Assembly: GCF_004135345.1 (NCBI RefSeq)
Contig: NZ_CP035495.1
Location: forward strand, 2,728,001-2,792,000
Direction: 5' to 3'
DNA: 64,000 nucleotides
From: Xylanimonas allomyrinae
Lineage (GTDB): Bacteria > Actinomycetota > Actinomycetes > Actinomycetales > Cellulomonadaceae
Made by a program: the position numbers and the translations under genes. The notes beneath the pieces are model-generated. The model searched no databases and was not told where the DNA came from. It was given only the letters and a program-made list of their open reading frames with translations. The stretch's first letter is position 1; every line of letters starts with the position of its first letter. Positions 1 through 64,000 of the stretch are shown piece after piece.

Positions 1-1916
1 GACGACGGCGTGGCCGTCGCCGTCTTCCCGGAGCTGTGCCTGTCGGGGTACGCGATCGACGACCTCCTCCTCCAGGACCCCCTCCTGGAGGCGGTGCAGG
101 ACGCGCTGGCGACCGTCGTGGAGGCGTCCGCCGACCTGCTGCCGGTGCTGGTCGTGGGGGCGCCGCTCGAGGCGGGCGGGCGGGTGCTCAACTGCGCCGT
201 CGTCGTCCACCGCGGGCGCGTGCTCGGCGTCGCGACCAAGTCGTACCTGCCCACCTACCGGGAGTTCTACGAGCGGCGCTGGTTCGCGCCCGGCGACGAC
301 CGGCGCGGGCAGACGCTGCGACTGCTCGGCGAGGACGTGCCCCTCGGGCCGGACCTGATCTTCGCGGCGTCCGACGTCGCGGGGCTGAGGCTGCACGTCG
401 AGGTGTGCGAGGACATGTGGGTGCCCGTGCCGCCGTCGGCGGAGGCGGCGCTCGCAGGCGCTACCGTGCTGGCGAACCTGTCGGCCTCGCCCATCACGGT
501 GGCGCGCGCCGAGGACCGCCGGCTGCTGGTGCGCTCGGCCAGCGCGCGCTGCTCGGCCGCCTACGTGTACGCGGCGGCGTCGCAGGGCGAGTCCTCGACG
601 GACCTGAGCTGGGACGGCCAGACGATGGTCTACGAGTGCGGCGACCTGCTGGGCGAGAGCGAACGGTTCCCCGACGGGCCGCGCCGCACCGTCGTCGACG
701 TCGACCTGGACCGGCTGCGGCAGGAACGGCTGCGGCAGGGCACGTTCGACGACAACCGGCGCGCGCTCGCCGCGCGCACCGACGACTTCCGCACCGTCGA
801 GTTCACGCTGCGCCCGCCGTCGGGCGACATCGGGCTGCGGCGCAAGGTCGACCGCTTCCCGTTCGTGCCCGACGACGCCGAGCGGCTCGCGCTCGACTGC
901 TACGAGGCCTACAACATCCAGGTCACGGCGCTGGAGCAGCGGCTCACCTCGATCGGGACGCCCACCATCGTCATCGGCGTCTCGGGCGGGCTCGACTCGA
1001 CGCACGCGCTCATCGTCGCGGCCCGGGCGATGGACCGGCTGGGGCGGCCGCGGTCGGACATCCTCGCGTACACGTTGCCGGGCTTCGCGACCGGCACGGC
1101 CACCAAGGAGCGCGCGTGGCGGCTGGGCCGCTCGCTCGGGTGAGCTTCGAGGAGATCGACATCCGGCCTGCGGCCGAGCAGATGCTGCGCGACCTCGGCC
1201 ACCCCTACGGGCGCGGCGAAGCCGTGTACGACGTGACCTTCGAGAACGTACAAGCCGGCCTGCGCACCGACTACCTGTTCCGTCTGGCCAACCACAAGGG
1301 CGGCATCGTGCTGGGGACGGGCGACCTGTCGGAGCTCGCCCTCGGGTGGGCGACGTACGGCGTCGGCGACCAGATGTCGCACTACGTGGTCAACTCCGGG
1401 GTGCCCAAGACGCTCATCCAGCACCTCATCCGGTGGGTCATCGCGTCCGGGCAGTTCACGTCCGAGACGAACGACGTGCTCGCGGAGATCCTCGACCAGG
1501 AGATCTCCCCCGAGCTCGTGCCCGCCGGCGCCGACGGCGCGCTCCAGTCCACGCAGGCCAAGATCGGGCCCTACGAGCTCCAGGACTTCACGCTGTACTG
1601 GACGCTGCGCTACGGGCTGCGCCCCTCGAAGATCGCCTTCCTCCAGTGGCACGCGTGGCACCGCGCGACCGCCGGCGAGTGGCCCCCCGGGTTCCCTCAC
1701 GACGAGCGCTCGGAGTACGACCTGGCCACGATCCGCCGGTGGATGGACCTGTTCTTCCGCCGGTTCTTCGCCAACCAGTTCAAGCGGTCGGCTATCCCGA
1801 ACGGGCCGAAGGTCTCGGCCGGGGGCACGCTGTCGCCACGCGGCGACTGGCGGATGCCGAGCGACGCGACGGCGGCGGCCTGGCTCGCGGACCTGGCGAA
1901 GGTTCCGCAGGAGTGA
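1..1916 (+). CDS. nadE: Glutamine-dependent NAD+ synthetase, 5'-truncated and frameshifted
   Basis: Converts nicotinic acid adenine dinucleotide, glutamine and ATP to NAD+ in the cytosol, the last step of NAD synthesis. The gene enters from upstream of the window. The N-terminal part is a nitrilase-type glutaminase: the Glu of [12 protein letters not shown], the Lys of [17 protein letters not shown] and the Cys of [10 protein letters not shown] form the expected triad. The C-terminal part is the ATP-pyrophosphatase domain with GVSGGLDST, then [18 protein letters not shown]. The reading frame breaks at about 1136-1141: the first frame stops at 1141-1143, while family sequence ([15 protein letters not shown]) continues in another frame to 1916. 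Adding one G to the ggg run before tgagc restores LGVSFEEID exactly. The lesion is therefore a single-base loss, either a sequencing error or a real mutation. NadE is usually essential, which favours error. Confidence 0.93.
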
Positions 1917-1944
1917 TCGCGGACCCCCGTGGGGGAGGGTGCAC

Positions 1945-2289
1945 GTGCTCGTCGACCCTGACGAACTCGCGATCGAGCTGAGGAAGCGGTTCACCACCTG
2001 GACCACCGGCCGAGCGCTTCGGCTGCGCGAGATCGAGCCACTCGGCGATGCGGTGCGCGTGATCTTCGACGGCCGGCCCGGCGATCAGGGAGGACCGTAT
2101 GGCGCCCTTGTCGCCGTCCCTCGGGACGACAGCGACCCGCGATGGTCGGACTGGCCCGAGTTCAGCAAGGACGAGTGGATCGACCACGCGGCGTTCGGCG
2201 TCATCGCCGAGGCGTACTGGACGGGCGCCGTCGCCGCGACGGTGGACGGCATCACGTGGCTCCGCCTCGATCAGGGTCCGGTGCGGTAG
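1945..2289 (+). CDS. Small hypothetical protein
   Basis: About 114 residues, not recognised. The GTG at 1945 is preferred because the purine-rich ggggagg at 1932-1938 lies six bases upstream; the earlier in-frame GTG at 1939 would sit on top of that site. The protein is soluble and acidic, has no membrane segment, and is rich in Trp and Asp (for example SDWPEFSKDEWIDHAAFG). The gene begins 28 bases after nadE on the same strand, so it may be co-transcribed with it. No function is proposed. Confidence 0.6.
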   Translation: MLVDPDELAIELRKRFTTWTTGRALRLREIEPLGDAVRVIFDGRPGDQGGPYGALVAVPRDDSDPRWSDWPEFSKDEWIDHAAFGVIAEAYWTGAVAATVDGITWLRLDQGPVR

Positions 2290-2331
2290 CCGCCTGCGCG
2301 GCTGCCGCTCACGGCCTGGCCCCTCGAGACG

Positions 2332-4302
2332 CTATGACCCCGTGAGGAACGCGTGCATCAGCGGTCCGCTCGTCGTCGAGCCCCGGTCCCCGACCTCGAC
2401 GAAGACGGCGACGGCCAGGTCACCCGCGATCGCGATCATCCAGGTGTGCTGCTGCGTGCCGTCGCCGAACTGGGCGGTGCCCGTCTTGGCACCGACGATG
2501 CCGGGGACGTCCTGAAGCACGGTGGCGCTTCCGCTCTTGACCACGCCGCCCATCAGATCGCGCAGCGTGGCGGCCTCGTCGGCCGTGAGCTTCGACGGGG
2601 GAACCTCCTGGGCGTCGGGCGCCGTGGCCGGGCGCACCAGCACGGGGTCGACACGCTTGCCGGCCGCGACGCTCGCGGCGACGCGCGCCATCGCGAACGG
2701 CGACGCCTCGACCCTGTCCTGTCCGATCAGGGTCGCGGCATGCTGGGCTGGTGTCGCGTCGCTAGGCACGTTCCCCGCGAAGACGGGAGCTCCCACGGGC
2801 GTCTCGACGCCCAGGCCCAGGTCGGCGGCCGCCGAGACCAGGTCGTCCTGCGCGACGACGTCGTGCTGGCTGATCATCGCGGTGTTGCACGACTGGGCGA
2901 TCGCGGTGCGCAGCGGGATGTCGCCGACGGCGCTCTCGGGGTACCCGGGCACGTTCTGGAACTCGCGGCCGTTGACGGTGATCGTCGGCGTGCACGGCAG
3001 TGTCGTGTCGGGCGTGATGCCCTCGCGCCCGAAGGCGAGGGCGTCCACGACCTTGAAGGTCGAGCCGGGCGCGTACTTGCCGAGCATCGCGGTGTCGAGT
3101 CCGTTGCTGCCGGGCCCCGACGCCGCCGCGAGCACGTCGCCCGTCGACGGCCGGATCGCGACGATCGCGCTGGCGGGAACGACGTCGGCGAGGACCTGCT
3201 CGGCACGCTCCTGGAGCCCGACGTCGAACGTCGTCCCCAGTGGCGTACCGTTCACGGCCTCCTTCTTGTACAGCTCTCGCGCCTCGCTCGCGTCGGCGTC
3301 GGGCTTCGCCGCCGTGACGACGACGCCGGGCGTCCCCGCAAGCTGCGCGTCGTACTGCTTCTGCAGCCCCGAGAGCCCCGTGACGTCGCCGGGCTTCACG
3401 CGGCCCTTCGAGTTCTCGACGATCTCCGCGGTCGCCTCGCCCGAGCGCCCCAGGATCGCGCGAGCGAACGTCGACGTCGGGGCGAGGGCAGCGGAGTCCG
3501 CGATGACCCCGACACCGGGGATCGCGCGCGCGCCCTCGACGTCGATGCCCGAGCCGTCCTTGCGCACCGTCAGGAGCTCGACGAACGCCTTGGGCCCGGC
3601 GGACTGCACACGCTGGGCGTAAGCGTCGGCGTCGACGGCCACACCGCCGTCGCTGACGAGCGCGGCGAGCGCGCGCGCCGACGCGTCCCACGCGCTCGCG
3701 TCGACGTGCGTCTTGTCGATCCCGAGCCGGTAGACGTCACGCGTCGTCACGAGCGGTTCACCCGTGCCGTCGAGGATGTCGGCGCGCTGTGCCTGCACCG
3801 TGCTCACGGTCAGGCGCTCCCCCGGCTGCAGGTCGGGGACGAGGATCGACGGCGACCACGCCGTCGTCCAGGTGGGCTGGTCGCCCGACCCGTCGGGCGG
3901 GTCGGTGAGCGTGAGCTCCGCGCTGGTCAGGTAGGTCCATTCCGACGCACCCCCGAAGGGCCACGACCACTTCAGGGTCGCCGTCGCGCTGCGCCCGGCG
4001 TCCTCGCCGTCCTGGGCGGTCGCGACCTTCACCAGCGAGACGTCTGGCTGCTCGGTCCCGGAAGCCTCGAGCAGCGGGGCAAGGATCTCGGTGAGCTGGG
4101 TTTGCAGGTCGCCAGAAGTGTCCTGCGCGAGCGCCAGGCCGTCGAGCGACCCCGACTTGAGACCGCCGACGAGCGCCTTGGCGGTCTCGTCGGGAGCCGG
4201 GCCGTCGGACCCGGTACACGCGGCGAGCGGCACGGTCAGCGCTGCGGTCAGCAGGAGTGCGCCGAGGCGCCGGGACAGGGTGGTGCGGGGTGGGATACGC
4301 AC
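2332..4302 (-). CDS. Class B penicillin-binding protein, lipoprotein type
   Basis: A D,D-transpeptidase that cross-links peptidoglycan outside the membrane. The GTG-started product has a lipoprotein signal (hydrophobic stretch then VPLAAC, Cys near residue 29). An NTF2/MecA-N-like domain follows at about residues 35-150, then a PBP dimerisation region, and the transpeptidase domain fills the C-terminal half. Catalytic motifs are in order: STFK with Ser414 and Lys417, SCN with Ser471, and KTG starting at Lys606. The length (656 aa) and layout match the PBP-lipo group of mycobacteria and other actinobacteria. The preceding gene on the strand (start 5098) encodes a conserved hypothetical. No clear ribosome site precedes the GTG, so the start is less certain than the identity. 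Confidence 0.93.
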   Translation of the reverse strand: MRIPPRTTLSRRLGALLLTAALTVPLAACTGSDGPAPDETAKALVGGLKSGSLDGLALAQDTSGDLQTQLTEILAPLLEASGTEQPDVSLVKVATAQDGEDAGRSATATLKWSWPFGGASEWTYLTSAELTLTDPPDGSGDQPTWTTAWSPSILVPDLQPGERLTVSTVQAQRADILDGTGEPLVTTRDVYRLGIDKTHVDASAWDASARALAALVSDGGVAVDADAYAQRVQSAGPKAFVELLTVRKDGSGIDVEGARAIPGVGVIADSAALAPTSTFARAILGRSGEATAEIVENSKGRVKPGDVTGLSGLQKQYDAQLAGTPGVVVTAAKPDADASEARELYKKEAVNGTPLGTTFDVGLQERAEQVLADVVPASAIVAIRPSTGDVLAAASGPGSNGLDTAMLGKYAPGSTFKVVDALAFGREGITPDTTLPCTPTITVNGREFQNVPGYPESAVGDIPLRTAIAQSCNTAMISQHDVVAQDDLVSAAADLGLGVETPVGAPVFAGNVPSDATPAQHAATLIGQDRVEASPFAMARVAASVAAGKRVDPVLVRPATAPDAQEVPPSKLTADEAATLRDLMGGVVKSGSATVLQDVPGIVGAKTGTAQFGDGTQQHTWMIAIAGDLAVAVFVEVGDRGSTTSGPLMHAFLTGS

Positions 4303-4387
4303 CCGGGCAGGCTAGCCGAACCCGCCGACGCCCGGGACCGCGCATCGCCGGGCCGGTCGGCGCCCGCCTGCGGACGCCCCCGTCCCG

Positions 4388-5098
4388 TCAGCGGACGGGC
4401 GCCGCCTTGACGACTTCCTCCCACGCCTCGCGGGCCAGCGGCGCCGCGTCGTCGTCGGTGCGGCCCGCCCAGCCGCGCGCCTCGTCGATCGTCTCCGTCA
4501 GCAGCGTCCGCAGCCGTGCGTCGACGTCGGGAACGAACGCCTCGCTGATGCCCTGCACCGCCGTCGAGACGACCGACGGCGTCGCGTCACGCACGAACCG
4601 CTTGGGCCGCAGGTGCGTGCCCGCGCAGAACGCCCGCGCCCACTCGGCCGTGCGCGGCACGGCCGCGAGCGCCTCGGTGCTCGCGGTGTCGACGGTGCCT
4701 TCGGGGCGTCCGTCGAGGACGTCGAGCATGCGCTCGCAGCCGATGATCGCGACGGCGAGCGTCTGCTGCCGGTCGGCCGGTGACACGGGCAGCGCGGTGC
4801 GGGCGGCGCGCAGCGCGATCCGTACGTCCCAGCGCGGGTCGTCGCTGGTCAGGCCGATGACCGACGGGATGAGCGGTGCGAGCTGGGGCCTTGCCTGGTC
4901 GGAGGTGAGGTCGTTGACCGCGCGCGCGAGCATCGCGAGCAGCGGGTGCGTGCACCGCGGATGGTCGGTCCACCGTTCGCCCGCGAGGAACGAGGCGAGC
5001 TCCATGAAGCACGCGCCCTTTCTCGGGTTGCGGTGCTTGCCTCTCCCCAGCATCGGAAGGGCGTCGAAGGACGACGTCGCGCTCAGCTTTCCTACCAC
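4388..5098 (-). CDS. Conserved actinobacterial hypothetical protein
   Basis: A 236-residue soluble protein of unknown function. The GTG at 5098 is chosen because ggggg(t)gg lies a few bases upstream and because the product then starts just ahead of a block (HRNPRKGACFMELASFLAGE, then HPRCTHPLLAMLARAVND) that I recognise as recurring in hypothetical proteins of many high-G+C Gram-positives. The open frame extends further upstream, but that part is Arg/Gly-rich and looks like read-through. The fold appears mostly alpha-helical, with no membrane segment and only a few scattered Cys residues. It is transcribed away from the LuxR-type gene that starts at 5296. Confidence 0.72.
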   Translation of the reverse strand: MVGKLSATSSFDALPMLGRGKHRNPRKGACFMELASFLAGERWTDHPRCTHPLLAMLARAVNDLTSDQARPQLAPLIPSVIGLTSDDPRWDVRIALRAARTALPVSPADRQQTLAVAIIGCERMLDVLDGRPEGTVDTASTEALAAVPRTAEWARAFCAGTHLRPKRFVRDATPSVVSTAVQGISEAFVPDVDARLRTLLTETIDEARGWAGRTDDDAAPLAREAWEEVVKAAPVR

Positions 5099-5295
5099 CG
5101 TTCCACCCCCGCATCGGGTCCGGGCCCGTGTGGACCCGAGGTGTCCCCCAGGGCGTCCCCACCCCGGCCGACTTCCAGTGTGCGCGCGGTGTGACGTAGA
5201 TCGCAATCGTGGATCACATCCTCCTCGGGGTCCACGCCGAGAAGGCGGTCCGGAAAACCTTCCCCTCGTGTCGGACGGGGTGGCACGATCGACCC

Positions 5296-8250
5296 GTGCG
5301 CCGTTCCACGACAGTGCCGCTCATCGCCCGGGGCCCCGAGGTTGCGACGTTCCGTCGCGCCCTGGCGGCCGCCGGCGGCGGGCGTCCCGGGATGCTCCTG
5401 GTGGGCGGCGACGCCGGCGTGGGCAAGACGCGGCTCGTCTCGCACCTGGCCGAGGTCGCCGAGGACGGCGGCGCGAGCGTCGTGGTCGCGCACTGCGTGG
5501 ACCTCGGCGACGTCGGGATCCCCTACCTGCCGTTCTCCGAGGCGCTGTCCCTGCTGCGCGACGCCGGTGGCCCCGTCGACACCGTGATCCGCGAGCGCCC
5601 CGCGCTCGCACGCCTGCTCGACCCGGCGTCGGCCGCCGTCGGCACCGACGACGCCGCCGAACGTCTCCAGCTCTTCGACGGCATCGCGTGCAGCCTCGCG
5701 GCGTCGGGCGCTCCCGGTGCGCCGCTCGTCCTGATGATCGAGGACCTGCACTGGGCCGAGCCCTCGACCCGAGACGTGCTGCGCTTCCTCGTCGCGCGGC
5801 TGCGCGCGGAGAACCTGCTCGTCGTGGGCACCTACCGTGCCGACGACCTCGACCGCCGGCACCCGCTGCGGCCGGTGCTCGCCGAGCTGTCGCGGTCCAC
5901 GGCCGTCGAGCGCATCGACCTCGCACCGTTCACGACGGACGAGCTGCGGGAGTTCACGACGGCGCTCGCGGAGGCGCCGCTGCCCGAGCCCGAGTTCCAG
6001 CGGGTGCTGGGCAGGTCGGAGGGCAACGCGTTCTTCGCCGAGGAGCTGCTGCGCTCGGACGCGCTGTCTGACCGCCTGCCGTGGTCGCTGGCGGACGTGC
6101 TGCACGCGCGCCTCCAGCGCCTGGAGCCCGCGGTGCAGGAGGTCGCGCGCGTCGCGTCCGTCGCGGGCCGCACGGTCCGCGAGGACCTGCTGCGCGCCGC
6201 GGCCGCGCGCACGCGGATCCTGGCCGACCCCGCCGTGCTCGACGCGGCCCTGCGCGACGCCGTCGCGCTGCAGGTGCTGGAGGTCGAGGGCGAGCACCTG
6301 GCGTTCCGCCACGCCCTGCTGGCCGAGGCCCTGTACGGCGACCTGCTGCCCGGCGAGCACGAGGCACTGCACCGCGCCTACCTCGCCGCCCTGACCGACG
6401 TGCCCACCCTCGGGGTACCGGCTCAGCGCGCCCACCACGCGCTGCACGGGCACGACCTGGCGACGGCGCTCACCGCGTCGCACGCGGCCGCCGACCGCGC
6501 CGCGCTGCTGCTGGCACCCGACGAGGAGCTGCGGCACCGCGAGCAGGTGCTCTCGTTGTGGGACCTGGTGCCCGACGCCGCCGAGCTCGTCGGGCAGGAC
6601 GTCGAGGCCGTCGTGCTCGCCGCGTCGGACGCCGCGAGCCGGGCCGGGCTCTTCCCGCGTGCCGAGCAGCTCGCGCGCCGCGCGGTCGCCGCGCTCGACG
6701 GCGACCCGCACCGGCAGGCGACCGCCCGCGACCTGCTCGCCCGCCACCTGCTGGACCTGGAGTGCATCGACGGAGCCCTCGAGCAGGCCGAGCAGGCTGT
6801 CGCGCAGCTCACCGCCGAGCGCGACGCGGGCGTCGGCGCCACGGCCGACCTGGCCGTGGCGCTGGCCCGCCTCGCGCGCGTGCTGCTGAGCCTGGACCGC
6901 GACGACGAGGCCGCGAGCGCCGCGACGCAGGCCGTGACCGTCGCCCGAGCCGTGGCGGCGCCGGGCGCCGAGGCCGACGCGTTGACGACGCTCGCGATCC
7001 TCGACGTCGACGACCCGGCCGCGGCCGCGGAGCTGCTCGCCACCGCCCGTCGTCGCGCCACCGAGGCGGGCGACCTGCTGGTCGAGCTGCGCACGACCCT
7101 CAACCTCGCGATGACGTACTTCTACGCGGGCGACCCTGCGCTCGCCGCGACGGTGCTCGACGAGGGCGTGCAGCGCGCCGAGGCGACCGGCCTGGGCTGG
7201 TCCGCGGCGGGCATCCAGCTCCACGTGATCGGCGAGCTGGTGCGGTACGTGCGGGGTGACCTCGCCGCCCGCCCGGCGCCGGAGGGCATCGCCGCGCAGG
7301 CGGTCCCGTTCCTCACGTCGGTCCAGCAGTACGCGGCCGTCGCGCGCGGCGACGCCGACGTCATCGAGCGGGGCGAGGCGTTGCGCGGGGCGTGGGAGCG
7401 TGACGGGCAGATCGCGCTGTACGCCGGCGGCACGCAGGTCGACGCGCTCACATGGGCCGGGCGGCACGAGGAGGCGGTGGCGCTCGCGATCGAGCTCGCC
7501 GAGTTCCTGGGCAAGGTGTGGTCGGAGTTCTTCCTGGGCCGCATCTGGATCAGCGCGCTCGCGCTCGCCGCCCTGGCCGACGCCGCCGAGCTCGCGACCC
7601 CCGGGGCGAGCCTCCAGGCCGTGGCCGCGGCCCGCGCCGAGCTGCTTTCCACCGGGGACACGCTCGCCGCCGTCGCGCGCACGACGGCCGTGCGGGGCCG
7701 GCCACGCGGCGGGCAGCTCGGCCCGGAGGGCCGTGCGTGGCTGCTGCGCGCCGAGGCCGAGCACGCCCGGCTGCGGGCCGCGGCGTCGGGGGTCCCGGCG
7801 GACCCGGCCCTGTGGGAGGCTGCGCTGCACGAGTTCGGCTTCGGGTACCGGTACGAGGTCGCGCGCACCCGGTGGCGGTGGGCGCAGGCGTTGCACGCCG
7901 CCGGGGACGTCGCAGGCGCGGCCGCCCAGAGCGCGACGGTGCTCGCCGAGGCCGAGGCCCTGGGGGCGGCGCCGCTGGTCACGGCGCTGCGGGAGTGGGC
8001 GCGGCGCGCGCATCTGCCGCTGCCGGGCACGCCGCGCCGCACCGCGCCGGCGGCGTCGCTCACCGACCGCGAGGAGGAGGTGCTGGCGCTCGTCGCCGAG
8101 GGGCTGTCCAACCGGCAGATCGGCGAGCGGCTGTTCATCAGCACCAAGACGGTCAGCGTGCACGTGTCGAACCTGCTGGCCAAGCTCGGCGTCTCGGGGC
8201 GCGCCGAGGCCGTCGACGTCGCACACCGGCGCGGGCTGCTCGAGGTGTGA
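5296..8250 (+). CDS. LAL-family LuxR transcriptional regulator with AAA ATPase domain
   Basis: A large (984 aa) ATP-dependent regulator of the MalT/LAL type. The N-terminal ATPase has Walker A GDAGVGKT at residues 38-45 and a Walker B region LVLMIEDLHWAEPST at about 150. The middle is a long Ala/Leu/Glu-rich helical section of TPR character (about 300-900), normally a ligand or protein sensor. The C-terminal 65 residues are a LuxR helix-turn-helix: LTDREEEVLALVAEGLSNRQ followed by IGERLFISTKTVSVHVSNLL. GTG 5296 is preferred over GTG 5209 because homology starts there (IARGPEVATFRRAL). The effector is unknown. The adjacent SpoIIE-type phosphatase gene follows on the same strand after 92 bases. 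Confidence 0.92.
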   Translation: MRRSTTVPLIARGPEVATFRRALAAAGGGRPGMLLVGGDAGVGKTRLVSHLAEVAEDGGASVVVAHCVDLGDVGIPYLPFSEALSLLRDAGGPVDTVIRERPALARLLDPASAAVGTDDAAERLQLFDGIACSLAASGAPGAPLVLMIEDLHWAEPSTRDVLRFLVARLRAENLLVVGTYRADDLDRRHPLRPVLAELSRSTAVERIDLAPFTTDELREFTTALAEAPLPEPEFQRVLGRSEGNAFFAEELLRSDALSDRLPWSLADVLHARLQRLEPAVQEVARVASVAGRTVREDLLRAAAARTRILADPAVLDAALRDAVALQVLEVEGEHLAFRHALLAEALYGDLLPGEHEALHRAYLAALTDVPTLGVPAQRAHHALHGHDLATALTASHAAADRAALLLAPDEELRHREQVLSLWDLVPDAAELVGQDVEAVVLAASDAASRAGLFPRAEQLARRAVAALDGDPHRQATARDLLARHLLDLECIDGALEQAEQAVAQLTAERDAGVGATADLAVALARLARVLLSLDRDDEAASAATQAVTVARAVAAPGAEADALTTLAILDVDDPAAAAELLATARRRATEAGDLLVELRTTLNLAMTYFYAGDPALAATVLDEGVQRAEATGLGWSAAGIQLHVIGELVRYVRGDLAARPAPEGIAAQAVPFLTSVQQYAAVARGDADVIERGEALRGAWERDGQIALYAGGTQVDALTWAGRHEEAVALAIELAEFLGKVWSEFFLGRIWISALALAALADAAELATPGASLQAVAAARAELLSTGDTLAAVARTTAVRGRPRGGQLGPEGRAWLLRAEAEHARLRAAASGVPADPALWEAALHEFGFGYRYEVARTRWRWAQALHAAGDVAGAAAQSATVLAEAEALGAAPLVTALREWARRAHLPLPGTPRRTAPAASLTDREEEVLALVAEGLSNRQIGERLFISTKTVSVHVSNLLAKLGVSGRAEAVDVAHRRGLLEV

Positions 8251-8342
8251 GATCGCTCCCAGAGCGCGCCCGCTGAGCCGCCAGGCGTGGTCCGGGCTCG
8301 ACGCAGGTGGATCGGCGCGACGATCTGCACCATCCTTGGCCC

Positions 8343-10592
8343 ATGGCCCCGGACGTGCAGGCTGCAAGGCAACCCCGCCTCGGCCTCACGCGCGCCGACG
8401 ACGAGTTCGATCGCATCGCGCGCCTCGTGTGCCGGCAGCTCGACGTCTCGATCGCGACCGTGGCCCTCCTGGCCCCCGACGGCGTCGTCCTGCCCGGGGC
8501 GCTCGGCATGCCCGAGCCGTACCAGACCACGCGGCGCCTCCCGCTCGACGCCTCCCTGACCCGCAAGGTCGTCGAGTCGGGCAACCCGATCGTGCTCCAG
8601 GACGTCGCCGCCGACCCGGTGGCCGCCGAGATCTGCGCGATCTTCGGCGCGCGGACCGGGGCCGCCGTCGCCCTGCCCGTCCACGCCGCCGACGACCGGC
8701 CCGTCGGGGCGCTCGTCGCCATCGACACCACCCCGCGCGTCTGGACCGGCGCCGACCTGGCCACGCTCGCCGACCTCGCGGCGTCGTGCAGCGGCGAGAT
8801 CCGGCTGCGCACCGAGCGGGAGCGCGCCCGGCAGGCCGAGCGCACCGCGCGCCGCGAGCAGCGCCGCTCCCAGCTTCTGCTGAGCCTGTCCGAGGCCTTC
8901 GCGGACACCACGACGGCGGCGCAGGTCGAGATGGCGATCCGTGGCGTCGTCGACCGTGGCATGGGCGCAGCCTCCAGCTACCTCGCGCTCGTCGATCCCG
9001 ACCGGCGCGGCATCACGTTCGTCTCCTCGGGACCGGACGTCGCCCCCGCGTCACCCCAGGGGCGGTCGGCGGTGCGCGCCCGCATCGAGGACGACCTGCC
9101 GGTGTGCGAGGTCGCCCGCACGGGCGTGCCGCAGTTCTTCTCGGGCGGACGCGAGCTCGTCGCGCGCTACCCGCGCCTGGCGGGGCACCTCGACCACGAC
9201 GGCGCCTGCTCGCTGATGCCCGTGCACGCCGACGGCCGCGTCGCCGCCGTCGTCTGCACGCGCTGGGAGGCCGAACGCGCGCTCGACAAGGACACGGCGT
9301 CGCTTGAGGCGACGCTCGCGCCGTACATCGCGCACGCGCTCGACCGCATCGCCCTGCTCGAGGCGCGCCGTCAGGTCTCGACGACGCTGCAGGCCGCGCT
9401 GCTCACCGCACCGCCTGCCGTCCCGAACCTCGACATCGCCACGACGTACGAGCCGGCCACCCGGACCGACCAGGTCGGCGGCGACTGGTACGACGTCGTC
9501 GCCGTGGACGACGACACCACGCTCGTCATGATCGGCGACGTCACGGGACACGACATGCGCGCGGCCGCGCAGATGGGGCAGCTGAGGTCGATGCTGCGCG
9601 CGCTCGCGTGGAGCCACGACGAGACGCCGTCGGTGCTGCTGACCCTGCTCGACCGCGCCAACCACCAGCTCGGCCCACGTGCGGGCGCGACCGCCGTCGT
9701 GGTGCGCCTGGAGCGGCTGCCCGTCGTCGGCGAGCACGGGAGCAAACCCGGGACGTACGCGGTGACGTGGTCGAACGCGGGCCACCCGCCGCCGCTCGTG
9801 CTGCGCCAGGACGGCTCGGTCGAGGTGCTGCGGACGCGCGCCGACCTGCTGCTGGGCGTGATCCCGTCCACCGAGCGCGCCGACCACACGACGACGCTGC
9901 GACCCGGCGAGACGCTGCTGCTGTACACCGACGGGCTGGTCGAGCGCCGCCGGGAGTCGATGGCCGACCGCATCGCGCTGCTCGCGGACACGTTCGCGCG
10001 CACCGCCGCGGCCGCGACGGCCACCCTGCCGGCCGCGCTCGTGCGGGCGCTCGTTCCGGCCCCGCAGCGCGACGACGTCGCGGTGCTCGCGGTGCGGGCG
10101 CGCGAGGCGGCCGTCGCGCCACCCGAGGAGGAGGAGCCCGACGCCGAGGGCGAGGCCGGGGCGGGGGCCGCCCTGGTGCGTGCGGAGCGGCGCGTGGCCG
10201 ACTCGCTCGCCGACCTGGGGCCCGCCCGCCGGTGGATCGACGACATCCTGGAGACGTCGGGCGTCGCGACCCGCGAGCGCCGCACGGCGATGCTGCTGTC
10301 GAGCGAGCTGCTCACCAACGCGCTCGAGCACGGCGGCGGGCCGGTCACGGCGACCGTCGTCATCGACCTCGACACCACGCGGGTGCGGGTCGGCGTGCGG
10401 GACGCGTCGCCGGCGCGGCCGCTCCTGCGCAACCCGCAGCCGCACGAGCTCTCGGGCCGCGGCGTGCTGTTCCTCGACCGGCTCGCGTCGCGGTGGGGTG
10501 TCGTCGACCACGACGGGACGGAGGTCGTCGGGCGGCACGGGCAGGACGTGGCGGGCAAGACGGTGTGGTTCGAGCTCAACGGGTCGTCCTGA
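8343..10592 (+). CDS. GAF-SpoIIE phosphatase-HATPase fusion (partner-switching regulator)
   Basis: A 749-residue soluble signalling protein. Two GAF-like sensor domains come first (about 20-165 and 185-345; the first includes FDRIARLVCRQLDVSIATVA). A PP2C/SpoIIE serine phosphatase domain follows (about 370-575) with QVGGDWYDVV, MIGDVTGHDMRAA and LLLYTDGLVERR supplying the metal-binding Asp residues. A C-terminal RsbW-type HATPase domain (about 620-745) carries the N box LLSSELLTNALEHGGG. Proteins of this layout combine the phosphatase that acts on an anti-sigma antagonist with the anti-sigma-like kinase module. The targets are not in the window. ATG 8343 is chosen because the preceding in-frame residues look non-native. 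Confidence 0.92.
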   Translation: MAPDVQAARQPRLGLTRADDEFDRIARLVCRQLDVSIATVALLAPDGVVLPGALGMPEPYQTTRRLPLDASLTRKVVESGNPIVLQDVAADPVAAEICAIFGARTGAAVALPVHAADDRPVGALVAIDTTPRVWTGADLATLADLAASCSGEIRLRTERERARQAERTARREQRRSQLLLSLSEAFADTTTAAQVEMAIRGVVDRGMGAASSYLALVDPDRRGITFVSSGPDVAPASPQGRSAVRARIEDDLPVCEVARTGVPQFFSGGRELVARYPRLAGHLDHDGACSLMPVHADGRVAAVVCTRWEAERALDKDTASLEATLAPYIAHALDRIALLEARRQVSTTLQAALLTAPPAVPNLDIATTYEPATRTDQVGGDWYDVVAVDDDTTLVMIGDVTGHDMRAAAQMGQLRSMLRALAWSHDETPSVLLTLLDRANHQLGPRAGATAVVVRLERLPVVGEHGSKPGTYAVTWSNAGHPPPLVLRQDGSVEVLRTRADLLLGVIPSTERADHTTTLRPGETLLLYTDGLVERRRESMADRIALLADTFARTAAAATATLPAALVRALVPAPQRDDVAVLAVRAREAAVAPPEEEEPDAEGEAGAGAALVRAERRVADSLADLGPARRWIDDILETSGVATRERRTAMLLSSELLTNALEHGGGPVTATVVIDLDTTRVRVGVRDASPARPLLRNPQPHELSGRGVLFLDRLASRWGVVDHDGTEVVGRHGQDVAGKTVWFELNGSS

Positions 10593-10638
10593 GCCGGGCG
10601 CACTCCGCCGCGTCCTGAGCAGGGCATCCGGCACGGTT

Positions 10639-10690
10639 GCCTGGGTCTGCCTGGGTCTGCCTTGGTCTGCCTTGGTCGGCCTTGGCCGGC
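10639..10690 (+). repeat. 10-bp tandem repeat
   Basis: Five imperfect copies of a ten-base unit, gcctgggtct drifting to gccttggtcg, fill the space between the SpoIIE-type gene and the sigma-factor gene. The unit is not a multiple of three, consistent with its non-coding position. It lies 35-86 bases before the sigma gene start and so could affect the spacing of promoter elements. Confidence 0.85.
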
Positions 10691-10724
10691 CCGAGTGTCG
10701 GACCGTCGGCGTAGCGTGTGATCC

Positions 10725-11762
10725 ATGACACAGGTTGCCGAGACGGCCCTCGCGGCCGAGCTCGACCGCTACCGGTCGGAGCTCACGGGGTACTGCTACC
10801 GCCTGCTCGGAGGCGTGTCCGACGCCGACGACGCCGTGCAGGAGACGATGCTGCGCGCCTGGCGCGCGTACGGCCGGTTCGAGGGCCGATCGTCGCTGCG
10901 CTCCTGGCTGTACCGCATCGCCACCAACGTCTGCTTCGACCACCTGGGCTCGGCCGCGCACCGCCGCGAGCGCCCCATGGGCCTGGGCGCCGCGCAGCCG
11001 CCCGAGCTCGAACGGTTCGGCGCGACGCTCCCCGAGGAACGCTGGGTCGAGCCCGTGCCCGACGACGCCGTGCTGCCGCGCGCGGGCGACCCGGCACAGG
11101 TCGCGGTCGGGCACGAGTCGATCCGGCTGGCGTTCGTGGCCGCGCTGCAGCACCTGCCGCCCCGGCAGCGGGCCGTGCTGGTGCTGCGCGAGGTGCTGCG
11201 CTGGTCGGCCGCCGAGACCGCCGACCTGCTCGACATGACGGTCGCGGCGGTCAACTCGGCGCTCCAGCGTGCGCGCGCGACGCTCGACGAGAAGTCCCCC
11301 ACGCCCGAGTCGACCCGGCACACCCCCGGCGAGGCCTGGCGCGACGCCATGCTCGTGCGCTACCTCGACGCCTTCGAGCGGTACGACATGGAGGCTCTGG
11401 TCGCGCTGCTGCGCGAGGACGCGCTGCTCAACATGCCGCCGTACACGATGTGGGTCCGCGGGAGCGAGAACGTGGTGGCGTGGATGCTGGGGCCGGGTGC
11501 GGAGTGCCGCGGGTCGCGGTGCGTGCCCGTGCGCGCCAACGGGTCGCCCGCGTTCGGGCAGTACCGGCCGGACCGTGAGCGCGGCGGGTACTTCGCATGG
11601 GGCCTGGTGGTGCTGGAGGCCGACGACGCCGGGCAGGTCACGGGAATCACGACGTTCCTCGACGTCGGTGCCTGGTTCCCGAGGTTCGGGTTGCCGTTGC
11701 GGCTCGACGACGCACGGCCCGGGGCCGAGCGGCTCGCGGGCCGCGCGCCCGGGACCCGGTGA
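10725..11762 (+). CDS. ECF sigma factor with C-terminal SnoaL-like domain (SigG/ECF56-like)
   Basis: A 345-residue alternative sigma factor. Region 2 spans about residues 15-80 (CYRLLGGVSDADDAVQETML, then FEGRSSLRSWLYRIATNVCF). Region 4 spans about 135-190 (LPPRQRAVLVLREVLRWSAA, then TVAAVNSALQRARATL). The last ~140 residues form a SnoaL_2/NTF2-like domain (MLVRYLDAFERYDMEALVAL, then FLDVGAWFPRFGLP). In such ECF groups this tail replaces a separate anti-sigma factor in controlling activity, and none is encoded next to it here. The ATG at 10725 gives an N-terminus typical of the family. The regulon is unknown. Assignment to the SigG/ECF56 group, as opposed to SigJ/ECF41, is a judgement from domain layout. 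Confidence 0.92.
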   Translation: MTQVAETALAAELDRYRSELTGYCYRLLGGVSDADDAVQETMLRAWRAYGRFEGRSSLRSWLYRIATNVCFDHLGSAAHRRERPMGLGAAQPPELERFGATLPEERWVEPVPDDAVLPRAGDPAQVAVGHESIRLAFVAALQHLPPRQRAVLVLREVLRWSAAETADLLDMTVAAVNSALQRARATLDEKSPTPESTRHTPGEAWRDAMLVRYLDAFERYDMEALVALLREDALLNMPPYTMWVRGSENVVAWMLGPGAECRGSRCVPVRANGSPAFGQYRPDRERGGYFAWGLVVLEADDAGQVTGITTFLDVGAWFPRFGLPLRLDDARPGAERLAGRAPGTR

Positions 11763-11805
11763 AGGCCCCGCGCGAGCGGCGCGTGCCGCATGGGAGCCTG
11801 GCCTC

Positions 11806-12758
11806 GTGAGCCTGCTCCTCCTCGACACCGCGTCGCTGTACTTCCGCGCCTTCTACGGCGTGCCCGACTCCCTGCGCTCCCCGCGCGGCGAACCGGTCAA
11901 CGCGGTGCGCGGCCTGCTCGACACGATCGCGTACCTGGTCACCGAGCATCGTCCGACCCGCCTCGTCGCGTGCTGGGACGACGACTGGCGGCCCGCGTGG
12001 CGCGTCGCGGCCATCCCCAGCTACAAGGCGCACCGCGTGGCGCGCCCGGGCGGCGGGCCCGGCGGCACCGACGTCGAGGAGGTCCCGGAGGGACTGGTGC
12101 CGCAGGTGCCCGTCATCGCCGCGGTGCTCGACGCCTTCGGCATCGCACGCGTCGGGGCGCCCGGCTACGAGGCCGACGACGTCATCGGCACGCTGGTGAC
12201 CCGGGAGATCGCGCGCGGCCCCGCGGCCGAGCCGGTCAGCATCATGACCGGCGACCGCGACCTGTTCCAGCTCGTCGACGACGACGCCCGGGTCCGTGTG
12301 CTCTACCCCGCGCGCGGGGTGCGCGACCCCGACGTCGTCGACCAGGCGCGGCTCGCCGACAAGTACGGGGTGCCGAGCGGTGACGCGTACGCCGACATGG
12401 CCGTCCTCCGCGGCGACCCGTCCGACGGGCTGCCGGGCGTGCCCGGCATCGGTGAGAAGACGGCGGCCGGCCTCCTGGCGAGGTTCGGCACGCTCGCGGG
12501 TGTGCTCGCGGCCCGCGACTCGGGCTTCGGGCTCACGGCGACGCAGCAGCGACGCCTCACCGAGGCGGCGCCGTACCTCGACGTCGCTCCCGCCGTCGTG
12601 CGCGTCGCCCGCGACGCCCCGCTGCCCACGTTCGACGACGCACTCCCCCGGACCCCCGGTCCCCGGACGCCCTGGCGGACCTCACGGCCCGCTGGGGCCT
12701 GCGGTCCAGCACAACGCGCGTCCTGAACGCGCTCACGACCGCGACACCGGCGGGCTGA
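11806..12758 (+). CDS. 5'-3' exonuclease (Pol I N-domain/FEN type), frameshifted near its 3' end
   Basis: A stand-alone 5' nuclease that degrades or trims 5' ends and flap structures. The N-terminus LLLLDTASLYFRAFYG carries the first metal-binding Asp. EADDVIGTLV and MTGDRDLFQLVDD supply further acidic residues, and GLPGVPGIGEKTAAGLL is the helix-3-turn-helix DNA-binding element. The uninterrupted frame stops at 12726 with an Arg/Pro-rich tail that is not family-like. From about 12663 a second frame reads PDALADLTARWGLR and continues to TGA at 12756-12758, which is the expected end. Adding one C in the C-rich stretch 12645-12664 joins the two. The start is GTG 11806. Confidence 0.9.
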
Positions 12759-12782
12759 GCCGAGCACGCGGCCTGGCCCTGA

Positions 12783-12841
12783 GCCGGTCACCGCGCCGGT
12801 CACCGCGCCCGTCCCCGAGCCCGTCCCCGAGCCCGTCCCCG
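12783..12841 (+). repeat. 12-bp tandem repeats in 3' intergenic space
   Basis: Two copies of gccggtcaccgc followed by three copies of cccgtccccgag lie between the end of the exonuclease gene and the shared terminator. No reading frame uses them. Confidence 0.75.
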
Positions 12842-12861
12842 CAACGGAACGCTCCACGACG

Positions 12862-12898
12862 CAGAGAGACCGTGCCCTCGTCGGGCACGGTCTCTCTG
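12862..12898. terminator. Bidirectional hairpin terminator between the exonuclease gene and ppc
   Basis: A perfect 16-bp inverted repeat: arm 12862-12877 (cagagagaccgtgccc), loop tcgtc, arm 12883-12898. It sits between two convergent genes and can end transcription from both sides. There is no U run, as is common in high-G+C actinobacteria. Confidence 0.88.
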
Positions 12899-12969
12899 GA
12901 CGAACAGCTCACGCAGCCTGCCGGCTCGTGCCGGCGACTCCCGGCGCGGGGGGTGGCAGGCGGTGCCGG

Positions 12970-15678
<2,709 letters not shown>

Positions 15679-15889
15679 GCCGACGAGACTATGCCGAACC
15701 GTCCAGATCGCAGGCATGCGTCCGCTCGGTGGTCCTCGGCTGGCGGGCGCGGCGGCGCCGGGCGGCGCCCTCGGCCGCCGGACGGCGGGCGTGCAGCGGC
15801 TGGTCAGGTGCTCGTGGGGCGCGCGGCGACGGCGTGCGCCCCCGAACCGGACCGGCAGCGCAGCGCCCGCAAGGCCGCGCCATCGCGCC

Positions 15890-16915
15890 TCACAGCCGGG
15901 CCGACGCGAGGGCCGCGTCCTGCCCCGCGGCCGTGATCTCGATGCGGTCCAGCGCCTCGATCGACAGCGCCGACGACGCCCCCAGCCCCTCCGCCGCCGA
16001 CTCCGACGTCGTCCAGGTGGCGGCCACGCTCCGGCTCCCCGCACGGTCCACCAGCACGAGCTGGTAGGTCACGGCGCCGGACCCGTAGCCGTCGGGCGTC
16101 GGCAGCCCGTCGGTGAGCGCGTACCAGCAACGCCAGTCGAACCGGGTCCCCCACGGGGTCGCGGTCACCGACAGGTCGGCGTGCATGCTGCCGTCGCCCA
16201 CCGGGACGAGCTGGACGGTCCGCCGGGAGAGCACCGACGACGTCGGGGCCGGCTCGCCGTCACCGGGACCGCTCACGCGCGGCGCGCCCGCGAGCGACCC
16301 CGCCGCGACGCCCGCGAGGACGAGCGCGCAGGCCGCCGCGGCGGTCAGCGCTCCGTGCCGACGCCGCGCCCGGCGCGCGGCCGCGGCCACCCGTGCGAGC
16401 GGGACCACGTCGGCACCCGTGCGCTCGGGCTCGACCGCACCGTCCGCGTCGCCCGTCCGTGCCGCAGCCGCGTCTGCAGGACTCGCACCGACCGGACCCA
16501 CGGTGCCCGTGCCCGAAGCGACTGTGCCCGAAGCGGCTGTGCCCGAAGCGCCCGTGCCCGAAGCGGCTGTGCCCGCAGCAGCCGTGCCCGCAGCAGCCGT
16601 GCCCGCAGCGGCCACGCCGGGCTCGGCCGCGTCCTCCGCCGACCCGCCGTCAGCAGAGAAGCCGCCCGCAGAACCGCCACGCAGCGACCCGCCGTCACCC
16701 CGCCCGCCGCCTGCGGCGTCGTCGTCGGGCATCCGCACGCCGGCGTCCACGGCGCTCAGCATGCCCAGCAGCGGCGGCAGCTCCCCGAGCTCCGCGACCG
16801 CCCGCGCGCACGCGGCGCACCGGCGCAGGTGGTCCTCGTACTCGTCGCGCTCGGCCGGGCTGAGCGCGCCCAGGACATAGGCCCCGTCCCACGTCGCATA
16901 CGCGTCCGTCGTCAC
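15890..16915 (-). CDS. Anti-sigma factor, zinc-finger and single-pass membrane protein
   Basis: A 341-residue protein expected to bind and hold inactive the ECF sigma factor encoded just before it. The cytosolic N-terminus has a zf-HC2-like site (HLRRCAACARAV, an H-x3-C-x2-C element, about residues 30-42). A low-complexity linker follows, made of five-residue repeats such as AAGTA and ASGTA (about 100-135). One membrane helix lies near residues 190-212 (LTAAAACALVLAGVAAGSLA). The C-terminal ~120 residues are extracytoplasmic, of RskA-domain size. The GTG start overlaps the sigma stop codon by four bases (gtga), so translation is coupled. The repeat-built linker is unusual. Confidence 0.9.
   Translation of the reverse strand: MTTDAYATWDGAYVLGALSPAERDEYEDHLRRCAACARAVAELGELPPLLGMLSAVDAGVRMPDDDAAGGGRGDGGSLRGGSAGGFSADGGSAEDAAEPGVAAAGTAAAGTAAAGTAASGTGASGTAASGTVASGTGTVGPVGASPADAAAARTGDADGAVEPERTGADVVPLARVAAAARRARRRHGALTAAAACALVLAGVAAGSLAGAPRVSGPGDGEPAPTSSVLSRRTVQLVPVGDGSMHADLSVTATPWGTRFDWRCWYALTDGLPTPDGYGSGAVTYQLVLVDRAGSRSVAATWTTSESAAEGLGASSALSIEALDRIEITAAGQDAALASARL
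16508..16612 (-). repeat. 15-bp coding tandem repeat in the anti-sigma linker
   Basis: Seven near-identical 15-base units (gtgcccgaagcggct type, drifting to gtgcccgcagcagcc) encode the GT-A-A/S linker of the anti-sigma factor. The unit length keeps the reading frame whatever the copy number. Confidence 0.9.
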
Positions 16916-17415
16916 GGCGCGACCCCCTTCTCCTGGAGCGCGAGCCGCAGCGCGCGCATCGCATAGTGCATCCGGGACTTGACCGTCCCGGGCGGGATGC
17001 CGAGCTCGGACGCGAGCTCGGCCACCGACCGCCCGCCGTAGTACGCGCCCACGACGACGGCTCGGTGGTCCGCGGAGAGCTCGGCGAGCGCGTCCGCGAC
17101 GAGCCACGCGTCGAGCACGGCCTGCGTGCGGTCGGGCTCGGGCCGTTCGGGGACGGCGTCCGTGGGGCGCTCCCGGTTGCTGCGAGCGCTGCGCCGCTCG
17201 TCGACGACGAGATTGCGCGCGACCGTGAACAGCCACGCACGCACCGAGTCCTCTGACCGCGCGAGCACCTCGGGGTGCCGCCACGCGCGCAGCAGGGTCT
17301 CCTGCACGACGTCGCACGTCTGCTCGGTGTCGGACGTCAGGTGCCACACGTACCGGTGCAGCGCCGGTGCGTGCGTGCCGTGGACGGCGGAGAGAAGCTC
17401 GTCGTGAGCGGGCAT
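16912..17415 (-). CDS. ECF sigma factor, SigL-like
   Basis: A 167-residue extracytoplasmic-function sigma factor. Region 2 (about 15-75) includes RYVWHLTSDTEQTCDVVQET and SVRAWLFTVARNLVVDERRS. Region 4 (about 105-160) includes LSADHRAVVVGAYYGGRSVA and GIPPGTVKSRMHYAMRALRL. The ending MHYAMRALRLALQEKG is what I associate with the SigL group of mycobacteria and relatives. The gene lies three bases after a YceI gene and overlaps the anti-sigma gene by four, so the three form one operon. A TGAACC-N16-CGTCGT promoter precedes the operon, which suggests autoregulation. Confidence 0.93.
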   Translation of the reverse strand: MPAHDELLSAVHGTHAPALHRYVWHLTSDTEQTCDVVQETLLRAWRHPEVLARSEDSVRAWLFTVARNLVVDERRSARSNRERPTDAVPERPEPDRTQAVLDAWLVADALAELSADHRAVVVGAYYGGRSVAELASELGIPPGTVKSRMHYAMRALRLALQEKGVAP

Positions 17416-17418
17416 GTG

Positions 17419-18099
17419 TCAGCCGGCGCGAGCCAGGAGCAGGGAGAACTCGATCGCACCCGAGTCCTCGACGGAGACGAAACCGAGCGACGGCGACGAC
17501 ACGCCGAAGTCCTCGAACGTGATCGGCACGCTGCCCACCACCTGGACCTCGCCGTCGTCCGCCTGGGCGAGGTCCGCCATGACGCTGACGGGACGGGTCA
17601 CGCCGTGGACGGTCAGGTCCCCGGTGAGCTCGACGCGCGTCGCGCCCGCGCTCAGGGTGGCCGGCTCGGTGAGCTCGAACGTCGCCGTCGGGAACTCGTC
17701 GGTGCTCAGCGCGGTGTCGCGGAAGAACGCGTCGCGCTGCGGCTCGTCCGTCTCGATCGACGCCATGTCGACCGTGACCGTGGCCGCGGAGAGCGTGCCC
17801 GCGTCGAGCGTGACCTCGGCCTGCACCTGCTCGGTCCGGCCGGTCACGGTGACGGTCTCGTCGGTCAGCACCTCGTCGACGCGGTAGCCCGCGTACGAAC
17901 CGTCCTGCGCGACCCAGAGACCATCGAGCGTCCCCGGGTCGGCGACCGGAGCCGAGGCGTCGACGTCGAGCGTCGGCGCGGCGTCGGCCTTGCCCGCGGC
18001 CCAGGAGGCATACAGCCCCGGCCCCCAGACGAAGGCGGCGATCCCGACGGCGACGACGGCACCGACCACAGCGAGCCACACCTTTGTTCGCGTACGCAC
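17419..18099 (-). CDS. YceI-family exported lipid-binding-like protein
   Basis: A 226-residue protein anchored by one N-terminal membrane segment (VWLAVVGAVVAVGIAAFVWG), with the rest outside the cell. The YceI domain covers about residues 55-225 and shows the family pattern of alternating strands, with SIETDEPQRDAFFRDTALST, LTGDLTVHGVTRPVSV and ITFEDFGVSSPSLGFV. YceI proteins form lipocalin-like barrels that bind isoprenoid or other long lipids; the ligand here is unknown. It is the first gene of an operon with the SigL-like sigma and its anti-sigma, so the envelope is a likely site of the signal or of the response. Confidence 0.92.
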   Translation of the reverse strand: MRTRTKVWLAVVGAVVAVGIAAFVWGPGLYASWAAGKADAAPTLDVDASAPVADPGTLDGLWVAQDGSYAGYRVDEVLTDETVTVTGRTEQVQAEVTLDAGTLSAATVTVDMASIETDEPQRDAFFRDTALSTDEFPTATFELTEPATLSAGATRVELTGDLTVHGVTRPVSVMADLAQADDGEVQVVGSVPITFEDFGVSSPSLGFVSVEDSGAIEFSLLLARAG

Positions 18100-18143
18100 A
18101 GTTCCCCTCTCCCGGGAGCGCCCCGCGCACCCCCGCGTGAGTG

Positions 18144-18171
18144 ACGACGAACGACGGCCTCCTTCGGTTCA
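18144..18171 (-). promoter_or_regulatory. Predicted ECF promoter of the YceI-sigma-anti-sigma operon
   Basis: On the minus strand, TGAACC (18171-18166) is followed after exactly 16 bases by CGTCGT (18149-18144), 45 bases before the YceI start. The same two boxes with the same spacing occur on the other strand in front of the divergent lipoprotein gene. The -35/-10 pair resembles the promoter pattern reported for mycobacterial SigL. Direct autoregulation is inferred. Confidence 0.75.
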
Positions 18172-18219
18172 AGTGCTCACCGGGGGCGCTGCTTCCCGGG
18201 CCCGTCTCCGACGGCGTGT

Positions 18220-18247
18220 TGAACCGGAGCAGGCCCGGCCGCGTCGT
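18220..18247 (+). promoter_or_regulatory. Predicted ECF promoter of the lipoprotein gene
   Basis: TGAACC at 18220-18225, a 16-base spacer, then CGTCGT at 18242-18247, ending 35 bases before the ATG at 18283. It matches the promoter on the opposite strand box for box, so the lipoprotein is probably in the same sigma regulon. Confidence 0.75.
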
Positions 18248-18282
18248 CGTGGGCGACAGATCGCCGACGAGAAGGACGGACC

Positions 18283-18891
18283 ATGCGACACCACGCACGC
18301 CTCGCCACGGCCGCCACACTCCTCTTCGCCCTGGCCGGCTGCTCGAGCAGCGGCACCGAAGGCCCGGCGGAGAACCCTGCCGAGCGTCCTGCCGAGAGTC
18401 CGGCGGGCGGCACCGCAGGCAGCCTGGAGGACGACACCGCGCAGGACCAGGGCACGGGGCAGGCGGGCACGGGGCAGGCGGGCACGGGACAGGGGGGCAC
18501 TGGGCAGGCGGGCACTGGGCTGGCCACGGCGACCACGAGCCTCGGCGAGGTGATCGTCGACGCTCAGGGCATGACGGTGTACACCTTCGCTTCCGACGAG
18601 CCCGGCTCGGGCGAGAGCGCCTGCACCGACGAGTGCGCCGCACGGTGGCCGGCCGTCCACGCGGACAGCGCCGCGCCGACGGCGGACGGGGTCACCGGCG
18701 AGCTCGGCACCATCACCGGCACCGACGGCGAGCTCCAGGTCACGATCGACGGGCGCCCGCTGTACACCTTCGCCGACGACAAAGCCCCCGGGGATGCCAC
18801 CGGCCAGGGGGTCAAGGGCGTCTGGTGGGCGGTCGCGCCCGACGGGACGGACGTGACGGGGGCGCCGATGTCGCCGAGCACGGGGTCCTGA
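18283..18891 (+). CDS. Lipoprotein with paired YTFA(S/D)D secreted-repeat motifs
   Basis: A 202-residue exported lipoprotein. The signal peptide ends in the lipobox LAGC (Cys at about 20). A Pro/Glu then GTGQA-repeat linker runs to about residue 80. The folded part carries two copies of the COG4315 / Lipoprotein_15 motif, MTVYTFASDEPGSGES and RPLYTFADDKAPGDAT, separated by a conserved CTDECAARWPAV segment. The family is widespread in actinobacteria and has no established biochemical role; links to redox or envelope stress have been suggested. gagaaggacgg supplies the ribosome site. It is divergent from the YceI-sigma operon and shares its promoter type. Confidence 0.9.
   Translation: MRHHARLATAATLLFALAGCSSSGTEGPAENPAERPAESPAGGTAGSLEDDTAQDQGTGQAGTGQAGTGQGGTGQAGTGLATATTSLGEVIVDAQGMTVYTFASDEPGSGESACTDECAARWPAVHADSAAPTADGVTGELGTITGTDGELQVTIDGRPLYTFADDKAPGDATGQGVKGVWWAVAPDGTDVTGAPMSPSTGS
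18449..18524 (+). repeat. 15-bp coding tandem repeat in lipoprotein linker
   Basis: Five copies of a 15-base unit (ggcacggggcaggcg type) encode the GTGQA linker between the lipid anchor and the folded domain. Confidence 0.88.
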
Positions 18892-19056
18892 GAGCGCTGT
18901 CTGCGCCTGGCGTCGTTGCCGGGGTGCCCGGGTGCCCGGGTGCCGGGGCGTTGGGGTGCCGGACTGCCTGAGTGGCGGGCCACCAGCCGGTTCCGGCGCG
19001 GGCTCCACAGGCGGGCGCCTCGCCCGCTCCCCCGGCTCCGCCCACCCTGGCGCTCA

Positions 19057-19086
19057 GGCCTGAGGGCCGTCAGCGGCCCTCAGGCC
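19057..19086. terminator. Bidirectional terminator hairpin
   Basis: A perfect 12-bp stem (ggcctgagggcc at 19057-19068 and its complement at 19075-19086) with a six-base loop gtcagc. It lies between the convergent lipoprotein gene and the hypothetical gene ending at 19104. Confidence 0.85.
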
Positions 19087-19103
19087 CTCGCTGCGCGCCC
19101 GCC

Positions 19104-19982
19104 TCATCCGCCGTCGTCGGCGCCGCCGCCTTCGCCGTCCCCGTCCGCCGTCCCCGTCGATGTCGATGTAGCCGTCGCCGTCAGCACGATGTCGATGAGC
19201 ACGCTGCACCGGACGTTCGCCTCACGGCACGCCTCGGCCGACGCGGTGGCGAGCAGCACGGCGGCCTGGTCGCTCCATTCGACGATGTCGATCTCGAACG
19301 AGGTCTGGTGGCTCCGGGCGACGCCAAACCCGGGGAGGACCGGCGTCGGCTCCTGGGCCGGGAAGGTGCCTTCGAGCAGGCTCACGCGCGTCGCGAGGCG
19401 ACCCAGCAGGAACGGCAGGTACGCGACGAGGCGCGACCGCGCGCGCACGGCGTCCTGGGCGTCGCCCGAGTCGATCGTCACGCGCACGGTCGCGGCAGGG
19501 CCCGGCGACGGCGCCTGGAACGCGCGCCCGACGGCGTACACCGCGTCCCCCGCGTCGCCTGTCAGGTGGACCGGGGCCAGCACCTGGACCCCGGTGAGCG
19601 CGAGCGCACCCGTCCTCCGTGCCGGGGTCAGGGCCGAGGCGAGAAGCTGCGGCAACGGGAGCGGCGTGCGCCACAGGCGGCTGGCGTCGACGTACGTCTG
19701 GAACCAGGCGACGTTCGTCTCCCGGGCCGACTCGGTCCACTCCTCGGACGCCGCGCTCATCGCCCACGGCGCGGGCGACCGCCCGGCGGAGTCGTAGACG
19801 CTGTTCCACCCCCACGAGGCCGCCGCGTGCACGAGCGCGCTGTACGGGTCCGCCTCCACCTCGGCGAGGTCGACGCCGCGCAGGTGCGCGTACCGCTCGA
19901 ACGTCCCGAAGAGGGAAAGGACGATCCTCGCGTCCCGCACCCGCACCACCTCCGTCCCGCCCGGACGACGGGGCGCCCGCAT
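19104..19982 (-). CDS. Hypothetical protein, family not recognised
   Basis: About 292 residues from ATG 19982, or 278 from GTG 19940; the latter has ggacggagg eight bases upstream and may be the true start. The protein is soluble, with no signal peptide or membrane segment. It has a well-structured N-terminal half ([18 protein letters not shown], then [16 protein letters not shown]) and a beta-rich second half ([20 protein letters not shown], then [12 protein letters not shown]). It ends in a disordered Asp/Gly tail ([16 protein letters not shown]). Codon usage matches its neighbours. It converges with the lipoprotein gene across a terminator. No function is proposed. Confidence 0.7.
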
Positions 19983-20313
19983 GCCGGAGTCCCGTCGCGC
20001 CGAGGCACCTCTGCTGCCGACACCGACAAGGGAGCACCGGGTGCCGTGCCGCAGGCAACGCAAACGAACACCCGCGCGAGGAACCGTTCACTCGGAGCCC
20101 GCCGGCACCGGGTGGCGCCTGACGGCCGCCGGTGCTCGGGCACCGCCGGCGTGTGCCGCGAGCACCTACCAGGCCGCGCCGCAAGTGCACCCCCGCCGCC
20201 ACCCCACCGCGCGTCCACCCTCCGCGCGCCCACACCGCCGCGACGTGCGCCGGCCGCCGTCCGGGGGCACCGCGCGGCGGCGTCCGCTGACGCCGCCGCC
20301 TACCCTGGGCGCC

Positions 20314-21102
20314 ATGAGCATCCGCATCGGCGCGCACGTCGAGGCCGGCGACGCCGTCGCGCAGGCGCAGGCCATCGGGGCGCAGGTCGCGCAGGTCTTC
20401 CTCGGCGACCCGCAGTCGTGGAAGATCACCGGCCCCGGCTACCCGGGAGGCGCCGAGGCGCTGCGGGACGACGCCGCCGCCGCGGGCATCGACCTGTACG
20501 TCCACGCCCCGTACGGCATCAACGTCGCGTCGACCAACAACCGCATCCGCATCCCGAGCCGCAAGCTGCTCCAGGCGACGCTCGACGGCGCCGCCGCGAT
20601 CGGCGCGAAGGGCGTCGTCGTCCACGGCGGGCACGTGACCGCCCAGGACTCGCCCGACATCGGGTTCGGCAACTGGCGCAAGGCCATCGACGCACTCGAC
20701 ACGGACGTCCCGGTGCTCATCGAGAACACCGCGGGGGGCGACCACGCGATGGCACGCCACCTGGAACGCATCGAGCGGCTCTGGGCGGCGGTCCAGTCGT
20801 CGGTCAACGCGAGCGTCGTCGGCTTCACTCTCGACACGTGCCACGCGTGGGCGGGTGGCCTCGACCTCTCGACCGCGGTCGCCGACGTGCGCGCGATCAC
20901 GGGCCGCATCGACCTGGTCCACGCCAACGACTCCCGCGACGCCGCCGGGTCGGGCGCCGACAGGCACACCCACTTCGGAGAGGGTGCGATCCCGCCCGAC
21001 CTGCTGACGGCGGTGATCGCCGCGGCGGGCGCGCCCGTCGTCTGCGAGACCCACGGCGACATGGGCCCCGACATCGCGTGGCTGCGCGCCCGGCTCCCCT
21101 GA
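20314..21102 (+). CDS. nfo: Endonuclease IV (AP endonuclease)
   Basis: A zinc-dependent apurinic/apyrimidinic endonuclease of base-excision repair; it cuts the DNA backbone 5' of abasic sites. The product is 262 residues from ATG 20314; the extra frame upstream is low-complexity. The metal-binding residues of the TIM-barrel family are visible: His in [11 protein letters not shown], the paired His of VVVHGGHVT, Glu in VLIENTAGG, Asp and His in [13 protein letters not shown], the run [10 protein letters not shown] with DRHTHFGEG, and Glu in VCETHGDMG. No DNA-repair partners lie next to it. The ~330 bases upstream (19983-20313) are G+C-rich and hold no gene I can support. Confidence 0.93.
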
Positions 21103-21169
21103 GGGCCGCCCCCGAGGGGGGACCGGCAACTGGTCGCCGGAGCGCGGGCCGCCCGGGCCAGAGAGGCGG

Positions 21170-23323
21170 CTACGCGCCGCCCTTCTTCATCTCGACCATG
21201 ATCTGCTCCGCGTCGAGCGCAGACAGCGCGCGCTCGAGCTGACGCGAGTCGTGGGCGCCCGAGGCGCGGGCCTCGAGCAGTGCGACCCGCTGCGCCTCGA
21301 TGATCCGCAGGCGCAGCTGCCGGTACTGCCGCACCCTGTCGGCGGACTCCTGCGCGTCGACGTCGTCGGACGCCTGCCCGCGCACGACGTCGGCGCGCAC
21401 ACGGGTGACGACGTCCGCGTCGAAGGGGGTGCCGTCCGAGCGCTCGAGCTCGCCGCCGTCGAGCAGCTCACGCGCTGCGGACTCGACGACACGTCGCAGC
21501 GACAGAACCTCCTCGACCGAGACGCCGCCCTGGCCCGCCAGGTCCAGCCGCCGCACGACCCACGGCAGCGTGCCGCCCTGGAGCAGCAACGTCCCCGCCG
21601 CGACACCGAACGCGACCAGCACGACGAACGACCGCTCCGGGAAGTCCGCCGGCAGCGACTGCGCGGCAGCCAGCGTGACGACCCCACGCATCCCGGCCCA
21701 CACGAGCAGCCCTCCCTCGCGCGGCCCCAGCGGTTTGGCCGTCAGGTAGTCGATGTCGGCGACGCGCCGCACCAGCCCGCTCTGCAGCCGCTTGACCCTG
21801 GCGACGGGCACCTCGCGCGGCCCGGTGCTGTTGCGGCCGCCCGAGAAGCTGAACGGTGCCCCGCCGCCGAACGGTGCCCCGCCGCCGATCGGGCCGACTC
21901 CGCGCGCGCCCTGCCCGAGCGGGTTGACGCGCAGACGCCCGCGCAGGTCGTCGTCCGCGCCCGGCTCGCGCGCGCCAGGGTCGTCGTCGGGCGATCCGCC
22001 GGACGGCACGCCCTCGGAGGGGCGGCCCGGGGAGAGCGCCTCACCCGATGCCAGCTCACCCGATGCCAGCTCACCCGGCACCAGCTCGCCCGGCACCAGC
22101 TCGCCCGGCACCAGCTCGCCCGGCACCAGCTCGCCCGGCACCGCCTCGTCGGAGGGCAAGCCTTCCGTGGGCCGGCCGCCGGCAACCACCACGCCGATCG
22201 GCAGGCCCTCGAACGCCCGCGGCCCGAACGTGAGGACCCCGTCAGGCTCAGCGTCCGCGAGGCGCGTCTCCAGACGTTCCTGCACGGTGGCGAGCACGCC
22301 GCGCGAGGCCGCCGCGCGGCGAGCACGGCGTGCGAGCGAGGCCAGCAGCGGCGCGACGTACGCGGCCCGCACGGCGAGCACGACGACGGTCGCGAGCCCG
22401 GCGATCCCGGCACCCAGCCACAGCGACCCGCCCACGTCGAGCACGTCCTCGACCGTCTTCGACAGTTCGAGACCCATGAGCAGGAACACGCCGCCCTCGA
22501 GCAGCAGCTCGACGGTCGCCCAGTTCGAGTACTCGAACTGGCGGTCCCGCGGGCCGAGGTGCCGCGCGGAGCCGTAGCCGGTGACCAGTCCGGCCGTCAC
22601 GACGGCAACCAGCCCCGACGCCTCGACGTGCTCGGCCGGCAGGTAGGCGGCGAACGGCACGGCGAACGAGATCGCCGTCGACAGCGCCGCGCTCCCGACC
22701 AGGCGCCGCGCCTGCAGCGCGAGCATCCCGACGACGCCGCCGCACAGCACCGCGCCCGCGACCGCCCAGGCGAAGTCGCCGACGATCTCGCCGAACGACA
22801 CGGACACCGCGGTCGCCGCGACCGCCGAGCGCAGCAGCACGAGCGCCGAGGCGTCGTTGAGCAAACCCTCCCCCTCGAGCACGGTGACGACGCGCGCGGG
22901 TGCCCCGAGCTTCTTGACGATCGACGTCGCCACGGCGTCCGTGGGCGACACGATGGCGCCCAGCGCGATCCCGCCGGCAAGGCCGAGCTCGGGCAGGATC
23001 GCGGAGAAGACGAACCCGAGCAGCACCGAGGTCACCACGACCAGGACGACCGACAGGCCCCCGATGGTCGCCAGGTCGCGCCGGAAGTCCATCGTCGGCA
23101 GCGAGACGGCCGTCGAGTAGAGCAGCGGCGGCAGCACCCCGGCAAGGATGACCTCGGGCGGGACCACGATCGCGGGCACCGTCGGCAGTGCGCTGATCCC
23201 CACCCCCAGCAGGACGAGGATGAGCGGTGCGGAGACTCCCGTCCGCGGCGCCAGGGCGGTCACCGCGATGACGGCGACGGCGGCGAGCAGGCCCACGAGC
23301 AGAGGATCCATGGGCGACATCAT
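21170..23323 (-). CDS. CPA1-family Na+/H+ antiporter with repeat-expanded cytosolic loop
   Basis: A cation/proton antiporter of the NhaP/NhaK type (717 aa). The first ~340 residues give about ten membrane helices, with GAIVSPTDAVATS and EGEGLLNDASALVLL being the family ion-path signatures. A ~150-residue hydrophilic insert follows. It includes seven (V/L/A)(P/S)GEL-type repeats, a Gly/Pro segment and GGGAPFGGGAPFSFSGG. After it the last membrane part (WAGMRGVVTLAAAQSLP) and a cytosolic helical tail resume. Related antiporters usually have a much shorter loop here. Gain of the insert by tandem duplication is inferred from the DNA repeat. The start is one of the two ATGs at 23323/23320. Confidence 0.9.
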   Translation of the reverse strand: MMSPMDPLLVGLLAAVAVIAVTALAPRTGVSAPLILVLLGVGISALPTVPAIVVPPEVILAGVLPPLLYSTAVSLPTMDFRRDLATIGGLSVVLVVVTSVLLGFVFSAILPELGLAGGIALGAIVSPTDAVATSIVKKLGAPARVVTVLEGEGLLNDASALVLLRSAVAATAVSVSFGEIVGDFAWAVAGAVLCGGVVGMLALQARRLVGSAALSTAISFAVPFAAYLPAEHVEASGLVAVVTAGLVTGYGSARHLGPRDRQFEYSNWATVELLLEGGVFLLMGLELSKTVEDVLDVGGSLWLGAGIAGLATVVVLAVRAAYVAPLLASLARRARRAAASRGVLATVQERLETRLADAEPDGVLTFGPRAFEGLPIGVVVAGGRPTEGLPSDEAVPGELVPGELVPGELVPGELVPGELASGELASGEALSPGRPSEGVPSGGSPDDDPGAREPGADDDLRGRLRVNPLGQGARGVGPIGGGAPFGGGAPFSFSGGRNSTGPREVPVARVKRLQSGLVRRVADIDYLTAKPLGPREGGLLVWAGMRGVVTLAAAQSLPADFPERSFVVLVAFGVAAGTLLLQGGTLPWVVRRLDLAGQGGVSVEEVLSLRRVVESAARELLDGGELERSDGTPFDADVVTRVRADVVRGQASDDVDAQESADRVRQYRQLRLRIIEAQRVALLEARASGAHDSRQLERALSALDAEQIMVEMKKGGA
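22041..22145 (-). repeat. 15-bp coding tandem repeat in the antiporter loop
   Basis: Seven copies of a 15-base unit (cagctcgcccggcac on the plus strand). The five leftward-read copies are almost identical and the two flanking ones have changed to cagctcacccgatgc. They encode VPGEL/ASGEL repeats in a cytosolic loop. Confidence 0.92.
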
Positions 23324-23384
23324 CTTCGCTCGGGCACCTGTTTCGCACCTCCCCTCCTACAATCCGCGACTCTTCCTGGATTCC

Positions 23385-23475
23385 GGGTCACAGCGCGGTG
23401 TCGTAGGACGGAGTCACAGCACGGTGTCACGAGGCGGTGTCACAGCACCGTGTCGTAAGGCGGTGTCACAGCATG
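23385..23475. repeat. Imperfect tandem repeats upstream of the antiporter gene
   Basis: Four to five diverged copies of a unit like gtcacagcacggtgtc fill the gap between the nuclease gene and the antiporter start, and the last overlaps the nuclease stop codon. They occupy the position where an antiporter promoter would lie. Confidence 0.75.
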
Positions 23476-24332
23476 ATGTCGCCCGGCCCCGTCAGCACGG
23501 TCCACGCCGGGGGGACTCCCACCGCGGCCGGCACCGCACCGCGCACGTCGGCGTCCGGGAGCGGGCCGAGGTCGAGGCCCGTCAGCGCCGCCACCTGCGC
23601 GACCGACACCTGGAAGGTGCGGAACGGGCCGAGCGGCGGCGCGTCGTCGGCCGCGAGCGCCTGCGCCCTCGCTCGAGCAAGTTCGGCGTCGTCGAGCAGC
23701 GGCGTCTGGTCGAGCACGAACGCCGTCGCGGCCAGCACGGCGTCCTGCCGGATCGGGCCGCCGTCGGGCGCGGGATGCCAGCGCGCGACGGTCCACGCCG
23801 CGACCTTCCAGAACCGGCGCGGGATGCCGACGCCGCGGTACACGGGGTCGTCGGGCGCGAGGACGGGGCCGGTGAGCACGACCACGCGGCGCTCGTGCGC
23901 CTGCGCGTACGTCAGCACATGGTCCTCGAGGCCGTTCCACAGCTCCTTCGACTGGTTGAACCGGCCCACCTGCGGCACCGCGTTCGCGTACACGAACGTG
24001 GCCTCACCGGCCTCTTTCGCCTCGGCCGTGGTGCCCCACATGGGGTCGCGGCGCCGCACCAGATGACCCCGGTCGAGCTCGTTGCGGTGGTAGAGCTCGG
24101 GTCCCGCCTGTTCGCTCTCGGGTGCGCGCCGGTCGAACCTCCAGCTTCCCGTGCGGGGCAGCGGCCGCAGCCGCCCGCCGTCGATCCCGACGGCGGTCGC
24201 GGCGGCCAGCCGACGTGCGGGATCCAGCAGCACCGTGAAGTGGAGGTGGTCGAGCCGTCGTAGGGGGCGTCCGTCACGGGGGCGCGGGAGGGGGACGGCG
24301 ATGCCGAGGAACGCGGTGTCGTAACCGGTCAC
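23466..24332 (-). CDS. DNA/RNA non-specific endonuclease (NUC1/Serratia type)
   Basis: A 288-residue beta-beta-alpha metal nuclease that cuts single- and double-stranded DNA and RNA. The active-site signature is LDRGHLVRRRDPMWG (the DRGH variant, with the general-base His), and the metal-binding Asn lies in GRFNQSKELWNGLEDHVL. RRVVVLTGPVLAPDDPVYRG and IPRRFWKVAAW are the conserved beta strands that follow. No signal peptide is obvious, so a cytosolic role or non-classical export is possible. The GTG at 24332 begins the conserved-looking protein. Its neighbours (antiporter and beta-propeller genes on the same strand) give no functional hint, and I see no immunity gene, so a toxin role is not supported. 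Confidence 0.9.
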   Translation of the reverse strand: MTGYDTAFLGIAVPLPRPRDGRPLRRLDHLHFTVLLDPARRLAAATAVGIDGGRLRPLPRTGSWRFDRRAPESEQAGPELYHRNELDRGHLVRRRDPMWGTTAEAKEAGEATFVYANAVPQVGRFNQSKELWNGLEDHVLTYAQAHERRVVVLTGPVLAPDDPVYRGVGIPRRFWKVAAWTVARWHPAPDGGPIRQDAVLAATAFVLDQTPLLDDAELARARAQALAADDAPPLGPFRTFQVSVAQVAALTGLDLGPLPDADVRGAVPAAVGVPPAWTVLTGPGDIML

Positions 24333-24381
24333 GCGCCCACCTCACCACGCCCGACGCCGCGCGGCGCGCGGGAGCGGCGCG

Positions 24382-26319
24382 TCAGGCCACGCGCACCAGC
24401 TTGTCCTCCACCACGCACAGCAGCCGCCCCGCCACCGCCAGGCAGGTGCTCTGCGGCGCGACGATCTTCGCGGCCGCCGCGCCGTCGAGGTGCCACACGA
24501 CGGCGCCGGTGCGCAGGTCGTACGCCGTCCACACCGGGAGCGTGCCGTCACCGGCGTCGGAAGGGGTCACGATCACGGCGACCTTGCCGTCGGTCCACGC
24601 ACCGCGCGCGAACGCCCACGGGCCGCCGCCGTAGGCGACGGCCTCGTCGATCGGCGCGGTCCAGCGCGTGACACCCGTGGCCAGGTCGACGCCGCGCACC
24701 TCGGCACCGGAGGGCGAGCTGGCGACCAGCACGATGACACCGGCACCGCGCACGAGCGCTCCCTGGCTGCGCGGTCTCTCGTCGACCTGCCACCGCTGCG
24801 TGCCGTCGGCACGGACGGCGGCGAGGTGCGTCCCGTCGTGCGTGACGACGACGCCCTCCGGGTCCGGCTCGGGCCCGCGCAGGTCGAGGCCACCCGTCCC
24901 GTCGGTCGCCCACGGGTCGAGCGGCCCTCCCGTGAGCCGCACGACCTCCCGCCCCTGGGTGTCGACGACGACAGTGGGACCGGTCCACCCGTCACCCCAT
25001 CCACCGGAATCGCCACCGTCGACGATGCCCAGGCCCCCGTCGACCAGGCCTGTCGCGACGACCGGAAGGTCCGTCCCGGCTCCGGTCGCGTTCTGCCGCA
25101 CGACGTCGCCCGATGCCGAGAGCACGGCCTCGAGCCCGCACAGATGGAGGACGACGCCGTCGGTGCTCGCGGCCACGGCGACCATGTCGGCGTCGAAGAC
25201 CGGCGTGCCCGCCTCGTCCCAGCTCGCGCACCCCCACCACGACGACGCGTCGTCGACCAGGCCGGGGTGGAGGGTCTGCTCCCAGACCTGCTCGCCGGTG
25301 ACGGCATCCTCGGCCGAGACCTTCACCTCCGGTGGTTGGACGGGCTGCGAGATCCGCCACCCGCGAGCCCTGTCCTCCTCCAGCGCGACGCCGTCGGGCG
25401 GGTCGGCGGTCCGCGTGACGCGCAGCAGCATGCCCGCGGGCCCGGTCAGGATCGTCGTTCGGTCGTCGAGGCCTGCGGGCGTGCGGGTCGTGACGTGCCC
25501 GCCGGCCTCGATGACGGTGACCGTCGTCTCGGACCCGGCGCCCTGCACGCACATCAGCGACGACCCTTGCCCCATGTAGCCACTGGCCCGGTTCAACGCC
25601 AGGGACCCGGTGTCGCACATCGCGGCGCCGGGAAGCGTCACCTTCCAGCGCTCGTCGCCCGTGTCGACATCGACGCCCCGCAGCACGGTGGAGGTCTCGG
25701 CACGCGGTTCGCCAGCCGGTTCGCCAGCCGGTTCGCCAGCCTGCCCGTCGGCGGGGTCCTCGGCCGGGTCTTCGGCCGGGTCGTCGGCCGGGTCCTCAGC
25801 CGGGTCCTCGGTGACGGTCTGCGCGAGCACGATGACGCCGTCGAGCGCCCCGATCGGCCAGAGGCCGGAGTCCCAGCTGTTGCTGCTGCCGCCCGAGATC
25901 GTCCACCACTCGCGGATCGGGTGCGAAAGGTCGAGGACCCCGCCGGGCGCGGCACGCACGCGCGCGTCGGCGGCCCGGTCGCGCAGCACCGCAGCGACCC
26001 CGCCACCCGCGAGCACGAGCACGAGCACGACGACGCCCGCGACGAGCTGCACCGGAGGGCGGCCGCGCAGCCACACGGCGGCGCGGCGCACGGCCCGGGT
26101 GAGCAGGGACGGCGGGATGAGGTCGCGGTGTCCGTCAGATTCGGCACTCGGCTCACCGGCACGAGGTCCCGCCACACCCGCTGTCGTCGCGGGCCCCGCC
26201 AGGGTGCCGTCTCCGGCGGTGCGGGTGTCCGCTGGCGCCGACGTGTCGAGCGGGCCGTCGGCGTCGTCGTCGGGCACGAGTTCGAAGGTGAACCCTCCCC
26301 GACCATCACGGCGAGCCAT
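24382..26319 (-). CDS. Membrane-anchored PQQ-like beta-propeller protein
   Basis: A 645-residue protein of unknown exact role. A disordered cytosolic N-terminus (about 1-88) leads to one membrane helix (VQLVAGVVVLVLVLAGGG, about 89-110). The rest is extracytoplasmic. It contains PQQ-like propeller blades recognised by repeating G-x-W turns such as GDERWKVTLPG, GEQVWEQTLHP, GTQRWQVDERP, GVTRWTAPIDE and GAVVWHLDG. A linker in the first blade region is built from DPAEDPAD and GEPAGEPAGEP repeats. Such proteins are often scaffold- or sensor-like in actinobacterial envelopes, and no catalytic residues are evident. The start is the ATG at 26319. Confidence 0.85.
   Translation of the reverse strand: MARRDGRGGFTFELVPDDDADGPLDTSAPADTRTAGDGTLAGPATTAGVAGPRAGEPSAESDGHRDLIPPSLLTRAVRRAAVWLRGRPPVQLVAGVVVLVLVLAGGGVAAVLRDRAADARVRAAPGGVLDLSHPIREWWTISGGSSNSWDSGLWPIGALDGVIVLAQTVTEDPAEDPADDPAEDPAEDPADGQAGEPAGEPAGEPRAETSTVLRGVDVDTGDERWKVTLPGAAMCDTGSLALNRASGYMGQGSSLMCVQGAGSETTVTVIEAGGHVTTRTPAGLDDRTTILTGPAGMLLRVTRTADPPDGVALEEDRARGWRISQPVQPPEVKVSAEDAVTGEQVWEQTLHPGLVDDASSWWGCASWDEAGTPVFDADMVAVAASTDGVVLHLCGLEAVLSASGDVVRQNATGAGTDLPVVATGLVDGGLGIVDGGDSGGWGDGWTGPTVVVDTQGREVVRLTGGPLDPWATDGTGGLDLRGPEPDPEGVVVTHDGTHLAAVRADGTQRWQVDERPRSQGALVRGAGVIVLVASSPSGAEVRGVDLATGVTRWTAPIDEAVAYGGGPWAFARGAWTDGKVAVIVTPSDAGDGTLPVWTAYDLRTGAVVWHLDGAAAAKIVAPQSTCLAVAGRLLCVVEDKLVRVA
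25705..25806 (-). repeat. Two 12-bp coding tandem arrays
   Basis: Three copies of gttcgccagccg (encoding GEPA) and then five or six copies of gccgggtcctcg-type units (encoding DPAE/DPAD) lie side by side inside the beta-propeller gene. Confidence 0.88.
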
Positions 26320-26367
26320 TTTCTGAGCCTATCTGCCGGGTGAGACGCATCGCGGGGGCAGCACCAC

Positions 26368-26414
26368 GCGCGAGGCACGTGTGGCGGGAGATGCCCGCCG
26401 CACGTGCCTCGCGC
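26368..26414 (-). terminator. Very long hairpin terminator after ybdD
   Basis: A 21-bp stem with one wobble position: gcgcgaggcacgtg at 26368-26381 continues to 26388 and pairs with 26394-26414, loop agatg. It lies downstream of the cstA-ybdD operon and 49 bases upstream of the beta-propeller start. Confidence 0.85.
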
Positions 26415-26424
26415 ACCGTGCCTG

Positions 26425-26466
26425 CGCGGACGTGCCGGCGTAGACGTGCCGGCGCGGACGTGCCGG
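26425..26466. repeat. 14-bp tandem repeat
   Basis: Three copies of cgcggacgtgccgg (the middle copy cgtaga...) lie between the terminator hairpin and the end of ybdD, in non-coding DNA. Confidence 0.8.
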
Positions 26467-26497
26467 TCGTGACGAGACGTCCGCGCCGATCCTGACG

Positions 26498-26836
26498 TCA
26501 GCAGCAGCGCGCGCCCGGGTTCCGGTCCTGCTCCGCGTACCGGGCGCGCCAGTACTCGCTGACGGACGGGACCCGGGATCCGGGGTGGCGGCGACGCAGG
26601 TGGGCGACGTACCGCGCGTAGTCGCTCTCGCCGAGCACGCCGGTGACGTACCAGGCCACCCCCCGCCAGCCCCGCCTCAGGAGACCCACGCCGCCCACCT
26701 CCGGTGCGGGGCCCGGCGCGTCGGCACGCAGCGCGCGGTGCGCGGCGCGCACCTCACCGCACACCTCACCGCACACCTCACCGTGCAGCTCACCGTGCAG
26801 CTCACCGTGCACCTCACCGGGCAGCTCACCGTGCAC
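26498..26836 (-). CDS. YbdD/YjiX-family small protein, partner of CstA
   Basis: Up to 112 residues. The conserved core is the last ~65 residues: WRGVAWYVTGVLGESDYARY, HLRRRHPGSRVPSVSEYW, and an end with two Cys (GARCC), the hallmark of the YbdD/YjiX (DUF466) family. These small proteins accompany CstA/BtsT transporters and are needed for uptake in enterobacteria. The N-terminal ~30 residues are GEL/GEV-H/C repeats produced by a 12-base tandem array. With several in-frame GTG codons in the array, the true start is uncertain. The annotated GTG at 26836 overlaps the cstA stop by 11 bases. Confidence 0.82.
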   Translation of the reverse strand: MHGELPGEVHGELHGELHGEVCGEVCGEVRAAHRALRADAPGPAPEVGGVGLLRRGWRGVAWYVTGVLGESDYARYVAHLRRRHPGSRVPSVSEYWRARYAEQDRNPGARCC

Positions 26837-26838
26837 CT
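26751..26838 (-). repeat. 12-bp tandem repeat spanning the cstA/ybdD junction
   Basis: Seven copies of a 12-base unit (cacctcaccgtg / cagctcaccgtg / cacctcaccgca). It encodes the GEVH/GELH/GEVC N-terminus of YbdD on the minus strand. Its last units also contain the cstA stop codon (26826-26828), and each unit carries ggtgag, which resembles a ribosome site next to a GTG. Confidence 0.9.
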
Positions 26839-29090
26839 GCCGACGCCCCGACCGTCCCGTGCTCCGCCTCGTAGGCCGCCCACTGGGCCGCGACCTCGCG
26901 CTCGACGTCGGTCATGACCAGCGACTTGGGTGCGAACCGGTACGAGGGCGAGTCGGGCTCCTCCGTGGTGGGCAGCCCGCCCGCACGGACGGCCCGGATG
27001 CCGACCCAGATCGCGACGAGCGCGACCACGATCACCAGCACCGCGAACACGATCGACAACGTGCCCTGCACGGCCGTGTTGCGGATGACGGCGTCCATCG
27101 CCTCGGGCGTGGCCGCCGTGCCGAACGACGTCTCGCCCGCGGCACGCGCCTGCCGGAACGCGCTGTTCTGCGCCCAGTAGCCCAGCGAGGGCACGTCGCT
27201 GAAGATCTTCTGCCACGACGCCGTCATCGTCACCGTGAGGTCCCACACGAGCGGAAGCGCGGGGATCCACGCCCACCGCAGGTGGCCCTTCTTGATGACG
27301 ACGACGGTCACCACCGACAGTGCCATGGCCGCGAGGAGCTGGTTGGCGATGCCGAACAGCGGGAACAGCGTGTTGATGCCGCCCAGCGGGTCGGTCACGC
27401 CCATGAGCAGGATCGCTCCCCACAGCCCGCAGACGACGATCGACGCGATCCACGCCCCGACCCGCCACGACGGGTCGCGGAACCGCTTGAGGCCGCCGCC
27501 CAGGTTGCCCAGGGTGTCGGTCAGCATGAAGCGCGCGACCCGCGTGCCGGCGTCCACGGTGGTGAGGATGAACAGCGCCTCGAACATGATCGCGAAGTGG
27601 TACCAGAACGCCTTGAGCGCTGCCCCGCCGAGGAACGAGTGCAGGATCTCGGCCATGCCGAAGGCGAGCGTGGGCGCGCCGCCGGTGCGGGAGATGATCG
27701 ACTCCTCGCCGACGCTGTCGGCCGCCACCTGGATGGCCTCGGGCGTGATGGGCGTGCCGCCCGTGATGGGCAGGCTGTTGACGTACTCGGCCGCCGACGC
27801 CGGTTCGCCGCCCGTGAGGTTGGCTCCCGCGTTGAGCGTGAAGTACAGGTGCTGGTCGATCGAGACGGCGGTGACCAGCGCCATGATCGCGACGAACGAC
27901 TCGGTGAGCATGCCGCCGTACCCGATGAGGCGAAGCTGGCTCTCCTTCTCGACCAGCTTGGGCGAGGTGCCCGAGGAGATCAGGGCATGGAAGCCGGAGA
28001 GCGCACCGCACGCGATGGTGATGAACAGGAACGGGAACAGCGACCCGGCGAACGCCGGCCCGGTGCCGGTGCGGGCAAACTCCGAGACGGCGGGTGCCTG
28101 GACCGCGGGCTGGGCGACGAGCACCCCGACGGCGAGCAGCACGATGGTGCCGACCTTCATGAACGTCGACAGGTAGTCGCGTGGCGCGAGCAGCAACCAC
28201 ACGGGCAGCACCGAGGCGAGGAACCCGTAGCCCACGATGAGCCACGCGATCGTCGTCTTGTCGAGCGTGAAGAGGTTGGCGCCCCAGGTCGTGTCGGCAA
28301 CCCAGCCGCCGACGACGATGGCCGCGACGAGCAGCACGACGCCGATGACCGACACCTCGGCGACCCGCCCGGGCCGCAGGTAGCGCAGGTACACGCCCAT
28401 GAACAGCGCGATGGGGATGGTCATGCCGACCGAGAACACGCCCCAGGGCGACTCGGCCAGGGCGTTGACGACGACCAGGGCGAGCACGGCGATGATGATG
28501 ATCATGATGACGAAGACGCCGACCAGGCCGGCGACACCGCCGACGCTGCCCAGCTCGTCACGGATCATCTGGCCCAGCGAACGACCCCTGCGCCGCGTGG
28601 ACAGCCACAGCACGAGGTAGTCCTGCACCGCGCCCGCGAGCACGCCGCCGATGATGATCCACAGCGTGCCGGGCAGGTAGCCCATCTGCGCGGCGAGCAC
28701 GGGCCCCACGAGCGGCCCGGCGCCGGCGATCGCGGCGAAGTGGTGGCCGAAGAGGACGCGACGGTCGGTGGGCGCGAAGTCGTGCCCGTTCTCGTGCTGC
28801 TCGGCCGGGGTCGCGCGGTCGTCGCGGGGCCGCACGACCTTGTACTCGATGAGCCGCGCGTAGAACCGGTAGGCGATGACATAGGTGCCGACGGCGGCGA
28901 GGACGAAGTAGGCGGCGTTGACGTCCTCCCCGCGCAGGATGGCGATGAGCGCCCACGCCACGGCGGCGACCACGGCGATGACGGCGAAGAGGACTCTCTT
29001 GCCGGGGGTCATGGGGCGCCGGTCGACGACGGCGACCGGTGGCCGGTCCGGATCGGTTCGGACCAGTTCGACAAGCTCGGGCGAGCGCAC
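26826..29090 (-). CDS. cstA: Carbon starvation protein A (CstA) family transporter
   Basis: A 754-residue polytopic membrane protein of the CstA/BtsT family, which imports pyruvate or small peptides when carbon is short. The GTG at 29090 is supported by aaggagg six bases upstream. The open frame upstream (to 29168) is not family-like. Family blocks are HHFAAIAGAGPLVGPVLAAQ, WIIIGGVLAGAVQDYLVLWL, RRRGRSLGQMIRDELG, PFLFITIACGALSGFHALIS and LLAAMALSVVTVVVIKKG. It forms an operon with ybdD. Whether it carries pyruvate or peptides cannot be told from sequence; the oligopeptide ABC operon lies immediately upstream on the same strand but is separated by a terminator. Confidence 0.95.
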   Translation of the reverse strand: MRSPELVELVRTDPDRPPVAVVDRRPMTPGKRVLFAVIAVVAAVAWALIAILRGEDVNAAYFVLAAVGTYVIAYRFYARLIEYKVVRPRDDRATPAEQHENGHDFAPTDRRVLFGHHFAAIAGAGPLVGPVLAAQMGYLPGTLWIIIGGVLAGAVQDYLVLWLSTRRRGRSLGQMIRDELGSVGGVAGLVGVFVIMIIIIAVLALVVVNALAESPWGVFSVGMTIPIALFMGVYLRYLRPGRVAEVSVIGVVLLVAAIVVGGWVADTTWGANLFTLDKTTIAWLIVGYGFLASVLPVWLLLAPRDYLSTFMKVGTIVLLAVGVLVAQPAVQAPAVSEFARTGTGPAFAGSLFPFLFITIACGALSGFHALISSGTSPKLVEKESQLRLIGYGGMLTESFVAIMALVTAVSIDQHLYFTLNAGANLTGGEPASAAEYVNSLPITGGTPITPEAIQVAADSVGEESIISRTGGAPTLAFGMAEILHSFLGGAALKAFWYHFAIMFEALFILTTVDAGTRVARFMLTDTLGNLGGGLKRFRDPSWRVGAWIASIVVCGLWGAILLMGVTDPLGGINTLFPLFGIANQLLAAMALSVVTVVVIKKGHLRWAWIPALPLVWDLTVTMTASWQKIFSDVPSLGYWAQNSAFRQARAAGETSFGTAATPEAMDAVIRNTAVQGTLSIVFAVLVIVVALVAIWVGIRAVRAGGLPTTEEPDSPSYRFAPKSLVMTDVEREVAAQWAAYEAEHGTVGASAGAR

Positions 29091-29283
29091 GTGGGGCCTC
29101 CTTGCCACAGGTGGTGCCGCGACTCCGGGCGTCGGTGCACGGGGTCGTCGGGCACACACTAGTAGCACCGATTACGTTTTCGCAGCACTTCTCCGCCGGG
29201 GAAGCAAACGTTGGATTTCTTGCGCCGCTGGGCTCGAACGGACCCGAACGGACGCGCCCAGGCCGGAACACGAGGAGCATGCG

Positions 29284-29326
29284 CGAACGGCCCCGCCGCC
29301 TCCTGTGGAGGCAGCGGGGCCGTTCG
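29284..29326 (-). terminator. Terminator hairpin after the peptide ABC operon
   Basis: A 13-bp perfect stem (cgaacggccccgc at 29284-29296, complement at 29314-29326) encloses a smaller cctcc/ggagg hairpin. It lies 47 bases after the stop of the substrate-binding protein gene. Confidence 0.85.
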
Positions 29327-29372
29327 TCCTTCCGAGCGCTGTCAGCCGCGCAGAACCATCAGTTCCGCACGG

Positions 29373-31139
29373 TCACTTCTGCCAGCCGATGTTCTCGGCG
29401 TGCCAGTTGAGGTCCTTGAAGCCCGAGGTCCCGCCCTGGCTGCTCACGCTGAAGTTCGCCAGGCCGGCCTTCGCGGCGACCATCTGCGGGCCGTTGTACA
29501 GCGGGAACGTGCCGTACAGCTTGAGCGCGGCCTTCTCGGCCTTGTTGAGCTGCGCGATCGCCTTCGACGTGTCTTCGATCAGGCCGGCCTTCTTGAACTC
29601 GGTGTCGTTCGCGGGCGTACCGATGTACGTGAAGTTCGAGTCCGAGTCGGAGCAGTAGAGCTGGCAGCCCGAGGTCGAGTAGCCGTAGGGGTCGGAGGCC
29701 GACCAGCCCATGATGAGCATCTCGTACTTTCCGCCGATGACGACGTCGGAGAACTTCGACGGGTCCTGGTTGTCGAGCTGGACGTCGATCCCCGCAGCCT
29801 TGCCCATTGCCTGGACGGCGTTGGCGATGGCGGCCTGGGTCGGCGAGTCGCCGAAGAAGGTGTACTTGATCGACAGGGCCTTGCCGTCCTTCTCGTAGAT
29901 GCCCGTCGACGAGTTCTTCGCGTAGCCCGCGGCCTCGAGCGTCTTGCCCGCGGTCTCGGCCGAGAACGTGGCGTCGGCCGGCATGTTGTCCTCGTATCCT
30001 TCCTGGAACGGGAACATGATCTCCGACCCCAGCGGGTCCTCGTGCCAGTTCAGGCCCTGGAACTTGATCTCCGCGAGCTTCGTCCGGTCGATCGACTGCG
30101 TCAGTGCCTCGCGCACCGCCTGGTCCTTGAGCGCGTCGGCCTTGGTGTTGAGGGTCACGACGGCCGACGACAGCGCGTAGTTCACGCGCACGGTGGTGTT
30201 GTCCATGCCCTGCGCGACCTTGAGACGGTCGGCCGAGGTGACGTCGGTGACGTCGATCTCGCCGTTCTGGAAGGCGTTGATCGAGGCCGACGGGTCCATG
30301 ACCTTGAACTGAATCTTGTCGAGCAGCGGCTTGTCGCCCCACCACTTGTCGTTGGGCACGAAGGTGGCCTGCGTGTCATCGAAGGAGTCGACCTTGAACG
30401 GGCCGGCAGCCCACTCGTTGTGCGGGTTGTTGACCCAGCCCTGCGTGTACGTGTCGACGTCGACGGCCTTCGGGTTCTCCAGGTTGCCGAAGAGAACCTG
30501 GTACGGGTAGAAGGGCTCCGAGAACGTGACGACGGCCTGCTTCGCGTCCTTGCCCTGCTCGACCGACTTGACCTGGTCGTACCCGGTCGTCGACGGCGGG
30601 TTGTAGCCCTCGGTCTGGCCCGACTGCGTCTTCCAGGTCGCTTCGAACGCCGTCCAGTCGATCGGCGTGCCGTCGTTCCAGGTGGCCTTCGGGTTGACGT
30701 CGTAGGTGACGACCAGCGGGTCCTCGGACGTGACCTCGACCTTGGTCAGGTAGTCCGGGTTCGGCGTCGGGTTGCCCGACACGTCGTAGTCCCAGAGCTG
30801 GGGCTGGTAGAGCTGCCACATGTGAGCCATGTAGAGGGTGTTGCCGTCGGTCGAGAACGAGTTCCAGTTCGGGCCGATCTCCGACGTGTCGAGCGTCAGC
30901 GTGCCGCCCTGCTGAAGCGCATCGCGGTCCTGGGTGTTGTCGTAGGCGACTCCGGCCTCAGGCATCGGGTAGTTCGAGCCCATCGTCTTGGCGTCGAAGC
31001 CGGCGGCGGGCTGCTTCGCCGTCGCGTCGTGCTCGCCCGAGTCGGCGTTGTTGCCACCGGAGCTGCACGCCGAGAGCGCGAGCGCCAGGGCGGTGACGAC
31101 GACGGCTGCGCGAGCCGACGTCTTCCGCATGCTCTTCAT
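29373..31139 (-). CDS. Peptide ABC transporter substrate-binding lipoprotein
   Basis: A 588-residue SBP_bac_5 (OppA/DppA-type) binding protein. It has a lipoprotein signal with lipobox LSAC (Cys about 25), followed by a Gly/Ser/Asn linker. The mature protein shows family features: LTLDTSEIGPNWNSFSTDGN near the N-terminus, PKATWNDGTPIDWTAFEATW (the usual W-x-DG-x-P signature), NDKWWGDKPLLDKIQFKVM and a C-terminal MIMGWSASDPYGYS. It captures oligopeptides outside the membrane for the OppB/OppC permeases. The ATG follows the stop codon of the ATPase gene with no gap, and aaggaga provides the ribosome site. Placing the binding-protein gene last in the operon is less common than placing it first. 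Confidence 0.95.
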   Translation of the reverse strand: MKSMRKTSARAAVVVTALALALSACSSGGNNADSGEHDATAKQPAAGFDAKTMGSNYPMPEAGVAYDNTQDRDALQQGGTLTLDTSEIGPNWNSFSTDGNTLYMAHMWQLYQPQLWDYDVSGNPTPNPDYLTKVEVTSEDPLVVTYDVNPKATWNDGTPIDWTAFEATWKTQSGQTEGYNPPSTTGYDQVKSVEQGKDAKQAVVTFSEPFYPYQVLFGNLENPKAVDVDTYTQGWVNNPHNEWAAGPFKVDSFDDTQATFVPNDKWWGDKPLLDKIQFKVMDPSASINAFQNGEIDVTDVTSADRLKVAQGMDNTTVRVNYALSSAVVTLNTKADALKDQAVREALTQSIDRTKLAEIKFQGLNWHEDPLGSEIMFPFQEGYEDNMPADATFSAETAGKTLEAAGYAKNSSTGIYEKDGKALSIKYTFFGDSPTQAAIANAVQAMGKAAGIDVQLDNQDPSKFSDVVIGGKYEMLIMGWSASDPYGYSTSGCQLYCSDSDSNFTYIGTPANDTEFKKAGLIEDTSKAIAQLNKAEKAALKLYGTFPLYNGPQMVAAKAGLANFSVSSQGGTSGFKDLNWHAENIGWQK

Positions 31140-33260
31140 TCAGTTCTCCTTGGGTTCCGGTCCGGGTGAGGACAGCGGGAAGTGACAGGCGGCGGCGTGG
31201 TCCGCGCCTGTCAGCTCAGGAAGCTCGGTGTCGCACCGGCGCTGGTCCGCGGCGGGCAGGATCGCCCGCACCGGGCAGCGACCGGCGAACCGGCATCCCG
31301 TGATCTCCTGCGCGGGGCTGGGCTGGTCGCCCGCGAGCACGATGCGCGTTCTGCTGCGCTCGAGCTGCGGGTCGGGCAGTGGTACCGCCGACAGGAGGGC
31401 CTGGGTGTACGGGTGACGCGGGGCGGTGAAGACCGTCTCCGTGTCGCCCTGCTCCACGACCTGGCCCAGGTACATGACCGCGACGCGCGCGGAGATGTGC
31501 CGGATCACCGACAGGTCGTGGGCGACGAAGAGGAAGGCGACGCCGAGCTGCGCCTGGAGGTCTTCGAGCAGGTTGATGACGCCGGCCTGGATCGAGACGT
31601 CGAGCGCCGAGACGGGCTCGTCGAGCACGACGAGGCGCGGGCTGACGGCGAGCGCCCGCGCGATGGCGATGCGCTGACGCTGACCCCCGGAGAACTGCGA
31701 CGGGAACCTGTCGACGTGGTCGGGGTTGAGGCCCACAAGCCTCATCAGCTCGCCGATGCGCTCGTTGATGCGCGTCTTGGACCAGCCGTGCACCGTCAGC
31801 GGCTCGGCGAGCACGTCGTAGACGGGCAGGCGCGGGTCGAGCGAGCTCATCGGGTCCTGGAACACGATCTGCAGCTCGCGGCGCAGCGCTGCCCGCTCGG
31901 CGCGGGGCAGGCCGTCGAGGTTCTTGCCGAGGACGGCGATGGTGCCGCCCTGCGGCGCCTGGAGCTTCATGATCTCCAGCAGCGTCGTCGTCTTGCCCGA
32001 CCCGGACTCGCCGACCAGTGCGAGCGTCTCGCCCTCGCGCACGTCGAACGTGACGCCGTCGACGGCCTTGACCGTGCCGACGCGGCGGCGCATGAGCCCG
32101 CCCTTCGTGAGCGGGAAGTGCTTTTGCAGGCCGCTGACCTGCAGCACCGGGGCGCGCTCCTCGCGCGGCACGCCGGCGAGCACCGACTCGGCGGCTTCGT
32201 CCACGTGGTAGACGTCCTCGAACGTCAGGTCCCGCTCGGCGATCTCGTCGGCGCGGACGCACGCCGCGAGCTGGTCGTCGCGGCCGGTGACGGGCGCGAG
32301 CGGCGGCTCGGCGGTGCGGCAGCGGTCCTCGGCGAGCGGGCAGCGGGGCGCGAACGGGCACCCCACGGGCAGGTCGACGAGGGACGGCGGGGTGCCCTGG
32401 ATGGGCACGAGGCGGCGGTTCTCGCCGCGGTCGGGGCGCGGGACCGCTCCCAGCAGGCCCATGGTGTACGGCATCGCGGGGCGCGCGTAGAGCTCGTCGA
32501 CCGGTGCCTTCTCGACGGGCCTGCCCGCGTACATCACCAGGACGTCGTCGGCGACGCCGGCCACCACGCCGAGGTCGTGCGTGATCATGACGACCGCGGC
32601 ACCCGTCTCGCGCTGCGCCGTCTTGAGGACGTCGAGCACCTGGGCCTGGATGGTGACGTCGAGGGCCGTCGTCGGCTCGTCCGCGATGATGACGTCGGGG
32701 TTGTTGGCGATGGCGATCGCGATCATGACGCGCTGGCGCATGCCGCCCGAGAACTGGTGCGGGAACGACTTGAGGCGCTCGGCCGGGTTGGGGATGCCGA
32801 CCAGGTCGAGCAGCTCGATCGAGCGCTCGCGCACCTGCCTGCGCGTGAGGTCCTGGTGCAGGTCGAGCGCCTCGGCGAGCTGGTCGCCGATCGAGAACAC
32901 CGGGGTCAGGGCCGAGAGCGGGTCCTGGAAGATCATCGCGAGGTCGTCGCCGCGGTACTTCGACAGCTCGAGCTCGCTGAGCCCGAGCAGCTCGCGGCCC
33001 TTGAGCCGGATCGAGCCCTCGACGCGCGCGTTGCGGTCGAGCAGGCCCATCACGGCCAGGGACGTCACGGACTTGCCGGAGCCCGACTCGCCCACGATGC
33101 CGAGCGTGCGCCCCGGCAGCAGGTCGAAGCTGACGCCACGCACCGCACGCACCGTGCCGGCCTCGGAGGCGAAGCTGACGTGCAGGTCCCGCACCGACAG
33201 CACGGGCTCGCGTGCGACGCCGAGCGGGTCGTGCACGTCCTGGGTCGCGGTCGTGATCAC
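31140..33260 (-). CDS. Peptide ABC transporter, fused double ATPase (OppD-OppF type)
   Basis: A 706-residue protein carrying both nucleotide-binding domains of an oligopeptide importer. Domain 1 (about 20-275) has Walker A GESGSGKS, signature FSGGMRQRVMIAIAIA and Walker B VIIADEPTTALDV. Its C-terminal oligo_HPY region ends in CPFAPRCPLAEDRC. Domain 2 (about 365-620) has GESGSGKTTT, FSGGQRQRIAIARALA and LVVLDEPVSALDV, again followed by a Cys-containing oligo_HPY end. The domains face the cytosol and drive OppB/OppC. The GTG start overlaps the oppC stop by four bases. Both domains have intact catalytic motifs. Confidence 0.95.
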   Translation of the reverse strand: MITTATQDVHDPLGVAREPVLSVRDLHVSFASEAGTVRAVRGVSFDLLPGRTLGIVGESGSGKSVTSLAVMGLLDRNARVEGSIRLKGRELLGLSELELSKYRGDDLAMIFQDPLSALTPVFSIGDQLAEALDLHQDLTRRQVRERSIELLDLVGIPNPAERLKSFPHQFSGGMRQRVMIAIAIANNPDVIIADEPTTALDVTIQAQVLDVLKTAQRETGAAVVMITHDLGVVAGVADDVLVMYAGRPVEKAPVDELYARPAMPYTMGLLGAVPRPDRGENRRLVPIQGTPPSLVDLPVGCPFAPRCPLAEDRCRTAEPPLAPVTGRDDQLAACVRADEIAERDLTFEDVYHVDEAAESVLAGVPREERAPVLQVSGLQKHFPLTKGGLMRRRVGTVKAVDGVTFDVREGETLALVGESGSGKTTTLLEIMKLQAPQGGTIAVLGKNLDGLPRAERAALRRELQIVFQDPMSSLDPRLPVYDVLAEPLTVHGWSKTRINERIGELMRLVGLNPDHVDRFPSQFSGGQRQRIAIARALAVSPRLVVLDEPVSALDVSIQAGVINLLEDLQAQLGVAFLFVAHDLSVIRHISARVAVMYLGQVVEQGDTETVFTAPRHPYTQALLSAVPLPDPQLERSRTRIVLAGDQPSPAQEITGCRFAGRCPVRAILPAADQRRCDTELPELTGADHAAACHFPLSSPGPEPKEN

Positions 33261-34204
33261 GCCTTGCCTCCCGAGCGCGAGTAGGGGTCGATGGCGTCGC
33301 GCAGGCCGTCACCGATGAGCTGCATCGAGAAGGTCAGGGCGACCAGGAAGATCGACGGCGCCAGCAGCACCCACGGCGAGGTGAGCACCACGGACTGCCC
33401 GGCCTGCAGGATCGTGCCCAGCGAGGTGTCGGGCGCCTTGACGCCCAGGCCGAGGAACGACAGCGCCGTCTCGGAGTTCACCGCGCCGACGACGCCGAGC
33501 ACCGTCTGGATGATGAGCACCGACCCCAGGTTGGGGATGAGGTGCCGCCTGATGATCGTGAACGAGCGCACGCCCATGTAGCGGGCGGCATGCACGTAGT
33601 CGAGCTCACGCAGCGACAGCGTGAGGGTGCGCAGCACACGGGCGTAGCCGACCCAGCCGAACGCGGTGAGCGCCAGGGTCAGCACCAGCCATCCGCCCTT
33701 GCCGGACGCCGACCGCGTGATCATCGCGATGAGCAGGAACGACGGGATGACGAGCAGCATGTCGAGGATCCACATGCCGATGCGCTCGACGACGCCCTCG
33801 AAGAACGCGACGGTCGTGCCGATGACCGCCGCCACGAGCGTGATCGCCAGGGACGACAGGATGCCGATGAGCAGCGACCTGCCCAGGCCGCGCGCGACGA
33901 GCGCGAAGACGTCGGAGCCGCCCGTCGTCGTGCCGAACCAGTGCTCGGCGCTGGGCGCCTGGGCGAGCGCGAGGAAGTCGGGCTCGTCGTAGGCCCACTG
34001 CCCGATCATGGGACCGAAGATCGCGAAGAGGACCAGCAGGCCCAGCAGGACGAGGCCCGCCACCGCGGACCTGCGTCGCGCGAACCGCCGCACGATGAGG
34101 GTGGCCCGCCCGGTGCGCCGCAGTCCCGGCTGGTCGCCGCCCTGCTCGTCCGCGACGACCTCGGCCGCGGTGGCCGCCGTGACGGTGAGCTCGGTGTTCG
34201 CCAT
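33257..34204 (-). CDS. Peptide ABC transporter permease (OppC/DppC type)
   Basis: A 315-residue integral membrane permease. The N-terminal ~40 residues are cytosolic, then a helix AGLVLLGLLVLFAIFGPMIG, a periplasmic-side segment with HWFGTTTGGSDVFALVARGL (the OppC signature HxxGTDxxGRDxxS with changes), and five more helices. The binding-protein-dependent transport signature is GWVGYARVLRTLTLSL...EYVHAA-like (here ELDYVHAARYMG). ATG 34204 has gaggagg upstream; the longer frame is not homologous. It pairs with the OppB permease encoded 11 bases upstream. Confidence 0.95.
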   Translation of the reverse strand: MANTELTVTAATAAEVVADEQGGDQPGLRRTGRATLIVRRFARRRSAVAGLVLLGLLVLFAIFGPMIGQWAYDEPDFLALAQAPSAEHWFGTTTGGSDVFALVARGLGRSLLIGILSSLAITLVAAVIGTTVAFFEGVVERIGMWILDMLLVIPSFLLIAMITRSASGKGGWLVLTLALTAFGWVGYARVLRTLTLSLRELDYVHAARYMGVRSFTIIRRHLIPNLGSVLIIQTVLGVVGAVNSETALSFLGLGVKAPDTSLGTILQAGQSVVLTSPWVLLAPSIFLVALTFSMQLIGDGLRDAIDPYSRSGGKA

Positions 34205-34215
34205 GGCCGTCCTCC

Positions 34216-35199
34216 TCAGCTGATCCGGACGCGGGGGTCGAGCCACGACACGGCGACGTCGGCGGCCAGCGCGCCGACGAGCGTGCACGCGCCACCGAAC
34301 GCGGCGATGGCGACCGACGCGTTGATGTCGTTCTGGATGATCGAGGTGATGAAGTACCGGCCCAGCCCGTTGATCGCGAACACCGACTCGGTGATGACCG
34401 CGCCCGTGAAGACGCCCGCGATCGAGAAGGCGACGTTGACCGTCGTCGGGATGAGCGAGGTGCGCAGCGCGTGCTTGCGGATCGCGACGTTGAGCGGCAG
34501 GCCCTTGGCGCGGGCCGTGCGCACGTAGTCGGCGTTCATCGTGTCGAGCAGGTAGGTGCGCTGGGTCAGGTGGTACGTGACGCCGGTGATCACCGTGAGC
34601 ACGATGGTGGGCAGGATGAGGTGCTGCCCCAGGTCGCTGAGCTTGAGCAACCAGTTGTGGCCGTCATAACTATGCAGCCCGGTGACGTAGAACAACCGGA
34701 AGCCGAGCGCCTGGTTGAGGTAGATCGCGCCGATGACGACGAACAGCGCGAGCACCGCCGTCGGGACCACCAGGAAGAACGTCGAGACGCCGCCCAGCAC
34801 ACGGTCCTGCCACTTGTACTGCCGGATCGCCGTGTACACGCCGACGCTGACGCCGATGACGATGCCGAGCACCGTGGCCAGGGTGACGAGCTGGACCGAG
34901 GCGCCGATGCGGGAGCTGATCGCGCCGGCCACCGGCTCCTGCGAGGGGCTCAGGCCCCAGTTCCAGTGCAGGACGATGTTGGTGAGCCAGTTCCAGTACC
35001 GCTCGAAGATGGGCGTCTGGTCGTTGATGTTGGCCGCCGTCAGCGAGGCGTTGATCGACGCCTCCGGTGGCCGGGGGTTGCGCGCCAGGTAGTTGGAGCG
35101 CGGGTCCATGAAGAACGATGCCAAGAAGTAGGTGAACGACGTCGCCAGGAACAGCATGACGATGTAGTTCACGACCCGGCGCAGGAGGAAGCGCGCCAT
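34216..35199 (-). CDS. Peptide ABC transporter permease (OppB/DppB type)
   Basis: A 327-residue membrane permease, first gene of the operon. Six helices are visible. The N-terminus FLLRRVVNYIVMLFLATSFT is the typical OppB start, and the EAA-loop region is NADYVRTARAKGLPLNVAIR. VITESVFAINGLGRYFITSI is the conserved last cytosolic loop. The extracellular segment between helices 1 and 2 is longer than average (about residues 32-95). ATG 35199 has ggagg five bases upstream; a TTG at 35202 is also open. Operon order is oppB, oppC, double ATPase, binding protein. Confidence 0.95.
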   Translation of the reverse strand: MARFLLRRVVNYIVMLFLATSFTYFLASFFMDPRSNYLARNPRPPEASINASLTAANINDQTPIFERYWNWLTNIVLHWNWGLSPSQEPVAGAISSRIGASVQLVTLATVLGIVIGVSVGVYTAIRQYKWQDRVLGGVSTFFLVVPTAVLALFVVIGAIYLNQALGFRLFYVTGLHSYDGHNWLLKLSDLGQHLILPTIVLTVITGVTYHLTQRTYLLDTMNADYVRTARAKGLPLNVAIRKHALRTSLIPTTVNVAFSIAGVFTGAVITESVFAINGLGRYFITSIIQNDINASVAIAAFGGACTLVGALAADVAVSWLDPRVRIS

Positions 35200-35522
35200 C
35201 AAGGCCTCCGGCCTTCCCGGTAGTCCCCGCTGTCGCGGCCCTGATCACACGAGCACATGTCCACCCTCTGAGCAGTTTGCGCTGCGGCCTTGCGGGCCGC
35301 TTAACCGTCTGTTAACAACGCGCCCCCATCGGCCCGAGAAACGTAGTCCGGGCGGACTGGTGCTCCGCGCCACGGCTGGCATTCCCGGATCCTCCCGATG
35401 ACGCACGCGCACGCAGTTCCACGGCATCGAGGCAGCATCGACGCAGGTCAGAGCGACGCTGCCAGTAAAAATTACGATTTGGTCACAATGTCTGATCGTT
35501 TGCACCCTTCTAGACTCCGGGC
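35200..35522. promoter_or_regulatory. Divergent promoter region of the peptide ABC operon and the YdcZ-type gene
   Basis: This 320-base stretch is clearly less G+C-rich than its surroundings. It contains an inverted repeat ttaac-cgtct-gttaa at 35301-35315. On the plus strand, tagact at 35511-35516 is placed as a -10 box seven bases before the ATG at 35523, which would give a leaderless or near-leaderless transcript. No gene is supported here; the 86-codon minus-strand frame has no ribosome site and no protein-like composition. Confidence 0.5.
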
Positions 35523-36587
35523 ATGACCCCCCGCCCCGGCACCGAGCGACCTGGCGGGCGCGAGTCGCTGCTCGGCGTCGCGCTCGCCGTGCTCGGGGGC
35601 GTCGGCGTGGCCGTGCAGAGCCGGCTCAACGGCACGCTCGCCGAGCATCTCGGCTCCGGGTTCGCCGCCGCCGTCGTGTCCTTCGGGTCCGGGCTGGTGG
35701 TGCTCGCGCTCGCACTCGCGCTGTGGCCGCGCTCGCGCGCGGCGCTGCGGCGCGTCGCGTCGGCGCTGCGAGCCTCGGGGCGCACGCACGACGACGCTCC
35801 CCACGCCGCGACACCGCGCCTGCGCTGGTGGGAGTGCGTCGGCGGGGCGGCGGGCGGGTTCTTCGTCGCCACGCAGGGCCTGACCGTGGGCCGGCTCGGG
35901 GTCGCCGTGTTCATCGTCGCGATCGTCGCCGGGCAGTCCGTGAGCTCGCTCGTCGTCGACCGGCTCGGCCTCGCCCCGGGCGGGGTGCGGCCCATCACCG
36001 TGGGACGAGCGCTGGGGCCGGCGCTCACCGTCGTCGCGGTGCTCGTGTCCGTCGGAGACCGGCTCGGGTCGGCGTCCACGCTCGCGCTCGCCGCGCTGCC
36101 CGTGCTCGCGGGCGCGGGATCGGCGTGGCAGCAGGCGGTCAACGGCCGCGTGCGCGCCGTCGCGAGCGACGCCCCCGGCGGGTTCGGCCCGGGCGTCGCC
36201 ACCGCGACGTTCCTCAACTTCCTCGTCGGGACCACCGTGCTGGTCGTCGCCCTCGCGGTGTCCCTCATCGTCTCGGGCGTGCCGTCGGGCCGCTTCCCGG
36301 CGGAGCCGTGGCTGTACGCCGGCGGCGTCGTCGGCATCGGGTTCATCGGGATCTCGGCCGCCGTCGTCCACCGCATCGGCGTGCTCCTGCTGAGCCTGGG
36401 CATGATCGCCGGGCAGATCGTCGGCGCGGTCGCGATCGACGCCGTCACACCCGGGGCGCGGCCCCCCGGGCTCTCCACCTACGCGGGAGCCGGGCTGACG
36501 CTCGTCGCGGTCGCGCTGCCTGCACTGGCCCAGCGCCGACGCGGCGGGGCCGTGCGGCCCCGCCGACGCGTCACGCAGCGGCGATGA
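35523..36587 (+). CDS. DMT-superfamily transporter, YdcZ (DUF606) type, two repeats
   Basis: A 354-residue membrane protein with about ten helices. It consists of two tandem YdcZ halves: residues ~15-165 starting LLGVALAVLGGVGVAVQSRL, and ~185-335 including GSAWQQAVNGRVRAVA. Both halves show the family pattern of an early Gln/Asn in a helix (VAVQSRLNGTLAE; AWQQAVNGRV). GQSVSSLVVDRLGL and GQIVGAVAIDAVTP are the matching helix-end motifs. The substrate is unknown. The promoter is probably the tagact element close to the ATG. Confidence 0.9.
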   Translation: MTPRPGTERPGGRESLLGVALAVLGGVGVAVQSRLNGTLAEHLGSGFAAAVVSFGSGLVVLALALALWPRSRAALRRVASALRASGRTHDDAPHAATPRLRWWECVGGAAGGFFVATQGLTVGRLGVAVFIVAIVAGQSVSSLVVDRLGLAPGGVRPITVGRALGPALTVVAVLVSVGDRLGSASTLALAALPVLAGAGSAWQQAVNGRVRAVASDAPGGFGPGVATATFLNFLVGTTVLVVALAVSLIVSGVPSGRFPAEPWLYAGGVVGIGFIGISAAVVHRIGVLLLSLGMIAGQIVGAVAIDAVTPGARPPGLSTYAGAGLTLVAVALPALAQRRRGGAVRPRRRVTQRR

Positions 36588-36602
36588 CACCAGACTGGGG
36601 AA

Positions 36603-37217
36603 ATGACACCTCGCCACCATCCGAAGGACGCCCTGCGCGACTACCTGCAGCGAGCACGCGACGCGATCGTGTGGAAGACCGAGGGCCTCTCCGAACGCGA
36701 CCTGCGCCTGCCCCGCACCGCGACGGGCACCAACCTGCTCGGGCTCGTCAAGCACTGCATCGCCGTCGAGGTCGGCTACCTCGGGTACACGTTCGACCGC
36801 CCGTGGCCCGACCTCGCCGAGATCCCGTGGCTTCGCTCGTGGATCGACCCCACCGTCGCTGACGTCGCCGAGGAAGACCTCTACGCGACACCCGACGAGT
36901 CCGCCACCGCGCTCGTCGACCTCTACCGCCGCGCCTGGGCCCACGGCGACGCCACGATCGACGCGCTCGACCTCGACTCCCCCGGCCGCGTGCCGTGGTG
37001 GCCCGACGAACGCGCCGACGTCGACCTCCACCTCGTCCTCGTCCACCTGCTCGCCGAGCTGCACCGGCACGCGGGCCACGCCGACATCGTGCGCGAAGGC
37101 ATCGACGGCGCCGCGGGCGTGGGCCGGACGCACAGCAACCTGTGGACGCCCGTCGAGGAGCGTGCGACGTACGTCGCACGCCTGCGCGCGATCGCCGAGC
37201 GGTTCCCTGCGGGCTGA
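36603..37217 (+). CDS. DinB-family (DUF664) four-helix protein
   Basis: A 204-residue protein of the DinB/YfiT-like fold. Metal-ligand positions typical of the family are visible: His in LLGLVKHCIAVEVGYLGYTF and the pair in LLAELHRHAGHADIVREGID. Actinobacterial members of this group often act as mycothiol-dependent or similar detoxifying enzymes, but many are uncharacterised, so no reaction is assigned. The gene begins 15 bases after the YdcZ-type transporter gene and may be co-transcribed with it. Confidence 0.88.
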   Translation: MTPRHHPKDALRDYLQRARDAIVWKTEGLSERDLRLPRTATGTNLLGLVKHCIAVEVGYLGYTFDRPWPDLAEIPWLRSWIDPTVADVAEEDLYATPDESATALVDLYRRAWAHGDATIDALDLDSPGRVPWWPDERADVDLHLVLVHLLAELHRHAGHADIVREGIDGAAGVGRTHSNLWTPVEERATYVARLRAIAERFPAG

Positions 37218-37242
37218 TCCCCCAGGGCGTCAGGCCCGTCGC

Positions 37243-37345
37243 GTCACCCTGTTTCTCACCCTGGTTCTCACCCGGTTCCTCACCCGGCTCCGCACCTTCT
37301 TCCGCGTGTGGTTCCGCGTGTGGTTCCTCACCCACGCGTCACCCG
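37243..37345 (+). repeat. Imperfect tandem repeats upstream of ridA
   Basis: Diverged units of ctcacccggttc / ctcaccctggtt are followed by two copies of ttccgcgtgtgg. They are non-coding and fill most of the gap between the DinB-type gene and ridA. Confidence 0.7.
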
Positions 37346-37432
37346 CACTTCACCCGCGCGGCGCGACGCGCCCGGGGGCATACGGTCAGGGCATCCGGCA
37401 CCCAACGCCCCACCCCGTCGGGAGGTTCCGTC

Positions 37433-37828
37433 ATGATCGAGCGCGTCAACCCCGCCTCGCTGTACCAGAGCCCGGTGTTCTCCCAGGGCACCATCGCGCC
37501 CGCGGGCCGCACGCTCTACGTCGGCGGCCAGAACGGCGTCGACGCCGACGGCGTCATGGCATCGGGCGTGGTCGCCCAGGTCACGCAGGCGATCGCCAAC
37601 GTCCAGGCGGTGCTCGAGGCCGCCGGCACCACGCCCGACGACGTCGCCAAGCTCACCATCTACCTCGACCAGACCGTCGACCCGCGAGAGGCATACGCGG
37701 CGTCGGTCGAGGCGTGGGGAGCCCGCCGGACCGCCGTGACGGCGATGCTGGTCGCAGGGCTCGCGGTGCCGGGCGCGCTCGTGGAGATCGAGGCCATCGC
37801 ATCGCTGCCGGAGCAGCCCGCGCGCTGA
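37433..37828 (+). CDS. RidA-family enamine/imine deaminase
   Basis: A 131-residue RidA/YjgF/UK114-type protein, which hydrolyses reactive enamine or imine products of PLP enzymes. The family trimer-forming core is visible: YQSPVFSQGTIAPAGRTLYV, GVVAQVTQAIANVQAVLEAA, DDVAKLTIYL, and a C-terminal VPGALVEIEAIASL with the usual E-I-E strand. The position normally held by the catalytic Arg carries a Leu or Val (VAGLAVPGALVEIE), so activity may differ from classical RidA. gggaggtt lies five bases before the ATG. Confidence 0.9.
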   Translation: MIERVNPASLYQSPVFSQGTIAPAGRTLYVGGQNGVDADGVMASGVVAQVTQAIANVQAVLEAAGTTPDDVAKLTIYLDQTVDPREAYAASVEAWGARRTAVTAMLVAGLAVPGALVEIEAIASLPEQPAR

Positions 37829-37879
37829 AGGCCCGCGAGGGTTCGACCCGCCGTCCCTGCGATCGGCGACAATGGCCGG

Positions 37880-39228
37880 GTGCAGTGCCACCACTACGAC
37901 GCCGGACGCTGCCGCTCGTGCACGCTGCTCGAGGTGGCCTACCCGACGCAGGTCGCTGACAAGGAGCGGCACGTGCGAGACCTGCTCACACCGCTGCCCG
38001 GCGCCCGCGACCTGGCCTGGCTGCCACCCGTGACCAGCACCGAGCACGGGTTCCGCAACAAGGCCAAGATGGTGGTCACCGGCAGCATCGAGGCGCCCGT
38101 GATCGGGATCCTCGGTGCGCTGCCCTCGGAAGAGCCCAGGGGCGTCGACCTCACCGACTGCCCCCTCTACCCACCCGCGCTCCAGGCGGCGTTCGGCCCC
38201 CTCGCCGAGCTCGTCACCCGCGCGCGGCTCCAGCCCTACGACCTGACGCCGTCACGCACCCGCGTCACCCCGCGCGACGCCGCCCGGCGCGGCGAGCTCA
38301 AGCACCTCCTCGTCACCGTGTCGCCCGCCGGCGAGCTGATGGTGCGCCTGGTGCTGCGCTCGCAAGAGCCCGTCGCGCGCCTGCGCAAGCACCTGCCGTG
38401 GCTCCAGGCCGCCCTGCCGCGGCTCGCGGTGCTGAGCGTCAACCTCCAGCCCGAGCACAAGGCGGTGCTGGAGGGACCCGACGAGATCGTCCTGACCGAA
38501 CGAGGCACTCTGCCCATCACGCTGCCCATCACGCTGCCCATCACGCCGGCCGTCACGCTGCCCATCACACCGCCCGCCGGCCACGACGTCGGCCAGCCCG
38601 TCGGCGCCAGGCCCGCGGTCCGTCAGGAGACGAGCGCCCCGGCGTGACCAGCCGGGACGCTCACGAGCTCACGTTGCACCTGCGCCCGCAGTCGTTCTTC
38701 CAGACGAACACGACGGTGGCCGGGGCGCTGTACCGGCAAGCACGGGAGTGGGTCGACGACATCGGGCCGACCAGCCTGTGGGACCTGTACTGCGGCGTCG
38801 GCGGGTTCGCCCTGACGTGCGCGGCACCCGGGCGGGCCGTCACCGGGATCGAGCTGTCGGCGGAGGCCGTAGCGAGCGCCGAGTCGACCCGCGGCGAGAT
38901 CGCGGCGGCGTCGGACGCGGGAACGGCAGCCATGGCGAGCGTCCGGTTCGCAGCAGGCGACGCGACGGCGTTCGCGCTCGCCGCCGATCCCGCGGAGGTT
39001 CCCGACCTCGTCATCGTCAACCCGCCGCGGCGCGGCATCGGCCCCGAGCTCGCAGGATGGCTCGAGACGTCGTCGGCGCGGTGGGTGCTCTATTCGAGCT
39101 GCAACGCGGTGACGCTGGCACGCGACCTGGCACACATGCCCTCGCTGCGTCCGAAGCGCGCCCGGCTGCTCGACATGTTCCCGCAGACCCGGCACTACGA
39201 GGTGCTCACGCTGCTGGAGCGCCCGTAA
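37880..39228 (+). CDS. rlmC: 23S rRNA (uracil-C5)-methyltransferase RlmC type, frameshifted
   Basis: SAM-dependent methylation of a uridine in 23S rRNA. The N-terminus (VQCHHYDAGRCRSCTLLEV) carries the closely spaced Cys residues of the 4Fe-4S site, exactly as in E. coli RlmC. The methyltransferase half has LHLRPQSFFQTN, LWDLYCGVGGFAL (SAM loop), DLVIVNPPRRG, YSSCNAVTLARDL with the catalytic Cys, and a C-terminal DMFPQTRHYEVLTLLERP. Frame one stops at 38645-38647. Adding one C to the cccc run at about 38637 gives ETSAPGVTSRD and a single product. A four-base gtga overlap would also allow a separate coupled start at 38644. A 12-base repeat inserts ITLP units before the break. Confidence 0.92.
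38509..38574 (+). repeat. 12-bp coding tandem repeat in rlmC
   Basis: Four exact or near-exact copies of ctgcccatcacg, one interrupted by ccggccgtcacg, encode (T)LPITLPIT in the link between the N-terminal and methyltransferase halves of RlmC. Confidence 0.88.
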
Positions 39229-39319
39229 CGGTGCGGGATCGGCGCCCCGGGAGAGCCCGGCCGCACGTCCGTCGAGTCCCGGCCGTCCCGGCGAGCGGCG
39301 CCCTGGCGCATCGACGTCG

Positions 39320-39366
39320 AGGAGACGCCGAGCGGACGCCGAGCGGACGCCGGGTGGACGCCGAGG
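39320..39366. repeat. 11-bp tandem repeat
   Basis: Four copies of gacgccgagcg (one gacgccgggtg) lie in the short gap between rlmC and the convergent membrane-regulator gene, in non-coding DNA. Confidence 0.75.
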
Positions 39367-39388
39367 GCGCGCCCCGACCACGGCCTAG

Positions 39389-41233
39389 CTAGCCTGCGGC
39401 CAGTCCAGCGGCCAGTCCCGCGCCGACGCCTGGTCCCGCACCCGGGTCGAAGCCCTCGTCAGGAGCCACTCCTGGGTCCGCGGCGTCGGCCGGCCGCCAC
39501 TGTGCGAGCGCGACGGTCGTGCCCGCCGAGAGGGGCGTCCGCAGGTGGAGGGTGAGCACCTGCTCCACGCACGCCGCATTCCTCAGCAGCCATGCGCCCG
39601 GCGCCAGACCGGGTGCCCACGGCGGCGCAGGGAACGCACTCCCCCGTGAGCGCCGAAGGTCAGCAGCGACTCGGAGTCGACGTCCGCGTCGACCTGCGTG
39701 AGCGTGCGCGGGCGACCCACGCCGGCCTCGGACACCGTCACCGTGTAGAACGCGCCAGCGCCGGTCCCGGGCGAACCGCAGGCCGCGGGTGGCAGCACGA
39801 CGGTCAGCGACGTCACCCGCTCGGGCGCGGAGGACCCCGACCCGTCGGGGCCGTCCTCGCCGTCCGGTCCCGTCGACGGCGGAGGCCCGGACGGGCCCCC
39901 CGACGGCTCCTGCGACGGCTCCTGCGACGGCGCTGTGCCCGTCGTGCCGTCGTCGTCTCCCGGCGCCGTCCCGGTCCCTGCTCCGGCCCCTGCTTCGGCC
40001 CCTGTTCCCGGCGTCGGGGGCCGGCTCGCGGGGTTGCTCGGTCCCGAGCTCGGCCCAGAACCGCCCGGCGGCGGTGCCGCCGCCGAGAAGCCGTCTGGAG
40101 CGGTGGTCGCTCCCTCGGCGAGGTGGTCGCCAGGCTCCGCGCCCTGGCCATCCGACGTCGTCCTGTCACCGGCACCGCGAGGTGACGGCGCGGGAGCGCC
40201 CGGAGCGTCGCTCGGTGCCTGTCCCGCCGGTCCGGACGGCGCATCTTCCGCGCCCTCGGCGCCCGCACCGTTTCCCCCAGACAGTCCCACGGCGGGTTCC
40301 GCCGTCCGTCCCGTGGCCTGCTCCGCGGCCGGAGCCGCGCCCGGACCGGCGACCAGCGGAGAGGTCGCACGGTCACCGCCAAGGGCCAGCGCAAGCGCCA
40401 CCGCACCGGCGGCCACGGCCCCGACCGCCGCTCCTCCGGCCACGAGCCCGGCCGTCGGCACACCGTGGAACGTCGTGCGCGCCCCGCCCCGCGACGCCTC
40501 GCGCAGCACGTCACGGTGCCGGTCGTGCCGCCGGTCGTGACGCCGGTCGTGACGCCGGTCGGGCCGTCGGTCCTGCCGTAGGTCAGACCGTCGGTCGTGC
40601 CGCAGGTCCTGCCGCCTCGGCATGTCTCCCGCACCGCCCGCACCCCCGCACCGCCCGCAGCGAGCAGCGCGGACGGTCCGCCCGCCGACGCCGCCCCGCC
40701 GGCCCGGCGACGATCGGGCCCGCCGCGGTGAGGCCGGCACCACCGGCGAGCAGCGCGGCGGCCGCGTCACGCACCGCCCAGCCGGACTGCCGCACGTCCA
40801 CGAAGGCACGCATGCACTCCTGGCACCCGAAGAGGTGCTCCTCGAGCACGCGTCTCCGCCCTGACGGCACCCGGTGACGCACGTACTCGGCGAGCGAAGC
40901 CCGCGTGGCCGCGCAAGCCCCTGACGCGTGCGCGGCCGCGCGAGCGTGCACGTCCGCGAAGCTCGACCTCAGCGCACGTTCCGCCCCGCGAAGCCGCCGC
41001 TGAGCCTCATCAGGCGCGACTCCGAGGCTGTCGGCGATCGTGCTGTCGTCGGCCACCTCGACGTGTCGCAGCCAGAGCACGAGCTGATCGTCGTGCCCGA
41101 GCCCGGCGAGCGCGGCCCGCACCACATCCGGGTCCGCGGTGCCGTCCTCTCCCGGCGCCCTGCCGTGCGCGAGGGCACGCATCGCCGCAAGTGCTTCCCC
41201 GATCGTGTACGCGCCGTCGCGACTGATCGTCAC
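39389..41233 (-). CDS. Sigma-region-4 / zinc-finger / transmembrane protein, broken by three frameshifts
   Basis: The parts lie in different frames that join if one G is added at each of three G runs (plus-strand c runs near 40694, 40648 and 39641-39645). Reconstructed order: a sigma-70 region-4-like helix-turn-helix (about 45-95; LGHDDQLVLWLRHVEVAD, LGVAPDEAQRRLRGAERAL); a zf-HC2 site (EEHLFGCQECMRAFVDVRQ); an Ala/Gly-rich link; a basic DRRH-type repeat; one membrane helix (TAGLVAGGAAVGAVAAGAVA); a long Ser/Pro/Gly-rich outside linker; and an outside C-terminal domain with TSLTVVLPPAACGSPGTG and AWLLRNAACVEQVLTLHLRT, ending at TAG 39389-39391. No sigma region 2 is seen, so it is not a normal sigma factor. 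A membrane-tethered regulator or anti-sigma-like sensor is inferred. The start is GTG 41233. Confidence 0.75.
40497..40620 (-). repeat. 12-bp coding tandem repeat
   Basis: About eight copies of a 12-base unit (cgccggtcgtga / cgtcggtcctgc type) encode RRHD/RRPD-type basic repeats just inside the predicted membrane helix. Confidence 0.85.
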
Positions 41234-41781
41234 GATGCCCTCACCTTCGTCGGCCTGATCTGCTGCTCGCCTGGTTCTGCTGGTTCCGTCAGTTCTGGTT
41301 CTGGCTGTTCTGGTTCTGGTTCGGCTCTGGTTCTGGTTCGGCTTCTGGCTCGGCCAGCCCGGCGCTCAGCATCCGGCCGGCTGGACGCCACGCACCGCAT
41401 GCCTCACGCATGCCTCGCGCGGGCAGCGCTCGCCGCCGGCTCGGCCGGATCGGCCTCGGCCCCCACTCCAGCCTGCGCAGTCCCCACCAATGCGAAGCCC
41501 AGCCCACGCGGAACACGTCCCACGCGAAGCCCAGCCCACGCGAAGCGCGTCCCCTCGGCCCGGCGTGCTCCGCCCGACGTGCGCGGCCCTCCCCACGGCC
41601 CCGCAGCGCCCCGGCTCAGCGGTCGTCTTCCCACGTCGTCCGACGACGGACGATCCGCCCGCTGGCACCACGCGCACCACGCGCACCGCCACGCACCACC
41701 ATGCATCACCATGGCCCCCGCCATCGGGCGCCCTGGGCCGTCCATGATGCCATCCGGTGTCGGCGCCGGTCCACCATCCCC
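41234..41781. other. Gene-free repetitive stretch
   Basis: About 550 bases with no supportable gene. It starts with a simple repeat of ttctgg/ttcgg units (about 41273-41365), where ggttctggttcgg recurs. Two direct copies of gcgaagcccagcccacgcg begin at 41492 and 41524, followed by a partial third. A run of cac-acc-acg repeats lies near 41665-41710. The frames open here are low-complexity on both strands and lack ribosome sites. Confidence 0.6.
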
Positions 41782-42855
41782 TCAGAGCGGGGCGACCACC
41801 CGGTTGCTCTCCGCCGCGACACGCGAAGACACGAGGGAGAACAGGTCCTTGGGGTCGGCCGGCTCGGCGATGATGTCGAGCCACTGGACCAGGTCGTCGG
41901 GCGCGACGCCGTCCCCCACCAGCTCGTCGCGCACGAACCGCAGCATCGTGAGGTCCTCGACGCCGAACCCGACCGAGTCGAAGATCGTCAGCTCGTCCGC
42001 ACCACGACGGCCCGGTGCCTCGCCGCGCACGACCCGCCACAGCTCGGTCACCGGGAAGTCCGCGGGCAGCGCCTGGATCTCGCCCTCGACGCGCGTCTGC
42101 GGCTCGTGCTCCACGAACACACGCGCACGCGCCACGGTGGCCGCCTCGAGCTCCGTCTTGCCCGGGCAGTCGCCGCCGATGGCGTTGACGTGCTGGCCCG
42201 CGACGACGTCGGCGTCGCGCAGCACGACGGCGTTGCGCTTGTCGGCGGTGCACGTCGTGACGACGTCGGCACCGCGCGCCGCAGCGCCGGCGTCCCCGCA
42301 CACCGTGACCTCGAAGCCCAGGGCGGCCGCGTTGCGGGCGAGCTTCGCGCTGGCCGCGGTGTCGACGTCGAACACGCGCAGCGTGGTGACGCCGAGCTCG
42401 GCGCGCATGCCCAGCGCCTGGAACTCCGCCTGCGCGCCGCAGCCGACGAGGGCAAGCGTGCGTGAGCCGCGCGGCGCGAGGTACCGGGCAGCGAGCGCCG
42501 ACGTCGCGGCGGTCCGCAGCGCGGTCATGAGGGTCATCTCCGCGACGAACGACGGGTAGCCGTTGTGGACGTCGGCCAGGACGCCCATCGCCGTGACCGT
42601 CTGGTAGCCGCGCGACGGGTTGAGGGGATGTCCGTTGACGAGCTTGAACCCGAAGGTCGTGGCGTCCGCGGCCGGCATGAGCTCGATGACCCCGTCGCGC
42701 GAGTGCGAGGCCAGGCGCGGGCGCGTCTCCAGCTCGGGCCAGCGGCGGAAGTCACGCTCGAGGGCGTCGGTGAGGTCGGCGATGACCCGTTCCGGGCCAC
42801 GTCGCGCGATCCAGCGGGCGGTCGCGGGGACGTCGAGGTAGGGGACGCGGGTCAT
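41782..42855 (-). CDS. Ornithine cyclodeaminase / mu-crystallin family protein
   Basis: A 357-residue NAD-dependent enzyme. The family reaction is ornithine to proline plus ammonia. The N-terminal substrate part includes RPRLASHSRDGVIELMPAAD and FGFKLVNGHPLNPSRGYQTV, with the conserved Lys. The Rossmann part has LALVGCGAQAEFQALGM (dinucleotide loop), LRVFDVD for the adenosine ribose, and VTTCTADKRNAVV. The Asp proposed as general acid/base is in HVNAIGGDCPGKTEL. The gene starts 12 bases after the guanidino hydrolase gene, in one operon. This partner makes true ornithine cyclodeaminase likelier than the alanine dehydrogenase or siderophore-type activities of the same family. Confidence 0.9.
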   Translation of the reverse strand: MTRVPYLDVPATARWIARRGPERVIADLTDALERDFRRWPELETRPRLASHSRDGVIELMPAADATTFGFKLVNGHPLNPSRGYQTVTAMGVLADVHNGYPSFVAEMTLMTALRTAATSALAARYLAPRGSRTLALVGCGAQAEFQALGMRAELGVTTLRVFDVDTAASAKLARNAAALGFEVTVCGDAGAAARGADVVTTCTADKRNAVVLRDADVVAGQHVNAIGGDCPGKTELEAATVARARVFVEHEPQTRVEGEIQALPADFPVTELWRVVRGEAPGRRGADELTIFDSVGFGVEDLTMLRFVRDELVGDGVAPDDLVQWLDIIAEPADPKDLFSLVSSRVAAESNRVVAPL

Positions 42856-42867
42856 CGGGCACCGTCC

Positions 42868-44196
42868 TCACGGATGGTCGGGCAGGGCAGGGTCGGACGT
42901 TCTCGGGACAGGCGCGCTCGGCGCGGGCTGGGTCAGCGCGAACTGGGTCGACGCGGACCGGGTCGGGCCGGGCCTGCCGTCAGACGGGCGGATCACCAGA
43001 GTGCAGCACTTGACGCCTCCGCCGCCCTTGGCGAGCTCGTCGATCTCGATGCCGACCGGCTCGAATCCGCGCTCGCGCAGCCGGGCGTGCATGCCGGTCG
43101 CACGGGCGTCGAGGTAGACGTGCAGTCCGTCGGACACGGCGTTGAGGCCGAGCACGGCCGCATCGCCGGGGTCGGCGACGATCGCGTCGGGGAACAGGTC
43201 GCGCAACATCTCACGTGACTCCGGCGAGAACGCCTCAGGCAGGTAGGCGACCAGCGGTCCGGGCGCGGCGCCGTCGCCACCGCCGGGCACAGCACCGCCG
43301 GGCACAGCACCGCCGGGCGCGGCGCCGTCGCCACCGCCGGGCACAGCACCGCCGGGCACAGCACCGCCGGGCGCGGCGCCGTCGCCACCGCCGGGCACAG
43401 CGCCGCCGGGCACAGCGCCGTCGGGCATAGCGCCGCCGGGCACAGCGCCGCCGGGCACAGCGCCGCCGGCAGGGACAAGGAGGTCGGCGGGGACGACACC
43501 GCCAGCAGGAACAGCGGCGGGGACGTCGAGCACGGCGAGCGCCGTGTCGAGGTGGTAGTAGCGCGGGTCGACGAGGTCGAGCGAGACCACTCGGATGCCG
43601 TCACGGGCGAGGCCGAGCCGCGCGTCAAGCTCACGGTGCGCCGCGCGCGAGGTGCGAAAGCCCGTGCCTGCGAGCAGGTAGCGCCCGGCGAGCAGGAGGT
43701 CGCCCTCGCCCTCGTTGACCTCCGCGGCCTGCCCGAGACAGACGCCGCCGGGCCCCAGCAGGCCGGCACGCGCGGCCGCCGCGAACCACCGCCCGTACGC
43801 GGGCCCCTCGGCCCGCCGTTCGCGATGCAGGAACCGGGGTGCGAGCGCGACGCCGTTCACGACGACGCCGCCGTTGGCCGCGTAGACCATGTCCGGCAGT
43901 CCGGGCTCGGGCTCGATGAGGTGCACCGTGTGCCCGTGCTCCAGGTACGTCTCACGCAGGCGCTCCCACTGCGCGACGGCACGGGTCGTGTCGACGGGGA
44001 CCGAGACGTCCATCCATGGGTTGATCTGGTAGACGACATCGAAGTACTCGGGCCTGCACATGAGGAACGTGCGCGGCGACGCGACCCGCTCTGCACCGCG
44101 CCGGCGCTCGCGGCCGGGCGCAGTGTCGGCCAGGGGGCCGACCACGCTGCCAGCGGTGGCGCCCGCAGTGGTGGCGCGCGCAGTGGTGGCGGTCAT
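42868..44196 (-). CDS. Guanidino-group hydrolase (dimethylargininase / arginine dihydrolase-like) with repeat insert
   Basis: A 442-residue enzyme of the amidinotransferase/arginine deiminase fold. Family signatures are FLMCRPEYFDVVYQINPWMD, LPDMVYAANGG, VNEGEGDLLLAG, YYHLDTALAVLD with catalytic His215, and GGGGVKCCTLVIR with the nucleophile Cys397/398. Homologues are annotated as dimethylargininase, but cyanobacterial ArgZ/AgrE enzymes with a similar N-terminus turn arginine into ornithine. Residues ~227-313 are a Gly/Ala/Pro/Val repeat (GDGAAPGGAVPGGAVPGG three times plus shorter units) inserted between two core strands, where relatives have a tight turn. A further low-complexity tail follows residue 405. 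ATG 44196; the longer frame is not conserved. Confidence 0.9.
   Translation of the reverse strand: MTATTARATTAGATAGSVVGPLADTAPGRERRRGAERVASPRTFLMCRPEYFDVVYQINPWMDVSVPVDTTRAVAQWERLRETYLEHGHTVHLIEPEPGLPDMVYAANGGVVVNGVALAPRFLHRERRAEGPAYGRWFAAAARAGLLGPGGVCLGQAAEVNEGEGDLLLAGRYLLAGTGFRTSRAAHRELDARLGLARDGIRVVSLDLVDPRYYHLDTALAVLDVPAAVPAGGVVPADLLVPAGGAVPGGAVPGGAMPDGAVPGGAVPGGGDGAAPGGAVPGGAVPGGGDGAAPGGAVPGGAVPGGGDGAAPGPLVAYLPEAFSPESREMLRDLFPDAIVADPGDAAVLGLNAVSDGLHVYLDARATGMHARLRERGFEPVGIEIDELAKGGGGVKCCTLVIRPSDGRPGPTRSASTQFALTQPAPSAPVPRTSDPALPDHP
43258..43518 (-). repeat. 54-bp higher-order coding repeat inside the guanidino hydrolase
   Basis: Three consecutive 54-base units (about 43266-43427), each made of three or more 15-base subunits (cacagcaccgccggg), are followed by further 15-base copies up to about 43470. 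The whole insert encodes about 86 residues in a row without breaking the frame. Confidence 0.93.
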
Positions 44197-44221
44197 GGTT
44201 CGAATGTACGGGCCGCATCTT

Positions 44222-44247
44222 GCGCAACGAACCTCTGTTCGTTGCGC
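44222..44247. promoter_or_regulatory. Palindromic operator, probable Lrp/AsnC site
   Basis: A perfect 11-bp inverted repeat, gcgcaacgaac-ctct-gttcgttgcgc, sits between the divergent guanidino hydrolase gene (start 44196) and the Lrp-family gene (start 44312). Half-site relatives (ttgcgtgat, tgcgttgaat) follow at 44262-44290. Its position fits autoregulation plus control of the hydrolase-cyclodeaminase operon. Confidence 0.75.
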
Positions 44248-44311
44248 GATCCATGGTTCTTTCTTGCGTGATCGGGCCCTGCGTTGAATGATCCGCTCGT
44301 ATCCTTGCCCC

Positions 44312-44821
44312 GTGGACGATCTCAACCGCCAGATCATCGGTCACCTGCTGCGCGACGGCCGTGCGACGTTCCAGGAGATCGGGTCCGCCATCGGGCTGTC
44401 GGCACCCGCCGTCAAACGCCGGGTCGACCTCATGCGGTCGCGCGGCGAGATCTCGGGGTTCACCGCCGTCGTCGACCCGCATGCGCTGGGCTGGGCGATC
44501 GAGGCGTACGTCGAGATCTTCTGCCGAGGCAACGTCTCGCCCGCCGAGCTGCAGCGCGATCTGGGCGGCATCCCCGAGATCGTCGAGGTCGCGACGGTCA
44601 CGGGCGACGCCGACGCGATCGTGCACGTCATGGCCGCGTCGATGGCGGGCATCGAGGGATCGGTCGAGCGGATCCGGTCGAGCGGCCGGGTCGAGCGGAC
44701 GCGCACCTCCGTGGTGATGTCGCGCGTGATCGACCGGCCGGGCATCGCTTCACCGGGCATCGCGTCACCGGGCATCGCATCCACAGGCATCGCATCACCG
44801 GAGCACGCCTCGCCGCGCTGA
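44312..44821 (+). CDS. Lrp/AsnC-family transcriptional regulator
   Basis: About 169 residues. The N-terminal helix-turn-helix is LNRQIIGHLLRDGRATFQEI then GLSAPAVKRRVDLMRSRG. The C-terminal half is the RAM ligand-binding/oligomerisation domain (GDADAIVHVMAASMAG). The last ~25 residues are a (G)IASP repeat tail encoded by a 15-base tandem array, outside the conserved domain. The GTG at 44312 starts the protein at DDLNRQ, as usual for the family; an ATG at 44288 is also open. It is divergent from the arginine/ornithine operon and is presumably its amino-acid-responsive regulator. Confidence 0.92.
   Translation: MDDLNRQIIGHLLRDGRATFQEIGSAIGLSAPAVKRRVDLMRSRGEISGFTAVVDPHALGWAIEAYVEIFCRGNVSPAELQRDLGGIPEIVEVATVTGDADAIVHVMAASMAGIEGSVERIRSSGRVERTRTSVVMSRVIDRPGIASPGIASPGIASTGIASPEHASPR
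44739..44801 (+). repeat. 15-bp coding tandem repeat in the Lrp tail
   Basis: Four copies of ggcatcgcatcaccg-type units encode GIASP repeats at the C-terminus of the Lrp-family regulator. Confidence 0.88.
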
Positions 44822-44857
44822 GGCTCGCGCGAGGCCCCCGGGACTCGACAGGCAGGC

Positions 44858-44876
44858 TGAACAGTTCTACTGTTCA
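44858..44876 (+). promoter_or_regulatory. MarR-type palindromic operator
   Basis: tgaacagt-tct-actgttca, a perfect 8-bp inverted repeat ending five bases before the ATG at 44882. The location suggests autorepression by the MarR-family protein of its own marR-MFS operon. Confidence 0.75.
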
Positions 44877-44881
44877 TCTTG

Positions 44882-45373
44882 ATGCCTGACACAACTATCC
44901 TCCGTGGTGCGGAGCCAGTCCCCGACGCCACGGAGCCGCATCCGCCCACGCCTCTCGACGCCGCCGTCGTCGCGCGCGACCTTCGTGTCGCCTTCGCGCG
45001 GCTTCGCCGTCGACTGCGAGCCGTCGCGCTGACCGACGCCCTGAGCCCGTCTCAGGCCGCCGTCGTCACCCGCCTCGGCAAGGGTGAAGCGGCCTCTGCG
45101 AGCGCCCTCGCAGCACTCGAGAACGTGCGACCGCAGTCCATGGCGGCCACCGTCGGTGCACTCGAGGACCGCGGGCTCGTCGCTCGCGAGGCCGACCCCG
45201 ACGACGGCCGCCGCCAACTCCTTCGCCTGACTCCCGCAGGCCGCGAGGCGTTCGACGGCGACGTCGCCGCCCGCGCGGAGTGGCTCACCGACGCGCTGCG
45301 CACACGACTCGACGCCGCCGAGCTGCGCACCCTCGCCCACGCCGTGGCACTGGTCGAACGGATCACGGCATGA
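44882..45373 (+). CDS. MarR-family transcriptional regulator
   Basis: A 163-residue winged-helix regulator. The DNA-binding part is LSPSQAAVVTRLGKGEAASA, ENVRPQSMAATVGALEDRGL and VAREADPDDGRRQLLRLTPA, the last being the wing with the typical D-x-R-D/G motif. Helices at both ends form the dimer interface. The gene overlaps the next gene, an MFS exporter, by four bases (atga). That pairing and the operator in front of the start point to drug- or metabolite-responsive repression of the exporter. Confidence 0.92.
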   Translation: MPDTTILRGAEPVPDATEPHPPTPLDAAVVARDLRVAFARLRRRLRAVALTDALSPSQAAVVTRLGKGEAASASALAALENVRPQSMAATVGALEDRGLVAREADPDDGRRQLLRLTPAGREAFDGDVAARAEWLTDALRTRLDAAELRTLAHAVALVERITA

Positions 45374-46836
45374 GCCGCGGCATGACGACCACGCAGGCGG
45401 CCGACGTGACCGTCACCCCGCCGCGCACCGCACCCCAGCCCGTCGAGCCCTTCCCCCGGCGGCTCGTGGTGCCCATGGTGCTGGGCTCGGTGCTCAACCC
45501 GCTCAACACGTCGCTGCTGGCGGTCGCACTCATCCCGATCGGGGTCGCGTTCGGCGCGCCCCCGTCCGACACGGCATGGCTCGTCAGCGCGCTCTACCTC
45601 GCGTGCGCCGTCGGGCAACCGGTCACGGGCCGGCTCGTGGACACCTACGGGCCACGGCGGCTGTACCTCGTCGGCGCCGTCCTGGTGGGGCTGGGAGGAC
45701 TGCTCGGCGCGGTCGCCCCGCACCTGGGCGTCCTCGTCGCGGCGCGGGTGCTGATCGGTCTCGGCACCTGCGCCGGCTACCCCGCGTCGATGGCGCTCAT
45801 CAAGCGCGAGTCGGCACGCACCGGCCGTTCGTCGCCCGCCTCCCTGCTGGCGGCGCTGTCGTTCGCCAACCAGGTGATCGCCGTCGTCGGGCCGACGCTC
45901 GGCGGGTTCCTCGTCAGCGGCGCCGGGTGGCGTGCGGTGTTCACCGTCAACCTGCCGTTCGCCGTCGCGTGCCTCGTGCTCGGGCTGGTCTCCCTGCCGC
46001 GCGAGCCCCGGCCGGTGCCCGGCACCCCCCGCGAGCGGCGCCGCATCGACCTTGCGGGCATCGGGCTGTTCTCGGCGGCGCTCGTCTCGCTCATGCTCTT
46101 CCTCATGGCACCCGCGACCGGGCGGCTGTGGCTGCTCGGGGCGACGGTGGCGGCCGGGGTCGGCTTCACGCTGCGCGAGCTTCGCGCGCACGATCCGTTC
46201 CTCGACGTGCGCGTGCTCGGCCAGAACCGGCCGCTGCTGGTCACGTATGCGCGGCAGCTGCTGACCGGCGTCGTCATGTACAGCGTGGTGTACGGACTGC
46301 CGCTCTGGCTCGAACACGGGCGCGGGCTCACGCCGTCACAGACGGGGCTGGTACTGCTGCCCATGTTCGCCACCGCGATGGTCGGCACCGTCGTCACCCG
46401 CAGGCAGCGCGGCGTCCTGGGACGCCTGCTGCTGGGGTCGGCGCTGCAGGTCGCGGCCTGCGTCGCGCTGCTCGCGGTCCACAGCGGCACGCCCGTCGTC
46501 GTGCTGCTGGTGATCATGGCGGCGTTCGGGCTGCCGCAGGCCCTCAACGGCCTCGCCAACCAGAACGCGCTGTACGACCAGGCCACGCCCGAGCAGATCG
46601 GTGCCGCCTCGGGGCTCTTCCGCACGTTCATGTACCTGGGCGCGCTCACCTCGTCGGCGGCGACCGCGGCGGCGTTCCGGACGGCCGCCGACACACCCGG
46701 CCTGCACGCGCTCGCGCTCTTCGCGGCGGCGTGCGCGGCGCTGCTGCTGGCCACCGTCGTCGCGGAGATCGCGCTCCGCCCCCGGATCGGCCGCCCACCG
46801 GCCCCGTCGGCGGTTCCTGGCCCGCACGCGCGGTGA
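45370..46836 (+). CDS. MFS multidrug exporter (EmrB/QacA-like)
   Basis: A 488-residue proton-coupled exporter with about 14 membrane segments. Motifs are NPLNTSLLAVALIPIGVAFG (helix 1, in place of the usual LD-x-T-I-V-N-V-A-L-P), GRLVDTYGPRRLYLVGAVLV (motif A), RVLIGLGTCAGYPASMALI, and FANQVIAVVGPTLGGFLVSG (motif C, G-P-x-x-G-G). The substrate is unknown. The start ATG lies inside the marR stop overlap, so the two are translated together. Confidence 0.92.
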   Translation: MSRGMTTTQAADVTVTPPRTAPQPVEPFPRRLVVPMVLGSVLNPLNTSLLAVALIPIGVAFGAPPSDTAWLVSALYLACAVGQPVTGRLVDTYGPRRLYLVGAVLVGLGGLLGAVAPHLGVLVAARVLIGLGTCAGYPASMALIKRESARTGRSSPASLLAALSFANQVIAVVGPTLGGFLVSGAGWRAVFTVNLPFAVACLVLGLVSLPREPRPVPGTPRERRRIDLAGIGLFSAALVSLMLFLMAPATGRLWLLGATVAAGVGFTLRELRAHDPFLDVRVLGQNRPLLVTYARQLLTGVVMYSVVYGLPLWLEHGRGLTPSQTGLVLLPMFATAMVGTVVTRRQRGVLGRLLLGSALQVAACVALLAVHSGTPVVVLLVIMAAFGLPQALNGLANQNALYDQATPEQIGAASGLFRTFMYLGALTSSAATAAAFRTAADTPGLHALALFAAACAALLLATVVAEIALRPRIGRPPAPSAVPGPHAR

Positions 46837-46914
46837 TCACCTCCTGACAGCGCAGCACGTCAGCGGGCGTGTCGAGTCTCAGCCGGTAGGTGCGCTGGCC
46901 AGGATTCGACACGT

Positions 46915-46960
46915 CGGAAGAAGCACACCGGAAGAAGCACACCGGAAGAAGCACACCGGA
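46915..46960 (+). repeat. 14-bp tandem repeat
   Basis: Three exact copies of ggaagaagcacacc and a partial fourth lie in the gap between the MFS gene and the isochorismatase-like gene. The tract is purine-rich and non-coding. Confidence 0.88.
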
Positions 46961-47015
46961 AAAGCACGTCGGAAAGACCGGCGGAAACACCGTCGCAAGA
47001 CAGAGGAGAGCTACC

Positions 47016-47608
47016 GTGCCCGTCACGACCCTGGACCCCCGAACGGCGCTCGTCGTCGTCGACCTACAGGCCGGCATCGTCGGATCGCCGACCGAGCCCT
47101 TCGCGGCCAGCGACGTCGTCGCACGCTCGGCGCAGCTCGCCGACGCGTTCCGCGCGCACGGCCTGCCCGTGGTGCTCGTGCACGTGACCGCGCGGGCCGA
47201 CGGCGCCGACGCCGTCCACGGCCGCAGCGACGCCACCGCGGCCGGCGCACCCCAGCCCGCCCGCACCGCGGGCTGGGACGTCATCGTCGACGCGCTCGGC
47301 GGCCCCACCGGCAAGGACGGAGACATCGTCGTCACCAAGCGCAACTGGGGCGCCTTCTACGGCACCGACCTCGACGTGCAGCTCCGGCGCCGCGGCATCA
47401 CCCAGGTGGTCATCACCGGCATCGCGACGTCGATCGGCGTCGAGTCGACCGCCCGGCAGGCTCACGAGCACGGCTATCACGTCACGATCGCGACCGACGC
47501 CGTCACGGACCGGACCGCGATCGACCACGAGCACGCCGTCACGCGCATCTTCCCCGGCTGGCCGAGACGGGGACGACCGAGGAGATCCTGGGCCTGCTCG
47601 GGTCCTGA
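47016..47608 (+). CDS. Isochorismatase-like hydrolase, frameshifted near its 3' end
   Basis: About 197 residues when repaired. The fold markers are ALVVVDLQAGIVG (catalytic Asp), IVVTKRNWGAFYGTDLDVQL (the Lys) and VVITGIATSIGVESTARQAH. In the last block the usual nucleophilic Cys position is Gly, as in EntB/PhzD-type isochorismatases and many actinobacterial homologues, so it is probably not a cysteine amidase. After TRIFP the open frame turns into Arg/Pro-rich sequence. The other frame reads LAETGTTEEILGLLGS and stops at 47606-47608. One extra C in the cccc run at 47552-47555 joins them. gaggagag precedes the GTG start. Confidence 0.88.
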
Positions 47609-47671
47609 CCGGCCGCTCGCCCGGCCCGCGGGGCGCACGGGCAAGCGGCCGGCACCGGCTGCACCCGTGCG

Positions 47672-48336
47672 TCAGTACGCGACCCCGATCTGCTCGCGGT
47701 GGTGCCGCGCCTGCTCGATCTCGTCCACCACCGCGAGCGCGAAGTCGGCGCCCGAGATGTGCGAGCCGCCGTCGGCGTCAGCCAGGGCGACCTCGCCGCC
47801 CACGCGGTAGTGCCCCGCGCCTCGCCGGGGTTGTGGCCACCGAACGTCGCCGCAGGGCTCACGAAGACCCAGTCGAACGCGTCGTCCGTGCCGTGCAGCA
47901 CCGGCAGGAGGGCCGCGACCTCGCGCGCCTCGGCCACGTACTCGGCGGGCACCCGGTCGGTCTCCGCGACCCTCGGGCCACCCTCCGTCAACCGCAGCGA
48001 GCTCCACCCGCCGACGACGAGGAATCGCGCCCCGGAGGCCCGCGCAAGCTCGATGACGTGCCCGTACGCCGCAGCGAGCCGGCCGGCCATGTCGCCGCGC
48101 GGCGACAGCGCACCGACGACGACGTCGGCTCCCGTGACCGCGTCGGCGGCTGCCTCACGTATCGGCCTCCCGGACGCGCCCTCGGCGAGCGCGTCGCCCT
48201 GCACGTACGTCACTCCGGCAGCAGGCTCGGCGGGCGCCGACCTGCTCAGCACCGTGACGTCGTGCCCCCGGCGGGCGGCCTCGGCGACGATGGCGGCGCC
48301 GGCGTACCCGGTGCCTCCGATGACGGTGACCTTCAT
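47672..48336 (-). CDS. NAD(P)-binding (NmrA/SDR a-type) reductase, frameshifted
   Basis: A Rossmann-fold protein of about 221 residues related to the atypical SDR/NAD(P)H-binding family (YwnB/BLVRB-like). The N-terminus KVTVIGGTGYAGAAIVAEAA has the G-x-x-G-x-x-G dinucleotide loop; GADVVVGALSPRG and RFLVVGGWSSLRL are further core strands. After FVSPAATFGGHNPGEARG the first frame becomes low-complexity. The second frame gives HYRVGGEVALADADGG and SHISGADFALAVVDEIEQ, the normal end, stopping at 47672. Adding one G to the gggg run (cccc at 47813-47816 on the plus strand) joins them. It converges with the isochorismatase-like gene. Confidence 0.87.
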
Positions 48337-48423
48337 GTCTGACCTCGTTCCCGTGAGTGGTGTTCTGGTCGTTCACGTGGATGTAGTCATCGCAACCCCT
48401 GGTCCGGCCGGTCTCTTCCCAGA

Positions 48424-48505
48424 CGCCGCTGGTTGTGACGGTGCCGGTGCTTGTGACGGTGCCGGTGCTTATGACGGTGCCGGTGCTTGTGAAGGTGCTT
48501 GTGAA
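48424..48505. repeat. 18-bp tandem repeat
   Basis: Three to four copies of tgtgacggtgccggtgct, the last ones shortened to tgtgaaggtgct, lie between the divergent NmrA-type gene and the DUF5808-like gene, about 120 bases before the latter. No gene appears to use them. Confidence 0.85.
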
Positions 48506-48625
48506 GGTTCCAGCGGGTCGGACGCCGCATCGTGCTCCGTGCGCCCACCGGCGCGCCCAGCGGGCGCGCACAGCGGCGGCAGGGCGAGGATGAGGAAAAG
48601 GCCAGTGCGAGCCCTGGAGGACACC

Positions 48626-48943
48626 ATGCCCGGCAAGCCGGTGAAGGCACGGCGCTGCGGTCAGCGCAGCAGCCTGAAGAATCTCGTCACCCTGGCGACG
48701 GTCGCTCTGGCAGCGGCCGCCGTCGTCAAGGAGCTGCGGACGCCCGCGGACCAGCGGACGTGGAACGGCAAGGTCGCAGCGGTGGTGCCCTACGACTTCC
48801 GGGTGCCCACGGTCGAGCGAGCCAAGGAGCGCCTGTGGAACCCCGAGGCGGCGAGCTTCGTGGGCCCGAGGGTGTTCGGCGTCGGGTGGACGGTCAATGT
48901 CGGCAAGGTCGTCGCCACCGTCCGCGAGCGCCTGGGCGCGTGA
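48626..48943 (+). CDS. Small DUF5808-like membrane-associated protein
   Basis: A 105-residue protein. A basic N-terminus leads to a weak hydrophobic segment (LVTLATVALAAAAVVKEL). The C-terminal signature RLWNPEAASFVGPRVFGVGW then TVNVGKVVA matches the short W-N-P...P-R-x-F-G-x-G-W-T-x-N pattern of DUF5808, which is of unknown function and often attached to membrane proteins of actinobacteria. tggagg lies six bases before the ATG at 48626. The larger open frame upstream is a shadow of the reverse-strand gene. Confidence 0.75.
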   Translation: MPGKPVKARRCGQRSSLKNLVTLATVALAAAAVVKELRTPADQRTWNGKVAAVVPYDFRVPTVERAKERLWNPEAASFVGPRVFGVGWTVNVGKVVATVRERLGA

Positions 48944-49048
48944 ACCCACGCGCGGCGGCGAGCGCCCTCGACGTGCGGCGGAAGGCCGGTCCGCCCAGTC
49001 CCCCGGTCCATGGGGGCCGGCTGGGGGACCGGTGGGAGGATCGGGTAC

Positions 49049-50056
49049 GTGAGCGCCTCCCCGGTCCCCCGCCCCGCAGACGCCGACGGCACCAGTGCGG
49101 AGAACGTCGGCACAGGACACGTCGGCACAGGACACGCCGGCACAGGACACGCCGGCACAGGACACGCCGGGACTGGTCCGCCCGGTCTCGACTTCACCGG
49201 TCCCCACCCCACCGGTGGCGACCCTGCCGGTGGCGACCCCGACGTGCGGCTCGTCGTCGCCGACATGGACGGCACGCTGCTCGACGTCGACGGCACCGTC
49301 CCCGCGGGCTTCTGGCCGCTGCTGGAGCGCATGCGCGAGCGGGGCATCGTGTTCGCGCCGGCGAGCGGCCGGCAGTACGCGACGCTCGCGCGCACGTTCG
49401 CCGGGCACCTCGACGGCATGCCGGTCATCGCGGAGAACGGCACGTTCGTGGTGCGCGACGGCGCGGAGGTCAGCTCGGTGACGCTTGCCCCGCACGTCGC
49501 GACGAGCGTCGTGCGCGCGGTGCGGCAGGTCGCCGACACCGGTCGGGACGTCGGCGTCGTCGTGTGCGGCAAGCGATCGGCGTACGTGGACCGGGTCGAT
49601 GCCGCGTTCTGGGACCAGGCGGGCCGGTACTACGCGGCGCTCGACGCGGTCGCCGACCTGGAGCCCGTCGCCGACCTGGAGTCGGTCGACGACGAGATCC
49701 TCAAGGTGGCGGTGTTCGACTTCGACGGCGTCGAGGCCGCCGTGGCCCCGGCGCTCGCGCCGATCGCGGCGACCGAGCAGGTCGTCGTCTCGGGCCACCA
49801 CTGGGTGGACGTGATGTGCGCGGGCGTCTCCAAGGGCGGGGCGGTCGAGAGGCTCCAGGGCGACCTCGGCGTCACACGCGAGCAGACCGTCGCTTTCGGT
49901 GACTACCTCAACGACCTGGAGATGCTGGACGCGGCGGCGTGGTCGTTCGCGATGGCGGACGCCCACCCGCAGGTGCTGGCTCGTGCGCGGTACGTGGCGC
50001 CGTCGGCGGCGGAGCACGGCGTGGTGCGGGTGCTGGAGCGCCTGCTCGCGCGCTGA
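49049..50056 (+). CDS. HAD-superfamily phosphatase (Cof/IIB type) with repeat-built N-terminus
   Basis: A 335-residue sugar-phosphate or phosphoester phosphatase. HAD motif I is VVADMDGTLLDVDG with the nucleophile Asp, motif II is in FAPASGRQY, motif III is the Lys of CAGVSKGGAVERL, and motif IV is VAFGDYLNDLEML. The cap between motifs II and III is type IIB, as in YbiV/YidA. The first ~60 residues are extra: GTGHA repeats from a 15-base tandem array, then a Gly/Pro/Asp linker. GTG 49049 has gggagga eight bases upstream and is preferred over the ATG at 49010. The substrate is unknown. Confidence 0.9.
   Translation: MSASPVPRPADADGTSAENVGTGHVGTGHAGTGHAGTGHAGTGPPGLDFTGPHPTGGDPAGGDPDVRLVVADMDGTLLDVDGTVPAGFWPLLERMRERGIVFAPASGRQYATLARTFAGHLDGMPVIAENGTFVVRDGAEVSSVTLAPHVATSVVRAVRQVADTGRDVGVVVCGKRSAYVDRVDAAFWDQAGRYYAALDAVADLEPVADLESVDDEILKVAVFDFDGVEAAVAPALAPIAATEQVVVSGHHWVDVMCAGVSKGGAVERLQGDLGVTREQTVAFGDYLNDLEMLDAAAWSFAMADAHPQVLARARYVAPSAAEHGVVRVLERLLAR
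49105..49175 (+). repeat. 15-bp coding tandem repeat in the HAD phosphatase
   Basis: Five copies of gtcggcacaggacac / gccggcacaggacac encode GTGHV/GTGHA at the N-terminus, ahead of the catalytic domain. Confidence 0.9.
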
Positions 50057-50057
50057 G

Positions 50058-50220
50058 CCCATCGCGCGGGGCCAGCGTGCGGGGCCAGCGTGCGGGGCCA
50101 GCGTGCGGGGCCAGCGTGCGGGGCCAGCGTGCGAGACCACCGCGCGAGGCCAGCGTGCGAGACCACCGCGCGAGGCCAGCGTGCGAGACCACCGCGCGAG
50201 GCCAGGGTGCGAGCCCATCG
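50058..50220. repeat. 13/26-bp minisatellite upstream of the DUF11 surface-protein gene
   Basis: Five copies of a 13-base unit ccagcgtgcgggg are followed by three copies of a 26-base unit in which ccagcgtgcgaga alternates with ccaccgcgcgagg. The array fills the gap between the HAD gene stop and the promoter region of the large surface protein. The odd unit length fits a non-coding location. Confidence 0.95.
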
Positions 50221-50312
50221 CGGAGGTCTGATATGGCTGACACGACCGATATGTCAGCCTTCGGGGTGCCTGTCGGATGAGCCTCCCCTAGCCTCGAAGC
50301 GAGGGGTTGGTC

Positions 50313-53300
50313 ATGGGGATGACATTGCGACGCGCTCTCGCGGCGGTCTGCACCGTCGCTCTGGTCGTCGTGGCCTTCTCGCTTCCCGTGGGTCCCGCAG
50401 ACGCCGCCCAGACCGTACCGTTCGCGCCCAAGTTCACGGCGAACGCGAACGGCGCCATCCTCACCATCGGCAACAACCTGCTGACCTGTGCGGCGTCGGC
50501 GCCGGGCTGCGCCACCGCACGGGCGGGCGCCGTCGCCGACAACAACCACTTCACGATGGTGAATCTGGACGCCGACGACGTCGCCGCCACGGCCCGCTCG
50601 TCGTCGTCCTCGCTGGACCTGCCCGAGGGCGCCTCGGTGCTGTGGGCGGGCCTGTACTGGGGTGCGCGGCTGGAGGCGGGCACCGGGGGGCAGGGTGCCA
50701 GCGAGGCCGCGGCGAACCAGATGTCGTTGCGCGCACCGGGCGACGCCGCCTACCGCACGGTGGCGGCGTCGACGGCGCCACACGACCAGTTCGGCCCCAA
50801 CGGTTCGAGCCGCGACGCCTACCAGAGGTTCGCCGACGTGACCTCGATCGTGCAGGCGGCCGGCAACGGCGAGTACTGGGGCGCGGACGTCGCGGCGGCG
50901 ACGGGTCAGGACCGCTACGCGGGCTGGGCCCTGACCGTCGTCTACACGGCCCCCGGGATGCCGCTGCGCAACCTGTCGGTGTTCGACGGCTTCGACGTCA
51001 TCGCGCGCGGGCACCCGCAGACCATCGCGGTGTCCGGGTTCCAGGCACCGCAGGCGGGTGCCGTGGACGCCCAGCTCTCGATGGTCGCCTACGAGGGCGA
51101 CCTGTCACAGACCGGTGACGTCGCGCGGCTCAACACCACGCAGCTCGGCACCGCCGTCTCGCTCGGGTCGAACTTCTTCGACTCCATCAACTCGCGCGAC
51201 TCCGCGTCGGTGACCACGCGCACCCCCGCCGACCGCAACATGCTCGGGTTCGACATCAAGAACCTCGGCGCGTCGGGCGCGATCCCCAACGGGGCCACGA
51301 GCGCCCGGTTCACGTTCTCCAGCAACGGCGACACGTACTACCCGGGTGTCCTGGGCCTGGCGATCAACCTGTACGCACCGGACTTCACGGCGTCGTCCAA
51401 GACGGTCGTCAACCTGGACGGCAACAGCACGGCCCGTCCAGGCGACACGCTCCAGTACACGCTCAGGTACATCAACACCGGCCAGGACCCGGCGGTGGGC
51501 GTCGTCTCCGAGGACCCGCTGCCGCCGGGCACCACGTTCGTGCCCGGGTCGCTGGCCCTGGTCGACCCGGTCACGGGGGCGACGACTGCGCTGACCGACG
51601 CCGCGGGCGACGACCGTGGTGAGGTTGCGGGCCGCACGGTGCGCGTCCGGCTCGGCGGCGGCGCGGACGCCGCCACCGGCGGCACCATGGCGTGCACGGG
51701 TGCGGGCTGCGCCACCGACGGCACGTCCCGCGCCGCGTACACGTTCCAGGTCACGCTCGACGACGCCGCGGGCGGCACCACGGTCACCAACGTCGCCGAC
51801 CTCGCCTACCGCACGGCGACGACCGGCATCGCGGCGTCCTACACGGCCAACCCGGCGAGCGTCGACGTCATCACGCGGGCCGACGTGTCGGTCACCAAGG
51901 AGCTCAGCCCTGACCCGGCCGCCGTCGGCGCCCTGATCGACGGCACCCTGACCGTGCGTAACGACGGGCCCAACACCGCGCGGAACGTCGTCGTGCGCGA
52001 CCCCGTCCCCGACGGCTGGACGACCGCCTCGATCGACGCCCCGGACGGGGTGACCTGCACCGACGGCGCGGAGATCGTCTGCGCGCTGGGCGACGTGCCG
52101 GTCGGGGCCTCCGTCGTCGTGCACGTGCACGGCTCCGTGACACCGGGCTCCCGGCAGACCTCGCTGACCAACGTCGCGTACGTGACCACCGAGTCCGACG
52201 ACCCCGACCCGACCGACAACGTGTCGAGCGACACGATCGCCCTGGCCCGGACGGCCGACCTGGCGATCACCAAGACGGCGAGCCCGGCCTCGGCACCCGC
52301 CGGCTCAGCCGTCGACTACACGCTGACGGTGCGCAACGACGGCGCCTCCGACGCGCAGGACGTCGTCGTGACCGACACGGTGGACGACGCGGGCCTGCTC
52401 GCGCTGACCTCCGTCACGGGCACCACGGGCGGTGCGACGTGCGCCGCGCCCCGGGCCGGCAGCCTGCGCTGCACGGTCGCGACGCTCGCCCCGGGCGCGA
52501 CCGCGACCGTCACCGTGCAGGGCGTGCTGGACTCCGCCCTGCCCGCAGGCACCACGGTCGGCAACGCCGCCACCGTCACCGCGGGCACGGCCGACCCTGA
52601 CCCGAGCAACAACCGCGTGACGGCCCAGGTGACGACGACGGCCCCGACGGCCGACGTGCGGGTCACGAAGACCGGACCGCCGACCGTCGTCGCAGGTCAG
52701 ACCGTCCAGTGGACGGTCACGGCCACGAACTTCGGGCCCTCCGACGCCACCGGCGTCACCCTGGCCGACGACGCCCCGCCCGGCGTCACCGTCACCGGCG
52801 CGACGACGTCACGCGGCACCTGCACCACTGGGCCGTCTGGGCCGCCAGGGCCCCCAGGGCCGGCGGGCACGACCGTGACCTGTGACGTGGGCACCCTGGT
52901 CGCCGCCGGAGCCGCCGACGGCGGCCCCCAGCCGGGTGCCGCCGTGACGGTCACCGTCACGGGCACCGTCGCACCCGACGCGACCGGCCCGCTCGTCAAT
53001 GCGGCCACCGTCACCACGACGAGCACCGACCCCGTCCCGGGCAACGACACCGCGACGGCCAGCACCGCCGTCACGACGGCGTTCGACCTCACCGTGGAGA
53101 AGAGCGCCAACCGCACCTCGCTGCCGGCGGCCACCCCGACCGACGTCGACTACGTCGTCACCGTCCGCAACCACGGGCCGTCCGCGGCGCACGACATCAC
53201 GGTGCGCGACCTGCTGCCGCTCGCGCTGACCTACGGCTCGTGGGCGACCGACGCCGGCACGTGCGACGCCACGCACGCCGGGACCCCGCAGTCCGGGGAC

Positions 53301-56300
53301 CCTGACCACGGCCTGCTCACCTGCACGCTCCCCGGCCCGCTCCAGCCCGGTGCCGCCGCCGAGATCAGGGTGCACACGGTCGCCGAGACAGCCCTGGAGG
53401 GTGGGCCGCCCGTCGTCGAGACGGTGACGGTCGCCGCTCCCGGCGAGGAGCCCACCAGCAACAACACCGCTTCGTGGACGCTTGCCGGAGCACCGTACAA
53501 CGACCTGCAGCTCACCAAGGACGCCCCCGAGACGGTGACCGCGGGCGGGACCGGCCGCTACACGCTCACGGTCTGGAACCACGTCCCCAACCCTGGCGAG
53601 GAGCAGACGGTCGCACTCGCGCCCACGCTGACCGACACCCTGCCCCCGGGCGTGACGTTCGCCGGCGCGAGCATCGCCGGAACCGCGCTCTCCTGCGCGA
53701 CGTCGGGCGACCCGGCCACCGGGCAGGACGTGAGCTGCGCGATGCCCGCCAACCTCGCGCCCGACGAGCACGTCGCCGTCCGGCTCGACGTCGCCTTCGC
53801 CGCCGACCTCGCCCCCGGCACGGCCCTCGTCAACACCGCCACCGTGGTCAACCAGCCCGGCAACCCGGACCCGGCACCCGAGAACAACACCTCCCACGGC
53901 ACGTCCACCGTCGTCACCCTCGCCGACCCGAGCGTCACGGGACTGGCCGTCACCCCGCGCGACCCCGCCCGCACCGGTGCGGGCACCACCTGGGACCTGA
54001 CGTTCACCGTCGCGAACGGCGGGCCGTCCGTCGCGCGCGACGTGACGTTCCGCGTCGCCGTCGACCCCGACGTCCTGGCCAGCGCGTCGTCCCTGCCCGA
54101 CGCCCTGCCCGACGACTGCGTGCTCTCCAACGGAGAGCTGGTCTGCCTCCTCGACGGCGCCGACCTGGCCCCCGGCGCCTCCCAGGACTTCACGTTCACG
54201 TTCTCGCTCGCCGGGTACGTCGCCGCGGGCCTCTACGACGGCACCGTCCACGTCGCGAGCTCGACACCCGACGCGGACGCGACCAACAACGACGCCACCA
54301 CGACGTTCCAGGTGACCGGGCCGCGCACCAGCGTGAACGTCACCAAGACGACCGTCGACGCGATCAGCACCGCGGACGGGCACGACGCGTTCGTGGCAGG
54401 CAGCGCCTTCACCTACCAGATCACGGTCACGGTGCCGCGCGACGCCGGCGTGGCCGACGCGCAGGACGTCCGCCTCGAGGACCAGCTGCCGCCGGGGTTC
54501 CTCGCCACCCTCGTGAGCACCACGCGCGGCGTCTGCACGCTCGGCGGCATCGCGCGCGTGACCTGCCGGCTCGGCACGCTCGCCGCCCCGCCAGGGTCGT
54601 CCGAACCGGCCGTCGTCACGGTTCACGGGTTCGTCGACGTCAGCACCGAGGGCGAGCAGTTCGTCAACACGGCCACGGTCACCTCGTCCACCCCGGGCCA
54701 GGACGGCACCCCGACGTCGGTGCAGGCCACCGCCGCCGCCGACGTCGTCGAGCAGGCCGACCTGCACCTGTACAAGACCGCCGACGCAGCGCCGGGCGAT
54801 GACGGCATGCCCGTGTTCTACGCGGGCGGCACCGTCGGCTACACGCTCACCGCCGTCAACGCGGGACCCTCCGACGTCGAGCACGCCGCGATCGACGACA
54901 CGCTCCCGCCCGGGCTCACGCTCGACCCCACCGCCTCGGGCGACCCGTCGAGCACGAGCGCGGCATGCACCGTCACGGGTGGAACGCCCGCCACGGGACA
55001 GCAGGTGCACTGCACGGTGGGGGCCCTCGGCGTCGGCGAGTCGGCGTCGCTGCGCATCGTCGCGACGACGGCGCCCGACGACGGTGAGCCCAGTGATGTG
55101 CCCGGTGGCGACCCCTACGGGCGTGTCGTCACCAACACCGCCACCGTGACCTCGCAGGCGACCGACCCCGACCCGGACAACGACAGCGCGAGCACCGACG
55201 CCCGGATCGAACGGCTCGCCGACCCCGCGCTCACGTCCGCCGTGAGCACCACGACACCCGCCGCGGGCGGCCAGATCACCTACACCGCCTTCACGATCAA
55301 CAACGGCCCGTCCTCGGCCTGGGACGTCACCGGCACGACCACGTTCCCGCCGGGCTTCGTCCCGGTGAGCATCGACGTGCCGTTCAACACCTGCACGTGG
55401 AACCAGCCGCCACCGGCCGACCCGGCGAGCGTCCCGTGGGAGCCCTTCTCCTACGTGCTGGACTGCGTGCCGATCGACCCGTCGTCGCCGTTCCCGCCCG
55501 GCCAGACCACGACGTCCGTCGTCGTCATGCACATCCCCGGCGACACGCCGTCCGGCACCTACGCCGGACAGTCCGTGGTGCGCACCACCACCCCCGAGGC
55601 GACGACCGACAACAACGACACCGCACAGGCCGTCGTCGTGTCCCACGTGTCCGACACGCAGATCATCAAGACGCTCGTCGACCCCTCCCCGATGCTCGCC
55701 GGCAGACCCGTGACCTGGCGGCTGACCGTCACCAACGCCGGGCCGTCGACCGCCGACGACGTCACGATCTCGGACACCGTGCCCGACGGGATGCGCTACG
55801 TCTCCGCGCAGATCGAAGGCGGCGCGGCCTGCCCGCCACCCGAGAGCCACGACACCGGCGTCGGCGACACCGACACCGTCCTGCGCTGCCCCGTCGGCAC
55901 GCTCGCCGTCGGGCAGCAGGCATCAGCGCTGGTCACCTTCGAGATCGACGCCGACCGGGCCGGGCAGGACCTGTGCAACGCCGCGCTCGTCGGCTCCGGG
56001 TCGCTCGACCCGTACGCCACCGACAACCAGGACGAGGCCTGCGGCACGGCCGAACCACCGCCGTCGGCCGACGTCGCCCTCACGCTCACACCACCCGACC
56101 AGACACTCCGCAGCGGCGACCACGCCACGCTGACGATGACCGTGCGCAACAACGGGCCCGGCCACGCGACCGGCGTCACCGCGACCCTCGACCTCCCCGA
56201 CGGCTTCACCGCCGCCTCCGGCGTCGCCGTCTCGTGGCCCGACGGGCGGCCGCGACCGCCTGCCGGGGCGGCGGCACCCGGCACGGGCGGCACGGGCGGC

Positions 56301-56777
56301 ACGCTGACCTTCGACATCGGCGACCTCGCACCCGGCGAGCAGGTCGAATACCGGATCGACGGCACGATCGGCGGGACGCCCGGCGCTGCGGACACCGCGG
56401 TCACCGTGATCACCATCGCGGGCACGACCGCGCACCGTGAACCCGACCCCGTGCCGTCCAACGACTCCGACGACGCGGTGGTGCGCATCGCGAACCAGAC
56501 CACGGCACCGCCCACGCCGATGGTCCTGGAACCGCCGCCCGGCAGCGGGCTGTCTCAAGGTCTCGGGCTGCCGCAAGGTCCCGCACCGGCGCTCAGGCCG
56601 ATGCCGGCCGCAGGGCCCCCGCGGGCCGCGAGGCTGCCGCGCACCGGAGCAGCGGTCCTGGGCCTGACGACCGTCGCGCTGGCACTCGCGGGAGCGGGCA
56701 CCGCACTGCTCGCCGGCCGCCGTCGCGACACCGAACGAGGACGCCCGGGGGCCACGCACGCCGCCGCGCACCGCTGA
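50313..56777 (+). CDS. Giant DUF11-repeat surface protein with LPXTG sorting signal
   Basis: A 2,154-residue secreted protein predicted to be linked to the cell wall. An N-terminal signal peptide (RRALAAVCTVALVVVAFSLP, cleaved near ADA-AQ) precedes a ~340-residue head domain with VLWAGLYWGARLEAG and GWALTVVYTAPGMPLRNLSV. About twelve DUF11-like beta-sandwich modules follow (from ~residue 350 to ~2000), each with V-T-x-x-N-x-G-P-S-x-A near its start, and ending in phrases like NTATVTSQATDPDPDND. A collagen-like GPSGPPGPPGPAG insert lies near residue 845. The end LPRTG, a hydrophobic helix and RRRDTERGR form a sortase signal. ATG 50313 has gagggg six bases upstream. The role is probably adhesive or structural; no sortase gene is in the window. 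Confidence 0.93.
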   Translation: MGMTLRRALAAVCTVALVVVAFSLPVGPADAAQTVPFAPKFTANANGAILTIGNNLLTCAASAPGCATARAGAVADNNHFTMVNLDADDVAATARSSSSSLDLPEGASVLWAGLYWGARLEAGTGGQGASEAAANQMSLRAPGDAAYRTVAASTAPHDQFGPNGSSRDAYQRFADVTSIVQAAGNGEYWGADVAAATGQDRYAGWALTVVYTAPGMPLRNLSVFDGFDVIARGHPQTIAVSGFQAPQAGAVDAQLSMVAYEGDLSQTGDVARLNTTQLGTAVSLGSNFFDSINSRDSASVTTRTPADRNMLGFDIKNLGASGAIPNGATSARFTFSSNGDTYYPGVLGLAINLYAPDFTASSKTVVNLDGNSTARPGDTLQYTLRYINTGQDPAVGVVSEDPLPPGTTFVPGSLALVDPVTGATTALTDAAGDDRGEVAGRTVRVRLGGGADAATGGTMACTGAGCATDGTSRAAYTFQVTLDDAAGGTTVTNVADLAYRTATTGIAASYTANPASVDVITRADVSVTKELSPDPAAVGALIDGTLTVRNDGPNTARNVVVRDPVPDGWTTASIDAPDGVTCTDGAEIVCALGDVPVGASVVVHVHGSVTPGSRQTSLTNVAYVTTESDDPDPTDNVSSDTIALARTADLAITKTASPASAPAGSAVDYTLTVRNDGASDAQDVVVTDTVDDAGLLALTSVTGTTGGATCAAPRAGSLRCTVATLAPGATATVTVQGVLDSALPAGTTVGNAATVTAGTADPDPSNNRVTAQVTTTAPTADVRVTKTGPPTVVAGQTVQWTVTATNFGPSDATGVTLADDAPPGVTVTGATTSRGTCTTGPSGPPGPPGPAGTTVTCDVGTLVAAGAADGGPQPGAAVTVTVTGTVAPDATGPLVNAATVTTTSTDPVPGNDTATASTAVTTAFDLTVEKSANRTSLPAATPTDVDYVVTVRNHGPSAAHDITVRDLLPLALTYGSWATDAGTCDATHAGTPQSGDPDHGLLTCTLPGPLQPGAAAEIRVHTVAETALEGGPPVVETVTVAAPGEEPTSNNTASWTLAGAPYNDLQLTKDAPETVTAGGTGRYTLTVWNHVPNPGEEQTVALAPTLTDTLPPGVTFAGASIAGTALSCATSGDPATGQDVSCAMPANLAPDEHVAVRLDVAFAADLAPGTALVNTATVVNQPGNPDPAPENNTSHGTSTVVTLADPSVTGLAVTPRDPARTGAGTTWDLTFTVANGGPSVARDVTFRVAVDPDVLASASSLPDALPDDCVLSNGELVCLLDGADLAPGASQDFTFTFSLAGYVAAGLYDGTVHVASSTPDADATNNDATTTFQVTGPRTSVNVTKTTVDAISTADGHDAFVAGSAFTYQITVTVPRDAGVADAQDVRLEDQLPPGFLATLVSTTRGVCTLGGIARVTCRLGTLAAPPGSSEPAVVTVHGFVDVSTEGEQFVNTATVTSSTPGQDGTPTSVQATAAADVVEQADLHLYKTADAAPGDDGMPVFYAGGTVGYTLTAVNAGPSDVEHAAIDDTLPPGLTLDPTASGDPSSTSAACTVTGGTPATGQQVHCTVGALGVGESASLRIVATTAPDDGEPSDVPGGDPYGRVVTNTATVTSQATDPDPDNDSASTDARIERLADPALTSAVSTTTPAAGGQITYTAFTINNGPSSAWDVTGTTTFPPGFVPVSIDVPFNTCTWNQPPPADPASVPWEPFSYVLDCVPIDPSSPFPPGQTTTSVVVMHIPGDTPSGTYAGQSVVRTTTPEATTDNNDTAQAVVVSHVSDTQIIKTLVDPSPMLAGRPVTWRLTVTNAGPSTADDVTISDTVPDGMRYVSAQIEGGAACPPPESHDTGVGDTDTVLRCPVGTLAVGQQASALVTFEIDADRAGQDLCNAALVGSGSLDPYATDNQDEACGTAEPPPSADVALTLTPPDQTLRSGDHATLTMTVRNNGPGHATGVTATLDLPDGFTAASGVAVSWPDGRPRPPAGAAAPGTGGTGGTLTFDIGDLAPGEQVEYRIDGTIGGTPGAADTAVTVITIAGTTAHREPDPVPSNDSDDAVVRIANQTTAPPTPMVLEPPPGSGLSQGLGLPQGPAPALRPMPAAGPPRAARLPRTGAAVLGLTTVALALAGAGTALLAGRRRDTERGRPGATHAAAHR

Positions 56778-56892
56778 AGCGACACCGCTGAAGCGACCTT
56801 GCTGGACCGACCTTGCTGAACCGACACTGCTGGACCGACCTTGCTGGACCGACACTGCTGGACCGACCATGCTGAACCGACACTGCTGGAGC
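56777..56892. repeat. 13-bp minisatellite downstream of the DUF11 gene
   Basis: About nine copies of a 13-base unit such as ttgctggaccgac / actgctgaaccga begin at the stop codon of the surface-protein gene and end just before the terminator hairpins. Confidence 0.93.
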
Positions 56893-56896
56893 GACA

Positions 56897-56984
56897 TCAC
56901 GCCCCGCCTCAGCGGCCGGAGCCGCCAGGACGGGGCGTGACACGCATCCGGGGTGGGCACGTCGTGCGCAGCCACCCCGGATGC
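56897..56984. terminator. Two hairpin terminators between the DUF11 gene and katG
   Basis: First hairpin: 10-bp arms tcacgccccg (56897-56906) and 56931-56940 around a smaller cggc/gccg stem. Second hairpin: perfect 13-bp arms gcatccggggtgg (56944-56956) and 56972-56984. They separate the convergent surface-protein and katG genes. Confidence 0.87.
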
Positions 56985-57005
56985 GGCGGGTTCAGATGCC
57001 GCGGA

Positions 57006-59573
<2,568 letters not shown>

Positions 59574-60134
59574 TCATGGGCTGGCGACCTTCAGTTTGGT
59601 GGCTTCGGTGTTGACGGCGTCGGTGTTGACGGCGTCGGTGTCGACGGCGTCGGTGTTGACGGCCTCAGGGCTGGCGGCCGCGCCGGCGCCGTCGGCGGAC
59701 TCCGCAGGAGCAGACGTGGAGGCGCACTGCGGGCACACGCCCCAGTACACGACCTCGGCCTCGTCGATCTGGAACCCGTGGTCCTCCGACGGCGTCAAAC
59801 AGATCGTCTCCCCTATCGCGCAGTCGACGTCGACGACCGCACCGCACGACCGACACACCAGGTGGTGGTGGTTGTCCCCGGTGCGCGTCTCGTAGCGGGC
59901 GACCGAGCCTGCCGGCTGGATGCGGCGCAGGATGCCGAGGTCGCTCAGCGTGCGCAGCGAGTCATAGACCGTCTGGTGCGAGACGTCGGGTATCGCCTCA
60001 CGCACGGCAGCGATCACCGACTCGGTGTCCGGGTGGGCGAGTCGGTCGACGGCCGAGATGACGGCAAGGCGGGGCTTGGTGATGCGCAACGCGGCATCGC
60101 GCAGCATGACCCGGGCACCTTCCTCGCTGATCAT
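59574..60134 (-). CDS. furA: Fur-family regulator (FurA type) of katG, with repeat tail
   Basis: A 186-residue metal- and peroxide-responsive repressor. The winged helix covers the first ~90 residues (LRITKPRLAVISAVDRLAHP, SHQTVYDSLRTLSDLGILRR). The dimerisation half has the metal ligands of NHHHLVCRSCGAVVDVDC and a second CxxC in GVCPQCAST. The last ~35 residues are a V-N/D-T-D-A repeat encoded by a 15-base tandem array, absent from most FurA proteins, and it ends in TKLKVASP. ATG 60134 is preferred; the in-frame ATG at 60152 falls inside the promoter. It lies upstream of katG and on its strand, so direct control of katG is expected. Confidence 0.93.
   Translation of the reverse strand: MISEEGARVMLRDAALRITKPRLAVISAVDRLAHPDTESVIAAVREAIPDVSHQTVYDSLRTLSDLGILRRIQPAGSVARYETRTGDNHHHLVCRSCGAVVDVDCAIGETICLTPSEDHGFQIDEAEVVYWGVCPQCASTSAPAESADGAGAAASPEAVNTDAVDTDAVNTDAVNTEATKLKVASP
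59596..59662 (-). repeat. 15-bp coding tandem repeat in the Fur tail
   Basis: Four copies of gtcggtgttgacggc (one gtgtcg) encode the NTDAV/DTDAV repeats at the C-terminus of the Fur-family protein. Confidence 0.9.
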
Positions 60135-60151
60135 GGCCCCACAGTGGCCCA

Positions 60152-60169
60152 CTTTCTGGAATGAGTCAA
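60152..60169 (-). promoter_or_regulatory. furA promoter/operator (AT-rich ttgactcattccagaaag)
   Basis: On the minus strand ttgactcattccagaaag ends 18 bases before the furA ATG. It is the most AT-rich stretch nearby, starts with a TTGACT -35-like box, and is of the type bound by actinobacterial FurA proteins upstream of their own gene. Autoregulation is inferred. Confidence 0.6.
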
Positions 60170-60729
60170 CTTTGTCCTGCCTCAGATGCCAAGCCTGTCG
60201 CGTGCTGGCACGACATGTCGCACCGTGTCGCTCTATGTCGCCTCATGGTCCTTTGCGGCGGCGGTCGCAGGGCCCGCACAGGGCCGTGCGGGGCTTGACG
60301 CGGGGTCGTACGCCGGGCGCTTTGCGCCGCACGCAGGGGCCGCATGCGCAGTGCCGTACGCAGGGCGCGTTGCGCCGTCTGAAGGGCCGTATGCGCAGTG
60401 CCGCCCGCATCCCGGTGCCGCCTCCTGGCCGCCTCTCGCGCTCGCCCCTCCGCCGCCCCTGCGCCTCCCCTGCGCCTCCCCCGATGGCCCGAGCCGCCGC
60501 CCATGGCCACACGACCGCCGCACGCGGTCGGCACGAGGTCGGCGCGACGCCAGACCGCGGCCAGGTCGCAGCCAGGTCGCGGCGGGTCGCGGCCGGGTCG
60601 CGGCCGGGTCGCAGCCGGACTGCGGCTCGTCGACGTCCTGCTCGCGGGCCCGTCCGCATCCTTCATCGCCGGCTCACCTCAGCGCGCCACGCTCGCGCTG
60701 TCCACAGATTCGCACTCCGACCTGGTCAT
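60170..60729. other. Gene-free, G+C-rich repetitive stretch
   Basis: About 560 bases without a supportable gene. They contain related segments cgcagggccgtgcgggg, cgcaggggccgcatgcgcag, cgcagggcgcgttgcgcc and gaagggccgtatgcgcag (60280-60400). Two cctgcgcctcc copies lie near 60460, and a 12-base array of gtcgcggccggg / gtcgcagccagg lies at about 60560-60625. Open frames on both strands are Arg/Ala-rich and lack ribosome sites. Confidence 0.55.
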
Positions 60730-60745
60730 TCGTACATGTGTTCGA
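60730..60745 (+). promoter_or_regulatory. LexA (SOS) box upstream of the HNH gene
   Basis: tcgtacatgtgttcga matches the actinobacterial LexA consensus TCGAAC-N4-GTTCGA in 11 of 12 fixed positions. It lies 123 bases before the HNH gene start, in front of an AT-richer segment (ataaactcgtgcatgg). 13E12-family genes of mycobacteria are known to carry SOS boxes. Confidence 0.8.
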
Positions 60746-60868
60746 TAAACTCGTGCATGGTTCACGGCGAGCGCTGACACGGCAGATGACACGGCAGACG
60801 CTGAGCGCGCGTCCGTGCCACGCGAACTGGCCGAGCGCACCGGGGTGCGCGTGATCGAGGAGGTGCCC

Positions 60869-62473
60869 GTGACGGAGACGACGTCTCGTGACATCGCGCG
60901 CATGCTCCCCGACGACGCCGCCGGGCGCCTCGCCGAGGGCGTCGCGCTGCTGAGCGCGAGTGTCGAGGTGCTCACCGGTCTCGCCGCGTCGGGCGACCTG
61001 CACGACATTTCCGCCACCATCCTCGCGCGGGCCGAGCGCCAGGTCAGAGCGTTGGAGCACCGCCTGAGCGCTGTCCGGCTGTCGATTCTCCCGGTCGTGG
61101 AAGACGACGGCGCCTGGGCGCTCGACGGGTCCCGTTCCTTCCCGGCATGGCTCGCCCGGCACGACGACGTACCCCGCGGCGTCGCGAATCGCGAGTCCCG
61201 GCAGGCCCGTGCGTTGCGCGACGATCTGCCCGCGACCCTCGCTGCTGCCCTGGCGGGAACAGTCGGCTGTGACCAGGTGACCGCGATGGTCGCGGCCTGT
61301 ACGACGACGGCTCGGGCCGCCGCGCTCGCCACGCCGGTGACCGGGCTCCCGACCCGCCTCGACGACGCCCCCGTGGCACCGCCTCCGACAGGTGAGGAGT
61401 TCCTTCTCGCTCAGGCCGCGCTGCACCCGATCAGCGGGTTCCAGCGGCTGGTCCGGCACTTCGCGCACGTGGCCGACCCCGATGCCGACGATCGCGGCTA
61501 CCGTGGCGCCGTCGAACGCGAGTACCTCGAGCTGAGCCTGACGCTGGGCGGCTACCACGTCAGCGGGTTCCTCACCGAGGTGCATGGCGCTGCGCTGCGG
61601 ACGGCCCTCGACGCCGTCGCCGGAGCACCCGCCGCAGACGACGAGCGCACGCCCACGCAGCGGCGGGCGCAGGCTCTGGCCGACCTCGCGCGGCTGGCGC
61701 TCGACAACGGCATGGTCGGCACGGGCGCGGCGGTGCGCCCGCACCTGAACGTCACGGTCTCGTGGACCGAGCTCCAGCGTCAGCTGGGCGTCGACGGCGA
61801 TGCGCGCCGGGCCGGCAGGTCCAGCGCGGCCACAGGACCTGCCGGGTCTGCGCGGAGCGCAGGAGCACCACGAGCACCACGAGCACCACGAGCACCAGGA
61901 GCACCAGGAGCACCAGGAGGGGCGGGACCCGACTGCCGCGGCTGGACCGAGAGTGTCGACCCCGGGCCTGTCGGCGGCAGCACCCGTGATGACGACTTGT
62001 CGCGGCTGCTCGCACTGGACCGCACCCCGGCAGTCCTCGAGGGATCAACCGGTCCGCTGCCAGCCACGGTGCTGCGCGCGATTGCCTGCGACAGCGAGAT
62101 CACACGAATCGTCTTCGGTCCCGACGGCCAGGTCCTCAACGTCGGCCGCGCTCAACGCACCATCACCGGTCAGCTCCGGCGCGCGGTCATCGCGCGCGAC
62201 CGGCACTGCACCTATCCCGGCTGCGACCAGCCACCCTCGCGTTGCGACGTCCACCATGCCGAGCGCCACTGGGCGGCTCATCACGGCGAGACCTCGACGG
62301 CGAACGCCGCCCTTCTGTGCTGGCACCACCATTCCCTCGTCGACACGACGAGCATCACGATGCGCTGGCGCGCGCCCGCATCGGGCTCGACAGCCGGGTG
62401 GGAGTTCACCGACCGGCACGGCCGTCGCATCGAGCACCGCCCGTGGCGGTCCGGCGAGGGACGGCGCACATGA
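60869..62473 (+). CDS. HNH endonuclease with DUF222 domain (13E12-repeat family)
   Basis: A 534-residue protein. The N-terminal ~300 residues are the DUF222 region of 13E12 proteins (SFPAWLARHDDVPRGVANRE, GFLTEVHGAALRTALDAVAG). A Ser/Ala/Arg linker has an APR/APG repeat made by a 9-base array (61858-61920). The C-terminal HNH nuclease motif is RDRHCTYPGCDQPPSRCDVH, HAERHWAAHHGETSTANAAL and LCWHHHSLV, with all metal and catalytic His/Cys residues present. GTG 60869 has gaggagg five bases upstream; GTG 60815 is also open. 13E12 genes are multi-copy in many actinobacteria and their role is unsettled. The SOS box suggests induction by DNA damage. Confidence 0.9.
   Translation: MTETTSRDIARMLPDDAAGRLAEGVALLSASVEVLTGLAASGDLHDISATILARAERQVRALEHRLSAVRLSILPVVEDDGAWALDGSRSFPAWLARHDDVPRGVANRESRQARALRDDLPATLAAALAGTVGCDQVTAMVAACTTTARAAALATPVTGLPTRLDDAPVAPPPTGEEFLLAQAALHPISGFQRLVRHFAHVADPDADDRGYRGAVEREYLELSLTLGGYHVSGFLTEVHGAALRTALDAVAGAPAADDERTPTQRRAQALADLARLALDNGMVGTGAAVRPHLNVTVSWTELQRQLGVDGDARRAGRSSAATGPAGSARSAGAPRAPRAPRAPGAPGAPGGAGPDCRGWTESVDPGPVGGSTRDDDLSRLLALDRTPAVLEGSTGPLPATVLRAIACDSEITRIVFGPDGQVLNVGRAQRTITGQLRRAVIARDRHCTYPGCDQPPSRCDVHHAERHWAAHHGETSTANAALLCWHHHSLVDTTSITMRWRAPASGSTAGWEFTDRHGRRIEHRPWRSGEGRRT
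61858..61920 (+). repeat. 9-bp coding tandem repeat in the HNH gene linker
   Basis: Six copies of agcaccacg / agcaccagg encode APR APR APR APG APG APG between the DUF222 and HNH domains. Confidence 0.9.
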
Positions 62474-62636
62474 CGCAGGGCCTGGAGTGGGAGGAGGACC
62501 GCCTCACACGGCTCTCGCGCGCCCAACGATCACCTGTGGGCCTTCGACACCATCGCCCCGGGCCACACCGCGCCAGAACCCGCACCCGGCAGGGACGATG
62601 GTGCTGCACGTGTCCGCGCCCACGGGGGAGCCCACC

Positions 62637-64000
62637 ATGCCGCAGCCGGTCACCCATGCCACACCGCCCCCAGCACCGCACCGGGCTGGCGGGTCCGCTT
62701 CGTTGCGGACGCTTGTCGAGAACGGTGACTTCGCCGCCGCCCAGGACTGGCTGGTCACCCACCAGGTCTGGGAGGTGGTCGACGCCATCGACCGGATGGG
62801 CGCCGTCGACGCCGTCGCCGCGTTCCGGCTCCTTCCGTCGGACCGTGCGTTCGACGTCTTCGAGGACCTCGAGCCGAGCCGCCAGCAGGCGGTTCTCGAG
62901 GTGATGCGCGGCGCCGAGTTCAGCGCGTTCGTCGACTCGCTGGACCCGGACGACCGCGCCCGCATGCTCGGCGAGCTGCCCGCCAAGGTCGCCCGACGCG
63001 TTCTTGAGGGCCTCAGCCCGTCCGAGCGCACGATGACGGCGACACTGCTCGGCTACCCCGAGGACTCCGCGGGCAGGTACATGACGCCGCAGGTCGTGGT
63101 GCTCCATGAGCGCCTCACCGTCGCGGCCGCGCTCGCGCGGGTCCGCGAGCGCGGCGCGGACGCCGAGACCGTCTACACGCTTCCCGTCGTCGACGCCGAG
63201 CGCCGCCTCACCGGCGTCGTCGAGCTGCGTGAGCTGCTGCTGACCGACGACGCCGCCACGGTCGCCGACCTGGTCGTCACGCACCCCCCGCGCGTGCGGG
63301 CGACCGAGCCGGCCGAGGCCGCGGCGCGCCTCATGGCCGACTCCAACGTGCGTGACCTGCCGGTGGTCGACGCCGAGGACCGCCTGCTGGGGCTGCTCAC
63401 CTTCGACGACGCCGACGAGGTCATCGAGGAGGCAGAGACCGAGGATGCGGCACGTCAGGGCGGTGCCCGCCGCTGGGAGGGCCACTACATGGCCGTCTCG
63501 GTGCTCCAGCTCGCCGGCACACGAGCCGTGTGGCTGGTGCTGCTGCTCGCCGTCTCGCTGCTGACGGTCACGGTCGCCTACGGGTTCGAGGAGGCGCTCG
63601 AAGAGGTGGCGGCGCTCGCCCTGTTCATCCCCCTGCTCATCGGGACGGGTGGCAAGGTCGGCACGCAGGCGTCGTCGGCGTGTGTTCGTGCGCTCGCGAT
63701 CGGCGAGGTCAGGCCGTCCGACATCGCGCGTGTGACGCTGCGCGAGGCCGGGACGGGCCTGCTGCTCGGAACCGGCCTCGGAGTTCTCGCGATCGGCGCG
63801 GGCCTGTTCTTCGCCGGGCTCGACGTCGCGATCGTCGTCGGCGTGTCGCTGCTGCTGATCTGCCTGCTCGGCGCACTGGTCGGCGGTATCAGCCCGCTCG
63901 TGGCCCGACGTCTGGGGATCGACCCCGCGCTCGTGTCCGCGCCGGTCGTGACGACTGTCGTCGACGTGCTGGGGCTGCTGATCTACTTCGTCGTCGCGAG
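62637..64000 (+). CDS. mgtE: Magnesium transporter MgtE, 3' end beyond window
   Basis: A Mg2+ channel/transporter of which 454 residues are present; the family is about 450-460 long, so only a few residues are missing. The frame begins at ATG 62637, with gggggag six bases upstream. The MgtE_N domain spans about residues 20-130 (LVENGDFAAAQDWLVTHQVW, LDPDDRARMLGELPAKVARR). Two CBS domains span about 140-265 (YMTPQVVVLHERLTVAAALA, LMADSNVRDLPVVDAEDRLL) and sense cytosolic Mg2+. The membrane part has FIPLLIGTGGKVGTQASSAC, the conserved pore-lining G-G-N-x-G-x-Q-A/S motif with Lys in place of Asn. No Mg2+ riboswitch is apparent in the 163 bases upstream. Confidence 0.93.
   Translation, partial: MPQPVTHATPPPAPHRAGGSASLRTLVENGDFAAAQDWLVTHQVWEVVDAIDRMGAVDAVAAFRLLPSDRAFDVFEDLEPSRQQAVLEVMRGAEFSAFVDSLDPDDRARMLGELPAKVARRVLEGLSPSERTMTATLLGYPEDSAGRYMTPQVVVLHERLTVAAALARVRERGADAETVYTLPVVDAERRLTGVVELRELLLTDDAATVADLVVTHPPRVRATEPAEAAARLMADSNVRDLPVVDAEDRLLGLLTFDDADEVIEEAETEDAARQGGARRWEGHYMAVSVLQLAGTRAVWLVLLLAVSLLTVTVAYGFEEALEEVAALALFIPLLIGTGGKVGTQASSACVRALAIGEVRPSDIARVTLREAGTGLLLGTGLGVLAIGAGLFFAGLDVAIVVGVSLLLICLLGALVGGISPLVARRLGIDPALVSAPVVTTVVDVLGLLIYFVVA

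Follow-up and report, generated by a model that had tools for sequence, protein, structure and literature searches.

Known bacterial repeats and the arrays of the window

Intragenic repeats have been described in Legionella pneumophila, where the lengths of 26 of 26 repeats are divisible by three, a pattern ascribed to reading-frame selection, and where the copy number of seven genes varies among strains (PMC2639597). A broader account of prokaryotic satellites, defined by four or more repeats of 10-200 nt, reports that they are mostly unique to their place, that unit lengths divisible by three predominate, that the satellites of C. difficile are clustered in two chromosome regions and that most species have few; no bacterial value that we found in its table exceeds 23.0 per Mb (PMC6749651). 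In Isoptericola sp. AK164 (Promicromonosporaceae, 73.5% G+C), whose kinship to Xylanimonas we do not assume, 521 minisatellites in 3.58 Mb were listed with Tandem Repeats Finder (TRF), and the parts of that report used here contain no analysis of frame, age or position (PMC10425560).

Here we consider a 64-kb stretch of the chromosome, referred to throughout as the window. Arrays were called with TRF, and where rows overlapped the best-scoring one was kept before counting; periods below 5 were dropped in the Markov comparison, the comparison with genomes of like G+C, the congener block counts and the regional sampling, and periods below 7 in the shuffle, orthologue, spacer, bin-clustering and unit-length counts. 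Genes were called with a home-made codon-model caller, which mis-set at least one start, that of a HAD hydrolase. The original observation of more than twenty tandem arrays is confirmed, as the window holds 56 non-overlapping arrays at a TRF score of at least 50, a density of 87.5 per 100 kb where dinucleotide-Markov sequence gives 6.2. With periods of at least 7 the density is 85.9 per 100 kb, compared with 6.9 in shuffled sequence, and at a score of at least 80 it is 34.4, compared with 0.2 after codon/base shuffling. Nineteen arrays have at least four copies and at least 80% identity (TRF). With head-to-tail units of about 10-60 bp repeated in tandem beyond chance, these are minisatellites in the bacterial sense, and a rough re-implementation of the satellite rule (at least four regular repeats, 10-200 nt; PMC6749651) finds nine in the window. 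By that rule the density per Mb is 141 for the window, 65 for the remainder of the repeat-rich territory described below and 24.5 for the cold part of the genome outside it; named actinobacterial loci give 10.5, so our re-implementation appears to overcount relative to the original (PMC6749651).

Unit length, host genes and frame breaks

At a score of at least 70, the unit length in the window is a multiple of three in 13 of 13 coding arrays and in 1 of 12 clearly intergenic ones; among four arrays in possible N-terminal extensions three are multiples of three, and one at a gene edge is not. Pooling the window with 60 samples gives 112 of 116 for coding and 26 of 58 for intergenic arrays at the same threshold, with 25 of 46 for intergenic arrays outside the window. 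The predicted scarcity of such units between genes is thus a property of the window and does not extend elsewhere, while the predicted reading-frame filter on coding arrays is supported; its stricter form, that coding arrays are always frame-neutral, has exceptions in two genes, RlmC and one encoding a zf-HC2 protein, whose frames are broken at their arrays, perhaps by assembly indels. The filter itself is already known from other bacteria, and the intragenic units resemble those of L. pneumophila in this respect; that study, in the parts considered here, compared strains and did not treat intergenic arrays or regional clustering, whereas we compare species (PMC2639597). We rejected a phase-variable contingency locus, which the 13 of 13 frame-keeping coding units would not be expected to form.

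An array was confirmed in each of the 11 host genes named earlier, from the anti-sigma-like to the DUF222/HNH protein. On the minus strand, arrays occupy the linker of a zf-HC2 anti-sigma-like protein (16505-16612, units of 15/45 bp), the part of a Na/H exchanger after its transmembrane domain (21851-21892, 18 bp x 2.3; 22051-22142, 15 bp x 6.1), a protein encoded at 24382-26277, the putative beta-propeller protein of the original list, without a Pfam or NCBIfam match or any family found (two 12-bp arrays, 25705-25811), the N-terminus of YbdD (26746-26838, units of 12/24 bp), the frame-broken zf-HC2 gene at about 39.4-41.2 kb (12-bp and 9-bp arrays, 40518-40659), a loop of a dimethylargininase (43259-43469, with one array at 43259-43426; units of 15/54 bp) and the C-terminal tail of a Fur-family regulator (59601-59663, 15 bp x 4.2). 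On the plus strand they are found in the N-terminal part of a Lipoprotein_15 protein (18450-18524, 15 bp x 5.0), in RlmC (12-bp arrays, 38506-38605, one of them at 38506-38568), in the C-terminal tail of an Lrp/AsnC regulator (44738-44801, 15 bp x 4.3), in the N-terminal extension of the HAD hydrolase, whose likely start is 49049 (two 15-bp arrays, 49104-49240), and in a DUF222 (HNH-type) protein (61860-61919, 18 bp x 3.3). In seven proteins (anti-sigma, lipoprotein, antiporter, dimethylargininase, Lrp, Fur and DUF222) the array lies outside the best-matching Pfam stretch, the only stretch judged and for some not the only one, as predicted for arrays confined to linkers, tails and loops; the RlmC array (residues 209-230) departs from that rule, its first residues being also the last ones of the family match (residues 1-218). 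Some weak coding arrays (at 21338, 35705, 44652 and 49649) consist of sequence that is largely common to congeners and periodic by chance.

Between genes, a 12-bp unit (12783-12842, x 5.0) is the sole multiple of three among the 12 clearly intergenic arrays scoring at least 70. Unit lengths that are not multiples of three occur at 10638-10685 (10 bp x 4.8), 26417-26474 (28 bp x 2.1, with a 14-bp subunit), 39313-39365 (11 bp x 4.8), 41294-41553 (two arrays, 17 bp x 3.3 and 32 bp x 1.9, the latter with a 16-bp subunit), 50055-50226 (26 bp x 6.7), 56787-56895 (28 bp x 3.9), 59265-59424 in the peroxidase-fur spacer (three arrays of 11, 16 and 16 bp) and 60307-60618 (three arrays of 47, 22 and 11 bp), and also in an array that spans the 3' end of an Endonuclease_NS gene (23387-23481, 26 bp x 3.7). 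Two further arrays are intergenic or belong to possible N-terminal extensions, one before an isochorismatase gene (46910-46974, 28 bp x 2.4 with a 14-bp subunit, not a multiple of three) and one at 48425-48498 (18 bp x 4.1).

At its own array RlmC falls into two frames, and it is one open reading frame in three congeners (G002, G008 and G010); the coding sequence of the zf-HC2 gene (39.4-41.2 kb) passes through several frames near its arrays and is one open reading frame of 524-548 aa in the same three. The normally essential nadE (1-1916) is also split, and because there is no array at its break, assembly indels are possible; the breaks in RlmC and the zf-HC2 gene may be true or assembly indels. 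With three broken genes within 64 kb, one could suppose that errors of sequencing or assembly produced the arrays or, failing that, the frame breaks. Base indels, however, do not build arrays with units of 10-54 bp, and the congeners, separately assembled, carry arrays of their own, so that we regard this explanation as highly improbable; for the frame breaks alone, assembly noise is a live explanation.

Age and origin of the arrays

Our comparison is between species, with one genome per species, and covers twelve 20-kb stretches from each of the three congeners and 40-80 kb from each other genome; only orthologues above 45% identity were used. All 11 coding arrays scoring at least 75 are missing from every aligned orthologue (one to three congeners each). 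The arrays described above are absent in G002, G008 and G010 from the anti-sigma-like protein, the lipoprotein, the dimethylargininase, the Lrp/AsnC regulator and the Fur-family regulator; from YbdD in G002 and G008; from the Na/H exchanger and the protein at 24382-26277 in G002, the sole orthologue aligned for each; and from the DUF222 protein in G010, likewise the sole one. At the site of the dimethylargininase array G002 has another, short 12-bp array, and in RlmC a seed of 1.75 copies is visible in all three congeners. Spacers behave similarly, each congener having different arrays: the counterpart of the spacer at 10638-10685 is 40 bp long in G002 and has no array, and that of the spacer at 50055-50226 has none in G008. 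The arrays are not identical in all relatives, and they appear, from sequence comparison, to be young and species-specific, in agreement with the proposed recent, lineage-specific birth of repeats and the creation of new low-complexity protein segments.

One might instead regard the arrays as old functional elements under selection, such as binding sites or repeat domains, since the peroxidase-fur spacer of G002 also has a 16-bp array that is partly similar to ours. The absence of the strong coding arrays from every orthologue aligned already contradicts this for coding arrays; in addition the unit differs in nearly all spacers, and a comparison of the window with Rfam at gathering thresholds gives no match. 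It is a very unlikely explanation. A dispersed repeat family of the REP/MIRU type was rejected, as among 205 units there is no strongly shared 6-mer beyond G+C-rich words. A shared motif or strand-asymmetric units were rejected as a cause for want of a strong signal; neither a shared unit nor a mobile element was found among the arrays. Separately, a REP-like motif is present in G010 and G002 and hardly in this genome.

We propose that these are unrelated minisatellites, recently born, each of which would have started from a chance short direct duplication and grown by slipped-strand replication or unequal exchange. Within genes nearly only units divisible by three would persist, mostly in linkers, tails and loops, and between genes length would be nearly free. 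Births, or survival, would be concentrated several-fold to one side of the origin, over about 320 kb, and we infer that it is births that differ. Chance seeds, slippage or exchange, a frame filter in genes and regionally raised birth or survival together make up the explanation that we consider probable.

Distribution along the chromosome

The arrays are concentrated between 2.53 and 2.85 Mb, a territory about 320 kb long that includes the window and lies to one side of dnaA (2.875 Mb). Intergenic arrays number 93.5 per 100 kb there against 17.8 in cold samples (about 5-fold), and coding arrays 20.6 against 7.2 (about 3-fold); the opposite side of dnaA is slightly raised (9.8 coding and 29.5 intergenic per 100 kb). 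At a score of at least 50, 13 samples inside 2.53-2.85 Mb, without the window, give 65.8 per 100 kb against 29.5 in 47 samples outside. None of 20,000 permutations reaches the hot-zone sum, for limits that were set after the data had been seen and sampling that is denser inside the zone. The genome-wide process originally proposed is only partly supported, its intensity being uneven along the chromosome.

Could high G+C and coding periodicity simply make TRF report arrays, with actinobacteria of like G+C all similar? Outside the territory the genome is ordinary by loose criteria: at a score of at least 50, 20 samples of the genome give 31.0 arrays per 100 kb against 35.0, 43.8 and 38.8 in three genomes of like G+C (G018, G019 and G028). 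By arrays of at least four copies, 11 named loci above 70% G+C have 6 in 223 kb (26.9 per Mb), and the cold part (34.0 per Mb) is hardly higher; across bins, array count rises with G+C (rho 0.40), and some weak rows are conserved sequence. However, shuffled sequences yield only 0.0-0.2 arrays per 100 kb at a score of at least 80, and arrays of at least four copies reach 297 per Mb in the window and 115 in the hot zone beyond it. G+C shows no significant difference between hot and other bins, and bins of like composition differ in arrays, on which ground G+C was rejected as the cause of the hot zone. This explanation, already contradicted for the hot zone, is improbable overall, and the anticipated excess over genomes of equal G+C is not seen for the genome at the loose threshold.

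The one-sided, origin-proximal zone is the unusual part, and its existence in congeners is only partly supported. The syntenic block of the three congeners (240 kb) holds 36 arrays scoring at least 80, and their other stretches (480 kb) hold 32 (p=0.001); by arrays of at least four copies G010 shows no increase in its block (1 in 80 kb vs 2 in 160 kb), and G001 and G005 are poor around the same gene, with 4 to 7 arrays scoring at least 50 in 20 kb. Our cold part has 32 arrays of at least four copies in 940 kb, compared with 5 in 480 kb in the other samples of the three congeners (p=0.008). As a cause of the zone, parS-like sites were rejected: six lie at 2.866-2.871 Mb and a seventh at 1.25 Mb, and none was found in the sampled hot zone with up to 3 mismatches. 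NucS is present in 12 of 12 genomes, Ku in 11 (not G014) and MutS_V in one (G005), so in this set of repair genes our genome is like most relatives. Titles and abstract openings returned by a literature search mention no origin-adjacent minisatellite zone.

Relaxed selection could give a similar picture without raised birth, if the genes and spacers of the territory tolerate insertions and arrays survive mainly there. The arrays are indeed mostly in linkers and tails, and coding and intergenic densities are both up, as general tolerance would also give. Against this, the genes of the block are syntenic and at a median 80-81% identical to congeners (for hot against cold proteins there are few cold pairs, some of them paralogues), hot and other bins show no significant difference in GC3 or coding fraction, and spacers respond more than genes. 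We consider relaxed selection possible but rather unlikely. Our preferred explanation, of regionally raised birth or survival, may be extended, tentatively, to the arm next to oriC being a position-dependent minisatellite nursery of about 320 kb, with genes of ordinary composition and largely syntenic, in at least two species of the genus, giving conserved regulators such as Fur and Lrp new disordered tails and causing occasional gene breaks.

A several-fold regional difference in tandem repeats within one bacterial chromosome, amid ordinary composition and conserved gene order, is unexpected. If births differ, then position-dependent repeat mutation becomes directly testable. The same genes across congeners would then show where arrays start, their seeds, the origin of low-complexity segments and perhaps that of broken genes. 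Arrays that keep the frame add new low-complexity segments to otherwise conserved proteins.

Array density beside dnaA

The window (73% G+C, within a genome of 3.85 Mb in two contigs) contains 56 non-overlapping arrays detected by TRF at a score of at least 50, or 87.5 per 100 kb; Markov sequence yields 6.2. Against codon and base shuffles, with a period of at least 7, the densities were 85.9 versus 6.9 per 100 kb at a score of at least 50 and 34.4 versus 0.2 at a score of at least 80, indicating that the weak TRF rows are partly chance periodicity and that hardly any of the strong ones are.

To map density along the genome, we combined sixty 20-kb samples with three window bins, sampling contiguously in a hot zone at 2.53-2.85 Mb, whose limits were set after the data were seen, and sparsely elsewhere. 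At a score of at least 70, this zone, window bins included, carries 20.6 coding and 93.5 intergenic arrays per 100 kb. The corresponding values are 7.2 and 17.8 for the cold samples outside it, and 9.8 and 29.5 for the stretch beyond dnaA (2.87-3.10 Mb). In 20,000 permutations of the 63 bins, no run of 16 consecutive bins ever summed to the value observed. Hot bins show no significant difference from the others in G+C, GC3 or coding fraction; plus-strand genes make up a smaller proportion in the hot zone (0.44 versus 0.56, p=0.02). The dnaA gene lies at 2.8747 Mb, with GC skew tending to be negative before it and positive after it, and six parS-like sites are tightly clustered just before it (2.866-2.871 Mb, sampled stretches L124 and L221). 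Near 2545154, stretch L227 holds an 84-bp unit in 17.1 copies, encoding DSDGDGIPD-type repeats of a 1668-aa protein.

The original prediction of a genome-wide repeat birth process is only partly borne out: at the loose threshold, array density outside the zone is the same as in other genomes with similar G+C. Under a strict criterion (four or more copies, identity of 80% or higher), we counted 19 arrays in the 64 kb of the window (297/Mb), 30 in 260 kb of the hot zone outside it (115/Mb) and 32 in 940 kb of the cold part (34/Mb). The corresponding numbers are 5 in 480 kb for other samples of three congeners (G002, G008 and G010), 9 in 880 kb for twelve further genomes, and 17 in 1612 kb for 80 named loci (10.5/Mb); restricting these to the 11 loci over 70% G+C leaves 6 in 223 kb (26.9/Mb). 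These counts, with p=4e-11 for the hot zone with the window against the cold part and p=0.008 for the cold part against the congeners, show that the hot zone is clearly exceptional in array density and that the cold part is no more than moderately unusual.

In the three congeners, the block that corresponds to the window is found on the same side of dnaA, at a distance of about 34-157 kb (in G010, if the contig is circular). Together these blocks hold 36 arrays in 240 kb versus 32 in 480 kb elsewhere (score at least 80, p=0.001). Arrays of at least four copies number 3 versus 1 in G002, 4 versus 2 in G008 and 1 versus 2 in G010 (80 kb versus 160 kb in each), so the G010 block is not raised. 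Stretches around the same gene in two other relatives, G001 and G005, are array-poor. G010 has 30 copies in 240 kb of a REP-like element of the GGTTTCGACAGGCTCAACC type (for example in stretch L138), which also builds tandem arrays there; the corresponding counts are 10 in 240 kb for G002, a single copy in 400 kb for X. allomyrinae and none for the G008 samples.

Reading frame and age of the arrays

Coding status was assigned with a home-made codon-model gene caller. At a score of at least 70, the unit length is divisible by three in 13 of 13 coding arrays of the window, 1 of 12 clearly intergenic ones and 3 of 4 in possible N-terminal extensions, with one more array at a gene edge. Pooling the window with the 60 other samples at this score gives 112 of 116 coding and 26 of 58 intergenic arrays (Fisher p about 7e-15 for the contrast; p=0.07 for the intergenic arrays against one third). 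The expectation of mostly other lengths between genes thus fits the window more than the genome, since 25 of 46 intergenic arrays outside the window have units divisible by three, a number to which gene mis-calling may have added. One such case concerns the arrays upstream of the HAD gene: they become coding with a start at 49049, whose upstream context is similar to that of its G002 counterpart.

The frame neutrality predicted for coding arrays is borne out by the unit lengths in the window and is qualified by two genes that are single ORFs in all three congeners: RlmC is split over two frames where its 12-bp arrays lie, and the zf-HC2 gene (39.4-41.2 kb) is spread over several frames in the region of its arrays. 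The nadE gene (1-1916; NAD synthase), also one ORF in each congener, occupies two overlapping frames in the assembly, with a break that involves no array. These breaks reflect either gene breakage by changes at arrays that are not multiples of three or assembly indels.

Gene order in the window is largely kept in the three congeners, with some genes missing. Old, static arrays would be identical in all relatives, and this is not what we observe: at a score of at least 75, all 11 coding arrays are missing in all aligned orthologues (1 to 3 congeners per gene), as are 12 of 13 at a score of at least 70, the remaining one (21338) being conserved sequence. The congeners have arrays of their own, and one site in the dimethylargininase loop carries different arrays in X. 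allomyrinae and G002. The peroxidase-fur spacer has 16-bp arrays of partly similar sequence in these two genomes, the sole spacer for which a shared array origin is plausible. In RlmC, the three congeners all carry 1.75 copies of the 12-bp unit, a seed that is expanded in X. allomyrinae. Seven host proteins carry the array outside their best-matching Pfam stretch; in RlmC it overlaps the end of the family match.

Other features of the window include a protein of 2152 aa containing twelve DUF11 stretches (50319-56777), which has an orthologue at 57% in G008 and none found in the G002 block, and convergent isochorismatase and NAD-binding ORFs (47016-48336) overlapping by ~270 bp, the isochorismatase calls in G002 and G008 being ~65 aa shorter. 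The closest named relative of CstA among the matches listed, from which very near records are possibly omitted, is from Promicromonospora citrea (best segment, 86%); an entry labelled Vibrio cholerae 35D (L092, 64%) ranks amid actinobacterial relatives and is possibly mislabelled or contaminated. YbdD (26498-26836), which adjoins CstA, weakly matches a KCU-star selenoprotein model, far under the cut-off.

Origin of the hot zone

That intragenic repeats are divisible by three is already stated, with an explanation, in PMC2639597; a prokaryotic satellite survey also describes this predominance, and the clustering of C. difficile satellites in two regions (PMC6749651), and 521 minisatellites are tabulated for an Isoptericola genome (PMC10425560). 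A one-sided array zone adjacent to the origin appeared in none of the published titles and abstract openings searched, and may still be in print.

X. allomyrinae has NucS and Ku and lacks MutS, as do most relatives searched; hence these repair genes do not explain the array excess. Among the 12 genomes searched, only G005 gave MutS_V domain matches, two in number (G005:C1:321504-323515). No strongly shared repeat unit was found among the arrays. The best-supported account is local birth, in which arrays would arise from chance seeds through slippage or unequal exchange, with a frame filter and a protein-level filter acting afterwards. The ratio of coding to intergenic density is 22% in the hot zone, below the one third expected from a pure frame filter, and 40% in the cold samples; a simple filter by itself does not account for this. 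Relaxed selection in the hot zone is a plausible but less favoured reading, because spacers respond to the zone more strongly than genes do; the favoured interpretation is that the hot zone reflects a raised rate of array birth.
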